Both the position numbers and the translations under genes were made by a program. The notes beneath the pieces were generated by a model, which was given only the letters and a program-made list of their open reading frames with translations, was not told the origin of the DNA and searched no databases. Source: Vavraia culicis subsp. floridensis (taxonomy: Eukaryota; Microsporidia; Pleistophoridae). From it: 64,000 nucleotides of DNA. This document shows positions 1 to 64,000 of this stretch, in pieces; positions within the stretch are counted from its first letter, which is position 1; every line of letters starts with the position of its first letter. The DNA lies in assembly GCF_000192795.1 (NCBI RefSeq), contig NW_007360621.1, positions 41,406-105,405 on the forward strand, read 5' to 3'.

Positions 1-621
1 AGCTTCATATTGTTTTTGCATGGCCTGAATACCAAGACTAAAGACATCATAGGGTACTTCGAGCCAATCGCAAGGGAATACCCGGAAACACAAATTATTT
101 TGCTGCAAGCTCCCAAACAAGAGGTTGTTGTTTACAATCCGGTGCAGGTAACCGCATGGTATAAGTTTAAAATCGACGAGACTGTTATATATGAAGAGCG
201 TAAGAGCATGGATGAATCACGCCAAACAATCCTTAAACTCATTGATGAACTAAAAATTCCAAAGGAGCGATTAGTTATATGCGGCTTTTCGCAAGGTGGC
301 GCGATGGCACTCTATACCGCACTAACACATTCGGAAAAGTTTATGGCTGTCATTGGTATGTGCACATATCTGAGTTCACATTTGTTCTACCAGAAAAACC
401 ATGCGCAGAAAACAATAATGATATGCGCCAAAAATGATGAAGTGTTTTCGCTTGAATTTGTCCGTTTTCTTGTTTCCGTTTACAACAGGTTTTTTGGCAA
501 TATTATTTTTATGGAAATGAATGGTAACCACACTATGAATTACGCGATTTTGAAGGATATATACAAACATATCATGAATGAAAAGAAAAACGGCTTGGTA
601 TTGAACAGTAATACTGTGTAA
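1..621 (+). CDS. Acyl-protein thioesterase / carboxylesterase-like hydrolase, 5' truncated
   Basis: The frame is open from the first base, so the true start lies outside the window. The visible protein opens with a strand and oxyanion-loop signature (FLHGLN). Counting from codon 10-12, it has the nucleophile elbow GFSQGG with Ser94, then Asp143 in AKNDEVF and His174 in NGNHTMN, which is the Ser-Asp-His triad of the alpha/beta-hydrolase fold. The spacing and the GFSQGG elbow fit the phospholipase/carboxylesterase family, whose eukaryotic members remove palmitate from cysteines of cytosolic-face membrane proteins (family knowledge). About 200 residues are visible against a usual 220-230, so only the N-terminal strand is probably missing. 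The stop is TAA at 619-621. Substrate preference cannot be read from sequence. Confidence 0.8.
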   Translation, partial: SFILFLHGLNTKTKDIIGYFEPIAREYPETQIILLQAPKQEVVVYNPVQVTAWYKFKIDETVIYEERKSMDESRQTILKLIDELKIPKERLVICGFSQGGAMALYTALTHSEKFMAVIGMCTYLSSHLFYQKNHAQKTIMICAKNDEVFSLEFVRFLVSVYNRFFGNIIFMEMNGNHTMNYAILKDIYKHIMNEKKNGLVLNSNTV

Positions 622-1025
622 AACGGAAAATGTACCTATCAGTACCATTCTTGTATTTGTAAGTAAACATACATTGAAAAGATATGTATCTAAACCCACT
701 ATTTGGTCTTTTGAGGCATTTGCTGGTTATCAGCTCATTATTATTCCATAATTTAAGCCTGTGGTACTGCAAATCATACTAGTTAATACCGTACTAGACT
801 CGTTACTTATAATAAGGCAGATCTTGTCGGTGTTGCCGAAGTGATTTGTTGTTGTATTTTGGGTTTTAGCTGCTGAGCTCAGCATCTGAACAGTTTGGAT
901 CTGATAGAGCACGAGTAATAAAAGATTTTTAAATCTGTAAGAGCGCCCAGATATGGCATGCAACCAATACTTTTACTAAAATTGTTCTGGGGGTCTTGCC
1001 TGAAAATCATCCATGATAATTATGA
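622..1025. other. Intergenic, AT-rich
   Basis: This spacer lies between two convergent reading frames. Open frames on the minus strand here are antisense shadows of the hydrolase end or lack any domain signal. No RNA gene or repeat was seen. Confidence 0.5.
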
Positions 1026-1736
1026 TCATGTTCTTCCCAACAGATAGCATTTGATAAATTTATATATATCATTGGCCTTCAGCGACATGAGAACCGGATT
1101 CTTTTCATCTAACCTGTCGACGTGATCGCATATAACAGCTTTTAGTTTTTGAGACTCTGCCAATTTGGAAATCTTGGGACTAAAAATCTTTTCGATGCTT
1201 CCCCTCAGTGCAACTTTAGAATCGCTGGGCTGCTGAGAGAGCATTCGTATGAATATGGCATTATTTTTTATGTACTTTAAGTTTATATCCTTCTCCCAAT
1301 TCTTCGAAAATAGGTTTTGGCAAAAATCAAGGTTGGCATAAAAAGTCGGAAACACGAAAAACAGTATGTCGTAAAAGTGGCCAACTTGGTCTCTAACAAT
1401 ATCAGAACATGACGAAGCATTCATGCATAGATATATGTACACAAGTTGGGATAACCATATGTACTTACTTATACGCAGGCTTTTGACGTGTAGTAAAAGA
1501 AGAAGATTCGAGATCAAAACTTCTCTCATAAACGAACAGTATGGCACTGTCTTTTGAACACTTTCTTATCAAGTATCCTGCATGCTAACGATTTCCTTGT
1601 TCACAATCACCAGCTTAGAGACGAAAATTTCGATTTTGCTGATGATGTAAGTCGCAGTTACCTCGTCAAGATTTGATATTCGTGGATTACTAGCATAAGT
1701 ACACAATATGCCACTACTTCCAACTTTCAAAACACA
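1026..1736 (-). pseudogene. RRN3/TIF-IA-like C-terminal region, frame broken by tandem stops
   Basis: On the minus strand one frame runs from 1736 to a stop before 1026, broken only by adjacent TGA TAA codons at 1571-1566. Upstream of the stops are about 55 codons with no ATG (containing ISNLDEVTATYIISKIEIF). Downstream is a 179-codon frame with its first ATG at 1529. The downstream protein reads YCSFMREV, then a hydrophobic helix, then YIYL, then GHFYDILFFVFPTFY, and ends near LDEKNPVL. In order and spacing this resembles the C-terminal HEAT region of RRN3, the RNA polymerase I initiation factor (compare YxxSFxxRA and PFYxxCQAxFY). That comparison is from memory. It could be a pseudogene, a sequencing error, or a shorter gene starting at 1529. 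Confidence 0.4.
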
Positions 1737-2748
1737 TCAAATATCAAAAAAATCGATATTGATGTGTCTATGAACTAATCACTGGTTGTAGTTGTAGAGC
1801 GTGACAAACAGGGAAAATACGTCGGTTGGCTTTGTGATAAAAGAATTGAAAGTATGTAAACGTATTCGTATCGATAAAAGTAAGTAAAAAGGTATGTGGG
1901 ATGGAATAGATACAAGTTCTACACAAAGCGATAAACGCAATGGTGCAGATCGAATGGGAGCATGGATCAAAGTGCCTGCATGCATGGCAAAGATACTCGA
2001 GACTAAAGGCCTGTTGAACATCACTGGTGAGATATTAACCATGATGGGACCAAGGAAATTTATGTCTTCCGTCTTTTGTTAGATTAGCACAATTTAGTGG
2101 GTGAGATTAGTCAAATCAGCATCTTACAGACCGATAACTACGATGACTGTATGATGGACAAATACCTGTGAACATGCGGATCACGATCATTTCTCATGGC
2201 AAATGAGAAGCATTGGTGTATGTACAACAGTTATTGCAGACGATATGAATAGAAATATCGAGTAAGCGAAATTAAAATAAACAAAATATACGACCAAGAT
2301 GGTCAATGATACCTATTTTGAAGTGGTAACGAGCTATATGATATCAATTCTAACTTCTAAAAAATTATATCGAGTCAATAGTTAAACATAATTGATGTAA
2401 ATGTGTCCGAGTAACTTGAACAAAAAGTGCTAGGTAGATGATGGTTGAACAGATAATAACCTTTTTAATTATTCACGGCTACAAAAAACATAAATTGAAC
2501 GAAAAAAACGTGCTTATCAAAGAAACAACCAATTCGTTGAGTTTTTCTTGATTAGATATGCTAATCATCAACCAGTTCATTCATAAATGAATTTCAAACT
2601 TTTATAAATTTTGAGAATATTACTGTCGGATTATTCAACGTTACATCATAGTATAATCTCAGACTTCCATTACTATATGCCGTAAACATGCTAATTATAA
2701 TTCATAATTCTTTGTTTCCTTTTACAGTTATTGGCATCATTAAAAGAA
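1737..2748. other. Intergenic with possible coding debris
   Basis: A stop-to-stop 25-codon plus-strand segment near 1782-1856 (VERDKQGKYVGWLCDKRIE) and an ATG ORF at 1894-2082 look protein-like but belong to no family I recognise and are not joined in frame. The rest, from about 2100 on, is AT-rich with no supported gene. A pyrimidine tract followed by ACAG at 2711-2727 looks like a 3' splice site just ahead of the next gene. Confidence 0.3.
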
Positions 2749-4245
2749 ATGCTATCAAACTACGTCATGACACTCCAAACACCTGAGCAAATGATAAAAC
2801 GGTTCCGTAGAGCAAATTTAGACGAACCACAGCCACCTCAGAAGTCGATACCTGGTATGGGATCGCTGAATCCAGTCCAATATGCCCAACAGTTCGAACT
2901 ATTGAACACTGCAGTTTTCTATAGTGTTTTATTCATGGCAATTATTTTCATCATAGGCGTTATGTTTAGAATCCTGCACATACGAAGAACCAACGGGTGG
3001 TCAAAGGTAAGAAATCACAAAATTGAGAAAAGTGAGTACATAATCTTGGAAGAAAGGTGCGATGAGACATGTCCTCACAAACACATCGGTTTTTCAGATG
3101 AGAAGGAAATGCTCCAAAAATGTTCATCAGCTTGTAAACACCACGAAATACAGGACACAGATGAAGAATTTAGCGATGACTGCTGCGACACTTGTTGTGA
3201 TAGAGAAAATTCAGAGACCGACTCCTTGTCATCTATCGAAGATGAATATTCTGCTGATAAAAACAAGAACAAAAAGCCATCAAAGATGTTGTCTCTCGTG
3301 AATTATGACAAACTGATGGCCGATTTACATAAAAGTGAACGTGTGCATGGATATGATAGTGTCAATCCTGACGAAAGACCGTGGAATGCAGGTAATGTTA
3401 AGAGTGTGGCGGGAATCAGCGTTGATAGCAGGTCGCATTGGATAATTCCCTCTGATACTGGCGAGTCTTGCTATCCATCAAGTATATGTCTGGATAGTGG
3501 CAGGGAGAGCACACTGCAAAGTTATAAATCCACATCATCCACAGTGAATGTGTCGGTACGCTCAAAAGCAAGTTGTGCACCAAGCAGTTCTGGATATTCT
3601 TCAGGTTCTGTGAGCAGAAAGAATTTGTCAATGAACACATCGCCAATGTATCCACCAATACAGAGAAAAACGCCAAAAGGTGCACCAAGCATGATCTCAG
3701 ACTCCTCTGGTGTACTAAGTGGTGCGAGAAGCGAATATTCTATGTCTTCAAGAGGTAATAGGTCAGGTGCAAAAACAACGAACTCAAAAATAGAATTACG
3801 TGAATTAAATGGCTCAAAAACAAAATCGAAAACACAAGAACAGCCTTTATCGGATAAGTGTGGAATGAAAATTGATGGAACTAGATTGAAGGTGAAACGG
3901 AAACTAAAACGGAGAAACGATGGTGTTTTTTACAAAGATAATTCGAGTGATAGTGGCTCAGATATCGAACATTCATATTCATCAATAGCCATTGCAAAGC
4001 CTCGAAAACCACGATCTCGTTCGTATGCGAGTGACTACTCATCTAAGCATAGTTCTGTTAGCGGCACTTCAGGTGATTTAGTCGAGGGCCTGGTGAGCGG
4101 CATTAATCAGTTTGAGCAAAGAAAGAATGGAATGCAGAAACTAGCAGAGGAAAAAAACCACAAAAACTCTCATTTACACGGCCAAAAGAGATCCACATGC
4201 GAGCGCAAAGCTAATGCAAGCAGTGAAAAGACGTGTTATGCATAG
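2749..4245 (+). CDS. Single-pass membrane protein with long Ser-rich tail, unrecognised
   Basis: A 498-residue protein counted from the first ATG; the frame is open upstream to 2701 without another ATG. There is no signal peptide. About 53 polar residues precede one transmembrane helix (about residues 54-77, AVFYSVLFMAIIFIIGVMF), followed by basic residues (HIRR), so the long tail is probably cytosolic. Residues about 103-165 hold a Cys/His cluster (CDETCPHKH, CCDTCC) that could bind metal. The remainder is very rich in Ser, Lys and Gly and looks disordered, with many likely phosphosites. It shares its layout with the next two genes on the same strand. No domain is recognised. The splice-like tract just upstream leaves open a 5' exon. 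Confidence 0.75.
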   Translation: MLSNYVMTLQTPEQMIKRFRRANLDEPQPPQKSIPGMGSLNPVQYAQQFELLNTAVFYSVLFMAIIFIIGVMFRILHIRRTNGWSKVRNHKIEKSEYIILEERCDETCPHKHIGFSDEKEMLQKCSSACKHHEIQDTDEEFSDDCCDTCCDRENSETDSLSSIEDEYSADKNKNKKPSKMLSLVNYDKLMADLHKSERVHGYDSVNPDERPWNAGNVKSVAGISVDSRSHWIIPSDTGESCYPSSICLDSGRESTLQSYKSTSSTVNVSVRSKASCAPSSSGYSSGSVSRKNLSMNTSPMYPPIQRKTPKGAPSMISDSSGVLSGARSEYSMSSRGNRSGAKTTNSKIELRELNGSKTKSKTQEQPLSDKCGMKIDGTRLKVKRKLKRRNDGVFYKDNSSDSGSDIEHSYSSIAIAKPRKPRSRSYASDYSSKHSSVSGTSGDLVEGLVSGINQFEQRKNGMQKLAEEKNHKNSHLHGQKRSTCERKANASSEKTCYA

Positions 4246-5690
4246 AATCAATTTGGATTGGTGTTGTGTTGTCGATGTTATGAATTTTGCTCGTTAAATA
4301 GTGGATTTCTGAACCGTGAATATTCAAGCAAGTCGCAGTGGTAGTAGAGAAGAACCATTCTAATTTTAAATGAGTCATTGATATGTAAATGTGGTAAATA
4401 ATGTCTGCTAAATAGTTAAATTCTTGATATCGCTCCAATTTTTGTAATCATCCAGAATCAGAATATGTTTTTGTGCAAGATCTGTTTGATTTTCACTTCA
4501 CACACAAGCACATCAGAATATTTTACCGACAAAACAATGTTTCTTTGCTCTATCTGAGCTATTTTATCATTTTATGAACAGCAGATTTTTAATCGAATCA
4601 TAACAAACGACCGTTTTACTTCGTAGGCTTGTTAATTTGGTAGTCAGTTTATTCGTCTTAATCCAACTTCCGAGATTTATTGACAAAAAACGGCAATTAC
4701 CAAAGCTTTAATCAACATGTGCTGACAAATCGTATAAGTAAAACATAATGAGTTGCAGTGAATTAGTGCACAACATGTTTTTGTATGTAAAAACAAATTG
4801 CTGTGAAGAGAACCGTTTCTACCTGTTGTTAATAGGACAAAGACCAATTTTGAAAGATTTTTGTTCGCAACATCTGAGAACATGTTAAAACAAGATTCAC
4901 CGAACTATGAGTTCAGAAAAATGAACAAATACCCGAAAATGAAGGTGATTAAACAATAAACACTTACCTATTCAGAGATAAATTCTTTATATTGATAATT
5001 TTTATCAGAATCGTGTTATTACAAACGTGGATATGATTTAAATGTTCAGCGCAAACATATCGACAAATTCGTGGTGTTACGTGGCGATATATATCATTTT
5101 TGGTTAGTTTGCGTATACAATGCGTCATAAATATACTTTCATGCACCTGTTCGTCGGCTGAAGCGGGTGCAAGGTGGTTATGAACCAGATCTTCATTATT
5201 GTATCTCCAAAAGTAAATGGTCCCGATGGCAAACAGGCCCTTGGTGATATCGAGATCAGCATTAAAAAGGCATAAAGTTCACTTTCTTACAGAATTTTAC
5301 ATCAAAATACTCTTAGAGGAACATCAACCGATGACTTCATTTTTATTGCAGCAACGCTCATTCTCACAACTATAATAATATGTTTTCTTTCTTTCAACTC
5401 GTTGTACAGCGTGTTTAGTATCCAAAATTGAGAAATGTCCTTCCCATGATGCCAAAGTTAAAAAGGAATTGAGAAAATTGGTTCACAAAAATACGGGCAA
5501 TAATTCAACCACCAGAACGAACGAACCGTGCAATAACGTTTTAACCCAATTTTAAAGACTAAATCAATCTATATAGAGTCATTAGTGCATTTTTTAATTT
5601 ACCAATATGTCATATCTAATTAATTTTAAAAGTGCCGATTATAGAAAATGTGTTTGAAATATTAAACACACTTCTTCATTCTTTGACTAA
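4246..5690. other. Intergenic, AT-rich
   Basis: About 1.4 kb with only short, unsupported open frames. Nothing recognisable was seen on either strand. Confidence 0.5.
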
Positions 5691-6743
5691 ATGTTATTAA
5701 CTAACAACGCATTGCCTAGCAACGTCGTACAAACCAACTCAAGCTTATCGTTATTACAGGGACTAATGAATTATCTATGGCAGGCGTCATCATCCCAAGA
5801 CCGGACCGGTATAACGTACAAAATAGATAGAACAGATCAAATATTCTTGCTAATAGTATGTGTTATCGCCGGCCTATGCTCCATAATTATCATGGTTGTC
5901 GTGTTCAACCACTACATCTTGGATTTTGTCAGAGTAAACACAAGGAGATTGAAGAGAAGTCGTATGCCAATAAAAGATTGGTTGTTCGAGGCTGAATGTC
6001 AAGACAAAGAATCAACAAATGAGACAACAATAAGAAAAATTGTCAATGCTAACATAAATTCATCTGGTGAATACCCGGGTGCAAATCCTCTTACGCAATC
6101 AACAAGGATTGGACCAGAGATAAGGCAAATTTCGAATAGGTGTAAGACTTTAGCAACAGAAAATGAACAATGGGAAACGATGTCGGGATTATCGTTCGAG
6201 CCTATAATAATAGGAAGCGATAAGGAAGTAAAAATTTTGGCTTCATCCCAAAATAATCATGAAAATACAAATACACAGAACATAAACGAGCTGAAGCTTG
6301 AGGAAGCAGCTCATAAGACTGTAAAGCTTCATTCCAAAAAAGAACGTGATTTTAAGCGCAATGACAGGATTAAAAGATTGCTGACTACCAAAAACCAAAT
6401 CATAGAACAAGAAGCATGGTTCAACGGTAAACAAGAAACAGAAGCGATAGTCGAACATCAAAACATGAATGGAGAAGCGTTTATTGCCGAAGAACAAAAA
6501 GTAGGCATCATCAAAAAACAAAGAATTGATTTAAAAGAGCGCAACGAAATGCAACACAAAAAATGGCTGAGTCAAAGAAATGAAAAATTGGTGCTGTCAC
6601 CAACGATTGATGTGATCTCTGGACATAAGTTGGATCAAATGGGTATACACGAAAAAGTTGAACTGTTTTTGAAGTCACAATCGGGTGGAAACCCGACAAA
6701 AAAGGGAATAGCAAAATCAAAAGCTACAAGTGAATATAAATAA
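5691..6743 (+). CDS. Single-pass membrane protein with charged tail, unrecognised
   Basis: A 350-residue protein from an ATG at 5691. About 50 N-terminal polar residues, including possible N-glycosylation sites, precede one transmembrane helix (about 51-74, IFLLIVCVIAGLCSIIIMVV). A basic segment follows (RRLKRSRMPIKDW). The rest is a highly charged Lys/Glu/Gln/Asn-rich tail of about 260 residues that may be partly helical. No cysteine cluster or enzyme motif is seen. It is the second of three plus-strand genes with a short outside segment, one helix and a hydrophilic tail, spaced 1-1.5 kb apart. Function unknown. Confidence 0.75.
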   Translation: MLLTNNALPSNVVQTNSSLSLLQGLMNYLWQASSSQDRTGITYKIDRTDQIFLLIVCVIAGLCSIIIMVVVFNHYILDFVRVNTRRLKRSRMPIKDWLFEAECQDKESTNETTIRKIVNANINSSGEYPGANPLTQSTRIGPEIRQISNRCKTLATENEQWETMSGLSFEPIIIGSDKEVKILASSQNNHENTNTQNINELKLEEAAHKTVKLHSKKERDFKRNDRIKRLLTTKNQIIEQEAWFNGKQETEAIVEHQNMNGEAFIAEEQKVGIIKKQRIDLKERNEMQHKKWLSQRNEKLVLSPTIDVISGHKLDQMGIHEKVELFLKSQSGGNPTKKGIAKSKATSEYK

Positions 6744-7764
6744 ATTCAACTGATTCTATTTCACTTATTTACAATTTTTAATAGCGAACAGTATCGCAAA
6801 AGACGCTGTGTAATACGCTATAGCTCAAATTCTGATGGCCACATGTCAGATGCCCGTATACAATAATGCGATTGTAATGTTGTTTGGTTTAACTCTTCCC
6901 GCTTTTTAATCATGGTTTACAGGAACAAACTGCAGATTACAACGACGATAAGTCATATGGATGATCAACACCATAAAACCCTCTAGGAATTGCTCATCTT
7001 AACGTTTGCTAACGTAGCCAACTCTGGGCGCCCAAACAAAAACGATGGTATGGTTACAACAATAACAATAAAAATTCCGAACAGTCTCCAAGTTGTACCA
7101 GTTATGCATCACACATTCTCTGAATGTTGTATAACAGGCAAACGCTCCTTTAGTTCTACATTCGATGATACTATCCACAAAACACATTAGCTTATGGCAT
7201 CAGCTCTTTACGAACTAATCAGCAGATATTCCAAATTGAAAGAATGTAATGATATACGATAAATCATATAATTTCAATCTTTCTTTTCAAAGTATATTAT
7301 GGTTATGTTTCCGTAACAAAGATTCGAAAAATCATCATACCATGTTACTGTGTTCATTTAAAATGCGGTTATGGTTGTTTCAAGAGCTTTATCGCAAAAA
7401 ATTGTATGAATTGCAACCACAATTGGTAATTCTTAGATGACTCATACTCATTCAAGGTGACCAACTCAATGGACTTGGGTTTTAGAATAGATGTGGTTCA
7501 ACGATGCTTTGCTCGAGATAAAACATGCACAAACAGGGTCTATAAATGCCTTATTGTTTCGCCATATGTCTCATGGTTCAGCATGATACTCGATTTGTCC
7601 CATGGTTGTGATGTTTAGCCAAATAATTAGAGCACTCTCAGGGGAACTCAATCATTTATTGGCTGTTATTTACTTTTGGGCGCGATTTCCAGATCTCCGA
7701 TTTTCATCATTTGCCTTAAATGGGAACGATATGAGCTTTAATAATAAATGATGAGCGGTGTAAC
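6744..7764. other. Intergenic, AT-rich
   Basis: Short ORFs such as 6990-7190 lack domain or promoter support. Nothing else was seen. Confidence 0.45.
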
Positions 7765-8163
7765 ATGAGCAACGACTTGATTAATGATACGATCATTGAC
7801 ACGAATATCGTAGCAGAGAAATTAGTAAGTGGAACTGGGAGTGAATATATAAGCACTTCTATAAAACAAAACCAAACGATCGAAGAATTTGCGTGCAAAC
7901 ATGCCATGACTCTATTTTTATCCACGGTTTTTCTCGTTCTGATCGTTATGCTGCTTTGTTGTTTCCTCTGTCTGATTTGTCTGTGCAAAAAATGTTACCG
8001 CAACAAGCAACACTCAAGCAATGATAAGATGGAATTCATACCATGTCACAACCAGGATGCAGAAAAAACAGTAAAATACACGAAAATAAACGGGCAAATG
8101 GATGTACTGGGAAGAAATCAAGTCCAGCAAAGGATTCAACGCGGTATAGAACAATCCAACTGA
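7765..8163 (+). CDS. Small single-pass membrane protein, Cys-rich helix, unrecognised
   Basis: A 132-residue protein with about 47 polar N-terminal residues, one hydrophobic helix at about 48-73 and a tail of about 60 residues. The inner end of the helix is packed with cysteines (LLCCFLCLICLCKKC), typical of S-acylated membrane anchors; that is interesting because the window opens with a thioesterase-like gene, though any link is inference. A TA-rich TATA-like stretch (TTAATAATAAA) sits about 26 nt before the ATG. Third member of the plus-strand run of single-pass proteins. Confidence 0.6.
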   Translation: MSNDLINDTIIDTNIVAEKLVSGTGSEYISTSIKQNQTIEEFACKHAMTLFLSTVFLVLIVMLLCCFLCLICLCKKCYRNKQHSSNDKMEFIPCHNQDAEKTVKYTKINGQMDVLGRNQVQQRIQRGIEQSN

Positions 8164-9354
8164 GAACATGGAATATTTATTGATCCTTATGATAATGTTT
8201 AGATAAATGTTTCGTAATGGTGCTTCAGTGATATTTTTTAATTTATTGCTTTTGCTTGGCTTATATTTACCAATCATTTTATTTAATTCTGCACTAATCA
8301 GGATTGTCGATCCAATTCAACAAAATTAAGCAGTTTTTACACCTGGAACCATTCATTTAATGTTTTTTTGCCTTGACATTCAATCTTATACAAATTTTAT
8401 TGCGTTTTCCAAAATTGTCATTGTAACGATGTAATCTGCAATCGATAGATAATCCAGATTATAAATTTCGTGTATGAGATCGCGGATAACACTTCTGCTT
8501 TGTGCCGATAGTCACAGTGCCAATGTATAATATAGTTAACATAACTAATTGATATGAAAACATATTAAAGCTAAAACAAAAAAATTACGCTGATCTGCTC
8601 ATGAGTAATGTTTTATGTCTTTGCAGATGTTGAATCAGAGTTAATGGATGAAAACAATCGTGTTCATACTCATCTACAATACATCAGATCAGAAGTAGCA
8701 ATCTGGAGCAACACAACTATTCTCGCTTTCAGTGCCAAAACTGAATGATTCGTGTAACATGCAACTCTCCGCCTTTCTATACAAATAGAGGTTATTACCA
8801 CGATAAAATTGTATGCAGAGGATTTTTCTTGATAAAATAGCTGTGCTATCTCATTTAGAAAATGAAACAAAGTTCGAATATCCATTGAACATTTTATTCA
8901 TTATAATGTGCTATGTTTTTTCATTGGTTTTGGATCAAGTGCTAGGATCTGTAAATTAATTTTCAACGAGAGATCATTTAACTTTAAGGTTGTATGGTGG
9001 TTGAGCGTTTCAAAAGAAAACGAACTAAACAACTGTTTTGAAGTCCTTATTTGCTTGAAGATGCGAAATATATATTTTTGATTTTTCTTGAAGGGGTAAA
9101 AAATTTATTCGTCCAATTGACCAATAATATTTCGAGTTGTCTTTTTATTATATGGGAAGATGGTGATGTATTGTATCGCTGTTTTCAAGCGAAACGTAGA
9201 TAACTATCCGGGTGTAACATTTTAGTTATGCTGAGTCGGCTAAAATTTATATGTGTTCCAAGACAATATAGCAACCGTTGAAGTATTCCTTGAAAATAAC
9301 TTGGTTGAAAAGACAATCTTACCAGATATTTAGAATAGAACGAAAATATTTAAT
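8164..9354. other. Intergenic with one dispersed-repeat copy
   Basis: No gene is supported. One copy of a dispersed element (core AAGACAACTCGAAA) lies at 9092-9154 on the minus strand; see the repeat entries. Confidence 0.5.
9092..9154 (-). repeat. Dispersed element copy 1 (AAGACAACTC core)
   Basis: Read on the minus strand, it carries AAAAAGACAACTCGAAA, then ATTGGTCAATT and an AAT-rich end. It matches copies at 43551-43605 (-) and 44261-44324 (+) over about 60 bases with scattered differences, and more weakly 12741-12781 (+). Confidence 0.6.
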
Positions 9355-9786
9355 TTAAAATCCTCTGTTGGACGTCTGAATTAGTCGAAAATATTGTTTT
9401 AGATCGTCGTCATTGCACGTTATTTTGCGAAAATCTTCTGTTTGGAAGTTCAACGTGATGCAACTGTTTACTCCATTCATAATCTTATACAATCCAAATG
9501 GCCTTTTTATCATCTTGAATCTTTGACTCAATCCTCCATGTTTAAGATCAGTGTAGGACAAATTACCCATAGCTTCATCAAGTTCCCAAATTACACTATG
9601 TTTTGTCGGAACGGTGATAAAGTCATCTCTACTTAGGCCTGCAAATTCCAAAAGAAAGACATCAGCAAACGGCTCCTCAACGAGTGTGAGCTTTTTAGCC
9701 TGGTTTTCGCCGACAAAAAAATCAGGAATTGCAGCACTTTGTAGTTTGAAAGAATCCGAGACAGCAGAAAGTATGAATAAAAGCAT
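9355..9786 (-). CDS. Secreted ricin-B-lectin-like (beta-trefoil) protein, small
   Basis: A 143-residue protein with a short hydrophobic N-terminus that could act as a signal peptide (MLLFILSAVSDSF). The TATA box on the coding strand (GTATATAAAA) is about 26 nt before the ATG, which fixes the start. The body has SQRFKMIK and SCITL, then ITCNDD and QYFRLI. These align with the protein at 15498-16349 (NQRFNIVK, QCIVY, NDCADE, QVFVLT). The Q-x-F/W spacing and the paired cysteines resemble one beta-trefoil repeat of the ricin-B-like lectins found as secreted families in microsporidia (family knowledge). Probably exported to host or parasite surface; sugar binding is not shown. Confidence 0.6.
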   Translation of the reverse strand: MLLFILSAVSDSFKLQSAAIPDFFVGENQAKKLTLVEEPFADVFLLEFAGLSRDDFITVPTKHSVIWELDEAMGNLSYTDLKHGGLSQRFKMIKRPFGLYKIMNGVNSCITLNFQTEDFRKITCNDDDLKQYFRLIQTSNRGF

Positions 9787-10313
9787 GTATTCTCTGGATA
9801 CAATTTTTTATATACATGAGATGAAACGTGACAGGTGAATTATTGCTCGTAATGATAGATTATTGTTTCTATAAAAATGCAATTTCAAAAATATAATAGC
9901 TGTTACAGGATGGCATGTGTGACTTTTTTACTAAAAAAGCGTTGTATATATTCTCATACCATTCAACCAAACTTTCTTTGCTAGAAGTACGTATATTTAT
10001 ATCTTCACATGTTACAACACCCAAATAACGCATTTTTATGATCTGGCGGGACCGACCGTGGCCATTAACCTCTTTTGTCCATAGAGAAAACCGGTATATC
10101 AATTCGTGCAACACTTTGCGCGTACTTTCACCGCGACAGAAAGATATTCTGCAATCACTTGCACGACTCTCCGCTCTGGAAACACCCCAAGAAACTTTTC
10201 GTCTTTGGACTTACAGGTAAAAATGATATTTGAGACATCCATTTTTATATTAAAAATTACTTAAATCGTTTAATTAAAAGCATCGCTACTGCTCACTCAC
10301 AACGACAAATTCA
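9787..10313. other. Intergenic
   Basis: It holds the promoter of the upstream lectin-like gene. Otherwise there are only short unsupported frames (for example 9869-10114 on minus). Confidence 0.45.
9812..9815 (-). promoter_or_regulatory. TATA box of the small lectin-like gene
   Basis: The coding strand reads GTATATAAAAAATTG across 9801-9815; the TATAAAA starts about 26 nt before the ATG at 9786. Confidence 0.55.
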
Positions 10314-12270
10314 CTATTGCGACTCATTGAAAAGGGCACGAGCTCTCTCCTGATGTGGCCCACGCGGTACAATGATGTTGGCCTTGGGATCTGCTTTACG
10401 TACAGATTCCATAACTTTGTCCTTTTTAGCTGTTGTGAACTCTAGCAAGGCAACGACAGAACCGCCTTCTAATTCTTCATCATCGTCAATGGCATCCTGG
10501 TATTCTTGACTATCACTAGTATGGTCAAAAGCGAAGCCATTCGTAAGCTCAGATTTGTGTTGAGTATCCAACGATGACAGTTTTTTAGCAATCGCAATCC
10601 GTTCAGGGGATATAATCAAGGGGTCGAAGTCAGATGTTTCGGCCATATCGGTACTACTCTGAATATCTTCAGGGTCATAATCTGGGTAGACGTCGGAATT
10701 GATCTTCTCATGAATTTGAGGTGTTGCATCGTGTTGCTGGNNNNNNNNNNNNNNNNNNNNNNNNNNNNNNNNNNNNNNNNNNNNNNNNNNNNNNNNNNNN
10801 NNNNNNNNNNNNNNNNNNNNNNNNNNNNNNNNNNNNNNNNNNNNNNNNNNNNNNNNNNNNNNNNNNNNNNNNNNNNNNNNNNNNNNNNNNNNNNNNNNNN
10901 NNNNNNNNNNNNNNNNNNNNNNNNNNNNNNNNNNNNNNNNNNNNNNNNNNNNNNNNNNNNNNNNNNNNNNNNNNNNNNNNNNNNNNNNNNNNNNNNNNNN
11001 NNNNNNNNNNNNNNNNNNNNNNNNNNNNNNNNNNNNNNNNNNNNNNNNNNNNNNNNNNNNNNNNNNNNNNNNNNNNNNNNNNNNNNNNNNNNNNNNNNNN
11101 NNNNNNNNNNNNNNNNNNNNNNNNNNNNNNNNNNNNNNNNNNNNNNNNNNNNNNNNNNNNNNNNNNNNNNNNNNNNNNNNNNNNNNNNNNNNNNNNNNNN
11201 NNNNNNNNNNNNNNNNNNNNNNNNNNNNNNNNNNNNNNNNNNNNNNNNNNNNNNNNNNNNNNNNNNNNNNNNNNNNNNNNNNNNNNNNNNNNNNNNNNNN
11301 NNNNNNNNNNNNNNNNNNNNNNNNNNNNNNNNNNNNNNNNNNNNNNNNNNNNNNNNNNNNNNNNNNNNNNNNNNNNNNNNNNNNNNNNNNNNNNNNNNNN
11401 NNNNNNNNNNNNNNNNNNNNNNNNNNNNNNNNNNNNNNNNNNNNNNNNNNNNNNNNNNNNNNNNNNNNNNNNNNNNNNNNNNNNNNNNNNNNNNNNNNNN
11501 NNNNNNNNNNNNNNNNNNNNNNNNNNNNNNNNNNNNNNNNNNNNNNNNNNNNNNNNNNNNNNNNNNNNNNNNNNNNNNNNNNNNNNNNNNNNNNNNNNNN
11601 NNNNNNNNNNNNNNNNNNAATTCTCACTTCTGACCTCTACACGATCATCTTCTCTCGGTCCCAGTTGCGCTCTTGTAGTGGTCTTTCTTGTATACTTTGT
11701 TATCTCGATCATTTTCGTTGTGGTTTTTTGCTGAACATTATATCTTCCGGGTTTATTGGATGGAGTACGCTCGTCAAATTGATTCTGTTCATTCGTTGTA
11801 CCTGCATTTTCTGACTGTGTAGATAAATCTTGGGTATTCTGCGTACTGTGTTGTGATGTTCCACTATCTTCATCATTTTGTCCGGACGAATTGCGAGGAT
11901 GTGACACGTTTGCACTTGTGCTAGCGCCACCTCCGTTACTCGTCAATAAATTCAATGTTAAAGAAGCCCAAAGTTCTCTTAAACTTTTGAAACTCGGTTC
12001 TTTTTTCAATTTTTCAACCGAAGCAAGTGTGTCACCTTCACTTTCAGCAATATCCGACATTATAGTTATCATAGCTTCCCGTTTCTCTGGAGCGATGTTA
12101 TGGTATTCAAGTAAATTCTCTAAAGACTCCTGGCCGTTGATAAGCGGATTATCATTGACACTTCTGTTCGTTGGAGAATTAGCTTCCCTATCATCACTAC
12201 CACCAGTCGCTGCTATCAAACAAGTTGTAACAATAAATAATAAACTGTAAGTAAATCGTGAAATTATCAT
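10314..12270 (-). CDS. Secreted Ser/Thr/Gln/Asn-rich protein, interrupted by scaffold gap
   Basis: The start at 12270 gives a clear signal peptide (MIISRFTYSLLFIVTTCLIAATG). A TATA box on the coding strand (AATATAAAAAC, first T at 12298) lies 28 nt upstream. The 217 visible N-terminal residues have a helical part (about 45-110) and then a low-complexity Ser/Thr/Gln/Asn-rich part. After the N-run at 10741-11618, an open minus-strand frame gives 141 more acidic, hydrophilic residues ending FNESQ with TAG at 10314. With exactly 878 N the two parts are out of frame by one base, but the gap length is probably an estimate. I take them as one secreted protein; they could be two genes. No known domain. 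Confidence 0.55.
10741..11618. other. Scaffold gap (N run, 878 bases)
   Basis: Runs of N only. Every open frame crossing it is an artefact of translating N. The flanks encode low-complexity protein, so a collapsed internal repeat is a plausible cause. Confidence 0.95.
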
Positions 12271-12740
12271 AAGATCTTCGTATTTTTTTGTTTTTATATT
12301 TTCTGAGTTTCCGTTTTTGGATACTACTCATTTTTTGACAAGATTCCATTTTCGTATTAATTTTTTTCAAATTTATTACATCCAGCTCACTTAACATATT
12401 ATAAATCGAAATATAACAGTATCTGACACAAAAAAATATCAAAGTATCGGTTATTAGATAGATATTGATGTAAATTGTGTATCGGATGCGACAAGTTGAA
12501 ATAGCTTGGAAGAGAAAAGCTCACTTTGGGAAAAGAAGACCGCTATGTTATGTTAAAGTCCGGATTTGTAAAGTAATTGAATTAAAAGAGTATACGGTCC
12601 ATCAGATGTTTTTTCTAACCTTTTCTATCAAAATATTGATCGCAGATGCAATCCAATTATTCATTTTATTTTTCTACTCTTTGTCCGGCTTGATACTAGT
12701 TCAACTCAATACTTCTGTTCTGGTAATTGAACTTGTATAA

Positions 12741-12781
12741 ATAACAAGACAACTCAAAAGTTGATTTCTCAGTTTGATAAA
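12741..12781 (+). repeat. Dispersed element copy 2 (diverged)
   Basis: It has AACAAGACAACTCAAAAG followed by TTGATTT, matching the first half of the dispersed element; the second half is diverged. Confidence 0.4.
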
Positions 12782-13768
12782 AAATCAAAAATTTTAGTTT
12801 TGTTTTTTTGTGCAATATAAAGGATTACGAATTGTTGTACAATTCACTTTTTCTACGGCACGCTCAGATGTTCCTTATAAATAACGCCAAAGAACATGAT
12901 TAACGAACAAAAATTTATTCTTTAATCTCCATCAAATGTATGAAACAAATGAAAGTAATAAGAAAAGCATAGCATCGCGTGTTGGAAGCAATAAAAATTA
13001 TTTTATGGATAATTAAGTTTAGTTTCGTTTTATAAACGGAAATATTACAATTAATCAAAGATAAAAAACTGCCTTCTTAAGTTATTTTAATCAATTTGAG
13101 GTAAACTAACTATCAATAAAAAAACATGTGTTGATTTCCGGAAGAATACGACTATTTTTGCGGTTTAAATTATGAAAAAAGTCTATTGGGTAGTTTTACT
13201 CCTTGCTCTGACTTGTTTTCCTTAAAACTGTTTCTTGCTGATAAGAGATTTACAAAAAGCAGGCAATCGAGGCATAATGTCTATGAACATCGATATAGCT
13301 ATTTTCTTGAAATAATACATTCTGTTTCAACATCTGCTAAGCTCCTTTGCTACTAATGGTATGCTTGTCAAAGTTGATTGTGATTTTTTTGTATATATGT
13401 CAAATATTTTAATATGTACTGAATGCCTTTATATAGGCCAATCAATGATTGTTCCTGACACAGAGAAGAATAATTTTGCGAATAAGATGTCCAAACATGA
13501 TTCTTTTGGGCCATAAATACGATTGGAAAAGGACACAGAAAAATTAAGATATCGCAAAACATCTGGTTTGTCAATTTTTACAACTAGGAAAACGTATATT
13601 TATCTTTAAAACATTGTTATGAGCTCATAATGGTTGCTTCTTGGTCAGTATGGTGGGATATACCCTTGTACTAGCATGATCCATTGCGATTGCAGTTTTG
13701 TAATTTATTCGAGCTTCTTGTTATTTATCCATTTATAAGCACTTCTATTTATAAGAAGTATCGCTAAT

Positions 13769-13921
13769 CTAGGATTTGCTTCCTCCTATAATCTCTAGCT
13801 TTTCTGGGATTGTATCCATTTTTAACCACATGCCATCCCAATAATATCTCTCAATCATATGTGATAGACATGCTGAATATACCAATGTAAAGGTGATCCA
13901 CCAGATCAGTTTCTGTTTCAT
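13769..13921 (-). CDS. Possible tiny secreted protein, doubtful
   Basis: Read from the ATG at 13921, 50 residues begin with a credible signal peptide (KQKLIWWITFTLVYSACLS). No TATA box sits 27 nt upstream as it does at other small secreted genes here, and the sequence lacks their Pro-Ala motif. It may be chance. Confidence 0.2.
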   Translation of the reverse strand: MKQKLIWWITFTLVYSACLSHMIERYYWDGMWLKMDTIPEKLEIIGGSKS

Positions 13922-15497
13922 CACCCTATCACTTAATTTCGTTCTTTTTCGAAAGAATGAATGTCCTTTGGTTGTGTCCTTTCCGTTCACAACGCTCTTT
14001 GAAATGTTTATTGATAAGGAATAGCACCAATAAAACAAGACATTTCCCATTAAGCAGCTGCACACAGGTGTATGCATATCCGTCTGTTCAATTGCCCATT
14101 AACAAAGTACCGATGTGAATAGTTCGTGCTCATCATTACAATACAATGGTGATTTGTTCAAATCTTCTGAATAAAACATTGCTTAGTCTCAGCTTAGTGT
14201 CTTTTACTACCTCAAAGGAGATTGAGGATGCAAAACAACTTTAATTGCTTCATGGCAATGTAGAGAACCAAAAATGAGGCACAAATTCTGTTTTTACGAC
14301 AAGTGTCATTTAGAGAAAACACCATGCGTTATAAATGTTGAGAAGCATATTTTTATTATTCTGTGTATAAGAGGTTGTTTCTTTCTTTCCCTTTACCTCC
14401 ACGATAATTGAACGTACGTGGTGTGCACCATTGCAATCACCATGATATAAATTAATTTACTAGCCCCTAATAAAAGATTTAAACAGGTAGAAGCAACCAG
14501 AAATAATAACACAGCATAATAATTCAAAATATAATTGCGCTTTGCTCGGTTTTATAAATGGAAATAGCACGGATAGTAATAAATAATTTAATATTGCTGC
14601 AGAAAGGTTACTCGCACGATGTAAGTATTAGAATAATGTATTTGTGATATGAATGATTCGATAGTGCTGTAGAAAGATGATTTATTGATCCTGGTACGGA
14701 GTGGTAGTTATCTCGACCGTAAAAGTATTCTGTAGGACTTATATCAAATGCAGCACCAGAATAAAGCAAGATCAAGGTTCATTACATATATAAACTCGTT
14801 TGTTGTCTTTGATACCACTTTTTTCCATCAATTTCTGCCATTTTTTCTATTTTTCTCCCTCAAGACATTAACAGCTCTCGTTCTTCAACCAAATTAATTC
14901 AAATGTATGCAACTGTTGGTAGAGGGCTGTTTTTCCATATTGCAACAGAAAAACAAACGCATTGTTCCACATCACGCATCTGGTATTGAATATGCAATTG
15001 TACCGTGTTGTATTTTTAAGGATGAACCATGCAAATTAATTTCAATCGCACGTGTCTTTGATTATTTCATACACAACTCTCGTGGAGGATCTGCCTTTTG
15101 GTAATGAAATCTTACAAAGAAGTGCTGCTTGAAAGACCGTAAAATGATCAGAACAAAGTGCCTAAAGAAAAAAGAAATGACCCGGTTGAAAAAGGTGCAC
15201 GTGCCAATCCGTGTGCACGCAAATAAATGGAACCATCTACGAAATGAAGGGTGTACGAGGCCTGAACAAGCTGACCAAAGCTAACTTACGGTAGGCGACC
15301 TTTCTCGTTGCATTGAAGAGACCGGTTAAATGTTAATATGAAAGGCCCGTTTCTCAATGTTTTGACTGTCCTTCCGTGTTGACATCAAGTACGGTTGTTG
15401 TCGTGAGCAGCAATAAATAGGAAAAAGTTTGGCACTCGTGCTCAATCGCCTAAACCACTATTTTTCAGTCAAAACTTTTATTTACTTTGAACCTATT

Positions 15498-16349
15498 CTA
15501 AAATGACCGGAAAAAGCTGTACGAACTGGGCGTTCTGCTAGACGTTGAATACCGGCCTGATTGTGATCCACCTCCAGCATTCTGATAGTACATTCTTAAT
15601 AGTCTCTGCTTATCCATGGCCGGGAGGGTGTCAAACATTCCGTCCAATTTCTGGTTCATAAAACTGCCAGAATATCCTCCACCGTACATGCCCTTGTCAC
15701 CGAATTTTCCGTTGCCGTACATTCCGCCAGACATAATTCCAGAATCAAGGAAACGCGCATTTCTTCCCAGCTCATCGAGTGCCATTTTTTGGTCCATCTT
15801 GTACTCTCCAAATAACCCGTTACCAGCACCCCATCCACTTCCCCACTCGTTACCCCATTCGTTGCCCCATTGGTCTCCTCCCTCGCCACCAGCACCCCAC
15901 GCGCCACCGATTGCAACGCCATTAGCATCCGTAAGCACAAACACCTGCGTCACCGACTCATCAGCGCAGTCATTTCGCTCAAACTTCTTCTCACCTTCAT
16001 TGTAAACTATACACTGCCCGTTCGCACTCTTTATTCGCACGTTACCGCGCGCCAACTTCACGATATTGAATCTTTGATTGACCTCGCCATGCTCGGGATA
16101 GAATATGAGGTACTTACGGTTGCCCTCAATGTCCCACACCTTGTTCTTGAGTTCCTTTACGGTTATTATCTTTTCGCCATCAACTCTCGACGGTTTCTCC
16201 TCGAAAGTATTTGAGCGTTGCAGAGTTACCCAGCGCGGATAATCGCCATCTAGTCCTACAAAGAGATTGCTTGTGACGTGTTTAAGCTTAAATTCCGAGG
16301 TAAGTATGAAGGTAAGATATAATAGCATGAGATGTGCGAGAGCATTCAT
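15498..16349 (-). CDS. Secreted ricin-B-lectin-like protein with Gly-rich C-terminal tail
   Basis: From the ATG at 16349 the 283-residue protein has a signal peptide (MNALAHLMLLYLTFILTSEF). A lectin-like region of about 120 residues follows: NLFVGLDGD, NQRFNIVKL, QCIVYNEGEK, NDCADE, QVFVLT. The two cysteines and the Q-x-F pattern align with the protein at 9355-9786. The C-terminal half is low complexity, rich in Gly, Trp, Asn and Met (GNEWGNEWGSGWG, MSGGMYGNG), and ends Ser/Tyr/Phe-rich. The frame is open a further 104 codons upstream, but the signal peptide supports this start; an ATG at 16379 is possible. A TATATAAGG lies about 75 nt upstream, not at the usual spacing. Probably a secreted lectin; the tail may self-associate (inference). 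Confidence 0.65.
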   Translation of the reverse strand: MNALAHLMLLYLTFILTSEFKLKHVTSNLFVGLDGDYPRWVTLQRSNTFEEKPSRVDGEKIITVKELKNKVWDIEGNRKYLIFYPEHGEVNQRFNIVKLARGNVRIKSANGQCIVYNEGEKKFERNDCADESVTQVFVLTDANGVAIGGAWGAGGEGGDQWGNEWGNEWGSGWGAGNGLFGEYKMDQKMALDELGRNARFLDSGIMSGGMYGNGKFGDKGMYGGGYSGSFMNQKLDGMFDTLPAMDKQRLLRMYYQNAGGGSQSGRYSTSSRTPSSYSFFRSF

Positions 16350-18712
16350 TTTAAAGGAAATCCGAAACGATCTGCGCATCGATGGTGCCCTATTAGTGGA
16401 TGCTTTGTGCCAACGGACCTTATATATGCAGCATTCTGCTACACTGATAGAAATATGTGATAAGAACTTTTTTGGTTTTGAGATTGATGTTTTGAAATAT
16501 CTGTGATCGGATTGGTACGGCTGGCTGCGGTGTGTGAGTGGAAAGATAAGGATGAACGCTAATCGAATGATTGCACGTATGAGCACTGCTGGGCCGATGA
16601 GGCAGAAGATTGCTGAGCGGCTCATTGAGCAGTGATGCCCGATTCGAATGAGATATCGCAAGAATGATGCTTATACGTATCGATCTGAGCGTAGGTGGCT
16701 GAATGGTGCTACACGAGCCGGTCTAGACGAGAGACTGTTCGTGTGATTGCAACCAAGCACGTACAAGCTCAGTTACTTTTACCGATGAACAGACCAACAG
16801 GTAGACTGTAATAAGGCAAGTGGTGTTCTCGTTCGTAGAGCAGACAGGCAAACCAACACACAAATCATAAATTTGTGTAACCGAGTTACATCACACCAGC
16901 AAATTAGCGAGTGAATTGCTGTCTGCGTTCATCACACATTCCAGCGAATCGATTGTATAGCACGTGCCATCAAACACAATCTGATTGGTACGAGCAGATG
17001 CAAACAGCCATTCACAACCAGCACGGTTCTTATTTTGTGCAAAGAGCTATCTTTATCCTGAACACCCGTCGCCAAGATTTGCGTACACGGAGATGCACTT
17101 CATGCCAAAAGCGGTGTCATAGATGTGTAAAGAGATAAACAAACGATTTTGACCACAAAAACAAGCGAAACGAACAAGTTGCGATGATATGGACACGGCG
17201 TGCATACGAGCTCATAAAATGTTGTTCTTCTGTACACCGTATAATAAACTATTTGCTCATCTATTTAGAATTAAATCACAGCTATTTAAACACATAAACG
17301 TGTATCAGTGCCATAAATGTGATCGCAGTACGTTTCTAACACCAACCTATGTTCTGAGGATATTCTTCGTTAAATCTGTCTCTGAAACTTTGCAAGAAAT
17401 TACCGCTGAAACCAAATTAGAATGAACCTACCTACCGCTCACCCACCTACACCGATTATTCTTTTGGTATTTAAACCACCAGTGCACTGTAAATGAAGCA
17501 GGTACTGCAAGGAGTGTAAAATGTTATTCTAGGTAGAGAGCGAGGGAAGAACTGGACAGGCATGGGTGTGGTTCAGCAGGCCCTATAGCAGAGATGATTT
17601 CTTTTTCCATTTGGAGCCAAAAAATATTTTGTGTGACTGTTAAAGGAAAGTTCTCGAACCATGATCGATATCTCTCCGAGTGTTCGATGTTCGTCATGAT
17701 AACAACCAAAATTCTTAGGTGTTGTTAATTAACAAGCAGTCACACGGCAATCACTCATAACAGGAAGAATATGCGAAACGGCATTGCGCATCCCACCGCC
17801 CAAAAACAAGCGCTGCGCGGTGCGCACTAATCCATGCAATGGTGCATTTCAGTACTTCCTATCTGGCCGAACGGGTTTGTCAAAACTAACAGCAATTTCT
17901 GATTTCCTCTGTTTGCTGCTCTCCTTATAAGAAATTTCGCCAACAAGCAATGGCGATATCACTGCGAGCACCAGTCCTGATACGTGATCATCATAAATTT
18001 GAGATTATTTATAATGCGTGGTACACGAACAAAACATCAATATTAACACGTAAGCAGCAATTAGCAGCTCAAACATGCATGTGCAGGTTTACGGCCTGTA
18101 CCTCAATTTGTTAGAAATGCTGCGACCATGTTCATGCTATTACCCTTTTCCAATCAATTTAACATTACTTCAGCACACGTGCTGTTCTTACGGTGTATCC
18201 CACGGAACAGTATGATAGGCCCGACTCTCTTCCCCATTTATTTCGTTTTGTTAAAAATTTGTTGGCGCAACGAACAAAAATACAAAACGGTACGTGTACA
18301 TGATCGTACTTCAACAATTCCTTACTGTGCACCGATCGGATTGTTCTTGCCACGAAGGAGTTCAGAAAGGAATGTTCATTCATTATCACAACAGACCGTC
18401 AGGAAAAAGACGAGTGGTATTCTAATTTTACAGCATTCAATTTTTCCTGCCAAGAGTACGTTTCATTCTATTTGTTTTTCATCCCTAAACGTACATTTCA
18501 TTCATTTGCCCATTAACAATGTGCTTCACTTATCATCTCACGCTTCATCCAAACAATTACATCTCTTTAATCCACCAGAACCTCGTTCGTTTCTTTCGAT
18601 CCCTACTATTTCACAAAAATGTCAAATCACCAGGGACTTGTTCCTTATACCTGATTCTGCCCCTTCAATCAGCACCAACTCAATAAAAAAAATAAAACCA
18701 ACGAGGGGTGGT
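16350..18712. other. Intergenic; in-frame open region ahead of Argonaute
   Basis: No gene is supported in 16350-18127. From 18128 to 18712 the Argonaute frame stays open for 195 codons with an ATG at 18128, but the segment has no Argonaute-like sequence and is strongly pyrimidine-rich. Confidence 0.5.
18705..18712 (+). promoter_or_regulatory. GGGG motif directly before Argonaute ATG
   Basis: ACGAGGGGTGGT immediately precedes the ATG. G-runs or C-runs in this position are known near starts of expressed microsporidian genes (established), so it also supports the start call. Confidence 0.4.
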
Positions 18713-21016
18713 ATGGCAACCAACATGCAATTAATGCTACGGCCAAAGAACGTGCCGCCAGGCAACGTGCCACTGACAACAAATCTTCTGGAGATAAAAG
18801 TACCGGATCTGACATTCTGTCATTACGCTGTGCTAATCGAGCCAGCAATAGCGCGGCGACTCAATCACCTGGTGGTCGGTGCAATTGTGCAGAGGCATGC
18901 CGAAGAGTTTCAGGGCATCAGCGTGGGATACGATGGTAATACCATCCTTGTGGCCAACAAGCAACTGGCACAGGATATAGTTGATGTAGAGAAGGTTGGA
19001 AGCAGCGAGGTAACGATCAAGTTCGAATACAAGAATACGCACTCGCTTAACGATCCTATGGGCATGCAGTGCCTTGAGATCATGCTCAGATCGTACCAGG
19101 CCAAGATGTTCTTTGCAGATGGTAGGAAGAGTGTGTCGAGTGCTGAGAAGACACACATTTCGGGTGGCATTGAGCTGTGGCACGGTCTTACACAACGTGT
19201 AAAGCATCTGAACGACAAATTCTTTCTCAACGTTGATGTTGCGTTCACACCGTTCTACGAACCGATAATGTTGACCGACGTGCTCTTCAAGATGTGCCAG
19301 CGCCGCAGAGATGACCATGTTGATCTTCGGCGCGTCGATTCGAACAAGTTCAGGGCGCTCTCCAAGTTTTTGAAGAATGTCCGGCTCACAACGGTGCACC
19401 GAAAGAATAACCCGAAGTTTAAATGCATTGATGTGACTGACAAGGGTGCGTGTGACACATTCTTTGGAGAGGAAAATATGAGCGTAGCGGAGTACTTTTC
19501 CAAGCAGTACAGGCCGCTTCAGCACCCCTACCTGCCGTGTGTGGTTGTTAAGAAGAAAGATGGCAACATTTTCTTTCCCATCGAGGTTGTGAAAATCATT
19601 GAGGGGCAGAAATACGTCAAGAAGCTCACCGATTTTCAAACGGCAGAAGTGATCAGAATGGCAGCACGACCTGCTGTGGATCGGTTTCAGTGCTTGGAGA
19701 GCCGCATGAGATCGATGCAGATCACCTCTAACGAGGTGCTCACGAATATCAATGTTCAGATCAGTGACCGTTTCTACGATTGTCTTGGGAAGAGATTGAG
19801 CCCGCCCGACGTGCTCTTCGCTACAGGAAGTGTCCAGCCAAGTAGAGGATCGTGGAACCTAAAGAATCAGAAGGTGGTGCGCGGTGTAGCGGTGCTGAGA
19901 TGGGTGGTGCTCGTGCTTGCAGATGAAAGTGTATCATACATCAACAGGTATATTCCGAACCTGGTGAAGATATGCAATGACATGGGTGTTATAATGGCGA
20001 ACCCTCTTGGGGTACGCAAGGTCACACTCGATAACATCGAAGAGCACATCAAGGGACATGAGCTGGCCATGATAATCCTGCAGGACAAGTCGTCGTTTGT
20101 ATATCAGGAGGTGAAGCGGATTGCAGATATCAACTGCTGTGTGGTCACACAGTGCGTCAGGAAGCAGAATGTAGAAAAGCTCAAGGACGGGTCGTTCTGC
20201 GGCAACATCGCCTTGAAGATCAACACCAAGCTGGGCGGTGTGAACTTTACCGTTGATATTGCGCAGGATGAGCTCATTGTGTTTGGGGCAGATGTTACGC
20301 ATCCGGGATTCGGTGACCTGAGCAGCAACAGCATTGCAGCAGTCGTAAGTTCTCTTGACAAGAACTTCAGCAGATACCACACCTCGCTGAGGATGCAGCC
20401 CAAGCGGCAGGACATCATTGAGGACCTCACGAACATAACGAAGAATCACCTCATACGTTTCCGTGCATGCACCACGAAGATACCGCGCAAGATAATCTTT
20501 TTCAGGGATGGCATTGGTGATTCTCTCATGCAGAATGTTTATTTCAGAGAAATTGAGGCCATAAGGGAGGCGTGTGCAGCTCTCCATGAGGGGTACCGCC
20601 CCAAGCTTACGTTCGTGGTTGTTCAGAAGAGGCATTCGGTAAGATTCAAGGGAGACGGAAAAGATGAGATTGTAAAGGACAGGCGGCGCGGTCCTACGTG
20701 CAACCCCATGCCGGGTACGCTTGTTGATAGCGTTGGAACGGTTTACAACGATTTCTATATGATATCGCACTATGCTCTGCAGGGCACGCCCTGTCCCATC
20801 AAGTATCACGTGTTGGTTGATGAGAACAACATTCCAAACTTTCCCCTGTACATTTACAACATGTGCCACGTGTTCACGAGAGCCACCAAGAGTGTGAGTG
20901 TAGTGCCACCGGTATATTACGCGCACTTGGCGGCAGCACGTGCTAAGTGCTACGTTGACGGTGATAGGCTGATTGAGACCGAAGAGAAGCTCAAGGATGT
21001 TCTTTATTACTTATAG
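18713..21016 (+). CDS. AGO1: Argonaute (PIWI-clade slicer-like), Asp at the glutamate-finger site
   Basis: A 767-residue protein from the ATG at 18713, chosen because LRPKNVPPGNVPLTTN matches the usual Argonaute N-terminus and because GAGGGG lies just upstream. PAZ: about residues 255-335 (VAEYFSKQY, HPYLPCVVV, IIEGQKYVKKLTDFQT). MID: about 400-510, with the 5'-phosphate pocket EVKR and VTQCV. PIWI: catalytic Asp527 (GADVTHPG), Asp599 (FFRDGIGD) and His738 (YYAHLAAARAK). The position aligned with the human AGO2 glutamate finger (E637), exactly 40 residues after the first Asp, is Asp567 in KRQDIIEDL. Other family features look intact, so small-RNA-guided cleavage is likely (family knowledge) but needs testing. 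A 195-codon upstream extension is possible. Confidence 0.93.
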   Translation: MATNMQLMLRPKNVPPGNVPLTTNLLEIKVPDLTFCHYAVLIEPAIARRLNHLVVGAIVQRHAEEFQGISVGYDGNTILVANKQLAQDIVDVEKVGSSEVTIKFEYKNTHSLNDPMGMQCLEIMLRSYQAKMFFADGRKSVSSAEKTHISGGIELWHGLTQRVKHLNDKFFLNVDVAFTPFYEPIMLTDVLFKMCQRRRDDHVDLRRVDSNKFRALSKFLKNVRLTTVHRKNNPKFKCIDVTDKGACDTFFGEENMSVAEYFSKQYRPLQHPYLPCVVVKKKDGNIFFPIEVVKIIEGQKYVKKLTDFQTAEVIRMAARPAVDRFQCLESRMRSMQITSNEVLTNINVQISDRFYDCLGKRLSPPDVLFATGSVQPSRGSWNLKNQKVVRGVAVLRWVVLVLADESVSYINRYIPNLVKICNDMGVIMANPLGVRKVTLDNIEEHIKGHELAMIILQDKSSFVYQEVKRIADINCCVVTQCVRKQNVEKLKDGSFCGNIALKINTKLGGVNFTVDIAQDELIVFGADVTHPGFGDLSSNSIAAVVSSLDKNFSRYHTSLRMQPKRQDIIEDLTNITKNHLIRFRACTTKIPRKIIFFRDGIGDSLMQNVYFREIEAIREACAALHEGYRPKLTFVVVQKRHSVRFKGDGKDEIVKDRRRGPTCNPMPGTLVDSVGTVYNDFYMISHYALQGTPCPIKYHVLVDENNIPNFPLYIYNMCHVFTRATKSVSVVPPVYYAHLAAARAKCYVDGDRLIETEEKLKDVLYYL

Positions 21017-21552
21017 GTAAGTAAAAATATGAGTATGAGATGTAGCACGGGGATGTACCACGCATTGCACCTTCTGATGAGAATTGTAATGTCCTGATGT
21101 TTCGTGCACTGTTCTATTTCGTTCTTTGGTCCTAATCATGTTTTGTACGAGTGTTGGTCGTGCCCGTTCCTTGGTATTAACACACATCCCTTTTCATGCT
21201 CTTAATTTTGATTTTTCCTTTTTATCCGCTTTTACCATTCACAGAAGGAAGCATTGCTTTGACAGTCTGCTGAGGAGGATGGTTTTACGGTCGCTAGATC
21301 TATTACGTATTAATACCACAGTACTAATACGCTCATAACACCTATGTCCTGTTCAATCATCCAATTCATGCCACGCACTCATCCATCTCACATCATAAAT
21401 TATAAACAAACCAAATTTTATCACGCACTCAATCAGTTAAACATTCATTTCAGCCACTCTGTGCTACGCTGCAATACGTTACGGTACACGATTGTGATAT
21501 GTATTATCGCATCACGTACTGCTATGTAAAATGCGTAGCGGTGCACACCCCC

Positions 21553-21810
21553 ATGAAGAGATACTCCAAGTTTGCTCCGTTCTTCTTTTTAATCCTCTTC
21601 AGCATTGCTGTGCAGCTGTACGTGCTATTCCCACGTGCAGTAACATACACCATACGTAACGATGTGCTCGAAGTACGGAATGGTAATTTGAAGGAAATCT
21701 ACGTCTTTTTGGATGGTAAGAAAGTTGTCGTGCGGAGAAAGAGCATAAAACGCGTTGAGCTGGATGGTGCTAAGCGTGTGATGGGGCATTGCAATGAAAT
21801 ATTGCGGTAG
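21553..21810 (+). CDS. Small single-pass membrane protein, unrecognised
   Basis: 85 residues from the ATG at 21553, which follows CACACCCCC. A basic N-terminus (MKRYSK) precedes one hydrophobic helix (about 9-30, FFFLILFSIAVQLYVLF), then about 55 residues of strand-like sequence (YTIRNDVLEVRNGNLKEIYVFLDGKKVVV). It could be a signal-anchored ER protein with a luminal domain. Its 3' end, including the stop, is duplicated directly downstream. No family recognised. Confidence 0.55.
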   Translation: MKRYSKFAPFFFLILFSIAVQLYVLFPRAVTYTIRNDVLEVRNGNLKEIYVFLDGKKVVVRRKSIKRVELDGAKRVMGHCNEILR

Positions 21811-21873
21811 TGTATGATGGAAGAAGTACTAGGCGTGTGATGGGGCATTGCAATGAAGTATTGCGGTAGTGTA
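21771..21873 (+). repeat. 44-bp direct duplication of a gene 3' end
   Basis: Bases 21771-21814 and 21830-21873 match at 42 of 44 positions (GCGTGTGATGGGGCATTGC...). The first copy covers the last codons and TAG of the preceding gene. Confidence 0.85.
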
Positions 21874-22645
21874 GTTAAAGCGTTACATTGCTGGTTGAAT
21901 GCTCCGTGCAAGAATTCGTTGCGGGTGCTGTTCTTTTTGTGTATTTGGTTGGTAGTACCGCGTTTGTTTGTGTGTTTAAAGATGAACGATTTATCAAAGT
22001 TTGGTACGAATTGCCATTTAGAACAGATTTGAAGTATCATATCCTAATTTGGTGCATATCCATTCTTAGTACACATTCTAATTCTGTTTGCACGTCTTAA
22101 ATGCTTATAAAGTGCTACGCTTCGCGTACTGCATCTCATGGTCATATAATACGCACAAACTCAGCAACATTTCATTCGTTTTACAGGGCAAACACCTTCA
22201 TTTCCCGTATCACCGCAGTAATTGAACGTACTTAAAACGAAAAACACCTCTTTTTGGGAAGTGCATCACGGCGTGGTACTGTACGTATTTTCATGTTTTT
22301 GGTGCACCTACCCATTTAATTCGTATGCATGTGCTTCTCACATGCATAGCAGCATGCTCCTACCGATTGTTCATTGCTTAAGCAATTTTTACGGTGAACA
22401 TCGGTACCAGGGAATTGTTCTGTTCGTTGTGAAGAAAACGGTTCGGTGCAGTTAGACTTAGACAGGGCATGATTTCGAGGAGGTACCTCTTCATTTGAAA
22501 TTGCTGTGCGGCAGTATTATATCTGTTAAAACGGTACACGTATTGCAACGCGGTACACTCCACTGATCCTCACCAACACGGTGTCCCCGTTAACATGGTA
22601 CGCCCCATTAATCCCCTTATTAATACGGTACACCGTGTTCACCCC
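21811..22645. other. Intergenic, pyrimidine-rich toward RPB3
   Basis: Apart from the duplicated gene end, only short unsupported frames were seen. Confidence 0.45.
22641..22645 (+). promoter_or_regulatory. CCCC motif before RPB3 ATG
   Basis: ACCCC abuts the ATG. The same arrangement is seen before 21553 (CCCCC), 23549 (CCC), the HIRA gene (CCCC) and the histone gene (CCCC). Confidence 0.45.
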
Positions 22646-23248
22646 ATGAAAAAAATGGTAATACTCGAAACAACGCCCACCACCATTAATTTCACAATCA
22701 CGCCATCCACAAATTCATTTCTCAACGCAATACGTCGCACTCTTCTCAGCGAAGTGCCCACCATAGCAATAGATCTGGTAACAGTACACAAGAACACAAC
22801 GTGCATTCCAAACGAAATGCTCGTGCACCGCCTTTCTCTCATTCCACTTCCCATAACACCGCTAAAACGAAAGGAAGAATGCACATGCAACGTGTCATGT
22901 CCTGAATGCAGCGTTACCTTCTCTTTGAACGCTGTATCGAACGAGGGCATGACTGTCAATGCATCGCATCTGTTCTCCGATGCGGTGGATACCACGCGGT
23001 TGAAAGGGTTGATCTGCAAGATGGGGGAGAAACAGAGCGTAAAGATGACTGCGTTGGCACGGACGGGCGTTGCAAAGGAGCACGCCAAGTTTTGTGTGGT
23101 AACGGTGGTGAAGATTAACGGTGAGAAGATCGAGTTTGAGGTGCTTGATGAGGTGGGCAAACCTGCTGATGTGCTGGTTATGGCGCTGCGGGTGATTAAG
23201 GAAAAGGTTGGTCGGTTGATACGTGCAATTGAGGAGTACGAGGGGTAG
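22646..23248 (+). CDS. RPB3: RNA polymerase II subunit RPB3
   Basis: A 200-residue protein from the ATG at 22646, directly preceded by ACCCC. It has the alpha-like dimerisation fold: NAIRRTLLSEVPTIAIDLV (28-46), NEMLVHRLSLIPL (56-68), and a C-terminal helix (about 173-198). Cysteines 79, 81, 85 and 88 form the C-x-C-x3-C-x2-C zinc site typical of RPB3 and absent from the Pol I/III homologue AC40 (family knowledge). GVAKEHAKF at 141-149 is also an RPB3 signature. The protein is much shorter than yeast Rpb3 (318 residues), with the tail beyond the core lost, as expected in reduced genomes. It pairs with RPB11 in Pol II assembly. The frame is open 17 codons upstream, but the C-run supports this ATG. 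Confidence 0.93.
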   Translation: MKKMVILETTPTTINFTITPSTNSFLNAIRRTLLSEVPTIAIDLVTVHKNTTCIPNEMLVHRLSLIPLPITPLKRKEECTCNVSCPECSVTFSLNAVSNEGMTVNASHLFSDAVDTTRLKGLICKMGEKQSVKMTALARTGVAKEHAKFCVVTVVKINGEKIEFEVLDEVGKPADVLVMALRVIKEKVGRLIRAIEEYEG

Positions 23249-23548
23249 AACGTACGGTTAGTTCGTGTCTTTGGTTTGGTGCCCTGCCATTAAACACTCT
23301 TTTTATGGCATGGTAGCTAATAAAGAGCTATTCTGTTCTTATTGTAGTTTCTTCTACTGCTGGGCAATTTGTTATTGCCTTTAGATTGAACAGTAAGCGA
23401 TCTGATAGCATATTGCGCAATGTGTGTTTCTATTACATCATTTTGCTCACACTGCTCAAATACTCAACACGGTGCCACTCCTAATCCCTGTGCTCAGCCC
23501 GATCATTCCTACCGGTATTGCACTATAAGCCACGTAATTTTCATACCC

Positions 23549-24865
23549 ATGAAAAAACTAAAGACAAAACCAAAAAGCCCGCTGATACTCTACGGCAAGA
23601 CATCAAACAACAAGTTCTACAATCCGTTTCACACCCTTCCAACATCACACACATCAACACTCTTCAGCGTGCTGAATTACCAGCTATCACCCGCATACAT
23701 AAAAACCAAGAACAGCATCGTTTTCACCGGCCACAAAATATACGAAGACTTCAACTACGTGTATTTCAAGGAAAATTACCGATGCAAGAAGAAACTGATC
23801 GGTAAGGATGTGTCAGTTTATAGAGTGGTGAATGGTTGTGAGGCTGTGCCGTACGTGCCTATGAAAGACGAGATTGGGTATGTTTATACAGGTGAGGAGA
23901 TGGAGCGTGATAAATTTCTTGCCAGGGCTAATGATTCTGAGCCTGAGTATGTGGTTGATGGCGTAAAGGTGATTATCAAGAGGATTAACTTTGGGAGGAT
24001 TGAGAGCGTGCGGTTTGTGGTTGACGGATGGATGAGGGGATACGTGCAGGTGGGAAAGATAATTGATGATGGGCATGAGTATGAGGTTATGAAGGAGTGC
24101 AGCATTGATGTGGAAAATGCTGAAAACCATAAAAATAGGAGTAGCACGGCTGTTCATAGCAGTGCAAACGCTCTCTACCGGTACAAATACGTGGTACATA
24201 GGGAAGGTGTGAGCGGTGTGTTCTTAAGTAATAGGAAGTATCGGTTAAACGATAAGCTGCGACTGAGGGTGTGCCGTTTTGATGATGGAAGGTACCTGTT
24301 CAAGGAGGACGATAGCGTAGATCTGAGTGTGGGATGGAATGATGAATGTGCCAACGAAACAGCTCATGTCCCTGATGTTGCCCACGGATCGCTGCCCTGC
24401 CAAGTACCTGCTAGTTCTGAGAACGATAAATTACCGGACACATCCCTGCCCGATATGACAGTGCAAAATCTAAGAGAAATGGATCTGCCTGCATTTCGAA
24501 AGAAGCTGAATAAATACAAAAGGAACCTTCTCGAACTCAAGGATATTTTCACCGGACAGAAGAACATCGAAGTGTACAAGCAAATATTTCTTATGCTCAA
24601 GACAAGGCGCAGTTACATCGAGTACATAAAAAGGGATAACTCGGCCTTTCTTGAGTATCCTAAGTACTACCACGTAGGTATTGCTGTGCTAGAAGGCTAT
24701 GATAGGTGGTTCGAAAAGATCAAGCGAACGAAGAAGGTTTGGATGGCATATTTGAAGAGGAGCGGTAATGTAAACGTTGAGAGATGTCTTGGCGAGATGA
24801 AGGGCAAGGAAAGAGAGTTCTTCGTGGGATATTTTAGGAGCATGGGACTTTTAAGCTGTGAGTAA
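23549..24865 (+). CDS. Unrecognised 438-residue basic protein
   Basis: From the ATG at 23549, preceded by ACCC and with TATAAG 25 nt upstream. No signal peptide or membrane helix. The first 260 residues look like a mixed strand/helix domain (FTGHKIYEDFNYVYFKENY, DEIGYVYTGEEMERDKF, VVDGVKVIIKRINFGRIES). A polar linker follows at about 270-340. The last 130 residues are helical, Lys- and Tyr-rich (FRKKLNKYKRNLLELKDIF, RRSYIEYIKRDNSAFLEY, WFEKIKRTKKVWMAYLKR). Long and intact between conserved genes, so it is likely functional, perhaps nuclear given its charge (inference). No family assigned. Confidence 0.7.
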   Translation: MKKLKTKPKSPLILYGKTSNNKFYNPFHTLPTSHTSTLFSVLNYQLSPAYIKTKNSIVFTGHKIYEDFNYVYFKENYRCKKKLIGKDVSVYRVVNGCEAVPYVPMKDEIGYVYTGEEMERDKFLARANDSEPEYVVDGVKVIIKRINFGRIESVRFVVDGWMRGYVQVGKIIDDGHEYEVMKECSIDVENAENHKNRSSTAVHSSANALYRYKYVVHREGVSGVFLSNRKYRLNDKLRLRVCRFDDGRYLFKEDDSVDLSVGWNDECANETAHVPDVAHGSLPCQVPASSENDKLPDTSLPDMTVQNLREMDLPAFRKKLNKYKRNLLELKDIFTGQKNIEVYKQIFLMLKTRRSYIEYIKRDNSAFLEYPKYYHVGIAVLEGYDRWFEKIKRTKKVWMAYLKRSGNVNVERCLGEMKGKEREFFVGYFRSMGLLSCE

Positions 24866-25389
24866 GGGCTGCTGAGCGGTGATGAGGGAGTAAATGAGGA
24901 CAATTTTCATGCACCTTGTTTCTATTTATAGTTTTATGCATAAATGAATCTTAAATAAGAATTACAAATTTAAATAAAACGGTTATTGCAGGAAGTGCTT
25001 TGATCATTGCACGAGAGCAGCTTACATCAGCAAAAATGAACAGTGAACCGTCAAGATGAATGTTTTGTAATTTTGGTCATCATGCGCACCGTGTACGTGT
25101 TCTCTTTGTAAGACTCGCTTACTTTCCCAAATTTTTATCAAATTGATGTGCATTTTGTACTGCTGCTACACAATTTCTGTCATAGCTACGCTCTGCAGGT
25201 ATTTACATACCCCGCTCTGCCGTACAATTCATTCCATGCAACACCTCTCACAATTTCCACAAAAACACGTTTCATTTACAGTTCTAGCAAACAGAATTAG
25301 CAGCACAAGTACGCAGAACCACAGCAACTCCTCTCCTCGGCCACATGTCCAAGAACAAGCACACCGCTAAAAGTACCACCCCCATCAAA
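24866..25389. other. Intergenic
   Basis: No gene, repeat or RNA recognised. The last part is C/T-rich, as ahead of the other plus-strand genes of this block. Confidence 0.45.
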
Positions 25390-25629
25390 ATGTTTTCATT
25401 TTCTCTTCCGTTCACCACGCTCTTGTACAGAGCAGCAGGCATATCGTACGTGTCAGGGTATTTAACGGGTGCATTCTTCGGCATACTCTCCAAAAGAAAC
25501 GTTGCGAACAACGTTTCACGGTACGGCAATTTTTTTGCGCTTCGCTTCAGTTTTGTGGGAATGGTTTTGTGTTGTGTTGTGCAGGGGATGAGGGAGAAGA
25601 GGATGCTGAGCGCATCAAATGTTAAATAA
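25390..25629 (+). CDS. Tiny membrane protein, possibly Tim17/22/23-like
   Basis: 79 residues from the ATG at 25390, preceded by CACCCCCATCAAA; an in-frame ATG at 25345 is an alternative. Two hydrophobic stretches are rich in Gly: GISYVSGYLTGAFFGILS, and FFALRFSFVGMVLCCVVQG followed by MREKR. The Gly-x3-Gly pattern and the polar hairpin between helices recall mitochondrial inner-membrane translocase subunits or the ROMO1/Mgr2 type, which could act in mitosomes. That resemblance is weak and by eye. It could equally be an unrelated membrane protein. Confidence 0.45.
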   Translation: MFSFSLPFTTLLYRAAGISYVSGYLTGAFFGILSKRNVANNVSRYGNFFALRFSFVGMVLCCVVQGMREKRMLSASNVK

Positions 25630-26246
25630 AAATGGTTTTGTGTTTGATATGAACGGTTTTATTGGCCGGTGGTTGGTGGCAGTGCTTTATTGTGAACGAG
25701 CTGGTGATCCATGGCTGGTTGATCAAAATGTGCTATTCTTTGGCTAAAAGTACGTTTATTCATCTTTTCATACCAAACGTGCTACCACGGTGTGATACAC
25801 CGGAAATGTACCGCTCACATCCTCTCTCAGCACTTCAACCTCGCCATTTCCTTTGTTTAACACAGCATGGTACGTAAATACGGGTTAGAGCACCGCATAC
25901 GAACTGCTGCCGTTTATCTCCCTGCGATTGAACGCTTTCACCTGCCTAACACGCCCTCATTGCAGGCACCACTGCGATCATGGCGGTCCTCATTTTACCA
26001 CGCACGTTCTGCGAATCTCATCGCTGTGCTCGCGCGTAGAGCAGGGCGTATCTCCACGTTTTAATCAATGCCGGTGAAACATTTTGCGTACGAATTACGT
26101 TACGGTGTAGGACCGGTGGTACATCGCTGATTGCGTTACGTTCATCATTTCGTGTTGTGCCCTGTGAACAGCCCGCAGAAGTGCGAAGTGCACAACACGA
26201 AATGATGAACGTAACGCAATCAGCGATGAGCGGCATGAACCGGCTC
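25630..26246. other. Intergenic with a long perfect hairpin
   Basis: The only notable structure is the inverted repeat at 26122-26228. Other open frames are unsupported. Confidence 0.5.
26122..26228. repeat. Perfect inverted repeat, 39-bp arms, 29-nt loop
   Basis: The arms are 26122-26160 and 26190-26228. Every base of the first arm (CATCGCTGATTGCGTTACGT...) pairs with the second; the loop is 26161-26189. It begins 18 nt beyond the stop codon of the minus-strand membrane-protein gene, so a read-through 3' UTR would fold into a 39-bp double-stranded stem. Such a stem could be a Dicer/Argonaute substrate, a terminator-like element, or a small inverted-repeat transposon. Confidence 0.92.
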
Positions 26247-26939
26247 TCATCCTTTGTTGCCGCGCCACTCCGCGATTCTGTCGACCACCTCTTTGGTAAA
26301 CGTGAAGTACACAGAAAAAGCGCACCAAAATGAACAGAAGAGCACGCAGATCACAATCTTGCTGCCAGTCCCCACATCATACACAACACCGTGTGCGTAC
26401 AGAAGGAAATCAACCGGCGAGACGCAGTTGATAATCACCAACGAGCAGAACGCGCATATAATAGCCTTGGTCTGCGCAAGAAAATGCTTCATCCGCAGCA
26501 GCAGCAGACCAACGGGCAGAAGAGCGCAAGCGTACACAACGAGGAACGCATGCATCATCTCAAAGCTGACCATGATTGTAAAAACGTAGCTGAGAACGTA
26601 CGCACTGCTGACAAGCAGTGCAATGTTACCTATGAGCGGTTTGTAGAACGAAAGCACGGGGATGAGCACCACTGACATGATTGCGAGTGGCGTTGCCAGA
26701 TCGTAAATTGCGATGGCGATGAGGTGCTCTGCCATGTAGTACGCGCCTAAACCTGCGCACAGGTGGTTTTGCAGGCATATTAAGTTATCATACGGTGCAG
26801 TGATGCAGGTGAGCATGAGCAGCTGGAACAGCACGAACATGATGAGTGAGAACAGCTCTTCGTACGAAACATCGAACACGAATGGTGGGACAGGAACAGA
26901 AAGCTTGCCCCAGTCACCGGGATACTGCTTTTTTGGCAT
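26247..26939 (-). CDS. Multi-pass membrane protein, family shared with 29106-29780
   Basis: A 230-residue protein from the ATG at 26939, with TTTATAAG about 25 nt upstream. About 24 polar residues precede roughly six hydrophobic segments (ELFSLIMFVLFQLLMLTCI, GAYYMAEHLIAIAIY, LAIMSVVLIPVL, SSAYVLSYVFTIMV, AFLVVYACALLPVGLLLL, KIVICVLFCSFWCAFSVYF), ending in a short basic tail. Aligned features with the plus-strand gene at 29106 include YYM-x2-H, SAYV-LSY/SAYI-VSY, and KAI...INCVSPVDFL against KAI...IDNLFPIDYM. The two are diverged paralogues. Transport or channel function is possible; no named family is recognised. Confidence 0.75.
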   Translation of the reverse strand: MPKKQYPGDWGKLSVPVPPFVFDVSYEELFSLIMFVLFQLLMLTCITAPYDNLICLQNHLCAGLGAYYMAEHLIAIAIYDLATPLAIMSVVLIPVLSFYKPLIGNIALLVSSAYVLSYVFTIMVSFEMMHAFLVVYACALLPVGLLLLRMKHFLAQTKAIICAFCSLVIINCVSPVDFLLYAHGVVYDVGTGSKIVICVLFCSFWCAFSVYFTFTKEVVDRIAEWRGNKG

Positions 26940-27210
26940 TCTGAGCGTGGCTGAGTGTCTTATAAACGAGAAAAGGAGGTGCGTGATGATAAATTATTGG
27001 GCGCTGCAATGAGTTTGACAGTGCGCAAGGAAGTGACGTGATATGGAGATATTACGCAGGACATGGCGTCATTCGTGGTCCTGTAAGAGAATGCGGGCTG
27101 TAATTCATTGTTGGGCAGGTAGAACCGCAATATTTAGTTAATTTTAAATTTATTTTTACTGCTTTTAGAGAGAATACTTCATATGAGACGCATTGAGCAG
27201 TGCCAGAACC

Positions 27211-27405
27211 ATGAACCAATTCAATACACGGCTGGGCAAACACTTACACAAAGCACTCTTGGTAACGTTCACCAAATGGCCATTTGCTGTGCAGCACTAC
27301 GTCTCGTTCGGCGTGCGTAACGTAAATTACAGGGATAAAGCCTTCAAACCATACCTACGGAAAGCTGGCCATGAAATGCGCAGCGTACGATCTACTTATA
27401 GTTGA
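27211..27405 (+). CDS. Small basic hypothetical protein
   Basis: 64 residues from the ATG at 27211; an in-frame start at 27193 is possible. Rich in Lys, Arg, His and aromatics (MNQFNTRLGKHLHKALLV, FKPYLRKAGHEM). No signal peptide, no clear promoter motif and no family. Kept because amino-acid use looks protein-like. Confidence 0.3.
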   Translation: MNQFNTRLGKHLHKALLVTFTKWPFAVQHYVSFGVRNVNYRDKAFKPYLRKAGHEMRSVRSTYS

Positions 27406-27602
27406 TGAGCAGATCGCTGTAGCAGTTGTATTTTATCTTGGTGTGAGGTGTCAATTTCAAGATTTACCATTTTTAAGGGAAATGAACGGCAAACGCGGAA
27501 TTCTTAGAAAATGATTACTTTTAAAGGAAAATTATTGTTCTATAACATTACCGTTTGAAGAGTTGTAGCAGCAATGAAATATGCGGTACGTGGTGGAATA
27601 AA

Positions 27603-27868
27603 GCAAAATGAATGTTTGAAAGCAAAATGAATGTTTGAAAGCAAAATGAAAGTTTGAAAGCAAAATGAAGGTTTGAAAGCAAAATGAAGATTTGAAAGCA
27701 AAATGAATGTTTGAAAGCAAAATGAAGGTTTGAAAGCAAAATGAATGTTTGAAAGCAAAATGAAGGTTTGAAAGCAAAATGAAGGTTTGAAAGCAAAATG
27801 AAGATTTGAAAGCAAAATGAAGGTTTGAAAGCAAAATGAAGGTTTGAAAGCAAAATGAAAGTTTGAGG
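27603..27868. repeat. 19-bp tandem array, 14 copies
   Basis: The unit is GCAAAATGAANGTTTGAAA, with variation almost only at unit positions 11-12 (TG, AG, GG, GA). The unit length is not a multiple of three and the unit has no minus-strand stop in any phase, so all three minus frames stay open across it; those frames are not genes. Confidence 0.95.
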
Positions 27869-28353
27869 AAATCCTACGAAATTGAAAGCGTTCTGTTTTT
27901 AAACGGGAACAGCGCAGTCGATTTGATGATAGAATAGACCCGTTGTTCACGTGCAGCTGAGCAGCTCCTGAACAATATCTCGCTTAAATTACGTTCGTTC
28001 CTTGCATTTTGATCTTAAACACGTTTAGTACCCCTTCACACGGGGGGAGCCTTCTCACCAAATACACACCTTCATTCGTTCATATCCACGTATGACCAAT
28101 CGTACTCTTTGCTGAAACGAACATGGTTTATCGATTGAAACTCTTCCCGATTGGTAAAAAAGGAATTTTTTGCTCGTGCGGCACGTAATTGGCTGAGGAT
28201 AAAACGATCTGTTTTGGCATTCTCATGAGGTAGGACGAGAATGATTGGTAGGGACATGGATGACATGAAAGACGTGCACCACGTATTGAATAGGCGAGTG
28301 GTTTATCTTCTGGTGATGCAGTGGATGGCAATCATTCTGCGTGTTTTCCTTTG

Positions 28354-28554
28354 TTTGGCATATTTCAATACACGAGGTACACCGCTTGCACATTCCCTCT
28401 CTCATCTTTTTAAACTTCATCTTTGGCATATTTCAATACACGAGGTACACCGCTCGCTCATTCCCTCTTTCATCTTTTTAAACTTCATCTTTGGCATATT
28501 TCAATACACGAGGTACACCGCTCGCTCATTCCCTCTCTCATCTTTTTAAACTTC
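28354..28554. repeat. 68-bp tandem array, 3 copies
   Basis: Copies begin at 28354, 28422 and 28490 (TTTGGCATATTTCAATACAC...). The last is slightly short. Lies between the two paralogous membrane-protein genes. Confidence 0.9.
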
Positions 28555-29105
28555 ACGAGTGCAATGCTGTCCATGACACCTTTTGTATGGCGGGTACTTA
28601 ATCAATGCGTAGTACACTGTGATGGATGGTGTGGTGCAACTGAGGTAGCAAGAAATTTAATTGAGCTGCGTATCATACGTGGTGGTGTAGGATTGTGTAC
28701 GGCACGTTGTACAAAATGTTATTCTAATGTTTGTTTTGTATTTCACGCCCATAATCAGTGCTGTACGTTTTCATCGCCTTGTCAAACAATTCTTGGTTAA
28801 ACTTTCATTTCCTGGTACGAATTACTGCCCTTCGTGTGTTGCGGTCCACCAAGCAATTCTTAATTAAATTTTCATTTCTTTTAACCTGATAGGGTAGCAA
28901 GCACCGGATCAGTACGTTACCGCTCCAGAATACCATTCTCTGAAGAAAAGTGCTTTTATAATAGAACGATCAGTCGCTCCTCTCCGATCACTAAACGTGC
29001 TTCTATCCCAATTATTGCGCTCCAACACCGCTCCTTTTACACGCCCCATTTCATTAGGCGTCTTTCCCCTTTTGTTCCTATTTATTGCATTCGTACCATC
29101 GCAAC
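28555..29105. other. Intergenic
   Basis: No gene seen. A TATTTAT sits 27 nt before the next ATG (29106). Confidence 0.4.
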
Positions 29106-29780
29106 ATGGCAGACGTAGAGCCGGTGTTCCTTGTTCCATGCTACCTCAGCGACGTAAACTTTAACAACCTCTTAATACTCATAGGCTTCGTATTTTTCGA
29201 GTTCGTGCTCCTCATAGCGCTGTACATTCCTGTCAAAATGTTTGGCGGCTTCCAAGAGCTTCTGCTGGCCGGTACCACCATTTACTACATGGTACTGCAC
29301 ATCCTGACGTACATTCCTCTGCAATTCTTCTTAATACGGGCAGCCATCAGCTTTCTGCTCATGATAGCCGTGATGGTGTTCTCCAAGAATGAAAAGCTTT
29401 ACAATCTGTTCACTGCGATCGGATCGGCATACATCGTTTCGTACATGATTGTTTTACTGCTCAATATGCCCAGGATACTTCTGTTTTTACCGCTCATAGT
29501 CGTTGCATTTCTTGGATTTGTGGTGTTTAAGAAGGTGAAAAGGGAGATGCACCATGCGGTGTGCAAGGCTATTTTGACCGGTTTTATGTTGGACGTGATA
29601 ATTGACAATCTGTTTCCAATCGATTACATGGAGAACTCGCATTTTGATGGCACTACGTTGAAATATGGCAATAATTTGCTCACGATCGTAACATTTGTGC
29701 TCGGCGGGGCGCTAAGCTTTGTGTGGACGTGCTACCGTGATGCCTTCATGGAGAAGGTTAAATCGTTTAGGAAGAAGTAA
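29106..29780 (+). CDS. Multi-pass membrane protein, paralogue of 26247-26939
   Basis: A 224-residue protein from the ATG at 29106 (an in-frame codon at 29085 is less likely). About 20 N-terminal residues precede about six hydrophobic segments (LLILIGFVFFEFVLLIALYI, FFLIRAAISFLLMIAVMVF, GSAYIVSYMIVLLLN, ILLFLPLIVVAFLGFVVF, LLTIVTFVLGGALSFVW), with a basic C-terminus (KVKSFRKK). The loop arrangement and the P-[IV]-D-[FY] motif after the fifth segment match the minus-strand partner. The two genes point away from each other across 2.2 kb of repeats, as after an inverted duplication. Confidence 0.75.
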   Translation: MADVEPVFLVPCYLSDVNFNNLLILIGFVFFEFVLLIALYIPVKMFGGFQELLLAGTTIYYMVLHILTYIPLQFFLIRAAISFLLMIAVMVFSKNEKLYNLFTAIGSAYIVSYMIVLLLNMPRILLFLPLIVVAFLGFVVFKKVKREMHHAVCKAILTGFMLDVIIDNLFPIDYMENSHFDGTTLKYGNNLLTIVTFVLGGALSFVWTCYRDAFMEKVKSFRKK

Positions 29781-30725
29781 ATAAAGCTGTTAGTGGTTTT
29801 ATCTGCACGGAGCGCAAACACTTGAGTTTGGTGTTTTTAGCATTCTTTCTGAGCGCATTTCTGATAAATTTAGCCTACGTTACCTACACCACTCATAGCA
29901 CGCTATCAATCGTAGCTTGATCGTGCAGATGAGCGCTTTTGCATGTGCTGGTCCTTTACAAGCTCCTATCCGTGGTACACCACTCAAGTACCCGCTCCTG
30001 CAACGATTTGTATGAAAGGATTTTATAGGTGAGGAGTTAAATAAGCGATTTTAGTGAAGAAGTTAGGCTGGGTAGATCGTACGAAACATGCTTGGTGGAA
30101 GGATGAAAAATAAGCGACTTTTAGTGAAGAAAATACGGCTTTGAGCACAGCTGTAGCAGAACGATTCAATAACTTGATAGCAGCTGCTATTATGTTCGCT
30201 GTCGCAGGATAACACAGCAGTTTCTGTATAGGATCAGCGAGGTGTACCGGTGGCTGTCACCATTTCATCTATGACATGAACGCTTTTCTTGTGCATGGAG
30301 CGTCACGGTTTGAAAGGCACACCTAGGAAGTAAATCCATGGATCAAAGGCATGTATGTTCGGCCAAACGGTTCAGAGCAGTGTATTGAATAGATGAGATG
30401 GTAAAAAATTATTTTTAACGAAGAAATTTGAGTGGCAAATCATCGTATCACGACTTTATGTGAGGCAATAGCGATCCGCTACATTACGTTTCTCATGATG
30501 GCATGGGGCTGTGCACAGACATAGCCTAACAATGGGCTGTGAACGTATTGCAGCTCAGAATTAATTTAGCAATTATCCTCATCACCAATGATAGCCCAGA
30601 GCTAAGTTGGTACTGCGCCAATTAAACTTGCTTTAAATTCTTATGCTTGTAATTATCACCACTTTTCCCACTACGGCTTGTCCAAGAAATCGCTTAGCAC
30701 CCACTCGTCTTTCATCTCATCAGAA
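29781..30725. other. Intergenic
   Basis: No gene seen. A short imperfect direct repeat (AAATAAGCGAYTTTAGTGAAGAA) occurs near 30039 and 30109. Confidence 0.4.
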
Positions 30726-31136
30726 TTACACGCCCAGCCTATTTTCAACCGCTTGTGCACAAATTTCCGTTCCATTCTCTTCACAACTCAGGTGCTCGCT
30801 TCTATTATTTACATCCTCATTACCATTTGTGTTGCCACTCATACCCGTACCGCCCGTTCCGGTCGAAAGAATCACACACTCCGTTCCACTACCGGCTCTC
30901 CGCTCTTTCAAACACTCTTTCCTAGTTGATCGGTACATCGGGCATATGTCAGGTAGCAAATCTCTAAAATAACCACGCGTCGATCGATTGGTGTCATTGC
31001 AGTTTCTAACCTCCCATTCCATATGATCGTTGTAGTAACGATCATATGTGGCCATGTGTATGCTTCTAACAAGCTTATCAAAACGTTTTTGTTGGGCCGC
31101 GTGTACGAGCGCGAGTATGAGTACGATGCATGACAT
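30726..31136 (-). CDS. Secreted hypothetical protein with six cysteines
   Basis: A 136-residue protein from the ATG at 31136, preceded by CACCC. A short signal peptide (SCIVLILALVHAA) is followed by a polar body with six cysteines (NCND, DICP, KECL, TECV, LSCE, EICA), which could form three disulfides. Potential N-glycosylation sites NDTN, NRST and NGTE are present, plus a Gly/Asn/Thr-rich stretch (about 93-110). No domain recognised. Confidence 0.55.
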   Translation of the reverse strand: MSCIVLILALVHAAQQKRFDKLVRSIHMATYDRYYNDHMEWEVRNCNDTNRSTRGYFRDLLPDICPMYRSTRKECLKERRAGSGTECVILSTGTGGTGMSGNTNGNEDVNNRSEHLSCEENGTEICAQAVENRLGV

Positions 31137-32710
31137 GGGTGCTACATTTTTTATTGGTGGAAAAGGTGAATTTGTGATTATTGTTGGGTAATGGTGGGTG
31201 CGGTGCTGACATGAAGAGAAAATAATTCTATTACTGGCAGTTTATTTGGGCTATGAGCCTTCTATGTGATGTGTTTTGCTATTTTCATCGTTTGCTGGAA
31301 TGAAGAACATTTATTTGAGAGGTAAGTTTATTTATTTGGTATGTTAACAGCGCGGCTGTTTATGATACGAAGACTAGGAGAGGAAAAGCACGGAGGTGAA
31401 CTGAGCAGCTACCACGGTGCACAGTAATGAAGTGTCCCACAGAAATGCACAAGTTACAGCACTGCAGTGCAAGCGTAAGACTAAGCACGTAGTAATCGTG
31501 GTGAGTAAACCGTTTTAACCAATGATAGGTTATGCCCGTTCTGTAGATCGTTGCCTAGCCCGGCTCATCCTCCCAAATACGTATTTACCGCCCAACACAG
31601 CCCCTTTCTTACTTTACCTCTGAGTGGATTGAACGGTGAATTTGTTCTGATAATCCCTTCAGATCGATATGGAGCGGTAACCAAACGTTGGTTGGTCAAA
31701 CCATCACTTTAAATTGAGAGCACATATCACGTAGTTTGAGCCCGTTCAGCAACTCCCTCTTGTACAAGTAAGTACTGCTTTACTTTCTGTATGCATCCAT
31801 AAATACAATACCTGTACCAAACACATCTAAACATCCTTTTATTCCGCACTAAATAACAAGCACCGTATTCTATCCGCTATGTACCATACACATGCATAGT
31901 AGATCGCCTATTCTATCGAACAGGCATGCCATCACGACTATACTCACGTATGGTTGGTGATGTTTATTGCCTAAAAAATTAATGTTGGGGATGTAAATGG
32001 CAGGTAACATACGTTTGGATATATAAAGTTAATTTGTCAGCCGTGCTACCGGTAATGAACGTACCTCTTTGCATTAAATGCTATCTTGGTATAAAATGTG
32101 CAATGTACCATTCACACGCTTTTCTTCGCCTTAATTCACTCACTCGTTATTTGTAGCACGTTTATTTGCACCGATTAATCCTTGCATGCCCAATACAATG
32201 CGCATACGCAATACTTTAAATTAAAACCGTGCGCAACATCCTTGATAATGCCAGAAATATTTTATTATTTTTATAAATATTACGTTCTATCTTACAAACG
32301 AGAATAACGCAGCTGCTATTACCCTTATGGACGCGTTCAAGCGAATGCAAAAATATTCTTTACACCCTGCAGATGAACACCCTAACACACTAAAATTATA
32401 CGTTAGGTATAATTACGGTACGATGCGCTCATCAATGTTAAAATTCTACGTTCTTTCCGTGTAAATGCTGGACAAAAAGAGCATAATTAACACTTTGATA
32501 AGGAAATTAGCGTTTGGAGTAGGAATATTAAACGGTAGCACGCTGCTCAGACCTCAAAAACATATCCACGAAATGGACATATAAACACGGTGAAGATGAT
32601 TCACCATTGTTAAGGATTAAACCGATCAGTAACGGACCAAGAAGAAGTAAATCAAACACGACCATGCCCTTAATACAACGATATGGTACGCGTCACTCCA
32701 TATAAAACCT
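31137..32710. other. Intergenic
   Basis: About 1.6 kb without a supported gene. TATA-like sites near 32022 and 32090 are not followed by a credible ORF. Confidence 0.45.
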
Positions 32711-35700
32711 CTACTCCCTATCCATACACGTTATCTTCCCAAGCACTTCGTAAACAAAAACGGGAAACGTACATTTCATCTCTTCTAATATGCCAATAAC
32801 ATCCAATCTAAGTTCATTCATAACAAGATTAATAAAAATATTCTCTAGCCGTATTTCTATCATCTCTGTCATGCTCTTCAACTTGCTTACAAACAATCGC
32901 AAACGGGCCAACACTTTGGTCGGTGATTGCTTCTTAAGTATGCTATACTCGATATGTTCCAGGGATGAAAGTTCGTCATTATCAAACAGTTGTGAAATTG
33001 TCATATTATCAAACAGAGCACTGCCTGTGTCTTTAGCAGTAGTGGTACTGCTGATAGGTGCAGTACCAGGAATAGTGCTTTTATCACTCGTAATATCATG
33101 AACTACACCATCACCTCCACCGCTTCCTGCACCATCAGCACCCATCTTATCACACAGTACACCATCCCCACCCTCATTCAACAATCCATTACGTTCAGTG
33201 CCCTTCTCTCTTTCAATTCTAAACCCATCGCTCTCTTCATGATTAACCCTACACCACTCACCGATCTCCTTCATAAAGAAATACTTGTTGCCTTGTAGAT
33301 CGCTTCCTACTATGAAGTACTCCTTAGCAAAACAAAGACTGTATGTATCAAACGGTACACTACCACTTACCAGCAACTTTCTCTTTCTCAGGTTTATTAT
33401 CTTAAACGTATCACCCATGAACAGCAGCAGATTATCACCCCTTATGTCCACGTATAGCACATTCTGCTTGATAAATGGCAAAAGCAATTGCCCTGAGATT
33501 ACGCTCTTCACTATCAGAACATTTGTATAAACTGCGATGTACTTGTTAGAGAATGCAAGCAGGCGTACATTCTTGTACCTGAGGGTGTACCTGAGCACAT
33601 CATTGATGGAAACATCTATGGTGTACAAACTAAAGGAGATGCTCCTTTCCTTTCTCACCCCGGTGTTACCGCTCACAAGAGTGACTCGATCACCATCATC
33701 TGTTGGAATGTTTTGGTCTGTGTTTCCTACATTTCGTTCTTTCTGGTTACGCATGGTAATATCACCGCACACTTTCTGCCCTCTGATTTGTTCTACACTG
33801 CCACCACAGCTAATCCTGACCGTTATTTCCTTCATCCTCATTAAAACCGGTTTGATGCATTCTCTCTCCACCCTGCGATCCTCATTTCCTGTGAACAGCA
33901 CATAAATGCTATTCTTTACGCTCACGATCTTATTTTCGTAATTTGTGAGCTGCGGTATCAGAACAGGTGTTATTCTACGTTTTGCTTTGTCCTGTTGTGC
34001 ACCAATTGATGGCTGATTGCTTTTTACCGTGCTGTTATTCTCCACCACACTACCTTTAGATCCGGATATCCCATCATCTTTATTCGCCGATTTCTCGGTC
34101 ATAGTTTTTTTATTGGCCGGATCCGAAACACCGGTCTTTGAATCGGCACAAACATCCTGACTCAGCACCTTTCTTTTACCAATCATCATCTCATCCAACA
34201 CGATCTTCTCCATTTCCATATTCCGACACATCTTCGGTCTTCCTCTCTTCCTTTCTACATCGCTCCTGATTGTAAAATATTCGCTATCACACTTAACACC
34301 GCTGCTTTCATCTGCACTGTCTTTCGAACAACTCTTCATTATTGCACCCATCCTCTGATCAGTAATTGATAGCAGCTCCTTGCCTATATTTACATCGGTC
34401 CTCTCTTCTTCCTTCACCTCTTCTATTTGTTCTGTATCGAAGGTCACCATCATCACTTCACCGCTGTAACTGCAGAACAAAACGTTTCGCTTGTACGTGG
34501 TTATGTCAAGAATTGGTGAGGCAGTTAAGTTTTTGATGAGACACAACGGTCGTGTATATGTGCCCTGCTTCATTTTGTTCACTGTTACCGTGTTCTTTGG
34601 AGACCCTTCCTTTGAACTTTTGTTCGGTGCTGAGGCATTTGCGGTCTGCTTGCTCATCTTTATATCCTTCCCTTTGCAATTCTTATCGTTATTATTTCCA
34701 ATCTCTACACTGTTCTTCACATTTCCATCTGCCATTTCTTGTTCAACCGTATCTTTTTTGACATTGCCATTCTGTTCACCCTCTTCGTTGGTTAAAGTAA
34801 TTGCTGACATACCTTGCTGAACATCACCTTCCTTTTCGCTTTCTAAATTAGTTTTGGCCTTATCTTGTTGAGTGCTGTCCTTGTTCTTACCTTCCGTGTT
34901 TGACAAAGTAATCGCAGCTTTATCTTGCTGAACGCTGCCATTCTTTTCGTCTCTCGTGTTTGTCTCAACATCCGCATTTAAAACCTGCTTATCCACCAAA
35001 CACATCTTGCTGCTATCCTTCCCCTTGCTATCATCAACCTTAATTCTCTTAGTTTTCTCGTCCTCATCCTCATACAAATTTTCTCGCAATTTGTAGTGAT
35101 GCTCATGTCGCCACAAAACAACACTTTTATCCTGACAACCACATATCAAAATATTCCCCAACACGTAAACAACCTCAACCGGAGCAATAAACCCTACCAG
35201 GCTCAGTATCTCCTCCTCACTTACCAGCATTACCACGTCCTCTCTGTTGTTGAACATAGAGGGAACAACCATGAACTTACCAAAACTTGCCATTCGGGCA
35301 AAAAATGACTCATTGAGTATTCCATCGCACACAATTCGGTTCTTCAATGTCTTGTCTTCGTAAATTAGAAGGTGCGTGTCCGTTTTCACGAATGTCTTAT
35401 TATCTCTCGTGTACAACCCCTTGATGGGAGCCCGTATGTCTAGGTAGTTGAGCAGCGAGCCTGTGAAATCATACACGTAGATCAGACCATCAAGACCGGC
35501 TGTAAAAAAGGTGTCCTCTTTTATGTGCAAGGACGTTATATCAGCCTTATGATGCGCGATCACTTTCATCTTTTTGTACTCTATCGTTGGTACTGCATCG
35601 TTCATCTGCCGCATTCCGCTATTCTCAATACACTCCCCCACGTGCATGCTTTTTTGTTCATCCTTTTTTTCAACTCCATCGGTTCCTGCATTATCCTGAG

Positions 35701-36013
35701 CGCAGCACTCATCCCCGTACTTTATTTGTTTGTACAGTATGCAAAGATTGTCATCACCTGTAGTAATCAGGTATTCGTTATGCAACCGAGCATTAAGGAC
35801 TGATGACTTGTGATCGTAAATTTTCTGTAATACCGCAAAGGAAGGCAGTGCGCGTCGCCTGCCATGACCGCTGCCCTTGTCCTCGACCTGCCATACAATC
35901 ACCTCTCCGTTATAGCTGCCGGTCACCACAAGGGCGTTCAAGCAGTCAATCGTAAAAATAGGACACCGTCTTTTACTCTGCTTGTGCTCTATGCATGTTC
36001 TAGAAATTATCAT
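32711..36013 (-). CDS. HIRA: HIRA/Hir1-type histone chaperone, WD40 protein
   Basis: From the ATG at 36013, preceded on the coding strand by GACCCCTC; 1,100 residues. The N-terminal 310 residues form a WD40 propeller: TCIEHKQ, GSYNGEVIVW, DHKSSVLNARLH, TTGDDNLCILY, HHKADITSLHI, AGLDGLIYVYDF, ARMASFGKFMVVPSMFNN, CGCQDKSVVLW. This order, notably the NN after the sixth blade and the final DKSVVLW, fits HIRA/Hir1 better than CAF-1 p60 (family knowledge). A long acidic/polar linker follows with imperfect QQDKAAITL repeats (about 380-440), then a RRITPVLIPQL element and a second beta-rich part. The last 80 residues (VLARLRLFVSKLKSMTEMIEIRLE) match the HIRA C-terminal helices. HIRA deposits H3-H4 outside replication. 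Confidence 0.78.
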   Translation of the reverse strand: MIISRTCIEHKQSKRRCPIFTIDCLNALVVTGSYNGEVIVWQVEDKGSGHGRRRALPSFAVLQKIYDHKSSVLNARLHNEYLITTGDDNLCILYKQIKYGDECCAQDNAGTDGVEKKDEQKSMHVGECIENSGMRQMNDAVPTIEYKKMKVIAHHKADITSLHIKEDTFFTAGLDGLIYVYDFTGSLLNYLDIRAPIKGLYTRDNKTFVKTDTHLLIYEDKTLKNRIVCDGILNESFFARMASFGKFMVVPSMFNNREDVVMLVSEEEILSLVGFIAPVEVVYVLGNILICGCQDKSVVLWRHEHHYKLRENLYEDEDEKTKRIKVDDSKGKDSSKMCLVDKQVLNADVETNTRDEKNGSVQQDKAAITLSNTEGKNKDSTQQDKAKTNLESEKEGDVQQGMSAITLTNEEGEQNGNVKKDTVEQEMADGNVKNSVEIGNNNDKNCKGKDIKMSKQTANASAPNKSSKEGSPKNTVTVNKMKQGTYTRPLCLIKNLTASPILDITTYKRNVLFCSYSGEVMMVTFDTEQIEEVKEEERTDVNIGKELLSITDQRMGAIMKSCSKDSADESSGVKCDSEYFTIRSDVERKRGRPKMCRNMEMEKIVLDEMMIGKRKVLSQDVCADSKTGVSDPANKKTMTEKSANKDDGISGSKGSVVENNSTVKSNQPSIGAQQDKAKRRITPVLIPQLTNYENKIVSVKNSIYVLFTGNEDRRVERECIKPVLMRMKEITVRISCGGSVEQIRGQKVCGDITMRNQKERNVGNTDQNIPTDDGDRVTLVSGNTGVRKERSISFSLYTIDVSINDVLRYTLRYKNVRLLAFSNKYIAVYTNVLIVKSVISGQLLLPFIKQNVLYVDIRGDNLLLFMGDTFKIINLRKRKLLVSGSVPFDTYSLCFAKEYFIVGSDLQGNKYFFMKEIGEWCRVNHEESDGFRIEREKGTERNGLLNEGGDGVLCDKMGADGAGSGGGDGVVHDITSDKSTIPGTAPISSTTTAKDTGSALFDNMTISQLFDNDELSSLEHIEYSILKKQSPTKVLARLRLFVSKLKSMTEMIEIRLENIFINLVMNELRLDVIGILEEMKCTFPVFVYEVLGKITCMDRE

Positions 36014-36753
36014 GAGGGGTCGTTGTGCTGAATAAAAAAGAACGCAGAATACACAGGATAAAACCATAAAAACGTGTTGTTCAGGTGTTGTTGTATGAGA
36101 AGATAAATAAAAATATTTTTGGTGAAAAAAGACAGATATTTAGTGTTTTGTCGCTATTTATATACTTTTGTTCTCTTATTTATTTATGCACAACCTTATT
36201 TACGATAAGTTGCATGAACTGATAAGAAAGCTGCATGTGTAGCCCGCTTATTTACATTACATGCGCATTCCTATAAAGAGATAAAGTAAAAGTAGCGAAA
36301 GTGAGCTGTTCTTTCCACCAATTACAGCGTGCTTTGTACCACCAAGACCGTTTATTTGCATGATCTGCATCTCTTCGTATTGTGATGAAACCACGATACG
36401 GTACAAAAATGTGTTTGTTAATACGTGTAAGCATTTAGAAGTAAATTTCCATCTATCCCTCGTTAATCAAATCAATGCAGTTCGGTTTCAACTATAATAT
36501 TTTTTTATTTGCTTGTCTTACCCTTTCGTTGTTTAGGTCCTTCTCAAGGCACGATTCGGTTAGTTTTTTCTTTTTAGTGTTTTTACGCAGATCAGAGCGT
36601 ATTATAACGCATCACGTTCTGTGAACAGTAACTAATGCCACTTCTGTCAACTGCATGCATAGAAGTGATGTACAATTTTTTATACTCTATAAACATGCTT
36701 GTTTTATGAAAACGCGTAAATGTTTGTTGCTCATAAAAAGGTTTGATTTGCAT
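36014..36753. other. Intergenic
   Basis: No gene recognised; short frames only. Confidence 0.4.
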
Positions 36754-36873
36754 ATGTTAATACGCTTTTTATTTCTTGTGCAAGTAATTCCCATTTCTGC
36801 GCGCAAACCGCTCATTCTGCCCAAAAATAATTTCTATGTCCCTGCGTACCCTCGATACGTTGAAAATAGATGA
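36754..36873 (+). CDS. Possible 39-residue secreted peptide, doubtful
   Basis: It starts MLIRFLFLVQVIPISA, a credible signal peptide, and continues KPLILPKNNFYVPAYPRY. The stop overlaps the next gene's ATG in ATGA. A CATAAAAAG lies about 22 nt upstream, not at the 27-28 nt spacing. It lacks the Pro-Ala motif. It could be a small gene or leader sequence. Confidence 0.25.
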   Translation: MLIRFLFLVQVIPISARKPLILPKNNFYVPAYPRYVENR

Positions 36874-37187
36874 ACCATCAAAAAAAGCTTATTCGCATAA
36901 AATCGTACCTTACAGCAGCAGGATACGAAATCAGCGATGGCATCAAATACGGCACCGATCTCCTGATCTACACACACGATAAGAACAAGGTGCACGCTAA
37001 ATACGCATGTCTTGCGTATGACAAGCAAAGCTATTTGAGTGTTGTTGCGGTGCAGAGGGTTGTAAACGGTGCAGGGAAGATCCTCATTTTTGGAGATGTT
37101 AAGGACGATGAGGTCGTGTTCTGGCGTGTGGAGCGGTTGAGCAAGAGGAATGAGGGTGATCGGATGAGCGGAGATAATGGCGGGTGA
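36870..37187 (+). CDS. tRNA-splicing endonuclease catalytic subunit (Sen2/Sen34 type), minimal
   Basis: A 105-residue protein holding little beyond the endonuclease fold: SYLTAAGYEISDGIKYGTD, then LLIYTHDKNKVHAKY, then VQRVVNGAGKILIFG and WRVERLS. The catalytic triad of the archaeal and eukaryotic enzymes is present at Tyr34, His42 and Lys70 with the normal spacing. It cuts pre-tRNA introns at splice sites as part of a multi-subunit enzyme (family knowledge). The usual N-terminal domain is missing. The closest type may be Sen34, because of the KYG-D-LLIY sequence, but Sen2 cannot be excluded. Confidence 0.75.
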   Translation: MNHQKKLIRIKSYLTAAGYEISDGIKYGTDLLIYTHDKNKVHAKYACLAYDKQSYLSVVAVQRVVNGAGKILIFGDVKDDEVVFWRVERLSKRNEGDRMSGDNGG

Positions 37188-37650
37188 TATATGTGATACA
37201 TATTTATCGCGTTATCGTGTTTTGATCGTGGTGATGGAATCTAGTGGATAGGTGACAATACGGCGCGTTTTATTGGTCAGTGGCAGTCTTGTGATCTGGT
37301 TTAGCTGTAAAGGCGCTGATAAGCATGAAAGGTGCTAAAACAGGAATAAACAAGGCGATGGAAATGAGACAGCAGGAACGGCGTAATAAACGCGTTGTGG
37401 CGCCTTATTCATGCGCATAAATGAACAAGAGTGCAATTAAAAATGAACAAAATTACGGGTGCACAAATGCAACGTGCGCCACATGTTTTCATGCCGCACG
37501 GTAAGATCAGAAACGAGGTGCTATCACCGTTTTGCTAAACACGTGCACGCCAATAAGAGATAGATCACGAAACAGTTTATAAGATGTTTATCAGCATCAT
37601 AACACAAAAAGTAACACCTAAAATATAAAAGCATGCGTAATTCTACGTTT
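37188..37650. other. Intergenic with promoter of the next gene
   Basis: No gene seen. The end holds the TATA box of the small secreted gene at 37651. Confidence 0.45.
37624..37630 (+). promoter_or_regulatory. TATA box, 27 nt before ATG
   Basis: TATAAAA with its first T 27 nt before the ATG at 37651. An upstream in-frame ATG (37633) lies only 9 nt after it, so the inner ATG is preferred. Confidence 0.65.
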
Positions 37651-37875
37651 ATGCATATTCTCTCACTTTTATTCTCAGTTATAGCAGCACGCGAAGGAGT
37701 AGCGAAAAAAAGTCAATTATTTGGTAATTTTGGTTCATGGAATCCATTCGGTGCAGGAAGCGCAGGAATAGAGCAGGCGGCAGCAAGACGAGCAGCAGCA
37801 GCAAATGCAGCCGCTGCTGCGAACGGATTTGGCGGCCCCTTTGGCGGCTCCTTTGGCGGTAGTCCTTACTTCTAA
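37651..37875 (+). CDS. Small secreted Pro-Ala-motif family, member 1 (Ala/Gly-rich)
   Basis: 74 residues from the ATG at 37651. Signal peptide MHILSLLFSVIAA; mature part begins near REGVAKK. It is Ala- and Gly-rich, with GIEQAAARRAAAANAAAAANG and FGGPFGGSFGG. The EQ-AAA-x-x-A core and the FG-containing end fit the family found at eight other loci here, though the [ST]P before it is replaced by Ala-Gly. Probably exported; role unknown. Confidence 0.6.
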   Translation: MHILSLLFSVIAAREGVAKKSQLFGNFGSWNPFGAGSAGIEQAAARRAAAANAAAAANGFGGPFGGSFGGSPYF

Positions 37876-38878
37876 ATAAATGATTTGTAAATAAAAGTTG
37901 CTGTGTAGATCCTGGTACGAGCCCCTATGGCTTGCATGGTTGATTCTGTGTTGGATTGCAGTCATGGCCATGCGACTTGTTACGATGCGGCACAACAATT
38001 ACATTTTAAGGTAGATCGACCGTAATCCTGTTTTACAGCGTATTGAGGGGTGGCAGTAGGCGGATCAACCATTATGACACCATTTCTGCGTTGGAAGGGT
38101 GTGTTATGATGCGTGTCTGGTCGGCTCTCAGTTTATAATTCGGTTGAGCCGGTAATTCCGTTGGACTGCCACCTCTGCATGCACCTAAGTGCAATTCTTT
38201 GTTGTTCAAGAAAATGAAAATATAAAACATTTTATTTGCACTTGATGTGAGCATAAAAACATCAGGACCGGTGATGAAACGAGCATTTGTTATGAAAGTG
38301 CTGTGTAGCACTGTACATCCGTGTTCGGTGCTTACATCGATAGTACCCGGTTCAGCACCGTACATAGGAGTACCTATGGTTGAGTTATTTCTACATGACG
38401 CGTATTTTAACTGCCTGTGCTGAGATGCTCTGACCAATCACCGTATATTCTACGATTAATACATGGGAAAATGAATGGTACTAACGAATTAATTTGGATG
38501 ATTGTTTACGATGCTTGAAGGGAAAAGAAGAGAAAGAATAGGAAGATGGAAGGAAGATGGAAAAGAAGGAAAAGAAGGGAAGGGAATGAAGAGAAGGAAG
38601 ATGGAATGAAGAGAAGGAAGATGGAATGAAGAGAAGGAAGATGGAATGAAGGGAATGAAGAGAAGATGAAAGAGAAGGAAAAGAAGATGGAATGAAGATG
38701 AAGGGAAAGAAGGGAATGAAGAGAAGGGAATGAAGGAAAAGAAGGAAAAGAAGGAAAAGAAGGGAATGAACACGATAATTGCGGTGTACACACCCGTAAT
38801 TTTATGGATGATAGCACCGCTTTGCTAGCTAAAATGGTGCTCACAGCACAAAAATATGTTACTTCAAAACACTTTTAG
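37876..38878. other. Intergenic with polypurine tract
   Basis: No gene seen apart from the repeat described separately. Confidence 0.45.
38517..38770. repeat. Polypurine (GA-rich) tract, about 250 bp
   Basis: Nearly pure A/G with rare T on the plus strand, built from degenerate GAAGGAAGATGGAATGAAGA units. Both antisense frames through it stay open as Phe/Ser/Pro runs; they are not genes. Confidence 0.9.
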
Positions 38879-39058
38879 TTACAACCCCGTGGCCGCAGCA
38901 ATGGCCGCATTCCTAGCGACAGCATTCCCCATAGTAGCAGCAACAGGCGATGCTCCAAACGGATAACCGTATCCGTACAAATTATCCTTCTTCATATCCT
39001 GTCCTGCAAAAACACTTCTGAATAGAACAAAGCCAAAAGCAAATATTTTTCCTAGCAT
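38879..39058 (-). CDS. Small secreted Pro-Ala-motif family, member 2
   Basis: 59 residues from the ATG at 39058, chosen because the TATA box at 39076-39086 lies between this ATG and an upstream in-frame ATG (39100). Signal peptide MLGKIFAFGFVLFRSVFA, then QDMKKDNLYGYGYPFGASPVAATMGNAVARNAAIAAATGL (in pieces: YPFGASPVAATMG, NAVARNAAIAAATGL). The SP followed by an Ala-rich helix is the family pattern. Confidence 0.62.
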   Translation of the reverse strand: MLGKIFAFGFVLFRSVFAGQDMKKDNLYGYGYPFGASPVAATMGNAVARNAAIAAATGL

Positions 39059-41260
39059 GAGAATACGTACGCATTCCTTTATATACTTTGTTTTTGCCAT
39101 GTTTTAAATATCAATCAAAATATGAAATGAAACACGCAAATTATACCGGGTGAAAACGATGAAACGGCAAAAACGTGAAGTATGCAGAACAAATAAACAT
39201 TGGTGCTGAGCTTAGATCATACAATACCCATCTATACAACTGTGATGCGGCTGTGGCTGGCACGATCGGTGTTGATCTTATGTTTTGTGATACGTACCAA
39301 GTGTTCACACACGTAGAGGCTGTCCGTTCAATTACAGCCTGTGCAATTGATAGTTTGTGCTGTTATATTTTGGTTTACGTACCGATTGCCGGAGACTCTT
39401 CCCGTCTGAAGATCTGTTGGTACCGCTGTTTTGCATGCGGTGTGCCTGCATTAGGGCTGGAATTGAAAAATGATCGATTAACGACCGTCCCAGTTTCAGT
39501 TAAAGCGCTCATATCACGGCAAGGATTGATTGGCACTGAATACGGTTCTTAATCGATGAGCTACGGTTGTTAATACGACCGGTTCGGGATGCAGAAATAC
39601 CGAGAAGAGCTACGGTTGCAGCACAAAATAGGTTATTGGTAAAAATGCCTTCACCGCAAAATGCTGAGTCATCAATTGAAAGGATAAATAAACGTACTTT
39701 AGTAAAAATACCAGTCGGTAAGGATGATCCTGAGGGCCGCTCTAGTTGAGAAAGGGGTCTAACACGATGTGGCAGAAAAGCACTTTTTTATTCCCAAGAA
39801 CGAACGGCGAACTGCTCGTTGCTCGTTAAGAGTTGCATATTTTGGCACACCTTCCAAGACACAACTCGATTATTTCGATCGGTAAAATGTACCACGAATA
39901 ACAGTGGTACATAGAGATAGCGTATTTACCATGAACAAACGACTCATCACTTGAACAGCAATACGATGTAGTGCTTGAAACAATGCTTTCAAACGGACTG
40001 AGATTCATTTACCGGGTGCACTCCAACTAGCATCGTAGCATCTGTTGCCGTGACAGGCCTGTGTGAACCAAACGAATGCCCTAACACCATTGATCTGGTA
40101 TAAAATGGTTTTTAGTGATAGGATTGACATGCTGTGTAGCATTTTGACCACACGTTGCATCCGAGTGCAAAAAACTGCGTTTAGTACCGTTTCTCACATC
40201 TAACCGTAAATCAGATCTTGCACACCATGATGCAGCTCGTTTTATGATGAAATACCGGTAAAAGGTAAATAAATCGATAAAACGCGTAGTAGTGCGCGCT
40301 TTAGAACGTAACCGTGGTGGTTTGGTACACTTGCCCTGTGTGCACGTAATGCCGTTTGCTGGCACAGGAAAGTGCAGCGATCAAACAACCGTTACAGCAG
40401 CTCTATTTTTACATTTTAACCGGTGCTAAAACACGATTCAGAAAAAAAGATGGTTTTGTAACCGAGCACGTTAATTACGGCCATCTCATCACTTCGTTCG
40501 TGTTGAAAGGCTGTTCCGTGAGAATCTACGGGGTTGGGCGGCATAACACGGATTAAAGTGCGTAGCATGGAATTAACATACGTTTTTTGGGTGATCTTCT
40601 GGTGAACGTGGTAGAGAACGGGTCGGTTTTGCGAATGACCTAATGGCGTGTTCGATTCGGATCAGACAGCATGCATGTGAGCGAGTGCACCTGTGGAAAC
40701 CACAGAAATGGCATAATATACCACGTGAGATGATAAGGCGCTTTACCCGTGATGTGTGAGTGCGAATCTTTGTTGGTAGGTGTAAAAAAGTGGGTCTCAA
40801 ACTCAATAGGATGAGTGGCTAAAAAAGCTGACAGATACACGGTTTGCGTAGAGAGATACCGCCTGCAAGGATACGCCACAGCAACCGGTAAGGAAAGGTT
40901 TATCCACCCGCTTACCTATTGTGTGCCAATGCAGAACGATAACGAGTATACAACGGTTTGCAGACCAAAGACACGTGCCGAAACGTAATCGTTGCCACAA
41001 AACAGCCATTTTAAGAAGATTGCTTGTCCGGCATTGCCTGTTTCCGGGTATGAACCCTCTAACCCTAAACATAAACAGGTAAAAAAAATTAAGGCTCTAA
41101 GAACACGCCCATACCAATTATTGATCCGTGCTGTTAATGCTTACAGTTCGTCACGCAGGCTTAGCCCAAAGAATGCTCGGATCGCTCCTCAAAAAATCGG
41201 TACGCCCTGTCATTAAATCCATTACCAAACTTTAATATCTAACAATCACAGAAAAAACAT
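39059..41260. other. Intergenic, 2.2 kb
   Basis: Several short frames (for example 39175-39552, Cys-rich, non-ATG start) lack promoter, domain or signal-peptide support. Nothing else recognised. Confidence 0.4.
39076..39086 (-). promoter_or_regulatory. TATA box of member 2
   Basis: GTATATAAAGG on the coding strand; the first T of TATATAAA lies 27 nt before the ATG. Confidence 0.65.
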
Positions 41261-41497
41261 CTAAAACATATATTTTGATGACGTGTACGCATACCTTGAG
41301 GCGGATGATACCGCAGAGTTCCTGGCAGCTGCTTCAGCAGCAACTTCGGCGGGACTAACAACATTGGGAGGCATGAAGGGGCTGTAAGGCATCAGCTCGT
41401 TACTTTTCGTGGAGGCTTTGTCTGTGTTCTCAGCAGCACATGGAGCAAACAAATGCGCAATTGCCGTGAGACATAAAACGGAGTGTTTGAAGTACAT
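41261..41497 (-). CDS. Small secreted Pro-Ala-motif family, member 3
   Basis: 78 residues from the ATG at 41497. Signal peptide MYFKHSVLCLTAIAHLFAPCAA. The mature part has a Lys/Ser/Asn stretch (KASTKSNELMPYSP) and then VVSPAEVAAEAAARN, followed by a Ser/Tyr/Ala tail ending SSKYMF. The SPAEVAAEAAA core is one of the clearest copies of the family motif. The coding strand has AATATAAATATG with TATA 27 nt before the ATG. Confidence 0.68.
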   Translation of the reverse strand: MYFKHSVLCLTAIAHLFAPCAAENTDKASTKSNELMPYSPFMPPNVVSPAEVAAEAAARNSAVSSASRYAYTSSKYMF

Positions 41498-41514
41498 GTG
41501 AGCAGGATGCTCCT

Positions 41515-41528
41515 CATATTTATATTCC
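41515..41528 (-). promoter_or_regulatory. TATA box of member 3
   Basis: TATAAATATG on the coding strand, first T at 41524, 27 nt before the ATG at 41497. Confidence 0.65.
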
Positions 41529-42888
41529 TGATGACACATTAAATGTTTGAATGATGATTTATAATTCTGCTCTTGAGCTGTGCAATGATTGGTGAGCTGC
41601 TATTTGATGGTTTGGTGGGTGTGCATGTGATCGGCAGGGACCGATGTTGAAAATGATAGTCCTCGTTCGATTGGTGCGTATTTTAATGCTGACATGGTTA
41701 TCGTACGCGTTATGATTGGAATGCAGCGTTTACAACGCGGATGGCTCAGTGAGCACTCGGTAATTGACCAGCTATTTGATGATTCTGAAGAGAACCAACA
41801 GAATACGCTGACGATACGGCAGTGTTGTGGTGCTGTGTACACGGCATGTGTACATATCCAGCATTGTAAACCGTCCGAAATACCCTCATAATTTGGATGA
41901 GTCCCTATTCTCGGTAAATACCAGCCGTGCTATTTCCTTTTATAAAACGTAACAAAATTTGATCACCTGTTCGATGATATTTCGCTCCTTTACTGTCACC
42001 CCATGTCTTTTGCAGGTTTTGAATCCTTTGTTAGGGCTGAGGAGTTCATTTTTACCTGGTAGTTGTGCAGTTTTAATGCTATCTGTAAAGAACGGCTGAG
42101 AACGTGGCGAAGAAATGAATTGTACAGCAATAGTTGCCGCTGATTTAGCGTAAGAATGTGAACAAAATTTGTGCTTCTTTGCGAACCGATCAATCATCTT
42201 TCAAGCTGCTTCTTCCTTTGTGCGGTGTGCATGGTAATTGAATGAAGATATGAAACGCAAATTCCTGATAAAAAGGAGCCGTGCGATAGATTGCACATAG
42301 AAAATGGCGATATGTTTATGGTGGTGCATGCTCTTCACAACTTTCATGGCAAATCGGCAAAAGCACATTTTTACGTTGAGCAAGTGCTTCTTGCACATTA
42401 CGATTCCGTAGATATTGCTGTAAGCGATACCTCGTACAATATAGCATGGGGAACTACCGCTCAGCGGCGTAGTGCATCCTAAACATGCACGGTGAACAGC
42501 ACCCCTTTCAGCGATATTAACCGCTACAACACGAAAGGTGCGGTAAAAACTGAGGTACCGTGTCCAGCACTTCGTTCGCGAACTTAAAAAGCGCTGTGCT
42601 CTTGGTTTACCCCGTTCTGCACTGTTGCAAGCTGCAACCGCTAAAAATAGCAGTTACACCCAACAATGCAGCGGAAAGGGTGCCTGCTACACAATACCTC
42701 ACCATAACCGGTCCTATGTCCGTTGAACTCGAATCTCTACGAACTGGCGCATTTGATGTGAGCTGTAGAAACCGTAAGCGGTGCGTATGGAGCAGGTGCT
42801 GTTCGTAATATGGCACTGTATCGTGTTCTACAAACTATTCCGGTCGGTAGCTCAGTTCACACATTTTTAAAAATTTGGTTCCTAAACG

Positions 42889-42951
42889 TTAACACTCCAT
42901 GGTGCGCATTAACACTCCATGGTGCGCATTAACACTCCATAATGCGCATTA
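42889..42951. repeat. 20-bp tandem repeat, 3 copies
   Basis: TTAACACTCCATGGTGCGCA repeated; the third copy reads ATAATGCGCA. Confidence 0.9.
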
Positions 42952-43550
42952 ACTGCTCGTTTTAACATCGAGCAGCAACACCTTTAGCCATCGTTATCCG
43001 CACCAGGAGCTGTGGCACAACGGTGGAGACTGTCGTTTTGGCATCTGCACGTAGCGTTGATTGCTGTTCACCTTGTGGTGCAAATACCATGTGTTTTAGA
43101 TTGCGGTACACGTGCTGTTGTAATTATCGTACGGTCAATCATCACGTTTTGTGGATTGAACGTAATTTTTGTGGTAGGGCAGTTCGTTGGTATCCGTGGT
43201 AGCAAAAATATTTAATTTTTGTGGAGAGAACAGCAACGTGCGCAAGTTTGCTCGTTCGTATGTAATAGCTTGGTGCAGGCACGATGTATGTTATGGCCTG
43301 GAAGCGTTGCATGCGTACGGAAACCTTTGGTTCGGCAGAGCAACGAATTGTGTTGTAGCCGGGACAGGCGTGGCATTATGGCTGGACGTAATAATGTTAC
43401 ATGGCTTTCTCTCCCGTGGCGTAAGCCACAATCTTTTAGGGTGATTTCACCACAGAAATGGTTACTTGTGTATACCGGTCTGCCGCTAGGGCAGAAAGAG
43501 AACCGCTAAGATGTTTAATTAATCCTGAAAACAGAAATAAAATTAACGAC

Positions 43551-43605
43551 AAGTAATTTATTTCACAGAATTGACCAATCAGCTTTCGAGTTGTCTTTTC
43601 ATACG
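43551..43605 (-). repeat. Dispersed element copy 3
   Basis: On the minus strand, GAAAAGACAACTCGAAAGCT, then GATTGGTCAATTCTGTGAAA. It matches 44261-44324 in the opposite orientation at about 52 of 60 positions. Confidence 0.75.
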
Positions 43606-43869
43606 ATGCTGCCCTTAACATCCATGCTTTTGATGAAAAAGGGTGCAGAAGTGGCAGATTGGTTGAATGTGTGGTGTAAATTCAAACCTGGCATAGCAGT
43701 CAAATTTGAATTTGTACAAAAACGGGCGGTACCAGGTGTAAAGATTGCGTGCAAAGCACAGCATCTTAGGCATCAATTGCTGTATTACAGCAGCTGAACA
43801 GGTGAAACGAAACTGACACTTCGTTGCTGCGGCAGTTTCATATCGTTCATTTGTACAAGTAACATTTAT

Positions 43870-44112
43870 TTATATTCCATAACTGCTTGACATCCGCCTA
43901 GAAAATCGGTAGCTAGCTGCTCTGCTGCCAGCTGCAGCAGCAGCTATATCAGCAGGCGTTGGCTCAGCACCAAGACCAGCACCAAGACCAGAATTCAAAC
44001 CCATTCCCCAAAAGTCAGGAAAGTACAAATTGTTGCTCCTCACTTCATTGGCAGCACCCTTGTTGCAAAATACATGTGCAAATGTCAGAACAATAGTAGC
44101 TAAGAGGTTCAT
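43870..44112 (-). CDS. Small secreted Pro-Ala-motif family, member 4
   Basis: 80 residues from the ATG at 44112. Signal peptide MNLLATIVLTFAHVFCNKGAA. The mature part includes NNLYFPDFWGMGLNSGLGAG, then AEPTPADIAAAAAGSRAAS, and a Ser/Tyr/Arg end. TPADIAAAAA is the family core. TATA (CTATAAAAC on the coding strand) lies 28 nt upstream. The gene sits between two inverted copies of the dispersed element, in a 0.66-kb interval. Confidence 0.7.
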   Translation of the reverse strand: MNLLATIVLTFAHVFCNKGAANEVRSNNLYFPDFWGMGLNSGLGAGLGAEPTPADIAAAAAGSRAASYRFSRRMSSSYGI

Positions 44113-44132
44113 AGGATGTAAGTGCAGCTCTT

Positions 44133-44141
44133 GTTTTATAG
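44133..44141 (-). promoter_or_regulatory. TATA box of member 4
   Basis: CTATAAAAC on the coding strand; first T at 44140, 28 nt before the ATG. Confidence 0.65.
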
Positions 44142-44260
44142 TTTTTTTATAAACTAGAGTTTCATAGTTGTGTGATGGGATGCTTTTATATCTGAGTGAT
44201 CAGAAACGAAAAGTATAAGTTTAATTGGGAAGTGGGGGGATGATTATCATCATTCATCAT

Positions 44261-44324
44261 ATGAGTAAAAAGACAACTCGAAAGCTGATTGATGAGTTCT
44301 GGGAAATAAATTATTTGACCCTTA
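44261..44324 (+). repeat. Dispersed element copy 4, runs into gap
   Basis: GTAAAAAGACAACTCGAAAG, then CTGATTGATGAGTTCTGGGA, then AATAAATTATTTGACC; cut off by the N run. Confidence 0.75.
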
Positions 44325-44891
44325 NNNNNNNNNNNNNNNNNNNNNNNNNNNNNNNNNNNNNNNNNNNNNNNNNNNNNNNNNNNNNNNNNNNNNNNNNNNN
44401 NNNNNNNNNNNNNNNNNNNNNNNNNNNNNNNNNNNNNNNNNNNNNNNNNNNNNNNNNNNNNNNNNNNNNNNNNNNNNNNNNNNNNNNNNNNNNNNNNNNN
44501 NNNNNNNNNNNNNNNNNNNNNNNNNNNNNNNNNNNNNNNNNNNNNNNNNNNNNNNNNNNNNNNNNNNNNNNNNNNNNNNNNNNNNNNNNNNNNNNNNNNN
44601 NNNNNNNNNNNNNNNNNNNNNNNNNNNNNNNNNNNNNNNNNNNNNNNNNNNNNNNNNNNNNNNNNNNNNNNNNNNNNNNNNNNNNNNNNNNNNNNNNNNN
44701 NNNNNNNNNNNNNNNNNNNNNNNNNNNNNNNNNNNNNNNNNNNNNNNNNNNNNNNNNNNNNNNNNNNNNNNNNNNNNNNNNNNNNNNNNNNNNNNNNNNN
44801 NNNNNNNNNNNNNNNNNNNNNNNNNNNNNNNNNNNNNNNNNNNNNNNNNNNNNNNNNNNNNNNNNNNNNNNNNNNNNNNNNNNNNNNNNNN
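44325..44891. other. Scaffold gap (N run, 567 bases)
   Basis: N only. It separates the dispersed repeat from the Helitron-related region, so a repeat-driven assembly break is likely. Confidence 0.95.
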
Positions 44892-45089
44892 GTATATTTA
44901 GATGATTTACCAGAAAAAGAATGAAATATAAAGAAATGGATGTAAAAGTGAGTTTTTGGTCAATGCAACAGAACATAATATCACAATTAAACAGATGTTT
45001 TGGTGAACAGTTTGATGTTCTCATCATTGACTAACATTCATTTTTCTGGAAGAAATAAAACTATAAATAAGTTAAGAAGTCGATGCATC

Positions 45090-45317
45090 ATGTATCCAGA
45101 TTCTGACAATACACCGACTGAAAAGTTTTTGGTGCAAAAAACACAATTGTTAAATCCTGGTGGTTTTGTCTGTGCTGTAGATGATCAGCTGATTGTCTAC
45201 CGCGGCAAAGCTTTATTTATTGATCGGACCTACGAGAGTCTGCAAAATGTTCCTGTGCTCCGTGCACAGTTCTTAAAAAAGCACTTCGATATTGTACATG
45301 TTCTAAAAAAAGTATAA
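45090..45317 (+). CDS. 75-residue protein, TATA-driven, unrecognised
   Basis: It begins MYPDSDNTPTEKFLVQKTQ at an ATG whose upstream CTATAAATAAG places TATA 28 nt away, exactly as at the secreted genes. The protein is not obviously secreted; it continues GGFVCAVDDQLIVYRGKALF and ends Lys/Val-rich. It lies just upstream of the Helitron relic in another frame and could be a mobile-element fragment or a host gene. No family recognised. Confidence 0.42.
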   Translation: MYPDSDNTPTEKFLVQKTQLLNPGGFVCAVDDQLIVYRGKALFIDRTYESLQNVPVLRAQFLKKHFDIVHVLKKV

Positions 45318-45340
45318 AATCAAAAAAAATAGTACCAATT

Positions 45341-46468
45341 GTGGTAAAAATAATCAGACAATATCTCTACACCGACATTCCATATCACTATGTATATCAG
45401 AACAGCCGATGGGTATTGCGACAGCGAGGTGAGGACAAAGTCATTACAAGATCGTATGCGGTCAATCCAGAGGAAAAGGAGAGATTCTATCTGAGAATGC
45501 TCTTGCTCAATGTGAGAGGTGCCACGTCATTCGACGACTTAAGAAGTGCCAACAATGTTGTATATGGCACATTCGAGGAAGCAGCAAGGGCAAAAAATCT
45601 TCTGCAGGATGACAGTGAATGGAAGAACGTACTGGGCGAAGCTGCAATGACAGAGACATCTGACCACATCAGAAAGCTGTTCGCATACATCTGTGTGTTT
45701 AACAGACCGCATGATGCACTTGGGCTGTTCAACGACTACGTTGACGATATGCGCGATGACATCGTTAACGAGATATATGGTGATGCTGCCAACATGGCTG
45801 ACAGCTAAGATCTGACGAACAGAACTATACTCACAACAAACAACGATACTGCAAAGGAGATCAATGACAGGGTCCTTGACTTGATGATCGGCAACAAAAT
45901 GATATACACGAGTGCAGACTCTATTGTCACAGAGGACAACGATGTTGTTGCGAACTATCCGTTAGAGTTTCTCAACAAGCAGCAGCCTTCAGGAATGCCA
46001 CCGCACAAGTTAGTTCTAAAAAGAGGTGCGTTGATAATGCTATTGCGCAACCTTGATCCAGCCAATATCCTACTCAATGGCACACGCCTGGTGGTTGATG
46101 AACTCCACACAAACTTCATCATAGCTACTATTGTAACCGGATCCAGGAAAGGTAGCAGGGCAGTCATACCAAGGATCGACATGGCACCGAGCGAGACACA
46201 GCTGCCATTCATACTCAAGAGAAGACAGTTTCCGGTTCTTCTTTCGTTTGCGATGACAATCCACAAGTCACAGGGTCAGTCATTTGACAAGGTAGGTGTT
46301 TATCTGCACAGCTCTGTCTTTGTGCATGGTCAGTTGTACGTAGCTTTGTCGAGAGTGCGCTATGCAAAAGGTCTAAGGGCGTATGTTGTTGACAATGGAG
46401 ACCAAGGAAAGCATGAGAATGGTAAAGCATACACTATAAATGTTGTATACAATGAGCTACTGGAATGA
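45341..46468 (+). pseudogene. Helitron Rep-helicase relic, internal deletion and stop codon
   Basis: One frame carries two conserved blocks. The first (45341-45805) has YLYTDIPYHYVYQNSRW, RSYAVNPEEKERFYLRMLLL, VRGATSFDDLRSANNVVYGT and LFAYICVFNRPHDALGL, the linker between the Rep and helicase parts of Helitrons. After TAA (45806-45808) the same frame resumes with RTILTTNNDTAKEINDRVLD and, to 46468, the helicase C-terminus: LKRGALIMLLRNLDP, GTRLVV, LLSFAMTIHKSQGQSFDKVG, LYVALSRV. The Walker A, Walker B and intervening helicase motifs (several hundred residues) are missing at the join, and the HUH nuclease is absent or in the gap. It is a non-autonomous, dead copy. Confidence 0.88.
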
Positions 46469-47892
46469 AAGTGATTTATTGATTTGTAACTATACAACAA
46501 TTAATAGAAAGGAATGACCTGATGTTTTAGTCACATTCAAAAGCGCTATTTTGGTATACTATCCATTCATGCATCCGTTTTTGAAAAACGGGATAGCGCA
46601 GCTAGTAGAAAAAGAACATTTTACACATTTTTATTCACCGAAATTGGTCCATTTATCCTCCCTCACATCAGCGACATCCCAGCCAACAGCAATGGTCCGA
46701 TTGTAACCACTGATCCTTGGTTCATCCTAGGTCTCATTCAGCTGCCTTCAACATGTCGCTCCTCATTCGGCATATCGTTGCTAGGTCATTGAACCTTCCG
46801 CTACCAGGAGGTGTTCTTAATTGGCATAGACAGGATTTACCTTTTTAGATTTACCGACAGGTTGGCACTTCTTGGACACACTTCATACCGGGTACATCTT
46901 CGGTGACCAGAAAACTTCTTTGGCATTTTCACGAATATTCTCTGTCAAAAGCGGAACTAAATCTAAGATCATCGCGAACGGTGAGGTCATGCTCTCTGCT
47001 TAGCCATCACCCTCATCTGATGTTATCGATCTTGAACCGGCCTAAACATAAAATTTTACTTCGCGACCTGCCGTACGTGTCTATTTATGATGAGCACATG
47101 CCACAATTCGTATAAAAGTAAAATACCAAGCATAAAAAGATCTTGGCAGCACCACCATTCCTTTCCATCTTGTTTCATATCTCTGTCACGTTTCATTTGT
47201 AGATCGATTCTACGCAGATTCAACCAACAGAAGTGCTGTGAGCGATAGCGCGTGGAACAGTCTTCCTGTTGGAGGTAGGCTTATTGAGGGCCTCATGGTA
47301 ATACAATACCTTAGATCGAACCTAAGGAAGAATGATGAGCACATCCGATTTACATATATGATGAGCACATCCAGTTTGAACATCCAACATGCACATCCAA
47401 GATGCACACCAAACATGCACACCAAGGAGTCTAAAAAGATGCATAGGACCCCAGCATGACCAAAACTACATCTTGAGCAACGCACCGTATGCACATTTAA
47501 ATATTTTTTTCTCATCATTTTGAGCGGCAAGCTGAAAGCATTCTCATCCCTAAATTTATGTTTTGCTTGTGGAAAGCGCAACATGGTCTGCAAATGAACA
47601 TCACAAAATCCGATCGGTAGGTCCTTGTGCCCATAAATACGCAGGATAATGGCAGCTGCTTGAAATTATCTAAGAAAATAATTGTTTATAAAGTGCTTGG
47701 TAGGGCAAGCGCAACGAAAATATGTGCAGCACGTATCATTTGGGAAAAGCTGTGTGCAAGCTAACGAGCACATACACTTATACCGCGGCTCATAGAACGT
47801 GATGCACACCAAAAATGTGTTCTTGCGCTGTTAACACGTGCTGCTGCCTCAGTTAACGCCTTTCTAAAAATCATGTTTAATGCATTTTATAC
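46469..47892. other. Intergenic after the Helitron relic
   Basis: No gene supported. Around 47330-47425 short imperfect repeats of ATGAGCACATCC and ATGCACACCAA occur. Helitron termini could not be defined by eye. Confidence 0.4.
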
Positions 47893-48087
47893 TCAGTATC
47901 CGAACCTACCGCCCATGGGATAAAATGGTCGTCTGGAAGCGGCAGTTGCGGCTGCCTCAGCAGGTGTTTGTGGATCTAACGGGTTGCCATACATGCCTGA
48001 TCCAAACAACAACTTATTGGTCTTGGCGCTCTCGCCTGTGCATAGTATTGCCGGAGTACCTAGGAGAAGAATGCGTAATAAATTCAT
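47893..48087 (-). CDS. Small secreted Pro-Ala-motif family, member 5
   Basis: 64 residues from the ATG at 48087. Signal peptide MNLLRILLLGTPAILCTG; mature SAKTNKLLFGSGMYGNPLDP, then QTPAEAAATAASRRPFY and an aromatic Gly-rich end (GGRFGY). TPAEAAATAA is the archetype of the family core. AATATAAAAG on the coding strand sets TATA 28 nt upstream. The frame is open 163 codons farther upstream, but TATA and the signal peptide fix this start. Confidence 0.72.
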   Translation of the reverse strand: MNLLRILLLGTPAILCTGESAKTNKLLFGSGMYGNPLDPQTPAEAAATAASRRPFYPMGGRFGY

Positions 48088-48107
48088 GGTAAATCCTGGC
48101 ATTCGTT

Positions 48108-48117
48108 CTTTTATATT
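48108..48117 (-). promoter_or_regulatory. TATA box of member 5
   Basis: AATATAAAAG on the coding strand; first T at 48115, 28 nt before the ATG. Confidence 0.65.
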
Positions 48118-48998
48118 TTTTTTAAAAACGGATGTTACGAGTGCACGAAGCAGCGCGTGTACGGGATAGGCAACCTCTGTAACAAGCAAGATCGTGCTCA
48201 GATCTGATTTGTGCGTTGAGCAGGCGATAAATGTCAGCAGGGAGCGCAGCAGAATTGGTGGTTGCGTGTTTCCCTCGTTTTGATGTGAAACACGTGAAAC
48301 GATGGTTATTGGAGACCTTGCCTTAACGAAATAGGGTGCTTCAGACGAAAGATCGGTGTAAAGTGCGGTTGAGGATTCAAGGATGCTGCTCGGGTTAATG
48401 CGTGGATGGCACCATAATTCTGTGGCGGTCTGCATGGTGTTCAAGGGCGGCTCAACAACGAGTAATGCGTTTGGCACCGCTCGCTCTGCTCTTTTAAAAG
48501 TTTTGGTCCTTTGTGACGGGAACAAAGGGTAGCGCGCTGTTGAACATACGTGTCTTCTAATTTGGGGTGCTTCCACGTTTGATCACCGCACTGCGAACGG
48601 TAAAGAAAGAAAATGCGTTCCTTCAAATCATCCTCTGTCGCGAAGAGAAGTAATTTTTTTATTTTTGTCTAAACAGCAATTTCTGTCCCATGATATCACC
48701 GAGATAGCAGGAAAAAAAATTACAGAAGCGTGTTAAAACAAATTTAATGAGTGCAAGGACAGAAAGCATCGGTACACCTGAGCGGTAGCGTTGTTCCTTG
48801 TTTAGTGGATAGGAGAACATCCAGCCGTGATCGCTTGATTAATGCATTAAATTATGGTTAATAAAAAATAACGGAGCTATCCGTGAACCATCGCAGCCTA
48901 TCTGTGCCGGTGAGTACGTCAAAATAGATGTTTGTCAATTAATTAATTACGTGCTATCAAAAACAAAATAATTTTTTTAAAAAATAATTGATAAAAAC

Positions 48999-49005
48999 TA
49001 TAAAT
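48999..49005 (+). promoter_or_regulatory. TATA box of the 477-residue secreted protein gene
   Basis: TATAAAT, first T 27 nt before the ATG at 49026. Confidence 0.65.
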
Positions 49006-49025
49006 ACGAGGAAAATCTTCATAGT

Positions 49026-50459
49026 ATGCATTTTTTGATGTGTTTGTTTTGCTTTTCAAGTATTTACTCTACGAATGGTAACAGCTGCAATGTACGGACC
49101 GGCAGGGCTGGTATAGAAGACAACAACAATGCAGCCAACGATAGATTCCATACGATACAGCGGGAATATGAAATAATGAATAACATGGTTTATGATGCTT
49201 TAGAAATGACTTGCAAGCAATTTATAAAATTGGTACGGAGACGACAGAATTCTTGTGGTAACACCTATTTTAAAATATTGCATGGTGAACTGCTGGGTAG
49301 ACTGAGAGAGAGATGCACAGAAAAAGTGTTACGGAGGATTATTGAATTAAAATACAGTGCAAAAAAATTAAAGGATAGCGTGAAAAAAATGAAAAATACT
49401 ATCAGTCGTAACAAAGTAAGTTTATACAGGGATGAAATAGACAAAATGGCGCACAATATGATTGAAGTTGCTAAGGGCTTTTCGCTTTTGCGTGCGCCAT
49501 ACGCTAACTCACTGGATCTATCCGGCAAAACGGCATATGTTGATGTTTATTACGATGAATTTGAGAAAATGCACGAAAGACTAGCCAGTGCATTGTCCAG
49601 ATTCAGTGCCAAATCAATAATGGTACCGTATTTCAAAACAAGAAATAAATATACTTTTAAATGGTTGTGTGAAACTTGCGAATTTGCGAAAATGAGCGAA
49701 GCATTATTTTCTAAAGCGGAAGAAATGCTTCGGAGTGCCAGAAATTTTTTGATAGAAAAATATAGGCAGACAGGTAATGAAAAATGGTTGGAAACACAAC
49801 AACCGGCTGTTTGTACACCTGCGAGAGACTCGCAGCTTTATAATACTGAGAAGAATATAGGAGATCGGATCTTGTTAAGTGATCAGATATCAGAGAAGAG
49901 CGATGATCTGGAAGAGTGGGATAGTAGTGATTTAAGTGGATCGAATAATTATGAGACGAAAAATGACTTATCTGAGTCTCAGAGAACTGCATTGAATATG
50001 CTACATCCTTCTTGCGCTCCACCCTGTTCATCTGGTTACATATCTGGGTCTGCACCTCCGGTCAACCATCCAGTACTTCCTTCAGAAAATCTTAGTAGAA
50101 CCGTTGGTCGTTGTTCACCTCCACCACAATCATCTCAACACCTAAAACCATCACGATCATCTTCACGACCACAACCACCTCCTCAACACCTAAAACCATC
50201 ACGATCATATTCACGACCACAACCACCTCCTCAACACCTAAAACCATCACGATCATCTTCACGACCACAACCACCTCCACATCAAGAATCATCCTCAAAT
50301 GCCCATTCTAAACCATGTAACCCTCTTTCCCAACCGTTTCATCCAGTCCAAACATCCAATCAGTCTCCTCCTCTTTTATCTTCAAGTAACTCACCAAATC
50401 ATCAACATTTTCGCAACTATTATGATTTACCATCTATGTTTAATTCTACACTAGTTTAA
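49026..50459 (+). CDS. Secreted helical protein with Pro/Ser-rich 16-residue repeats
   Basis: 477 residues. Signal peptide MHFLMCLFCFSSIYSTNG. Residues about 40-260 are a charged, mostly helical domain with several cysteines (MTCKQFIKLVRRRQNSCG, RRIIELKYSAKKLKDSVKK, LCETCEFAKM). A polar stretch follows, then a Pro/Ser/Gln-rich tail. At residues 371-418 three copies of a 16-residue unit occur (QHLKPSRSSSRPQPPP). The DNA encoding them is a 48-bp tandem repeat. Probably exported or spore-wall associated (inference). No family recognised. Confidence 0.72.
   Translation: MHFLMCLFCFSSIYSTNGNSCNVRTGRAGIEDNNNAANDRFHTIQREYEIMNNMVYDALEMTCKQFIKLVRRRQNSCGNTYFKILHGELLGRLRERCTEKVLRRIIELKYSAKKLKDSVKKMKNTISRNKVSLYRDEIDKMAHNMIEVAKGFSLLRAPYANSLDLSGKTAYVDVYYDEFEKMHERLASALSRFSAKSIMVPYFKTRNKYTFKWLCETCEFAKMSEALFSKAEEMLRSARNFLIEKYRQTGNEKWLETQQPAVCTPARDSQLYNTEKNIGDRILLSDQISEKSDDLEEWDSSDLSGSNNYETKNDLSESQRTALNMLHPSCAPPCSSGYISGSAPPVNHPVLPSENLSRTVGRCSPPPQSSQHLKPSRSSSRPQPPPQHLKPSRSYSRPQPPPQHLKPSRSSSRPQPPPHQESSSNAHSKPCNPLSQPFHPVQTSNQSPPLLSSSNSPNHQHFRNYYDLPSMFNSTLV
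50136..50279 (+). repeat. 48-bp in-frame tandem repeat, 3 copies
   Basis: Copies start at 50136, 50184 and 50232 and are nearly identical at DNA level, indicating recent expansion inside the coding region. Confidence 0.92.
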
Positions 50460-53400
50460 TTTTAATTAACATATTGCTCAACATATGTTATTTGCAGCAT
50501 TAAACATAAATTACGAACTTTCCTACTGAAAAATGGCATATCGTGGATTAAACCAAATTTACCTGCCATTTTAGTTATTTTTACAGAAAATACCATTAAT
50601 GATGGCTGTTTCATCGATGTATTTACAACAATTATTTTTTTCTTGTGACAAAGAGAATATCTCTGTCTACAAATCATGTAATTACCAACGTTTTGTACAC
50701 CAGAGAAGGCCAACCTGTAAAAGACACACCACTAAGCCCATCGGTTCGTATACAACCTTTCACAAGCAATTTATACACTTAAAAACGAATAACACGGGCT
50801 ATCATTTTCGTTCCATTTCCTCTTCTCACAATTCCTTATCGCTAAAAAATGTGCCATTCACAGAAACACCATCTCAAAACTATAAATTGGTTGGTGTAGT
50901 GGCAGGATATGTGAAAGGAACGGTAGGCATGCTTAGTTTTCTTGTTACTGATCATTTCTCTGTCTTTGTACGTGCACATCATCGATAAACGGTCACTTAA
51001 CGAAGATAAAATGTTTATATTGTAGCGCATACATCAATTAAACCTGTTTACTGTTCCTTCCATGCTTTCTCATCTTTTGCTCCGAGCAAGCAACCGAGTT
51101 TAGATCATTACAGTAAGTAATTCCTTTAGCCGTAGGATATCATGATGAGTATTACGTAGATCTTCCATGTTTCGTGTGCCTCTTCTCTTCCACATCGTTT
51201 CTTAAAGCAGCTGGTGCTCTTATCGCTTAGTTACAGCACATGTACACGCAATTTCCATAGTTTCTTTCACTAAAAGTCATTTATACATTTTTTCGCATCA
51301 GAACATCTCAAGCAATTGCTGAAGCTCGCAGCAATGTGTTTTAAAGCCTGTTTAATTAACACACACAGACAAGTGTTCCTAGTGCGCTAGTGCGGTTCAT
51401 TATTCTCTGAACTCTACGCACTTCGAAATCAGAAAGTACCCGTTTGGATGTGAAGACACCAATTAAAGCAGCTCCAATGATACACATTATGGTGCATGTT
51501 ATGTCTGTTCATGTGCCTATTTCGGTATATAGAACCATGTATTGTAGATGTGGTGCCTGCCAGCACAATGTGACCGCAATGATGATCTGTCTGCAGCATG
51601 GAAATGTTTGATGGATATAAACCGCAATATTTTTGTGTTGTTAAACTGCAAAACTATAAATTTATGAAAAAGTTTTACCCCTGCGACGTCTGTACTTATC
51701 AGAATCATTTGTACAGTTCTTTCGCATTCCAAGTTCGTCTGAACTTGTACCCGACAGGGCCGGGATGACGAAACATGGTTACTGCAGGCTTGGACGATGA
51801 CAGATGATTTGTCCTGTGCGGTGTCTTTCTGACTGGTCTTGTAAATAAATATTATATGTTTTGTGCATTCTCTGTTTACGCACGTGCTCTTGAAGCATGG
51901 CAGGCTTGTGCCTGGGATGATTCTATGACGCTGCCGGTTCACTTTTCTCTGATCAATTTGAGCGTGGTGTCTTTCCGTCGTAGGGGTAGTCCGCAGTTTG
52001 TATCCCGTCAGTGGGCTATCTATGGTTGTTGTTGTGAAACGACCAATGGGCACCAGCAAGTCACAGGATTACGGATGGATACGTTCTATCGTATGTTACA
52101 CACGTTCTTTTTCCGAGTCCGTCTCATAACCCATTTACAAACAGTTTGTATTAAATAATGCTTTTCCACAGTCATCGGTCTTTTTTCGCGCTTCATCCGA
52201 TATTCAGTTCATCCGTGCGTACTGCTGGCATAATACACTTCTAGCTCTGCAAATTATACCATTCAATGTAGTACACACGATAGATTGTGTATTCCAACAC
52301 CAATGCGTCATTACACGTCTTCTAATTCATAAAATGAGAGTTACAACGATTGGTAGGATCAGCACAATTTTAATGCAAGCACAACGAGTATCAGGTGTCC
52401 TGATTAAAGGTAAAACCACGATCCGAAACAACATACTCTTAGCAAATGATTTGAAACAAATTCTAAGTAAAAACCGCCTATTCCATACGCTTTACACCGC
52501 GTTTCCAGGTACTAAAACACGCTAATCTTAAACACCCTGCCCTACATCCGTAACTATCAAGCCAATATTTACGATATATGCTCTACAACACTTTCGTTGC
52601 TTTAAACTCCCTTTCTATTCCACGTGTCAATGGGCGCCCAAACCAAAAATTGCTAACAAAGTAAATGTTGCTTATAAACCGTTTATCAGTGGTAAATCGC
52701 GCCAGAAACACAGAAAGACCCACAAAAAGACTAAGCGGATCAAATAACCGATGTAAATCGTTTAACAGCGTACAATTGCAACTACGACGGTTGCTAGCGC
52801 ACATATTATCTTCAGAGAATTCTATCAGACAACAAAATATTTATTTTACTCAATTTTGACGTGATATAATAATAATTTTGACTGCAAAATGGTACGTGAT
52901 GCTCAAATATTCACATTATCTAATCACCATTATAAAACACATTTTGTGACATTGCCACTATATTTCAAAGTGATAATGGTTGTCCATGCTTGTTTATTGC
53001 TTGGTATTTCTTGTCTGTGTGCGGTCCATCATAGATTTACAGCAATATGGTTTTGGGCATACACAGGATGACAATTTGGTGAACAGTATGAAAGATAATA
53101 AGGGCGTTACCATGAAATCGTTTGAATTTTAAATAAACAATGGTTATATCGGCGTTATACGAATAGCAATAGTGTATTTGTTGACATCAGCACGTTTTTG
53201 TCGTGTGTGTTGCTGACTGTAGACCCAATTAGGGCGCTAAATGAAATATCTTATTGCCGTAATTTGATCGCATATCAGCAATTATTAGCCACATCGGTAG
53301 GTGCCAAGGTATATGTGCGAACTATTTTCTTGTAAAAGGCACTCATTTGTGCTATTCAGTATTTCTATTCGGGATATGCTATTGGTTGATAGCAGGTAAA

Positions 53401-54789
53401 TGGTGTTACACGGGAATAATCCGCTCAATACGAAGAGATAATACAAAATACATTTCCTATACGATGATTGGCGGTAAAATTGAACGTAAATATCAATCTA
53501 CACGTATCAGAAAATGAGAAGAATGGGGAGTCAGTTGACAGAGAATTAACATAAACAATAAAATAACAGCTTAGAAAGAATGCGGGCTGTCCAAGACCTA
53601 AGGAAATATCAATTTAAATAATGTTATCTTCTGGATCACAAGGGTATTTAACCAGCTCTTGTATAATAATCTAATTGTAAAAGAATGGTTTGTGTAGAAG
53701 CGAGAATAATATTGACTTGTTGTACTTCTGTACGACAGTGATACGCCGTATGGGGCAAACAAATCCTTGGCAGATTGCGGTCAACCACAGAAAAATATTC
53801 TGTGATGGCATGTTTATTTGTGTTAATATGGAGAGGTAGCAATCCAGCAGATATACTTTGGATAACGATTGATTTGCTCGTCCTAATAAAAATTGCTCTA
53901 ACGAATAGGGTGTTTTAACAAATAACAAATGCTGCAAGAATTAAAAAAGGGATTTTATGATTGGTCTTTCTCATTGTTTACTGTTTTTTATGCTGTACGA
54001 TTAATAATATTAATCTAGGCTTATCTGTGATTGCTACCAATAGTTCGCAAGCATTCATGTGTATGCACCATTATACGATAACTAAAGAGATTTATAACCG
54101 AATTATCACTGATTCACATCAACAATACCTGTTAGTAATTCTGAAACAACATTTTCATAGGTACGCACTAATCACCTCACACCGCGTAGCTCCACCTTAT
54201 ACATACCTCAATACACCGTACCAATTATCTGTTCACTAATATTTACTAACCGTACAAAATATCAATATCAGTACTACGTGTGCTAGCCGGTCTGTGATCA
54301 ATGTTAGGGTGTCATATTCAATCACACTCCTTAATTTGTTTATGTTGAAAATGTAAAGTGATTATTAACAGGGGTGTATGTTCATAGTTGGTAATGCTAC
54401 AACAAATAAAATGATAAGTAACTAACTTGGTTCATTATAAAATACTGTCTATTTGGACCTGAAACATTGAATAGTTAAATAAAATAATCAATTTTCTATT
54501 CCATAGCGGTTCGTAGAAAAGCAGTAAAAACGGTGAACACGGTACAATGCAGCATTCCTCTCCACCATGTTACATACCACAGCAGTTGCGAATAAATTTG
54601 TTTGTATTATCCAACACTTAATTAATTTGACAATCAACACCGTATTCTTACGGTACATAACGTTCTCACAACCGTAAAACACCTCATTGCGCTGTATCGT
54701 ATATCTAAATCTCAAAACATTTCTAAAACACCATCAAAACCAAAACATTTGTAAACGTATAAAAGAATCAAAACTTACCGGTAAACAAA
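50460..54789. other. Long stretch (4.3 kb) without supported gene
   Basis: Open frames such as 50599-50988 (+), 51517-52059 (-) and 51856-52158 (+) have no domain, no signal peptide and no TATA at the expected position. Composition is AT-rich. No RNA gene recognised. Confidence 0.45.
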
Positions 54790-55446
54790 ATGTGGATTGC
54801 TTTGCTTGTTCTAATAATGGGAAGATTTATCAACACGTATGAGATAGCGGTAGAATACTGGGAGTATGAAAATGCGCTTAATACGTGGGAGGAGGTGATG
54901 GTGATGATTATGAGGAAGTTTAGTAGGTTTCGGGCTAATGGTAGGAGCGGTGGCAGAGATAATAGGAGCAGTGGCAGAGATAATAGGAGCGGTGGCAAAG
55001 ATAATAGGAGCGGTGCCACAAACGGTGAGAGCAACAGAGGTGGTAAAGATAAGGACAGCGACAGCTGTTCAACAGATACATACTTTGATGTGTATCTCTA
55101 CGAGAAACAGAAACGAAAAGAAAAACGTAAAAATCGAAAACTCCACCGTAAGCAAAGCACTCACATAGAACTTACCACACTGGTGGATGCAAATGATGCG
55201 ATTAATGCACTGTCCATGCGCGACAGTGATGATGCCATCCATGTTAATACGAGCAACGCTCCACCCAGCAGTACTTCCCCATGCGGTAACGATGGCATCA
55301 CCACCATAAATACGCGCAATGCCCAACACAATGATGTTGTTGGGGATGTGACTGTTAAAGAATACGTAAAAGCCTGTGCAAAACAGGTAGAGGATGTCGA
55401 AGAGGAGTATTTTGCATTCAACGATTTTACGCTGTTGTACGATTAG
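54790..55446 (+). CDS. Secreted protein with basic, nuclear-localisation-like patch
   Basis: 218 residues. N-terminus MWIALLVLIMGRFINT reads as a short signal peptide. TATAAAAG begins 32 nt upstream of the ATG. Residues 53-73 are three SGGRDNR-type heptads encoded by a 21-bp tandem repeat. Residues 106-122 are a dense basic run (KQKRKEKRKNRKLHRKQ) of the nuclear-localisation type. The C-terminal half is Asp/Asn/Ser/Thr-rich. A secreted protein with a nuclear-import-like signal is a candidate host-nucleus effector (inference). No family recognised. Confidence 0.65.
   Translation: MWIALLVLIMGRFINTYEIAVEYWEYENALNTWEEVMVMIMRKFSRFRANGRSGGRDNRSSGRDNRSGGKDNRSGATNGESNRGGKDKDSDSCSTDTYFDVYLYEKQKRKEKRKNRKLHRKQSTHIELTTLVDANDAINALSMRDSDDAIHVNTSNAPPSSTSPCGNDGITTINTRNAQHNDVVGDVTVKEYVKACAKQVEDVEEEYFAFNDFTLLYD
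54946..55008 (+). repeat. 21-bp in-frame tandem repeat, 3 copies
   Basis: AGCGGTGGCAGAGATAATAG-type units encode SGGRDNR, SSGRDNR and SGGKDNR. Confidence 0.85.
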
Positions 55447-56444
55447 AAATGCCCTTGCGACCACGAAACCAGTTCTGCATCGTTGCACGAATAGAACGTA
55501 CCATTGTTAGCTCAATAATAAGAACCATTTCCATGACCACGTGCTGCATACCAAATATCACCGTACTGCTCTTGCACTGATCTGCTCATTCATCACAAAT
55601 AGCAACCGCCATCACAACACCACTATTCATCTCATACACTATCACAAATACCGATCACCACGAAAAATACGCACAGCAACCCAAATGCATACTTAGAAGA
55701 TGAACCGTTGCCAGAATAGCATCGATACCTTAACACCGCAATACGCATCATTTAACACGGTGCTCATTAAACAACAATTTCATTTCAATCTTGCATTTAT
55801 GTTAAATTAAATGCTAAATTACCAATATCGGTAACATTTACGTATCATCCGCTGTATTCCCGTTCTTAAAAGGTGTTTGTTGCACATATTTTCATTCTCC
55901 TGTAGAATTATAAGTATTTGTCGTACTTCGCTGGTCCGTCCCTCAATACCGCACCATTTTACTCCTCAATTCACCGTAGCAACACTTCACAACGTATTAA
56001 TATGTTTGCTTTGTATGCAACATAATTGCTACACGGTACGGCCCACCCGTCCAAATTTTCACGCTAATTTTCATGAAGAGTAGCAAAATCAACTCGTAAT
56101 CAAACCCTTTTTGCGTATGCCAACGTTAATGCTTGTACGATAGAATGATATGGCATGCTACCAAATCATTTTAGTGCAAAACCAATCTTAGCAATGAAAC
56201 AGTCCTTACAACATGGTTGAGTGCATTTATGCTACATGTCTGTGCGTATTGGTACGTCCCTTGATGCTACACGATGTGAGCGTATTACACTTTTACATTT
56301 CACTCTTTTTGCTGCAGTTTTATGTTCTAGAAAGTTTTTGCCACACCACTGTACCGTACTCTAAAACACATCATTACATTCCTTACCACGCTCTTACACC
56401 CTATGCTTCATTCCAGGTATAAAAATAATCCATCAATCCATTGA
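55447..56444. other. Intergenic with TATA box of the next gene
   Basis: No gene recognised. TATAAAAA at 56418 belongs to the following small secreted gene. Confidence 0.45.
56416..56425 (+). promoter_or_regulatory. TATA box of member 6
   Basis: GGTATAAAAA; first T 27 nt before the ATG at 56445. Confidence 0.65.
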
Positions 56445-56645
56445 ATGCGTTTCACACCAACAACCCTAACAATTCTTATCATCCTTAAAACAGCATTTTG
56501 CGCTCTCAGCAACGTTGTAGATGATCTTAACGATGTCATGAAGACCCCCATGCTCGAAAGAGCTGCTGGAATGAACGGTTCGGTTCCGCTGACACCCGTA
56601 CAAGCAGCCGCCAATGCAACTGCAGCGAACGCAGGCATGTTTTGA
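56445..56645 (+). CDS. Small secreted Pro-Ala-motif family, member 6
   Basis: 66 residues. Signal peptide MRFTPTTLTILIILKTAFC; mature ALSNVVDDLNDVMKTPMLER, then AAGMNGSVPLTPVQAAANAT and AANAGMF. The VPLTPVQAAA core and NAGMF end closely match member 9 (LPMTPSMIMAKAAAVNAGMF). It opens the right-hand cluster of four plus-strand members (56.4-59.2 kb). Confidence 0.72.
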   Translation: MRFTPTTLTILIILKTAFCALSNVVDDLNDVMKTPMLERAAGMNGSVPLTPVQAAANATAANAGMF

Positions 56646-56853
56646 TGATTGTTTGGCATGTTGCGTATTAAACGCGTTTCTATTTTTTATTATGCAGCAT
56701 TCTGTGCGGAGCGATGGTACCGTGTTGTTCGTGTGAGCTGCGACAGCGTGTAGCACAACGTAATACGATGCATAAATGGTTGATTGATGCATGAATGACT
56801 TGTAGCGTAGAGATACGGTTGAAAATCGTGGTCTCGTGCTAAACCGTTCCATT

Positions 56854-56929
56854 GATCGGTAACGTGTATTTTGATCGGTAACGTGTATTTCGATCGGTAA
56901 AGTGTATTTTGATCGGTAACGTGTATTTT
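56854..56929. repeat. 19-bp tandem repeat, 4 copies
   Basis: GATCGGTAACGTGTATTTT repeated from 56854, with single-base variants (C for T, AAAG for AACG). Confidence 0.9.
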
Positions 56930-57083
56930 GAACGCCACCAATAACATTTCAAGACAGGGGTCCGTTATCAACATCATTATCAAAGCAATGATATACCGCC
57001 AGTATCATTATCCATTACCGCCCTCTCAGCATTTCCAACCAATAACGCGTATCCAATTCTCTAACCGCATCGTTTCACTGTTC

Positions 57084-57092
57084 CATATAAAA
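57084..57092 (+). promoter_or_regulatory. TATA box of member 7
   Basis: CATATAAAA; the TATA begins 27 nt before the ATG at 57113 and abuts an upstream in-frame ATG at 57092, which is therefore unlikely to be used. Confidence 0.65.
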
Positions 57093-57112
57093 TGTACACC
57101 ATTTCTTGCACC

Positions 57113-57310
57113 ATGCACGTTCTTACAATACTAATCTATGTTTTATCCCTGGTTCATTGCAACCTAGAACAGGAACTAAAACGATACTTGGACATGAAAA
57201 GCAGTTCTATGCTTGGATCTGCGATAGGATATGATAACACCTGTCCTACAACACCTATACAGACAGCGGCAGCTATTAGAACGTGGCCAGCGGGAATACG
57301 TGGTATATAA
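57113..57310 (+). CDS. Small secreted Pro-Ala-motif family, member 7
   Basis: 65 residues from the ATG at 57113. Signal peptide MHVLTILIYVLSLVHC; mature NLEQELKRYLDMKSSSMLGS, then NTCPTTPIQTAAAIRT and a short Gly end. PTTPIQTAAA is the motif. It has a mature cysteine just before the motif. Confidence 0.68.
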   Translation: MHVLTILIYVLSLVHCNLEQELKRYLDMKSSSMLGSAIGYDNTCPTTPIQTAAAIRTWPAGIRGI

Positions 57311-57679
57311 GTAGCATTGGAATAGCTTGGTGTGGATCGTATTGTGTGAAATGAATAGTATTGCAGGGCAGTATCGTATTATGTAGAAATACCGTGTTGT
57401 AGCGATGGCGTATTATCTTGTAATAATGTAGGCACATATCTTATTGTTACGCTATTTAAACCTGCGGTATTATGTTCGTATTAAACTTCGCATTCTTCAT
57501 TTGTACTTGCTACCGACCCGTACGTGCGCATCATTTTATGCCCGTACACTTCTCTTTATGCACTTTTATACATATTTATATCTTTCATGCGCATTATAAA
57601 ATAAATTATTGCGGTTCTGTACATAATACCAACTTATTTTGCTACCACGTAGGCAACAATCGTTCACTATACCATTATT

Positions 57680-57886
57680 CCTATCCAATGCCATGATCCC
57701 ATACCGTACTTCCTATCCAATGCCATGATCCCATACCGTACTTCCTATCCAATGCCATGATCCCATACCGTACTTCCTATCCAATGCCATGATCCCATAC
57801 CGTACTTCCTATCCAATGCCATGATCCCATACCATGCTTCCTATCCAATGCCATGATCCCATGCTATGCTTCCTATCCAATGCCAT
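57680..57886. repeat. 32-bp tandem array, about 6.5 copies
   Basis: The unit CCTATCCAATGCCATGATCC continues CATACCGTACTT; copies at 57680, 57712, 57744, 57776, 57808, 57840 and a partial at 57872. It ends 25 nt before the TATA box of the next small secreted gene. Confidence 0.93.
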
Positions 57887-57908
57887 ATTATACCACCGTT
57901 TCATCTTC

Positions 57909-57918
57909 TGTATAAATT
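57909..57918 (+). promoter_or_regulatory. TATA box of member 8
   Basis: TGTATAAATT; TATA begins 27 nt before the ATG at 57938. Confidence 0.65.
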
Positions 57919-57937
57919 CTTACTCAATTCCAATGCA

Positions 57938-58117
57938 ATGCTAACATTCCTATCAATACGCACGCTTGCCATCCTCACAAAGACGTACGCACTACAACAT
58001 TCTAAGGGCGAGCATGTATATGAAGCATTGCCAGGGCTAGGTGGTCCTTTTCCAATGTCACCTGCTGATGCGGTTGCTAGTGCCGTGGAGAATAATGATG
58101 ATGTGTTTGGAATGTAG
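57938..58117 (+). CDS. Small secreted Pro-Ala-motif family, member 8
   Basis: 59 residues from the ATG at 57938; an upstream in-frame ATG at 57866 lies before the TATA box and is excluded. Signal peptide MLTFLSIRTLAILTKTYA; mature LQHSKGEHVYEALPGLGGPF, then PMSPADAVASAVENNDDVFG and M. MSPADAVASA is the motif. Confidence 0.68.
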   Translation: MLTFLSIRTLAILTKTYALQHSKGEHVYEALPGLGGPFPMSPADAVASAVENNDDVFGM

Positions 58118-58952
58118 CACTGTGGTAAAAGCAAAAGACAAGAAGTGAATTAAACGTATCCATCAAATATTTCCAATAGTATGATCATTTCCAGCAAATA
58201 CCTTCATAGAAGCACTAATCACATGCTTGTGCTGCGCAGCAGCGGTAAATAAAACATTACTCAGCAGCACACCCTCGTTCTATCACCGGAAAGAAAAAAC
58301 TTTTCGTACCGTATCCCAGTCAAACATTCTTTATGCATTGCTCGGTATTTGTTGCATTCTTACACATCCCTGCTTGTATGGCCGCAGCAACCTGCCATGT
58401 TTGATAAAAATGTTGCACAGAGGATGGTTGTTTGAACCGTAAACAAGGGCTAACAATTATAAATCAGTTTATGCACAAATGCGTTCACAGTGCAAAATAA
58501 TAGCATGCTATTATGCAATGCATAAACAAAATACACTTCTTAACTGCGTGTTATTGTTGTTGAGGAGGATGCGTGCTTTAACATGAACACGAAAAGGTGA
58601 TAATCGCAATTTAACAATCATAACGCTGTTCTGAGAACGGCGTGCGATAGTAAGTGATACTTTATAACGGTGTTAGAATGAAACACCTGGTGTGAAAGTA
58701 AAGAATAGCACAGTGCATTGAACAGATAAGGTGTTCAAAACATTAATACGGTATGTGAACTGATCGCATAACGTGATATGGCATGGTATGCGGTCAATAG
58801 AATGTTATAGCACCATAAATAAACTATTATTAGCGCTACACCACGTTAATGCTGATACCGTACCACGTATTACATTGCGTGTCTTACCTCGTGCATCCTA
58901 AAACGTATCTCACCCCACACCACCTATATAAAAAGAACAGAACCACCAAGCA
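58118..58952. other. Intergenic
   Basis: No gene recognised beyond the promoter of the next gene. Confidence 0.45.
58924..58935 (+). promoter_or_regulatory. TATA box of member 9
   Basis: CTATATAAAAAG; the TATATAAA begins 28 nt before the ATG at 58953. Confidence 0.65.
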
Positions 58953-59156
58953 ATGAAAGTGCCATCAATAGCAGCAATTATTCAAATAGCGTTCGCACAT
59001 TGCAGGTTTAGCAATCCTGGCAATGATATGACCGATTTAAGAAGCAGTGGACTCGTGCATGGGCTGCAAGGATTGACGAGTGATTTGCCCATGACACCTT
59101 CCATGATTATGGCCAAGGCTGCAGCTGTCAACGCAGGTATGTTTGGTGTTAGGTAA
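58953..59156 (+). CDS. Small secreted Pro-Ala-motif family, member 9
   Basis: 67 residues. Signal peptide MKVPSIAAIIQIAFAHC; mature RFSNPGNDMTDLRSSGLVHG, then LPMTPSMIMAKAAAVNAGMF and GVR. It shares the NAGMF end with member 6 and the PM[ST]P core with members 6 and 8. The acidic position after the second Pro is replaced by Met. Confidence 0.7.
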   Translation: MKVPSIAAIIQIAFAHCRFSNPGNDMTDLRSSGLVHGLQGLTSDLPMTPSMIMAKAAAVNAGMFGVR

Positions 59157-60397
59157 AAATGCAAAGTGATATGCTAAACTGTTCGTGTCATGATTGATAC
59201 GAGGTGTTATTTATGAGTTAGGTGTTTGCATTTAATATTGCTGTGACATATCTTGTCGTTCCCATCTTAACTTTGAGCATACCGTAATTTTGTTACGTTT
59301 CCATCTTAATCTTGTTACATCCATCTTAACTTTGTTACGCTCCTACCTTGTCGCCATAGATCACGGTCTTCAAATCATCCACCCGTTTTAACGCACTCCA
59401 TAACAATTTTTATGTATCACACCCACCGATACCATAATCACTCCCTTATTAGTAAATCACTGCGTTTTTGCAGAGCTGTTCATTATTCACACTGCACGGT
59501 GCTAAAAGGAAAGTTACGGTTCAATTCCGTGTTTTAACGGTGATTTGTAAATTAATACATCATTGCATCTTTTTATGATTCCTAATCTTAAAATATGCAT
59601 GGAGTGCCTCTAAATCGTGGTGAGTGTGCGTGAAACCTTGCTGGTACATGTGATGCTGCGTTGTAGGATGTAAACAGACCGGTAATATATTGGTTTGTAA
59701 AGAAGAAAAGGTACCACCTTGACAAGTTGATATGTGTGCTAGAAATAAATGATCCTTTGTAATTATTACCTTTTCATGTCAGCAACAAATAAATTATACT
59801 TCTTGAGCAATAATTGTTACCTGCAAATTGTATGATTATGATCCTGGGTTGACATTTTATGGGTGGTATGCAAGGTAGTATCGTAATAAAGAAGTGTGTT
59901 GCTCTGCTAGTTACATTATTTTCTCTGCTTTACGATATGGTACAACCCATGAATTGATGATTCACCTTTCATGTTATTTACTACCAAGAATGTATGTTGC
60001 TGTCTAAACCACGCATGAGGGGCAGTTCGATTTTTCCCTTTTACCTCCGAGAGAATGAAGTGTAGTGAGTGCATAAGGGCACTTGAATCGGAATGTTCAC
60101 ATTTTACCTCTGTATGAATAGCTAAGAAAGCAATGAAAACAATTTATTAGCTGTGCACGTTTACAAACATGATATACTACGAGTGAACGAGTATGAAAAT
60201 CACTGTATCAAGTGATCAACATTAATAAATAAATGTTAAATTTAGATACAATTACAACAACTCATTACACATCAGCATAAAGATCTATATTATGAAGCGA
60301 TAGCGGTACCAAACATCTCACAACCAGCTCTTATCCCTAATCCTTACAATAACTCAAAAACCAAAAACAAACAAAATTTTAGGCCCTACCCCTAGAA
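59157..60397. other. Intergenic
   Basis: No gene. Short repeats of CCATCTTAA-CTTTGTTAC occur near 59265-59345. A T-arm-like GGTTCAATTCC at 59515 has no matching acceptor stem. Confidence 0.45.
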
Positions 60398-60832
60398 ATG
60401 GCACGAACCGTACGACCATCCCGTCCAAAATCACAGAGCCCTATAAAAAAAGTACGCAAGCCTATTGAAAGCAAGGTGGCGCGCAAGAAATCTCTAAGCA
60501 TAAAAACACCCACAGTAAAGCAATTGCCCATCAAAAAGCCGTCTAAGCTGCGCTATCATGTGGAGAAGGAAATAAAGTACTATCGGCAGTCGATAACACA
60601 CCTTGTGCCCAAGGCGTGTTTTATTAGAATGCTAAAGACGATGGTTCTCAAGATGGACACACAGATGCGGTTTACGAAGGATGCGCTTGATATGTTGCAG
60701 GACGCGTATGAGAGCTACATTGTTGCAAATATGGAGACATCTTATCTTGCAACTGTGCATGCCAAGCGTGTTACGCTCAAGTCTGTTGATATTAATCTGG
60801 TGAAGAGAATTAAGGATAGACAGTTGTTTTAG
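60398..60832 (+). CDS. Divergent histone H3 (possible centromeric H3)
   Basis: 144 residues, ATG preceded by CCCTACCCCTAGAA. Starts ARTVRPSRP, keeping the A-R-T of H3 but with Val at position 4, where canonical H3 has Lys. The tail is Lys/Ser/Pro-rich with no readable K9/K14 context. An alpha-N-like part (LRYHVEKEIKYYRQS) leads into the histone fold (68-140): HLVPKACFIRMLKTMV, MRFTKDALDMLQDAYESYI, VHAKRVTLKSVDINLVKRI. Loop 1 has the same length as canonical H3, without the insertion common in CENP-A. The tail divergence could mean a fast-evolving canonical H3 or a CENP-A. It is near-certain as an H3-family histone; its subtype is uncertain. Confidence 0.85.
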   Translation: MARTVRPSRPKSQSPIKKVRKPIESKVARKKSLSIKTPTVKQLPIKKPSKLRYHVEKEIKYYRQSITHLVPKACFIRMLKTMVLKMDTQMRFTKDALDMLQDAYESYIVANMETSYLATVHAKRVTLKSVDINLVKRIKDRQLF

Positions 60833-61847
60833 GTGCTGAGCAATAAAATTAAATGGTTTGTATCACAATGTGTAACAAGAAAGCGGCTATTGTACAGTTT
60901 GTTTTTGTTTTTACTGTTTTGTTACGGTCTTTCACCGTTTTATCGTACGGTTTCCATCCATTAAAGCACCGCTCATTCTATAAAATTGCTGCTATACTCA
61001 TACTTAGCCAGCAATAAATAACAAATTACACCACTTGTTCTACTTGTGATAAATTCATTCTCAGTCTGCAGCCACGTTCCTGTTTTGGGCACAATTGTCG
61101 CACCGTTTTTGTAATCAACTCATCGTTTGATCACTATTTGTATCATGAAAAAGTATGATATTCGTCATCAAAGCCACAGCTTCAAGTGCCTATGCACAAA
61201 GCGCACCGCAAATATCAGGTCATAGCATAACTATTAAGAATATACTCGCACTGTGCATTCTTTCATTTTCCTTTACCTCGTTAAGGTTATACAAGGATAG
61301 ATTTGATGGTAATATATGAGCAATTGATGCTAGTGTGATGAATATACGTGTAAATTTTAATTATCGCTATGATATTGTAATTCATCGCTTCACTACATTA
61401 TTTAAATCATCTTCGAGCACTAGCACTTCATAACCAACACATTTAATCTTTCCACAGGTTATTGAAATTGGTCAATTGCTGTATTTGGTTAAGGTTATGT
61501 TTAATTATGAGGATAGCGAAAGAATAATTCGTAGTCATGTATGATAATAAAAAAACACGTTTAGTTTGAACGGATTAATAGAGACAAGCAACATTCTAGT
61601 GATAAGTTTAGTACAAGTATCGAGAACAATGAGGTGAACTGCATCTAATTATATTGTCCAGAATTATTTTACCCTTGCAATAATAAAAACCCTTAAAATG
61701 GTGATACTCTCCATATTATGATCAGAAGACGATGAGTGATACGGTTTTTTGCTGTTACGAGAGGTTCAAAGCTCATTCATACACGAACACCATAGACGGG
61801 CAAAATGCATCATATATACAATTATACATTGTTACCGCCCCATGTGT
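60833..61847. other. Intergenic
   Basis: No gene, repeat or RNA recognised. Confidence 0.45.
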
Positions 61848-62609
61848 TCACTTCTTTCTCAGCACATTTTTGCTGACTTTAGCTCTATACTCCTCTAGAC
61901 CGGCTGCCTTCAAATCAAACATAAGTGCTTGTTTCAACAGGTAGAGCGGATCTGAAAGAATTTTCTTGGGAATAGACAGTATAAAGTCGAAATCGTTCTT
62001 TAGGTTGAAGGTCCGTCCTATACTAAAGGTGATGAACAGCTCACCCGATTCATTGGCCTTAACAAAGTCAAGGAACGTTTTCAACGCCTTGACAAAATCA
62101 TTAATGATAGGTTTATCTGTGGCTGGAATGACCGATACGAGTGCACGTGGAAAGAAGAAGGCAAACTGCGCAGGTATGAACGCTACGATGTATGTGCACA
62201 TGAAGTATCGTATTTCTAGGCTGATAGCAAGTCGACCGTTGAGAGCCAAATCATCAAAGTGCAGCATGATCCAGTCGTGTAACCGTTTGAACGCCTTCTT
62301 GTTGTTTATGGTAGGAACGGAGCCCTTGGGCAGTCCAAGCTGATCGTTGATGTACTCATCCATGCTGTCCAGGTCGTTATGCATCTGCGCTACTTCCTCA
62401 TTCGATGCACATCTGGGAGTGAACCTTTCTGGTTCACGTGATGGCAGGCCGAGCAGATGATTGAAATCTGGATTCCTAGGATCGCTTTTCGCTGTGTACA
62501 TCTTCGATTCCTTGTCATTCGCGCTGAGTTTCTCCAGTTCCTGATCTGTCAGGTCCATGGATATCATGACTTGGTTACGTGCATAGCACATAGCAAGCAA
62601 AACAAGCAT
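61848..62609 (-). CDS. Secreted hypothetical protein
   Basis: 253 residues from the ATG at 62609; TAATAAAAG begins 28 nt upstream, the secreted-gene spacing. Short signal-like N-terminus (MLVLLAMCYARNQVMIS). The body is folded-looking: acidic N-terminal part (LTDQELEKLSANDKES), then FNHLLGLPSRE, LDSMDEYINDQLGLPKGSVP, and helices with one hydrophobic segment (FMCTYIVAFIPAQFAFFF). It ends basic (KVSKNVLRKK). The internal hydrophobic stretch could be a buried helix or a membrane segment. No family recognised. Confidence 0.65.
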   Translation of the reverse strand: MLVLLAMCYARNQVMISMDLTDQELEKLSANDKESKMYTAKSDPRNPDFNHLLGLPSREPERFTPRCASNEEVAQMHNDLDSMDEYINDQLGLPKGSVPTINNKKAFKRLHDWIMLHFDDLALNGRLAISLEIRYFMCTYIVAFIPAQFAFFFPRALVSVIPATDKPIINDFVKALKTFLDFVKANESGELFITFSIGRTFNLKNDFDFILSIPKKILSDPLYLLKQALMFDLKAAGLEEYRAKVSKNVLRKK

Positions 62610-64000
62610 GGAACGTGATGAACTGCCACTTTTATTACATTCATGATGAAACGTTGTGTGTAACAGCAAGTAGGGATGAAGCGGCAGGTAAGCCGAAACA
62701 GTGAAGAGATAAACAAACATGTTCTAAAAAAGCAGGCAGGGGGCAATGTACAGCCTAAATTCGGTGAGGAAAGGAATACGAACAAGCCGGGTCGTGGAAC
62801 AAAACGCAAATCATGCTAATGCAGGCTTTAATACTGTGGAAGAAGAATGCTGCAGATTGAGGAGAAGAGCGGAGCAAAAACAAAATGTTCGTTTTCCACA
62901 ATAGAGGATCTTTTGCTCAACCTCACCACGCATATTTCTCATAGCACGCAATTACATTGATCTGAAGTCGTACATGGCACCATTCACAAAATGTGCTTGC
63001 TAAATCATGCATAAAGACACATCTGCTCATCATTTGTTCATGAAATATGACGAGAATCATATTTGGATGTTGTTTTGCAACAAATGCATTGCACCTCCGA
63101 CGATGTATCAAAGCGTACAAATTATCTGTGTATCCTAGTCATTTGTTGGCATGTAATGGACAACGACTAAATCTGTCCATATAGAGAATCGATGAGAAGA
63201 ACAAATGGATGCGTAAACCGTACTGTACTGATCTACTAAGCCTCATCGATACTAGTTATAAGTACATAGATGCATCCTCTGCATTTAGCTCATAAATGCG
63301 TTTATCTAAACTATGAATTCGTAGATGTTAAATAATTAGTTGTCAGCAACGATAGAATAACGGGTATAAAAGGAAAGGAGATAACAAGCCTCTCCTAAAC
63401 GGGATCATAGGACATTCATTACGCGGCATAAACAGAGCTGCATCTGGATATGAAGGCAGCTCAAGTTGATGGGTATTTTATGCCGTTCCTTCTCTTGAAA
63501 GACTTGTAATTCACTTTTATAATTTTCATTGCATTTTATGTTGACCCCTTTTGTGACTTATGTCTGTACCAATTTTGATCCTCGATACAGGCATGTGCTG
63601 TTAAATATTTTTCTGTCTGTCATCTGTTATTTTCTATGATTCTCTCTTGATATTACTTGATTGTTGTGTACTCTTTTTGTTTTACTGTCTGTGTCAGGAT
63701 TGTTTTGGTAGACAATTCTTCTACCTCGTTTAGAATCAATTCTTCAATATATTAATTTTCTGGATGAGCTGCATGTATTCTTATCACAACGCTGCTTCGT
63801 TCATCCAATCAATTAATTCTACTACCGAACAATTATCATTCATCCAATCAATTAATCCTGCTACTGAGCAGCTTCTCTCTTATTCTCCTTCCCTTCCGCT
63901 GCGCAATAAACAATCATGCTGTTCGCATTTATTTTCTTTTATTTTTACCCCTTCATGGAAACACTCGCTCAGATCCTTAGAGCGCCTGACCAGCAGACAA
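62610..64000. other. Intergenic to window end
   Basis: No gene supported. GGGTATAAAAGG at 63363 is a good TATA-like site but no ATG follows at 27-28 nt. TCATCCAATCAATTAAT occurs twice near 63801 and 63839. Confidence 0.4.

Follow-up and report, generated by a model that had tools for sequence, protein, structure and literature searches.

A putative family of very small secreted proteins with a common TATA promoter in the microsporidian Vavraia culicis subsp. floridensis

Nine short open reading frames at one locus

The window analysed here is a 64-kb stretch of the Vavraia culicis subsp. floridensis genome. It forms the end of a contig of 105,405 bases, and the assembly comprises 5.63 Mb in 80 contigs. 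A preliminary description of this DNA proposed that it encodes nine miniature secreted proteins of one family. All nine ATG-initiated open reading frames are present at the starts and on the strands given there, and they encode proteins of 74, 59, 78, 80, 64, 66, 65, 59 and 67 residues, respectively. They are listed below in order along the window, each with its TATAAA box, whose coordinates were derived by hand from the distance to the ATG, and with one larger gene that lies among them.

37624..37629, + strand: TATAAA of member 1, at -27
37651..37875, + strand: member 1, 74 residues; signal-peptide-like start, KKSQL, Ala-rich then Gly-rich tail
38879..39058, - strand: member 2, 59 residues; KKDNL, SP core then Ala-rich stretch
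39078..39083, - strand: TATAAA of member 2, at -25
41261..41497, - strand: member 3, 78 residues; KSNEL, SPAEVAAEAAA core
41519..41524, - strand: TATAAA of member 3, at -27
43870..44112, - strand: member 4, 80 residues; RSNNL, TPADIAAAAA core; relative THOM_2727 (partial)
44135..44140, - strand: TATAAA of member 4, at -28
47893..48087, - strand: member 5, 64 residues; KTNKL, TPAEAAATAA core; orthologue THOM_2728
48110..48115, - strand: TATAAA of member 5, at -28
49026..50459, + strand: larger secreted-like neighbour, 477 residues, Pro-rich repeats; TATAAA at -27; outside the family
56418..56423, + strand: TATAAA of member 6, at -27
56445..56645, + strand: member 6, 66 residues; KTPML, TPVQAAANATAANAGMF core
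57086..57091, + strand: TATAAA of member 7, at -27
57113..57310, + strand: member 7, 65 residues; KSSSM, TPIQTAAA core
57911..57916, + strand: TATAAA of member 8, at -27
57938..58117, + strand: member 8, 59 residues; KGEHV, SPADAVASA core; under the crude signal-peptide threshold
58927..58932, + strand: TATAAA of member 9, at -26
58953..59156, + strand: member 9, 67 residues; RSSGL, TPSMIMAKAAAVNAGMF core; orthologue THOM_2730

A signal peptide had been ascribed to each of the nine. By a crude hydrophobicity rule, eight of the starts are signal-peptide-like, and member 8 falls under the threshold. The start codons themselves were taken from the preliminary description, where the TATA box may have guided their choice. 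In members 1, 2, 3, 5, 7 and 8 a further in-frame ATG lies upstream of the chosen start, and it is at the chosen, non-first ATG that the hydrophobic start begins.

The locus also contains a piece of a Pif1/Helitron-like helicase, with a Pif1 domain at 45884-46468 (Pfam), and a 50-nt inverted repeat flanks member 4. The 477-residue neighbour matched no Pfam family. Among the 8000 candidates scored, a single protein reached E<=1, from another source and 92% identical to the neighbour, and no T. hominis protein did so. Rfam gave no match at the gathering score anywhere in the window.

A TATA box at a fixed distance from the start codon

The nine genes had been described as having a common promoter, and this is borne out: TATAAA begins between 25 and 28 bases upstream of the ATG in every one of them. 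The same hexamer at -28 to -25 precedes only 18 of 2413 non-member ATG frames of at least 40 codons, a control in which every such frame is counted and frames nested within one open reading frame are counted separately. Because the start codons were inherited, this all-ATG-frame control is the fairer one. Among larger genes, 68 of 74 had sufficient upstream sequence, and TATAAA was found between -40 and -8 in 10 of these 68 and between -70 and -10 in 13, or in 15 when all of the first four ATGs are considered as starts. Of the ATG frames of 40-100 codons between 37 and 60 kb, 39 are signal-peptide-like; the eight of these that have the TATA box at this position are eight of the nine members, the exception being member 8 with its sub-threshold signal peptide. 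Thus the nine open reading frames look like real genes, and the promoter is the strongest evidence for this.

Microsporidia are known to use a TATA box at -27 as a core promoter (N. ceranae, PMC2685015; T. hominis, PMC3486916). In N. ceranae it is reported at -25 to -32 for 12.5% of 280 genes (PMC2685015), and in T. hominis 194 genes are reported to have a TATA box and 977 to have CCC (PMC3486916). All nine members belong to this TATA(-27) class, defined by a TATA from -25 to -32. None has CCC or GGG within the 15 bases upstream of its ATG, which places them outside the CCC/GGG promoter class. Transcription directed by a TATA box at about -27 would start almost at the ATG and yield a near-leaderless mRNA; the known function of this promoter and the mapped transcripts of E. 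cuniculi, with 5' UTRs of less than 7 nt (PMC2803860), make such mRNAs likely for the nine. A scan of 56000-59500 for bacterial promoters and terminators, with a model unsuited to a microsporidian, gave sites no commoner than in shuffles.

The TATA box is also linked to secreted-like proteins beyond the family. In 274 kb, the 18 non-member frames that have TATAAA at -28 to -25 compare with about 7 expected from the 1.79 per position found elsewhere. A signal-peptide-like start is present in 10 of these 18 and in 364 of the 2395 other frames (p 1e-4, members excluded). For larger genes of at least 120 residues, again with members excluded, the corresponding numbers are 5 of 8 and 24 of 105, a weak difference (p 0.026), and the TATA class also includes transposon and housekeeping genes. 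The box lies at about -27 here as it does in N. ceranae (PMC2685015) and T. hominis (PMC3486916); the accounts of the class in those two papers, as far as they are drawn on here, do not tie it to secreted proteins, whereas in our sample it is enriched in secreted-like frames. TATA(-27) may be a class of promoter that serves exported proteins. We put forward, tentatively, a secretome regulon in which a TATA box at about -27 without CCC would mark genes for exported proteins with near-leaderless mRNAs, and of which the nine would be the densest part. If this were true, promoter and signal peptide alone would suffice to read exported proteins from the genome, down to the miniature ones, and secreted genes overlooked in this lineage could be recovered systematically.

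Shared motifs, profiles and relatives

The core that had been proposed for the family, P-x-[ST]-P-x-[DEQ]-x-A, needs to be relaxed, as in its original form it fits only members 5, 6 and 7. The shorter pattern [ST]P.[DEQ], in which the second residue past the Pro is Asp, Glu or Gln, is found in six proteins (members 3-8), and Ser/Thr-Pro precedes an Ala-rich stretch in all but member 1. Across the 274 kb, the pattern [ST]P.[DEQ].A occurs in 5 of 21 short secreted-like open reading frames within the locus, compared with 0 of 107 outside it. The middles, in turn, have not diverged almost completely, as had been thought: past the signal peptide, all nine proteins contain a second motif, [KR][KSTG]xx[LMV]. 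This motif was chosen post hoc from the alignment; it reached at most five of the nine in 5000 shuffles, and it is present in 17 of 134 background secreted-like open reading frames.

To compare the proteins with a common background, members 3-9, reduced to their mature parts and without the member under test, were used to build a profile. The background was 274 kb of sequence, comprising the window and a further 210 kb, of which 40 kb came from the same contig. Scores were taken over the mature part for members and shuffles and over the whole frame for the background, and the cut defining the mature part was chosen after seeing the sequences (residue 21 for the profiles, residue 18 for the half-protein tests). 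Each of members 2-9 scores above all 848 background frames; scores as high come from only 0-4 of 500 shuffles of the same protein and, where other members were shuffled, from 0-1 of 700. For member 1, the counts of scores as high are 354 of 848 frames, 372 of 500 own shuffles and 646 of 700 other shuffles. With a profile of all nine proteins, shuffles of other members score as high as member 4 in 3 of 700 cases and as high as member 2 in 1 of 700. The comparison with shuffles, which the preliminary description had suggested as a check, thus comes out in favour of eight members and against member 1.

The members are strongly diverged from one another, with a mean column identity of 31%, and several pairs have no detectable similarity: in the pairs 3-7, 1-7, 2-9 and 7-8, to name four, 141, 138, 142 and 99 of 300 shuffles, respectively, score as high. 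In searches of the 5.63-Mb assembly with the protein sequences, member 6 finds member 9 (E 3.0e-6) and member 7 (0.0026). In the reverse direction it is found by member 7 (0.0031) and by member 9 (7.8e-7), the latter in an alignment that passes one stop beyond the end of member 6. Members 1, 2, 3, 4, 5 and 8 match themselves alone. None of the nine queries gave a match outside the locus, and the count of nine members is a lower bound.

A profile search of 5.8 billion proteins returned relatives of three members, THOM_2730 for member 9 (E 1.4e-17), THOM_2728 for member 5 (E 3.1e-7) and THOM_2727 for member 4 (E 0.25, partial). All named relatives of the family come from Trachipleistophora hominis, with identities of 78% (member 5) and 82% (member 9). 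The three locus tags follow the order of the window, and the longest contig is 100129 in all three; this fits conserved gene order. Conservation of the core in a sister species, which had been proposed as a further check, is seen in the three members for which a T. hominis relative was found. In the member-T. hominis pairs, 70 of 79 positions in the core plus tail are identical, compared with 70 of 112 elsewhere (Fisher p 5e-5). This test pools three pairs, one of them partial, from sums made by hand with gaps counted as differences and with the core taken to start two residues upstream of the Ser/Thr-Pro; for the pair that is partial, the count leaves out the first 20 residues and scores three more before the start as differences.

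For the other six members, neither protein search listed a T. hominis protein at E<=10; the genes may have been lost, have diverged or be unannotated, or the gap may stem from the search. The second search, to which members 1 and 2 were added, gave no additional T. hominis protein among the 8000 candidates scored; THOM_2727 and even members 6 and 8 of the window itself are missing from its listing, and a protein's absence there carries little weight. Near-identical proteins from another source, either alleles or proteins of a sister strain, were found for members 1, 2, 3 and 9. Those of member 1 (P0010 and P0011) differ in length through NPFG/GGSF-like repeats; P0009 corresponds to member 2 and P0003 to member 3.

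Taken together, the profiles, the promoter and the T. hominis relatives give us high confidence that members 2-9 are a real family of secreted paralogues, as the preliminary description had it. Member 1 fails the core profile, and its place in the family, which is suggested by its promoter, position and middle motif, is probable. The earlier statement that no such family has been described also stands, within the searches made: Pfam gave no family for any of the nine at E 0.001, and THOM_2727, THOM_2728 and THOM_2730 are named in no paper of the literature searched (main texts). Strict literature searches, with all terms required, turned up no work on secreted proteins of microsporidia that are small or Ala-rich. 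The family is a lineage-restricted set of small secreted proteins, of a known kind, and undescribed according to these searches.

A candidate capped helix and a possible place at the host interface

To judge by its sequence, each protein has a hydrophobic start, then the [KR][KSTG]xx[LMV] module, and, beyond a variable linker, a C-terminal Ala-rich stretch. We infer that the core is an N-capped Ala-rich helix, with Ser/Thr as the N-cap, Pro at N1 and Asp, Glu or Gln at N3 forming a capping box, according to the capping-box and N1-proline rules of helix starts (PMC4515027). The capping-box sequence fits members 3-8, and member 9 has Met at N3. An AlphaFold model of member 9 places a helix at 49-64, starting at the Pro of the TP, at low confidence (pLDDT 58.5, pTM 0.26). 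Such a helix would pack against itself or against a common partner, and this proposed packing would constrain the core and explain why it changes slowest.

The best explanation of the data as a whole, to which we give an even chance, is that this lineage-restricted family supplies building blocks for a host-facing coat. The family would have expanded through local duplication, and its members are probably switched on together from the TATA-type promoter. The proteins would then leave the parasite and, in what is the least certain step, become small units of the coat, by which we mean the plaque matrix described for T. hominis and later the wall of the sporophorous vacuole; the variable linkers and tails would give each protein a surface of its own. 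The T. hominis plaque matrix infiltrates the host cytoplasm and contains secreted hexokinases (PMC6460350). Member 1 counts in favour of a coat: after its Ala-rich block comes a Gly-rich one that differs in length among near-identical proteins. In our judgement, a coat role would suit the Ala/Gly/Ser/Tyr-rich sequences and the slowly changing core no less well than an effector role, although composition by itself does not establish a structural role. Considered on its own, a part in the coat falls a little short of an even chance; we favour it slightly over a soluble effector, and it may overlap with a structural role in the spore.

The preliminary description had leaned towards effectors. Soluble proteins set free inside the host cell would use the conserved helix to bind host targets, while the paralogues diversify under host pressure. 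We regard this as a serious possibility, somewhat less probable than the coat. The strong divergence of these small secreted-like paralogues and their presence in this lineage only are as expected of effectors. Host-exposed proteins of Nematocida are likewise reported to be enriched in targeting signals, clade specificity and large families (PMC5423893), and families confined to T. hominis and V. culicis to be enriched in signal peptides (PMC4654818). Between species, however, the slowest part is the core.

A role as components of the spore wall, the polar tube or another late structure, co-expressed in sporogony, appears unlikely. The TATA-only genes beyond the family do include further secreted-like proteins, and we read the Ala/Gly/Ser/Tyr-rich members as resembling structural proteins; but no member has a Pfam family, and the protein search gave no protein named as belonging to the spore wall or polar tube.

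That the nine are no family at all, and that the Ala-rich frames of short open reading frames simply look alike by chance, is very improbable. Ala-rich sequence is of low complexity, and several members are not significant on one half alone: shuffles score as high on the middle in 61, 140 and 176 of 1000 cases for members 3, 6 and 9, and on the core in 997 and 131 of 1000 for members 1 and 2. Member 1, the one that fails the profile, uses GCA for 11 of its 17 Ala codons, and GCT accounts for 10 of 14 in member 4. Three or four kinds of Ala codon are used in each of members 2-9, so most of their Ala is not a simple triplet repeat. The fixed TATA spacing in 9/9, the shuffle-controlled profiles, the relatives that keep the core and the second motif beyond the Ala region all speak against chance; for members 2-9 the relatives, the profiles and the TATA spacing in our view refute it, with member 1 excepted. 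An origin as transposable-element cargo or remnants, to which the UniRef label of THOM_2730 (beginning 'Transposable element encoded'), the Pif1 domain and the inverted repeat around member 4 might point, is scarcely credible and was rejected, since an element should be dispersed, yet the 5.63-Mb assembly yielded no copies beyond the locus and the tag order is kept in T. hominis.

Among the closest known systems are the three T. hominis proteins, which their sources label hypothetical or uncharacterized. At 59-80 residues, the nine are too short for a beta-trefoil, which takes about 120. The ricin-B-lectin-like clusters of microsporidia resemble them in being secreted, clustered local duplicates, but carry a lectin-like domain (PMC3749934); Pfam gave none for the nine, which fall outside that class. 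The NemLGF families of Nematocida are similar in their targeting signals, clade restriction, in-lineage paralogues and general lack of known domains; they are defined by at least 10 members per species, against nine here (PMC5423893). In contrast to NemLGF, the nine sit at one locus, have a common promoter and do not exceed 80 residues.

Very small secreted proteins are easily overlooked in parasite annotation, and here T. hominis entries came up for just three of the nine in the protein searches. The family offers a compact candidate for material of the microsporidian-host interface.

Elsewhere, the window also codes for an Argonaute with Piwi and PAZ domains, and it contains a histone gene (Pfam) that we read as H3-like and perhaps centromeric.

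TATAAA boxes beyond the short-protein family

Secreted-like ATG frames (those with a signal-peptide-like start by a crude hydrophobicity rule) other than the members of the short candidate secreted-protein family are also enriched for TATAAA at -25 to -28 from the ATG, and the box is present at this position in several larger secreted-like genes. These observations concern the following sites:

37000-60000, in the window
9355-9786, in the window
10708-12270, in the window
L008:1755-3329, outside the window
L010:2657-3208, outside the window
L016:3113-4294, outside the window

The secreted-like protein encoded at 15501-16325 has a tail of Gly/Trp-rich repeats and a weak ricin-B-lectin match (E 0.0064), which is under the curated cut-off.

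Repeats around family members

Member 4 is flanked by a 50-nt inverted repeat, the arms of which are 90% complementary; a run of N at 44325-44891 adjoins the end of the right arm.

43550-43599, left arm
44268-44317, right arm

The promoter of member 8 is reached by a tandem array with a 32-base unit (57637-57924; 7 copies reported, overlapping), and an array with a 19-base unit lies upstream of member 7 (56835-56948). Member 1, a probable member (37651-37875), and its near-identical relatives have lengths of 70, 74 and 77 residues, differing because of NPFG/GGSF-like repeats.

Helitron-like and histone-fold genes

A Pif1/Helitron-like reading frame lies in pieces at 45090-46468, with a longer relative outside the window (L011:6455-7534); both frames have TATAAA at -28. 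At 60398-60832 a histone-fold protein of 144 residues is encoded (Pfam Histone match, E 4.6e-18). Judged by eye, it resembles H3 but for its N-terminal tail, which is unusual, and it may be a centromeric H3.
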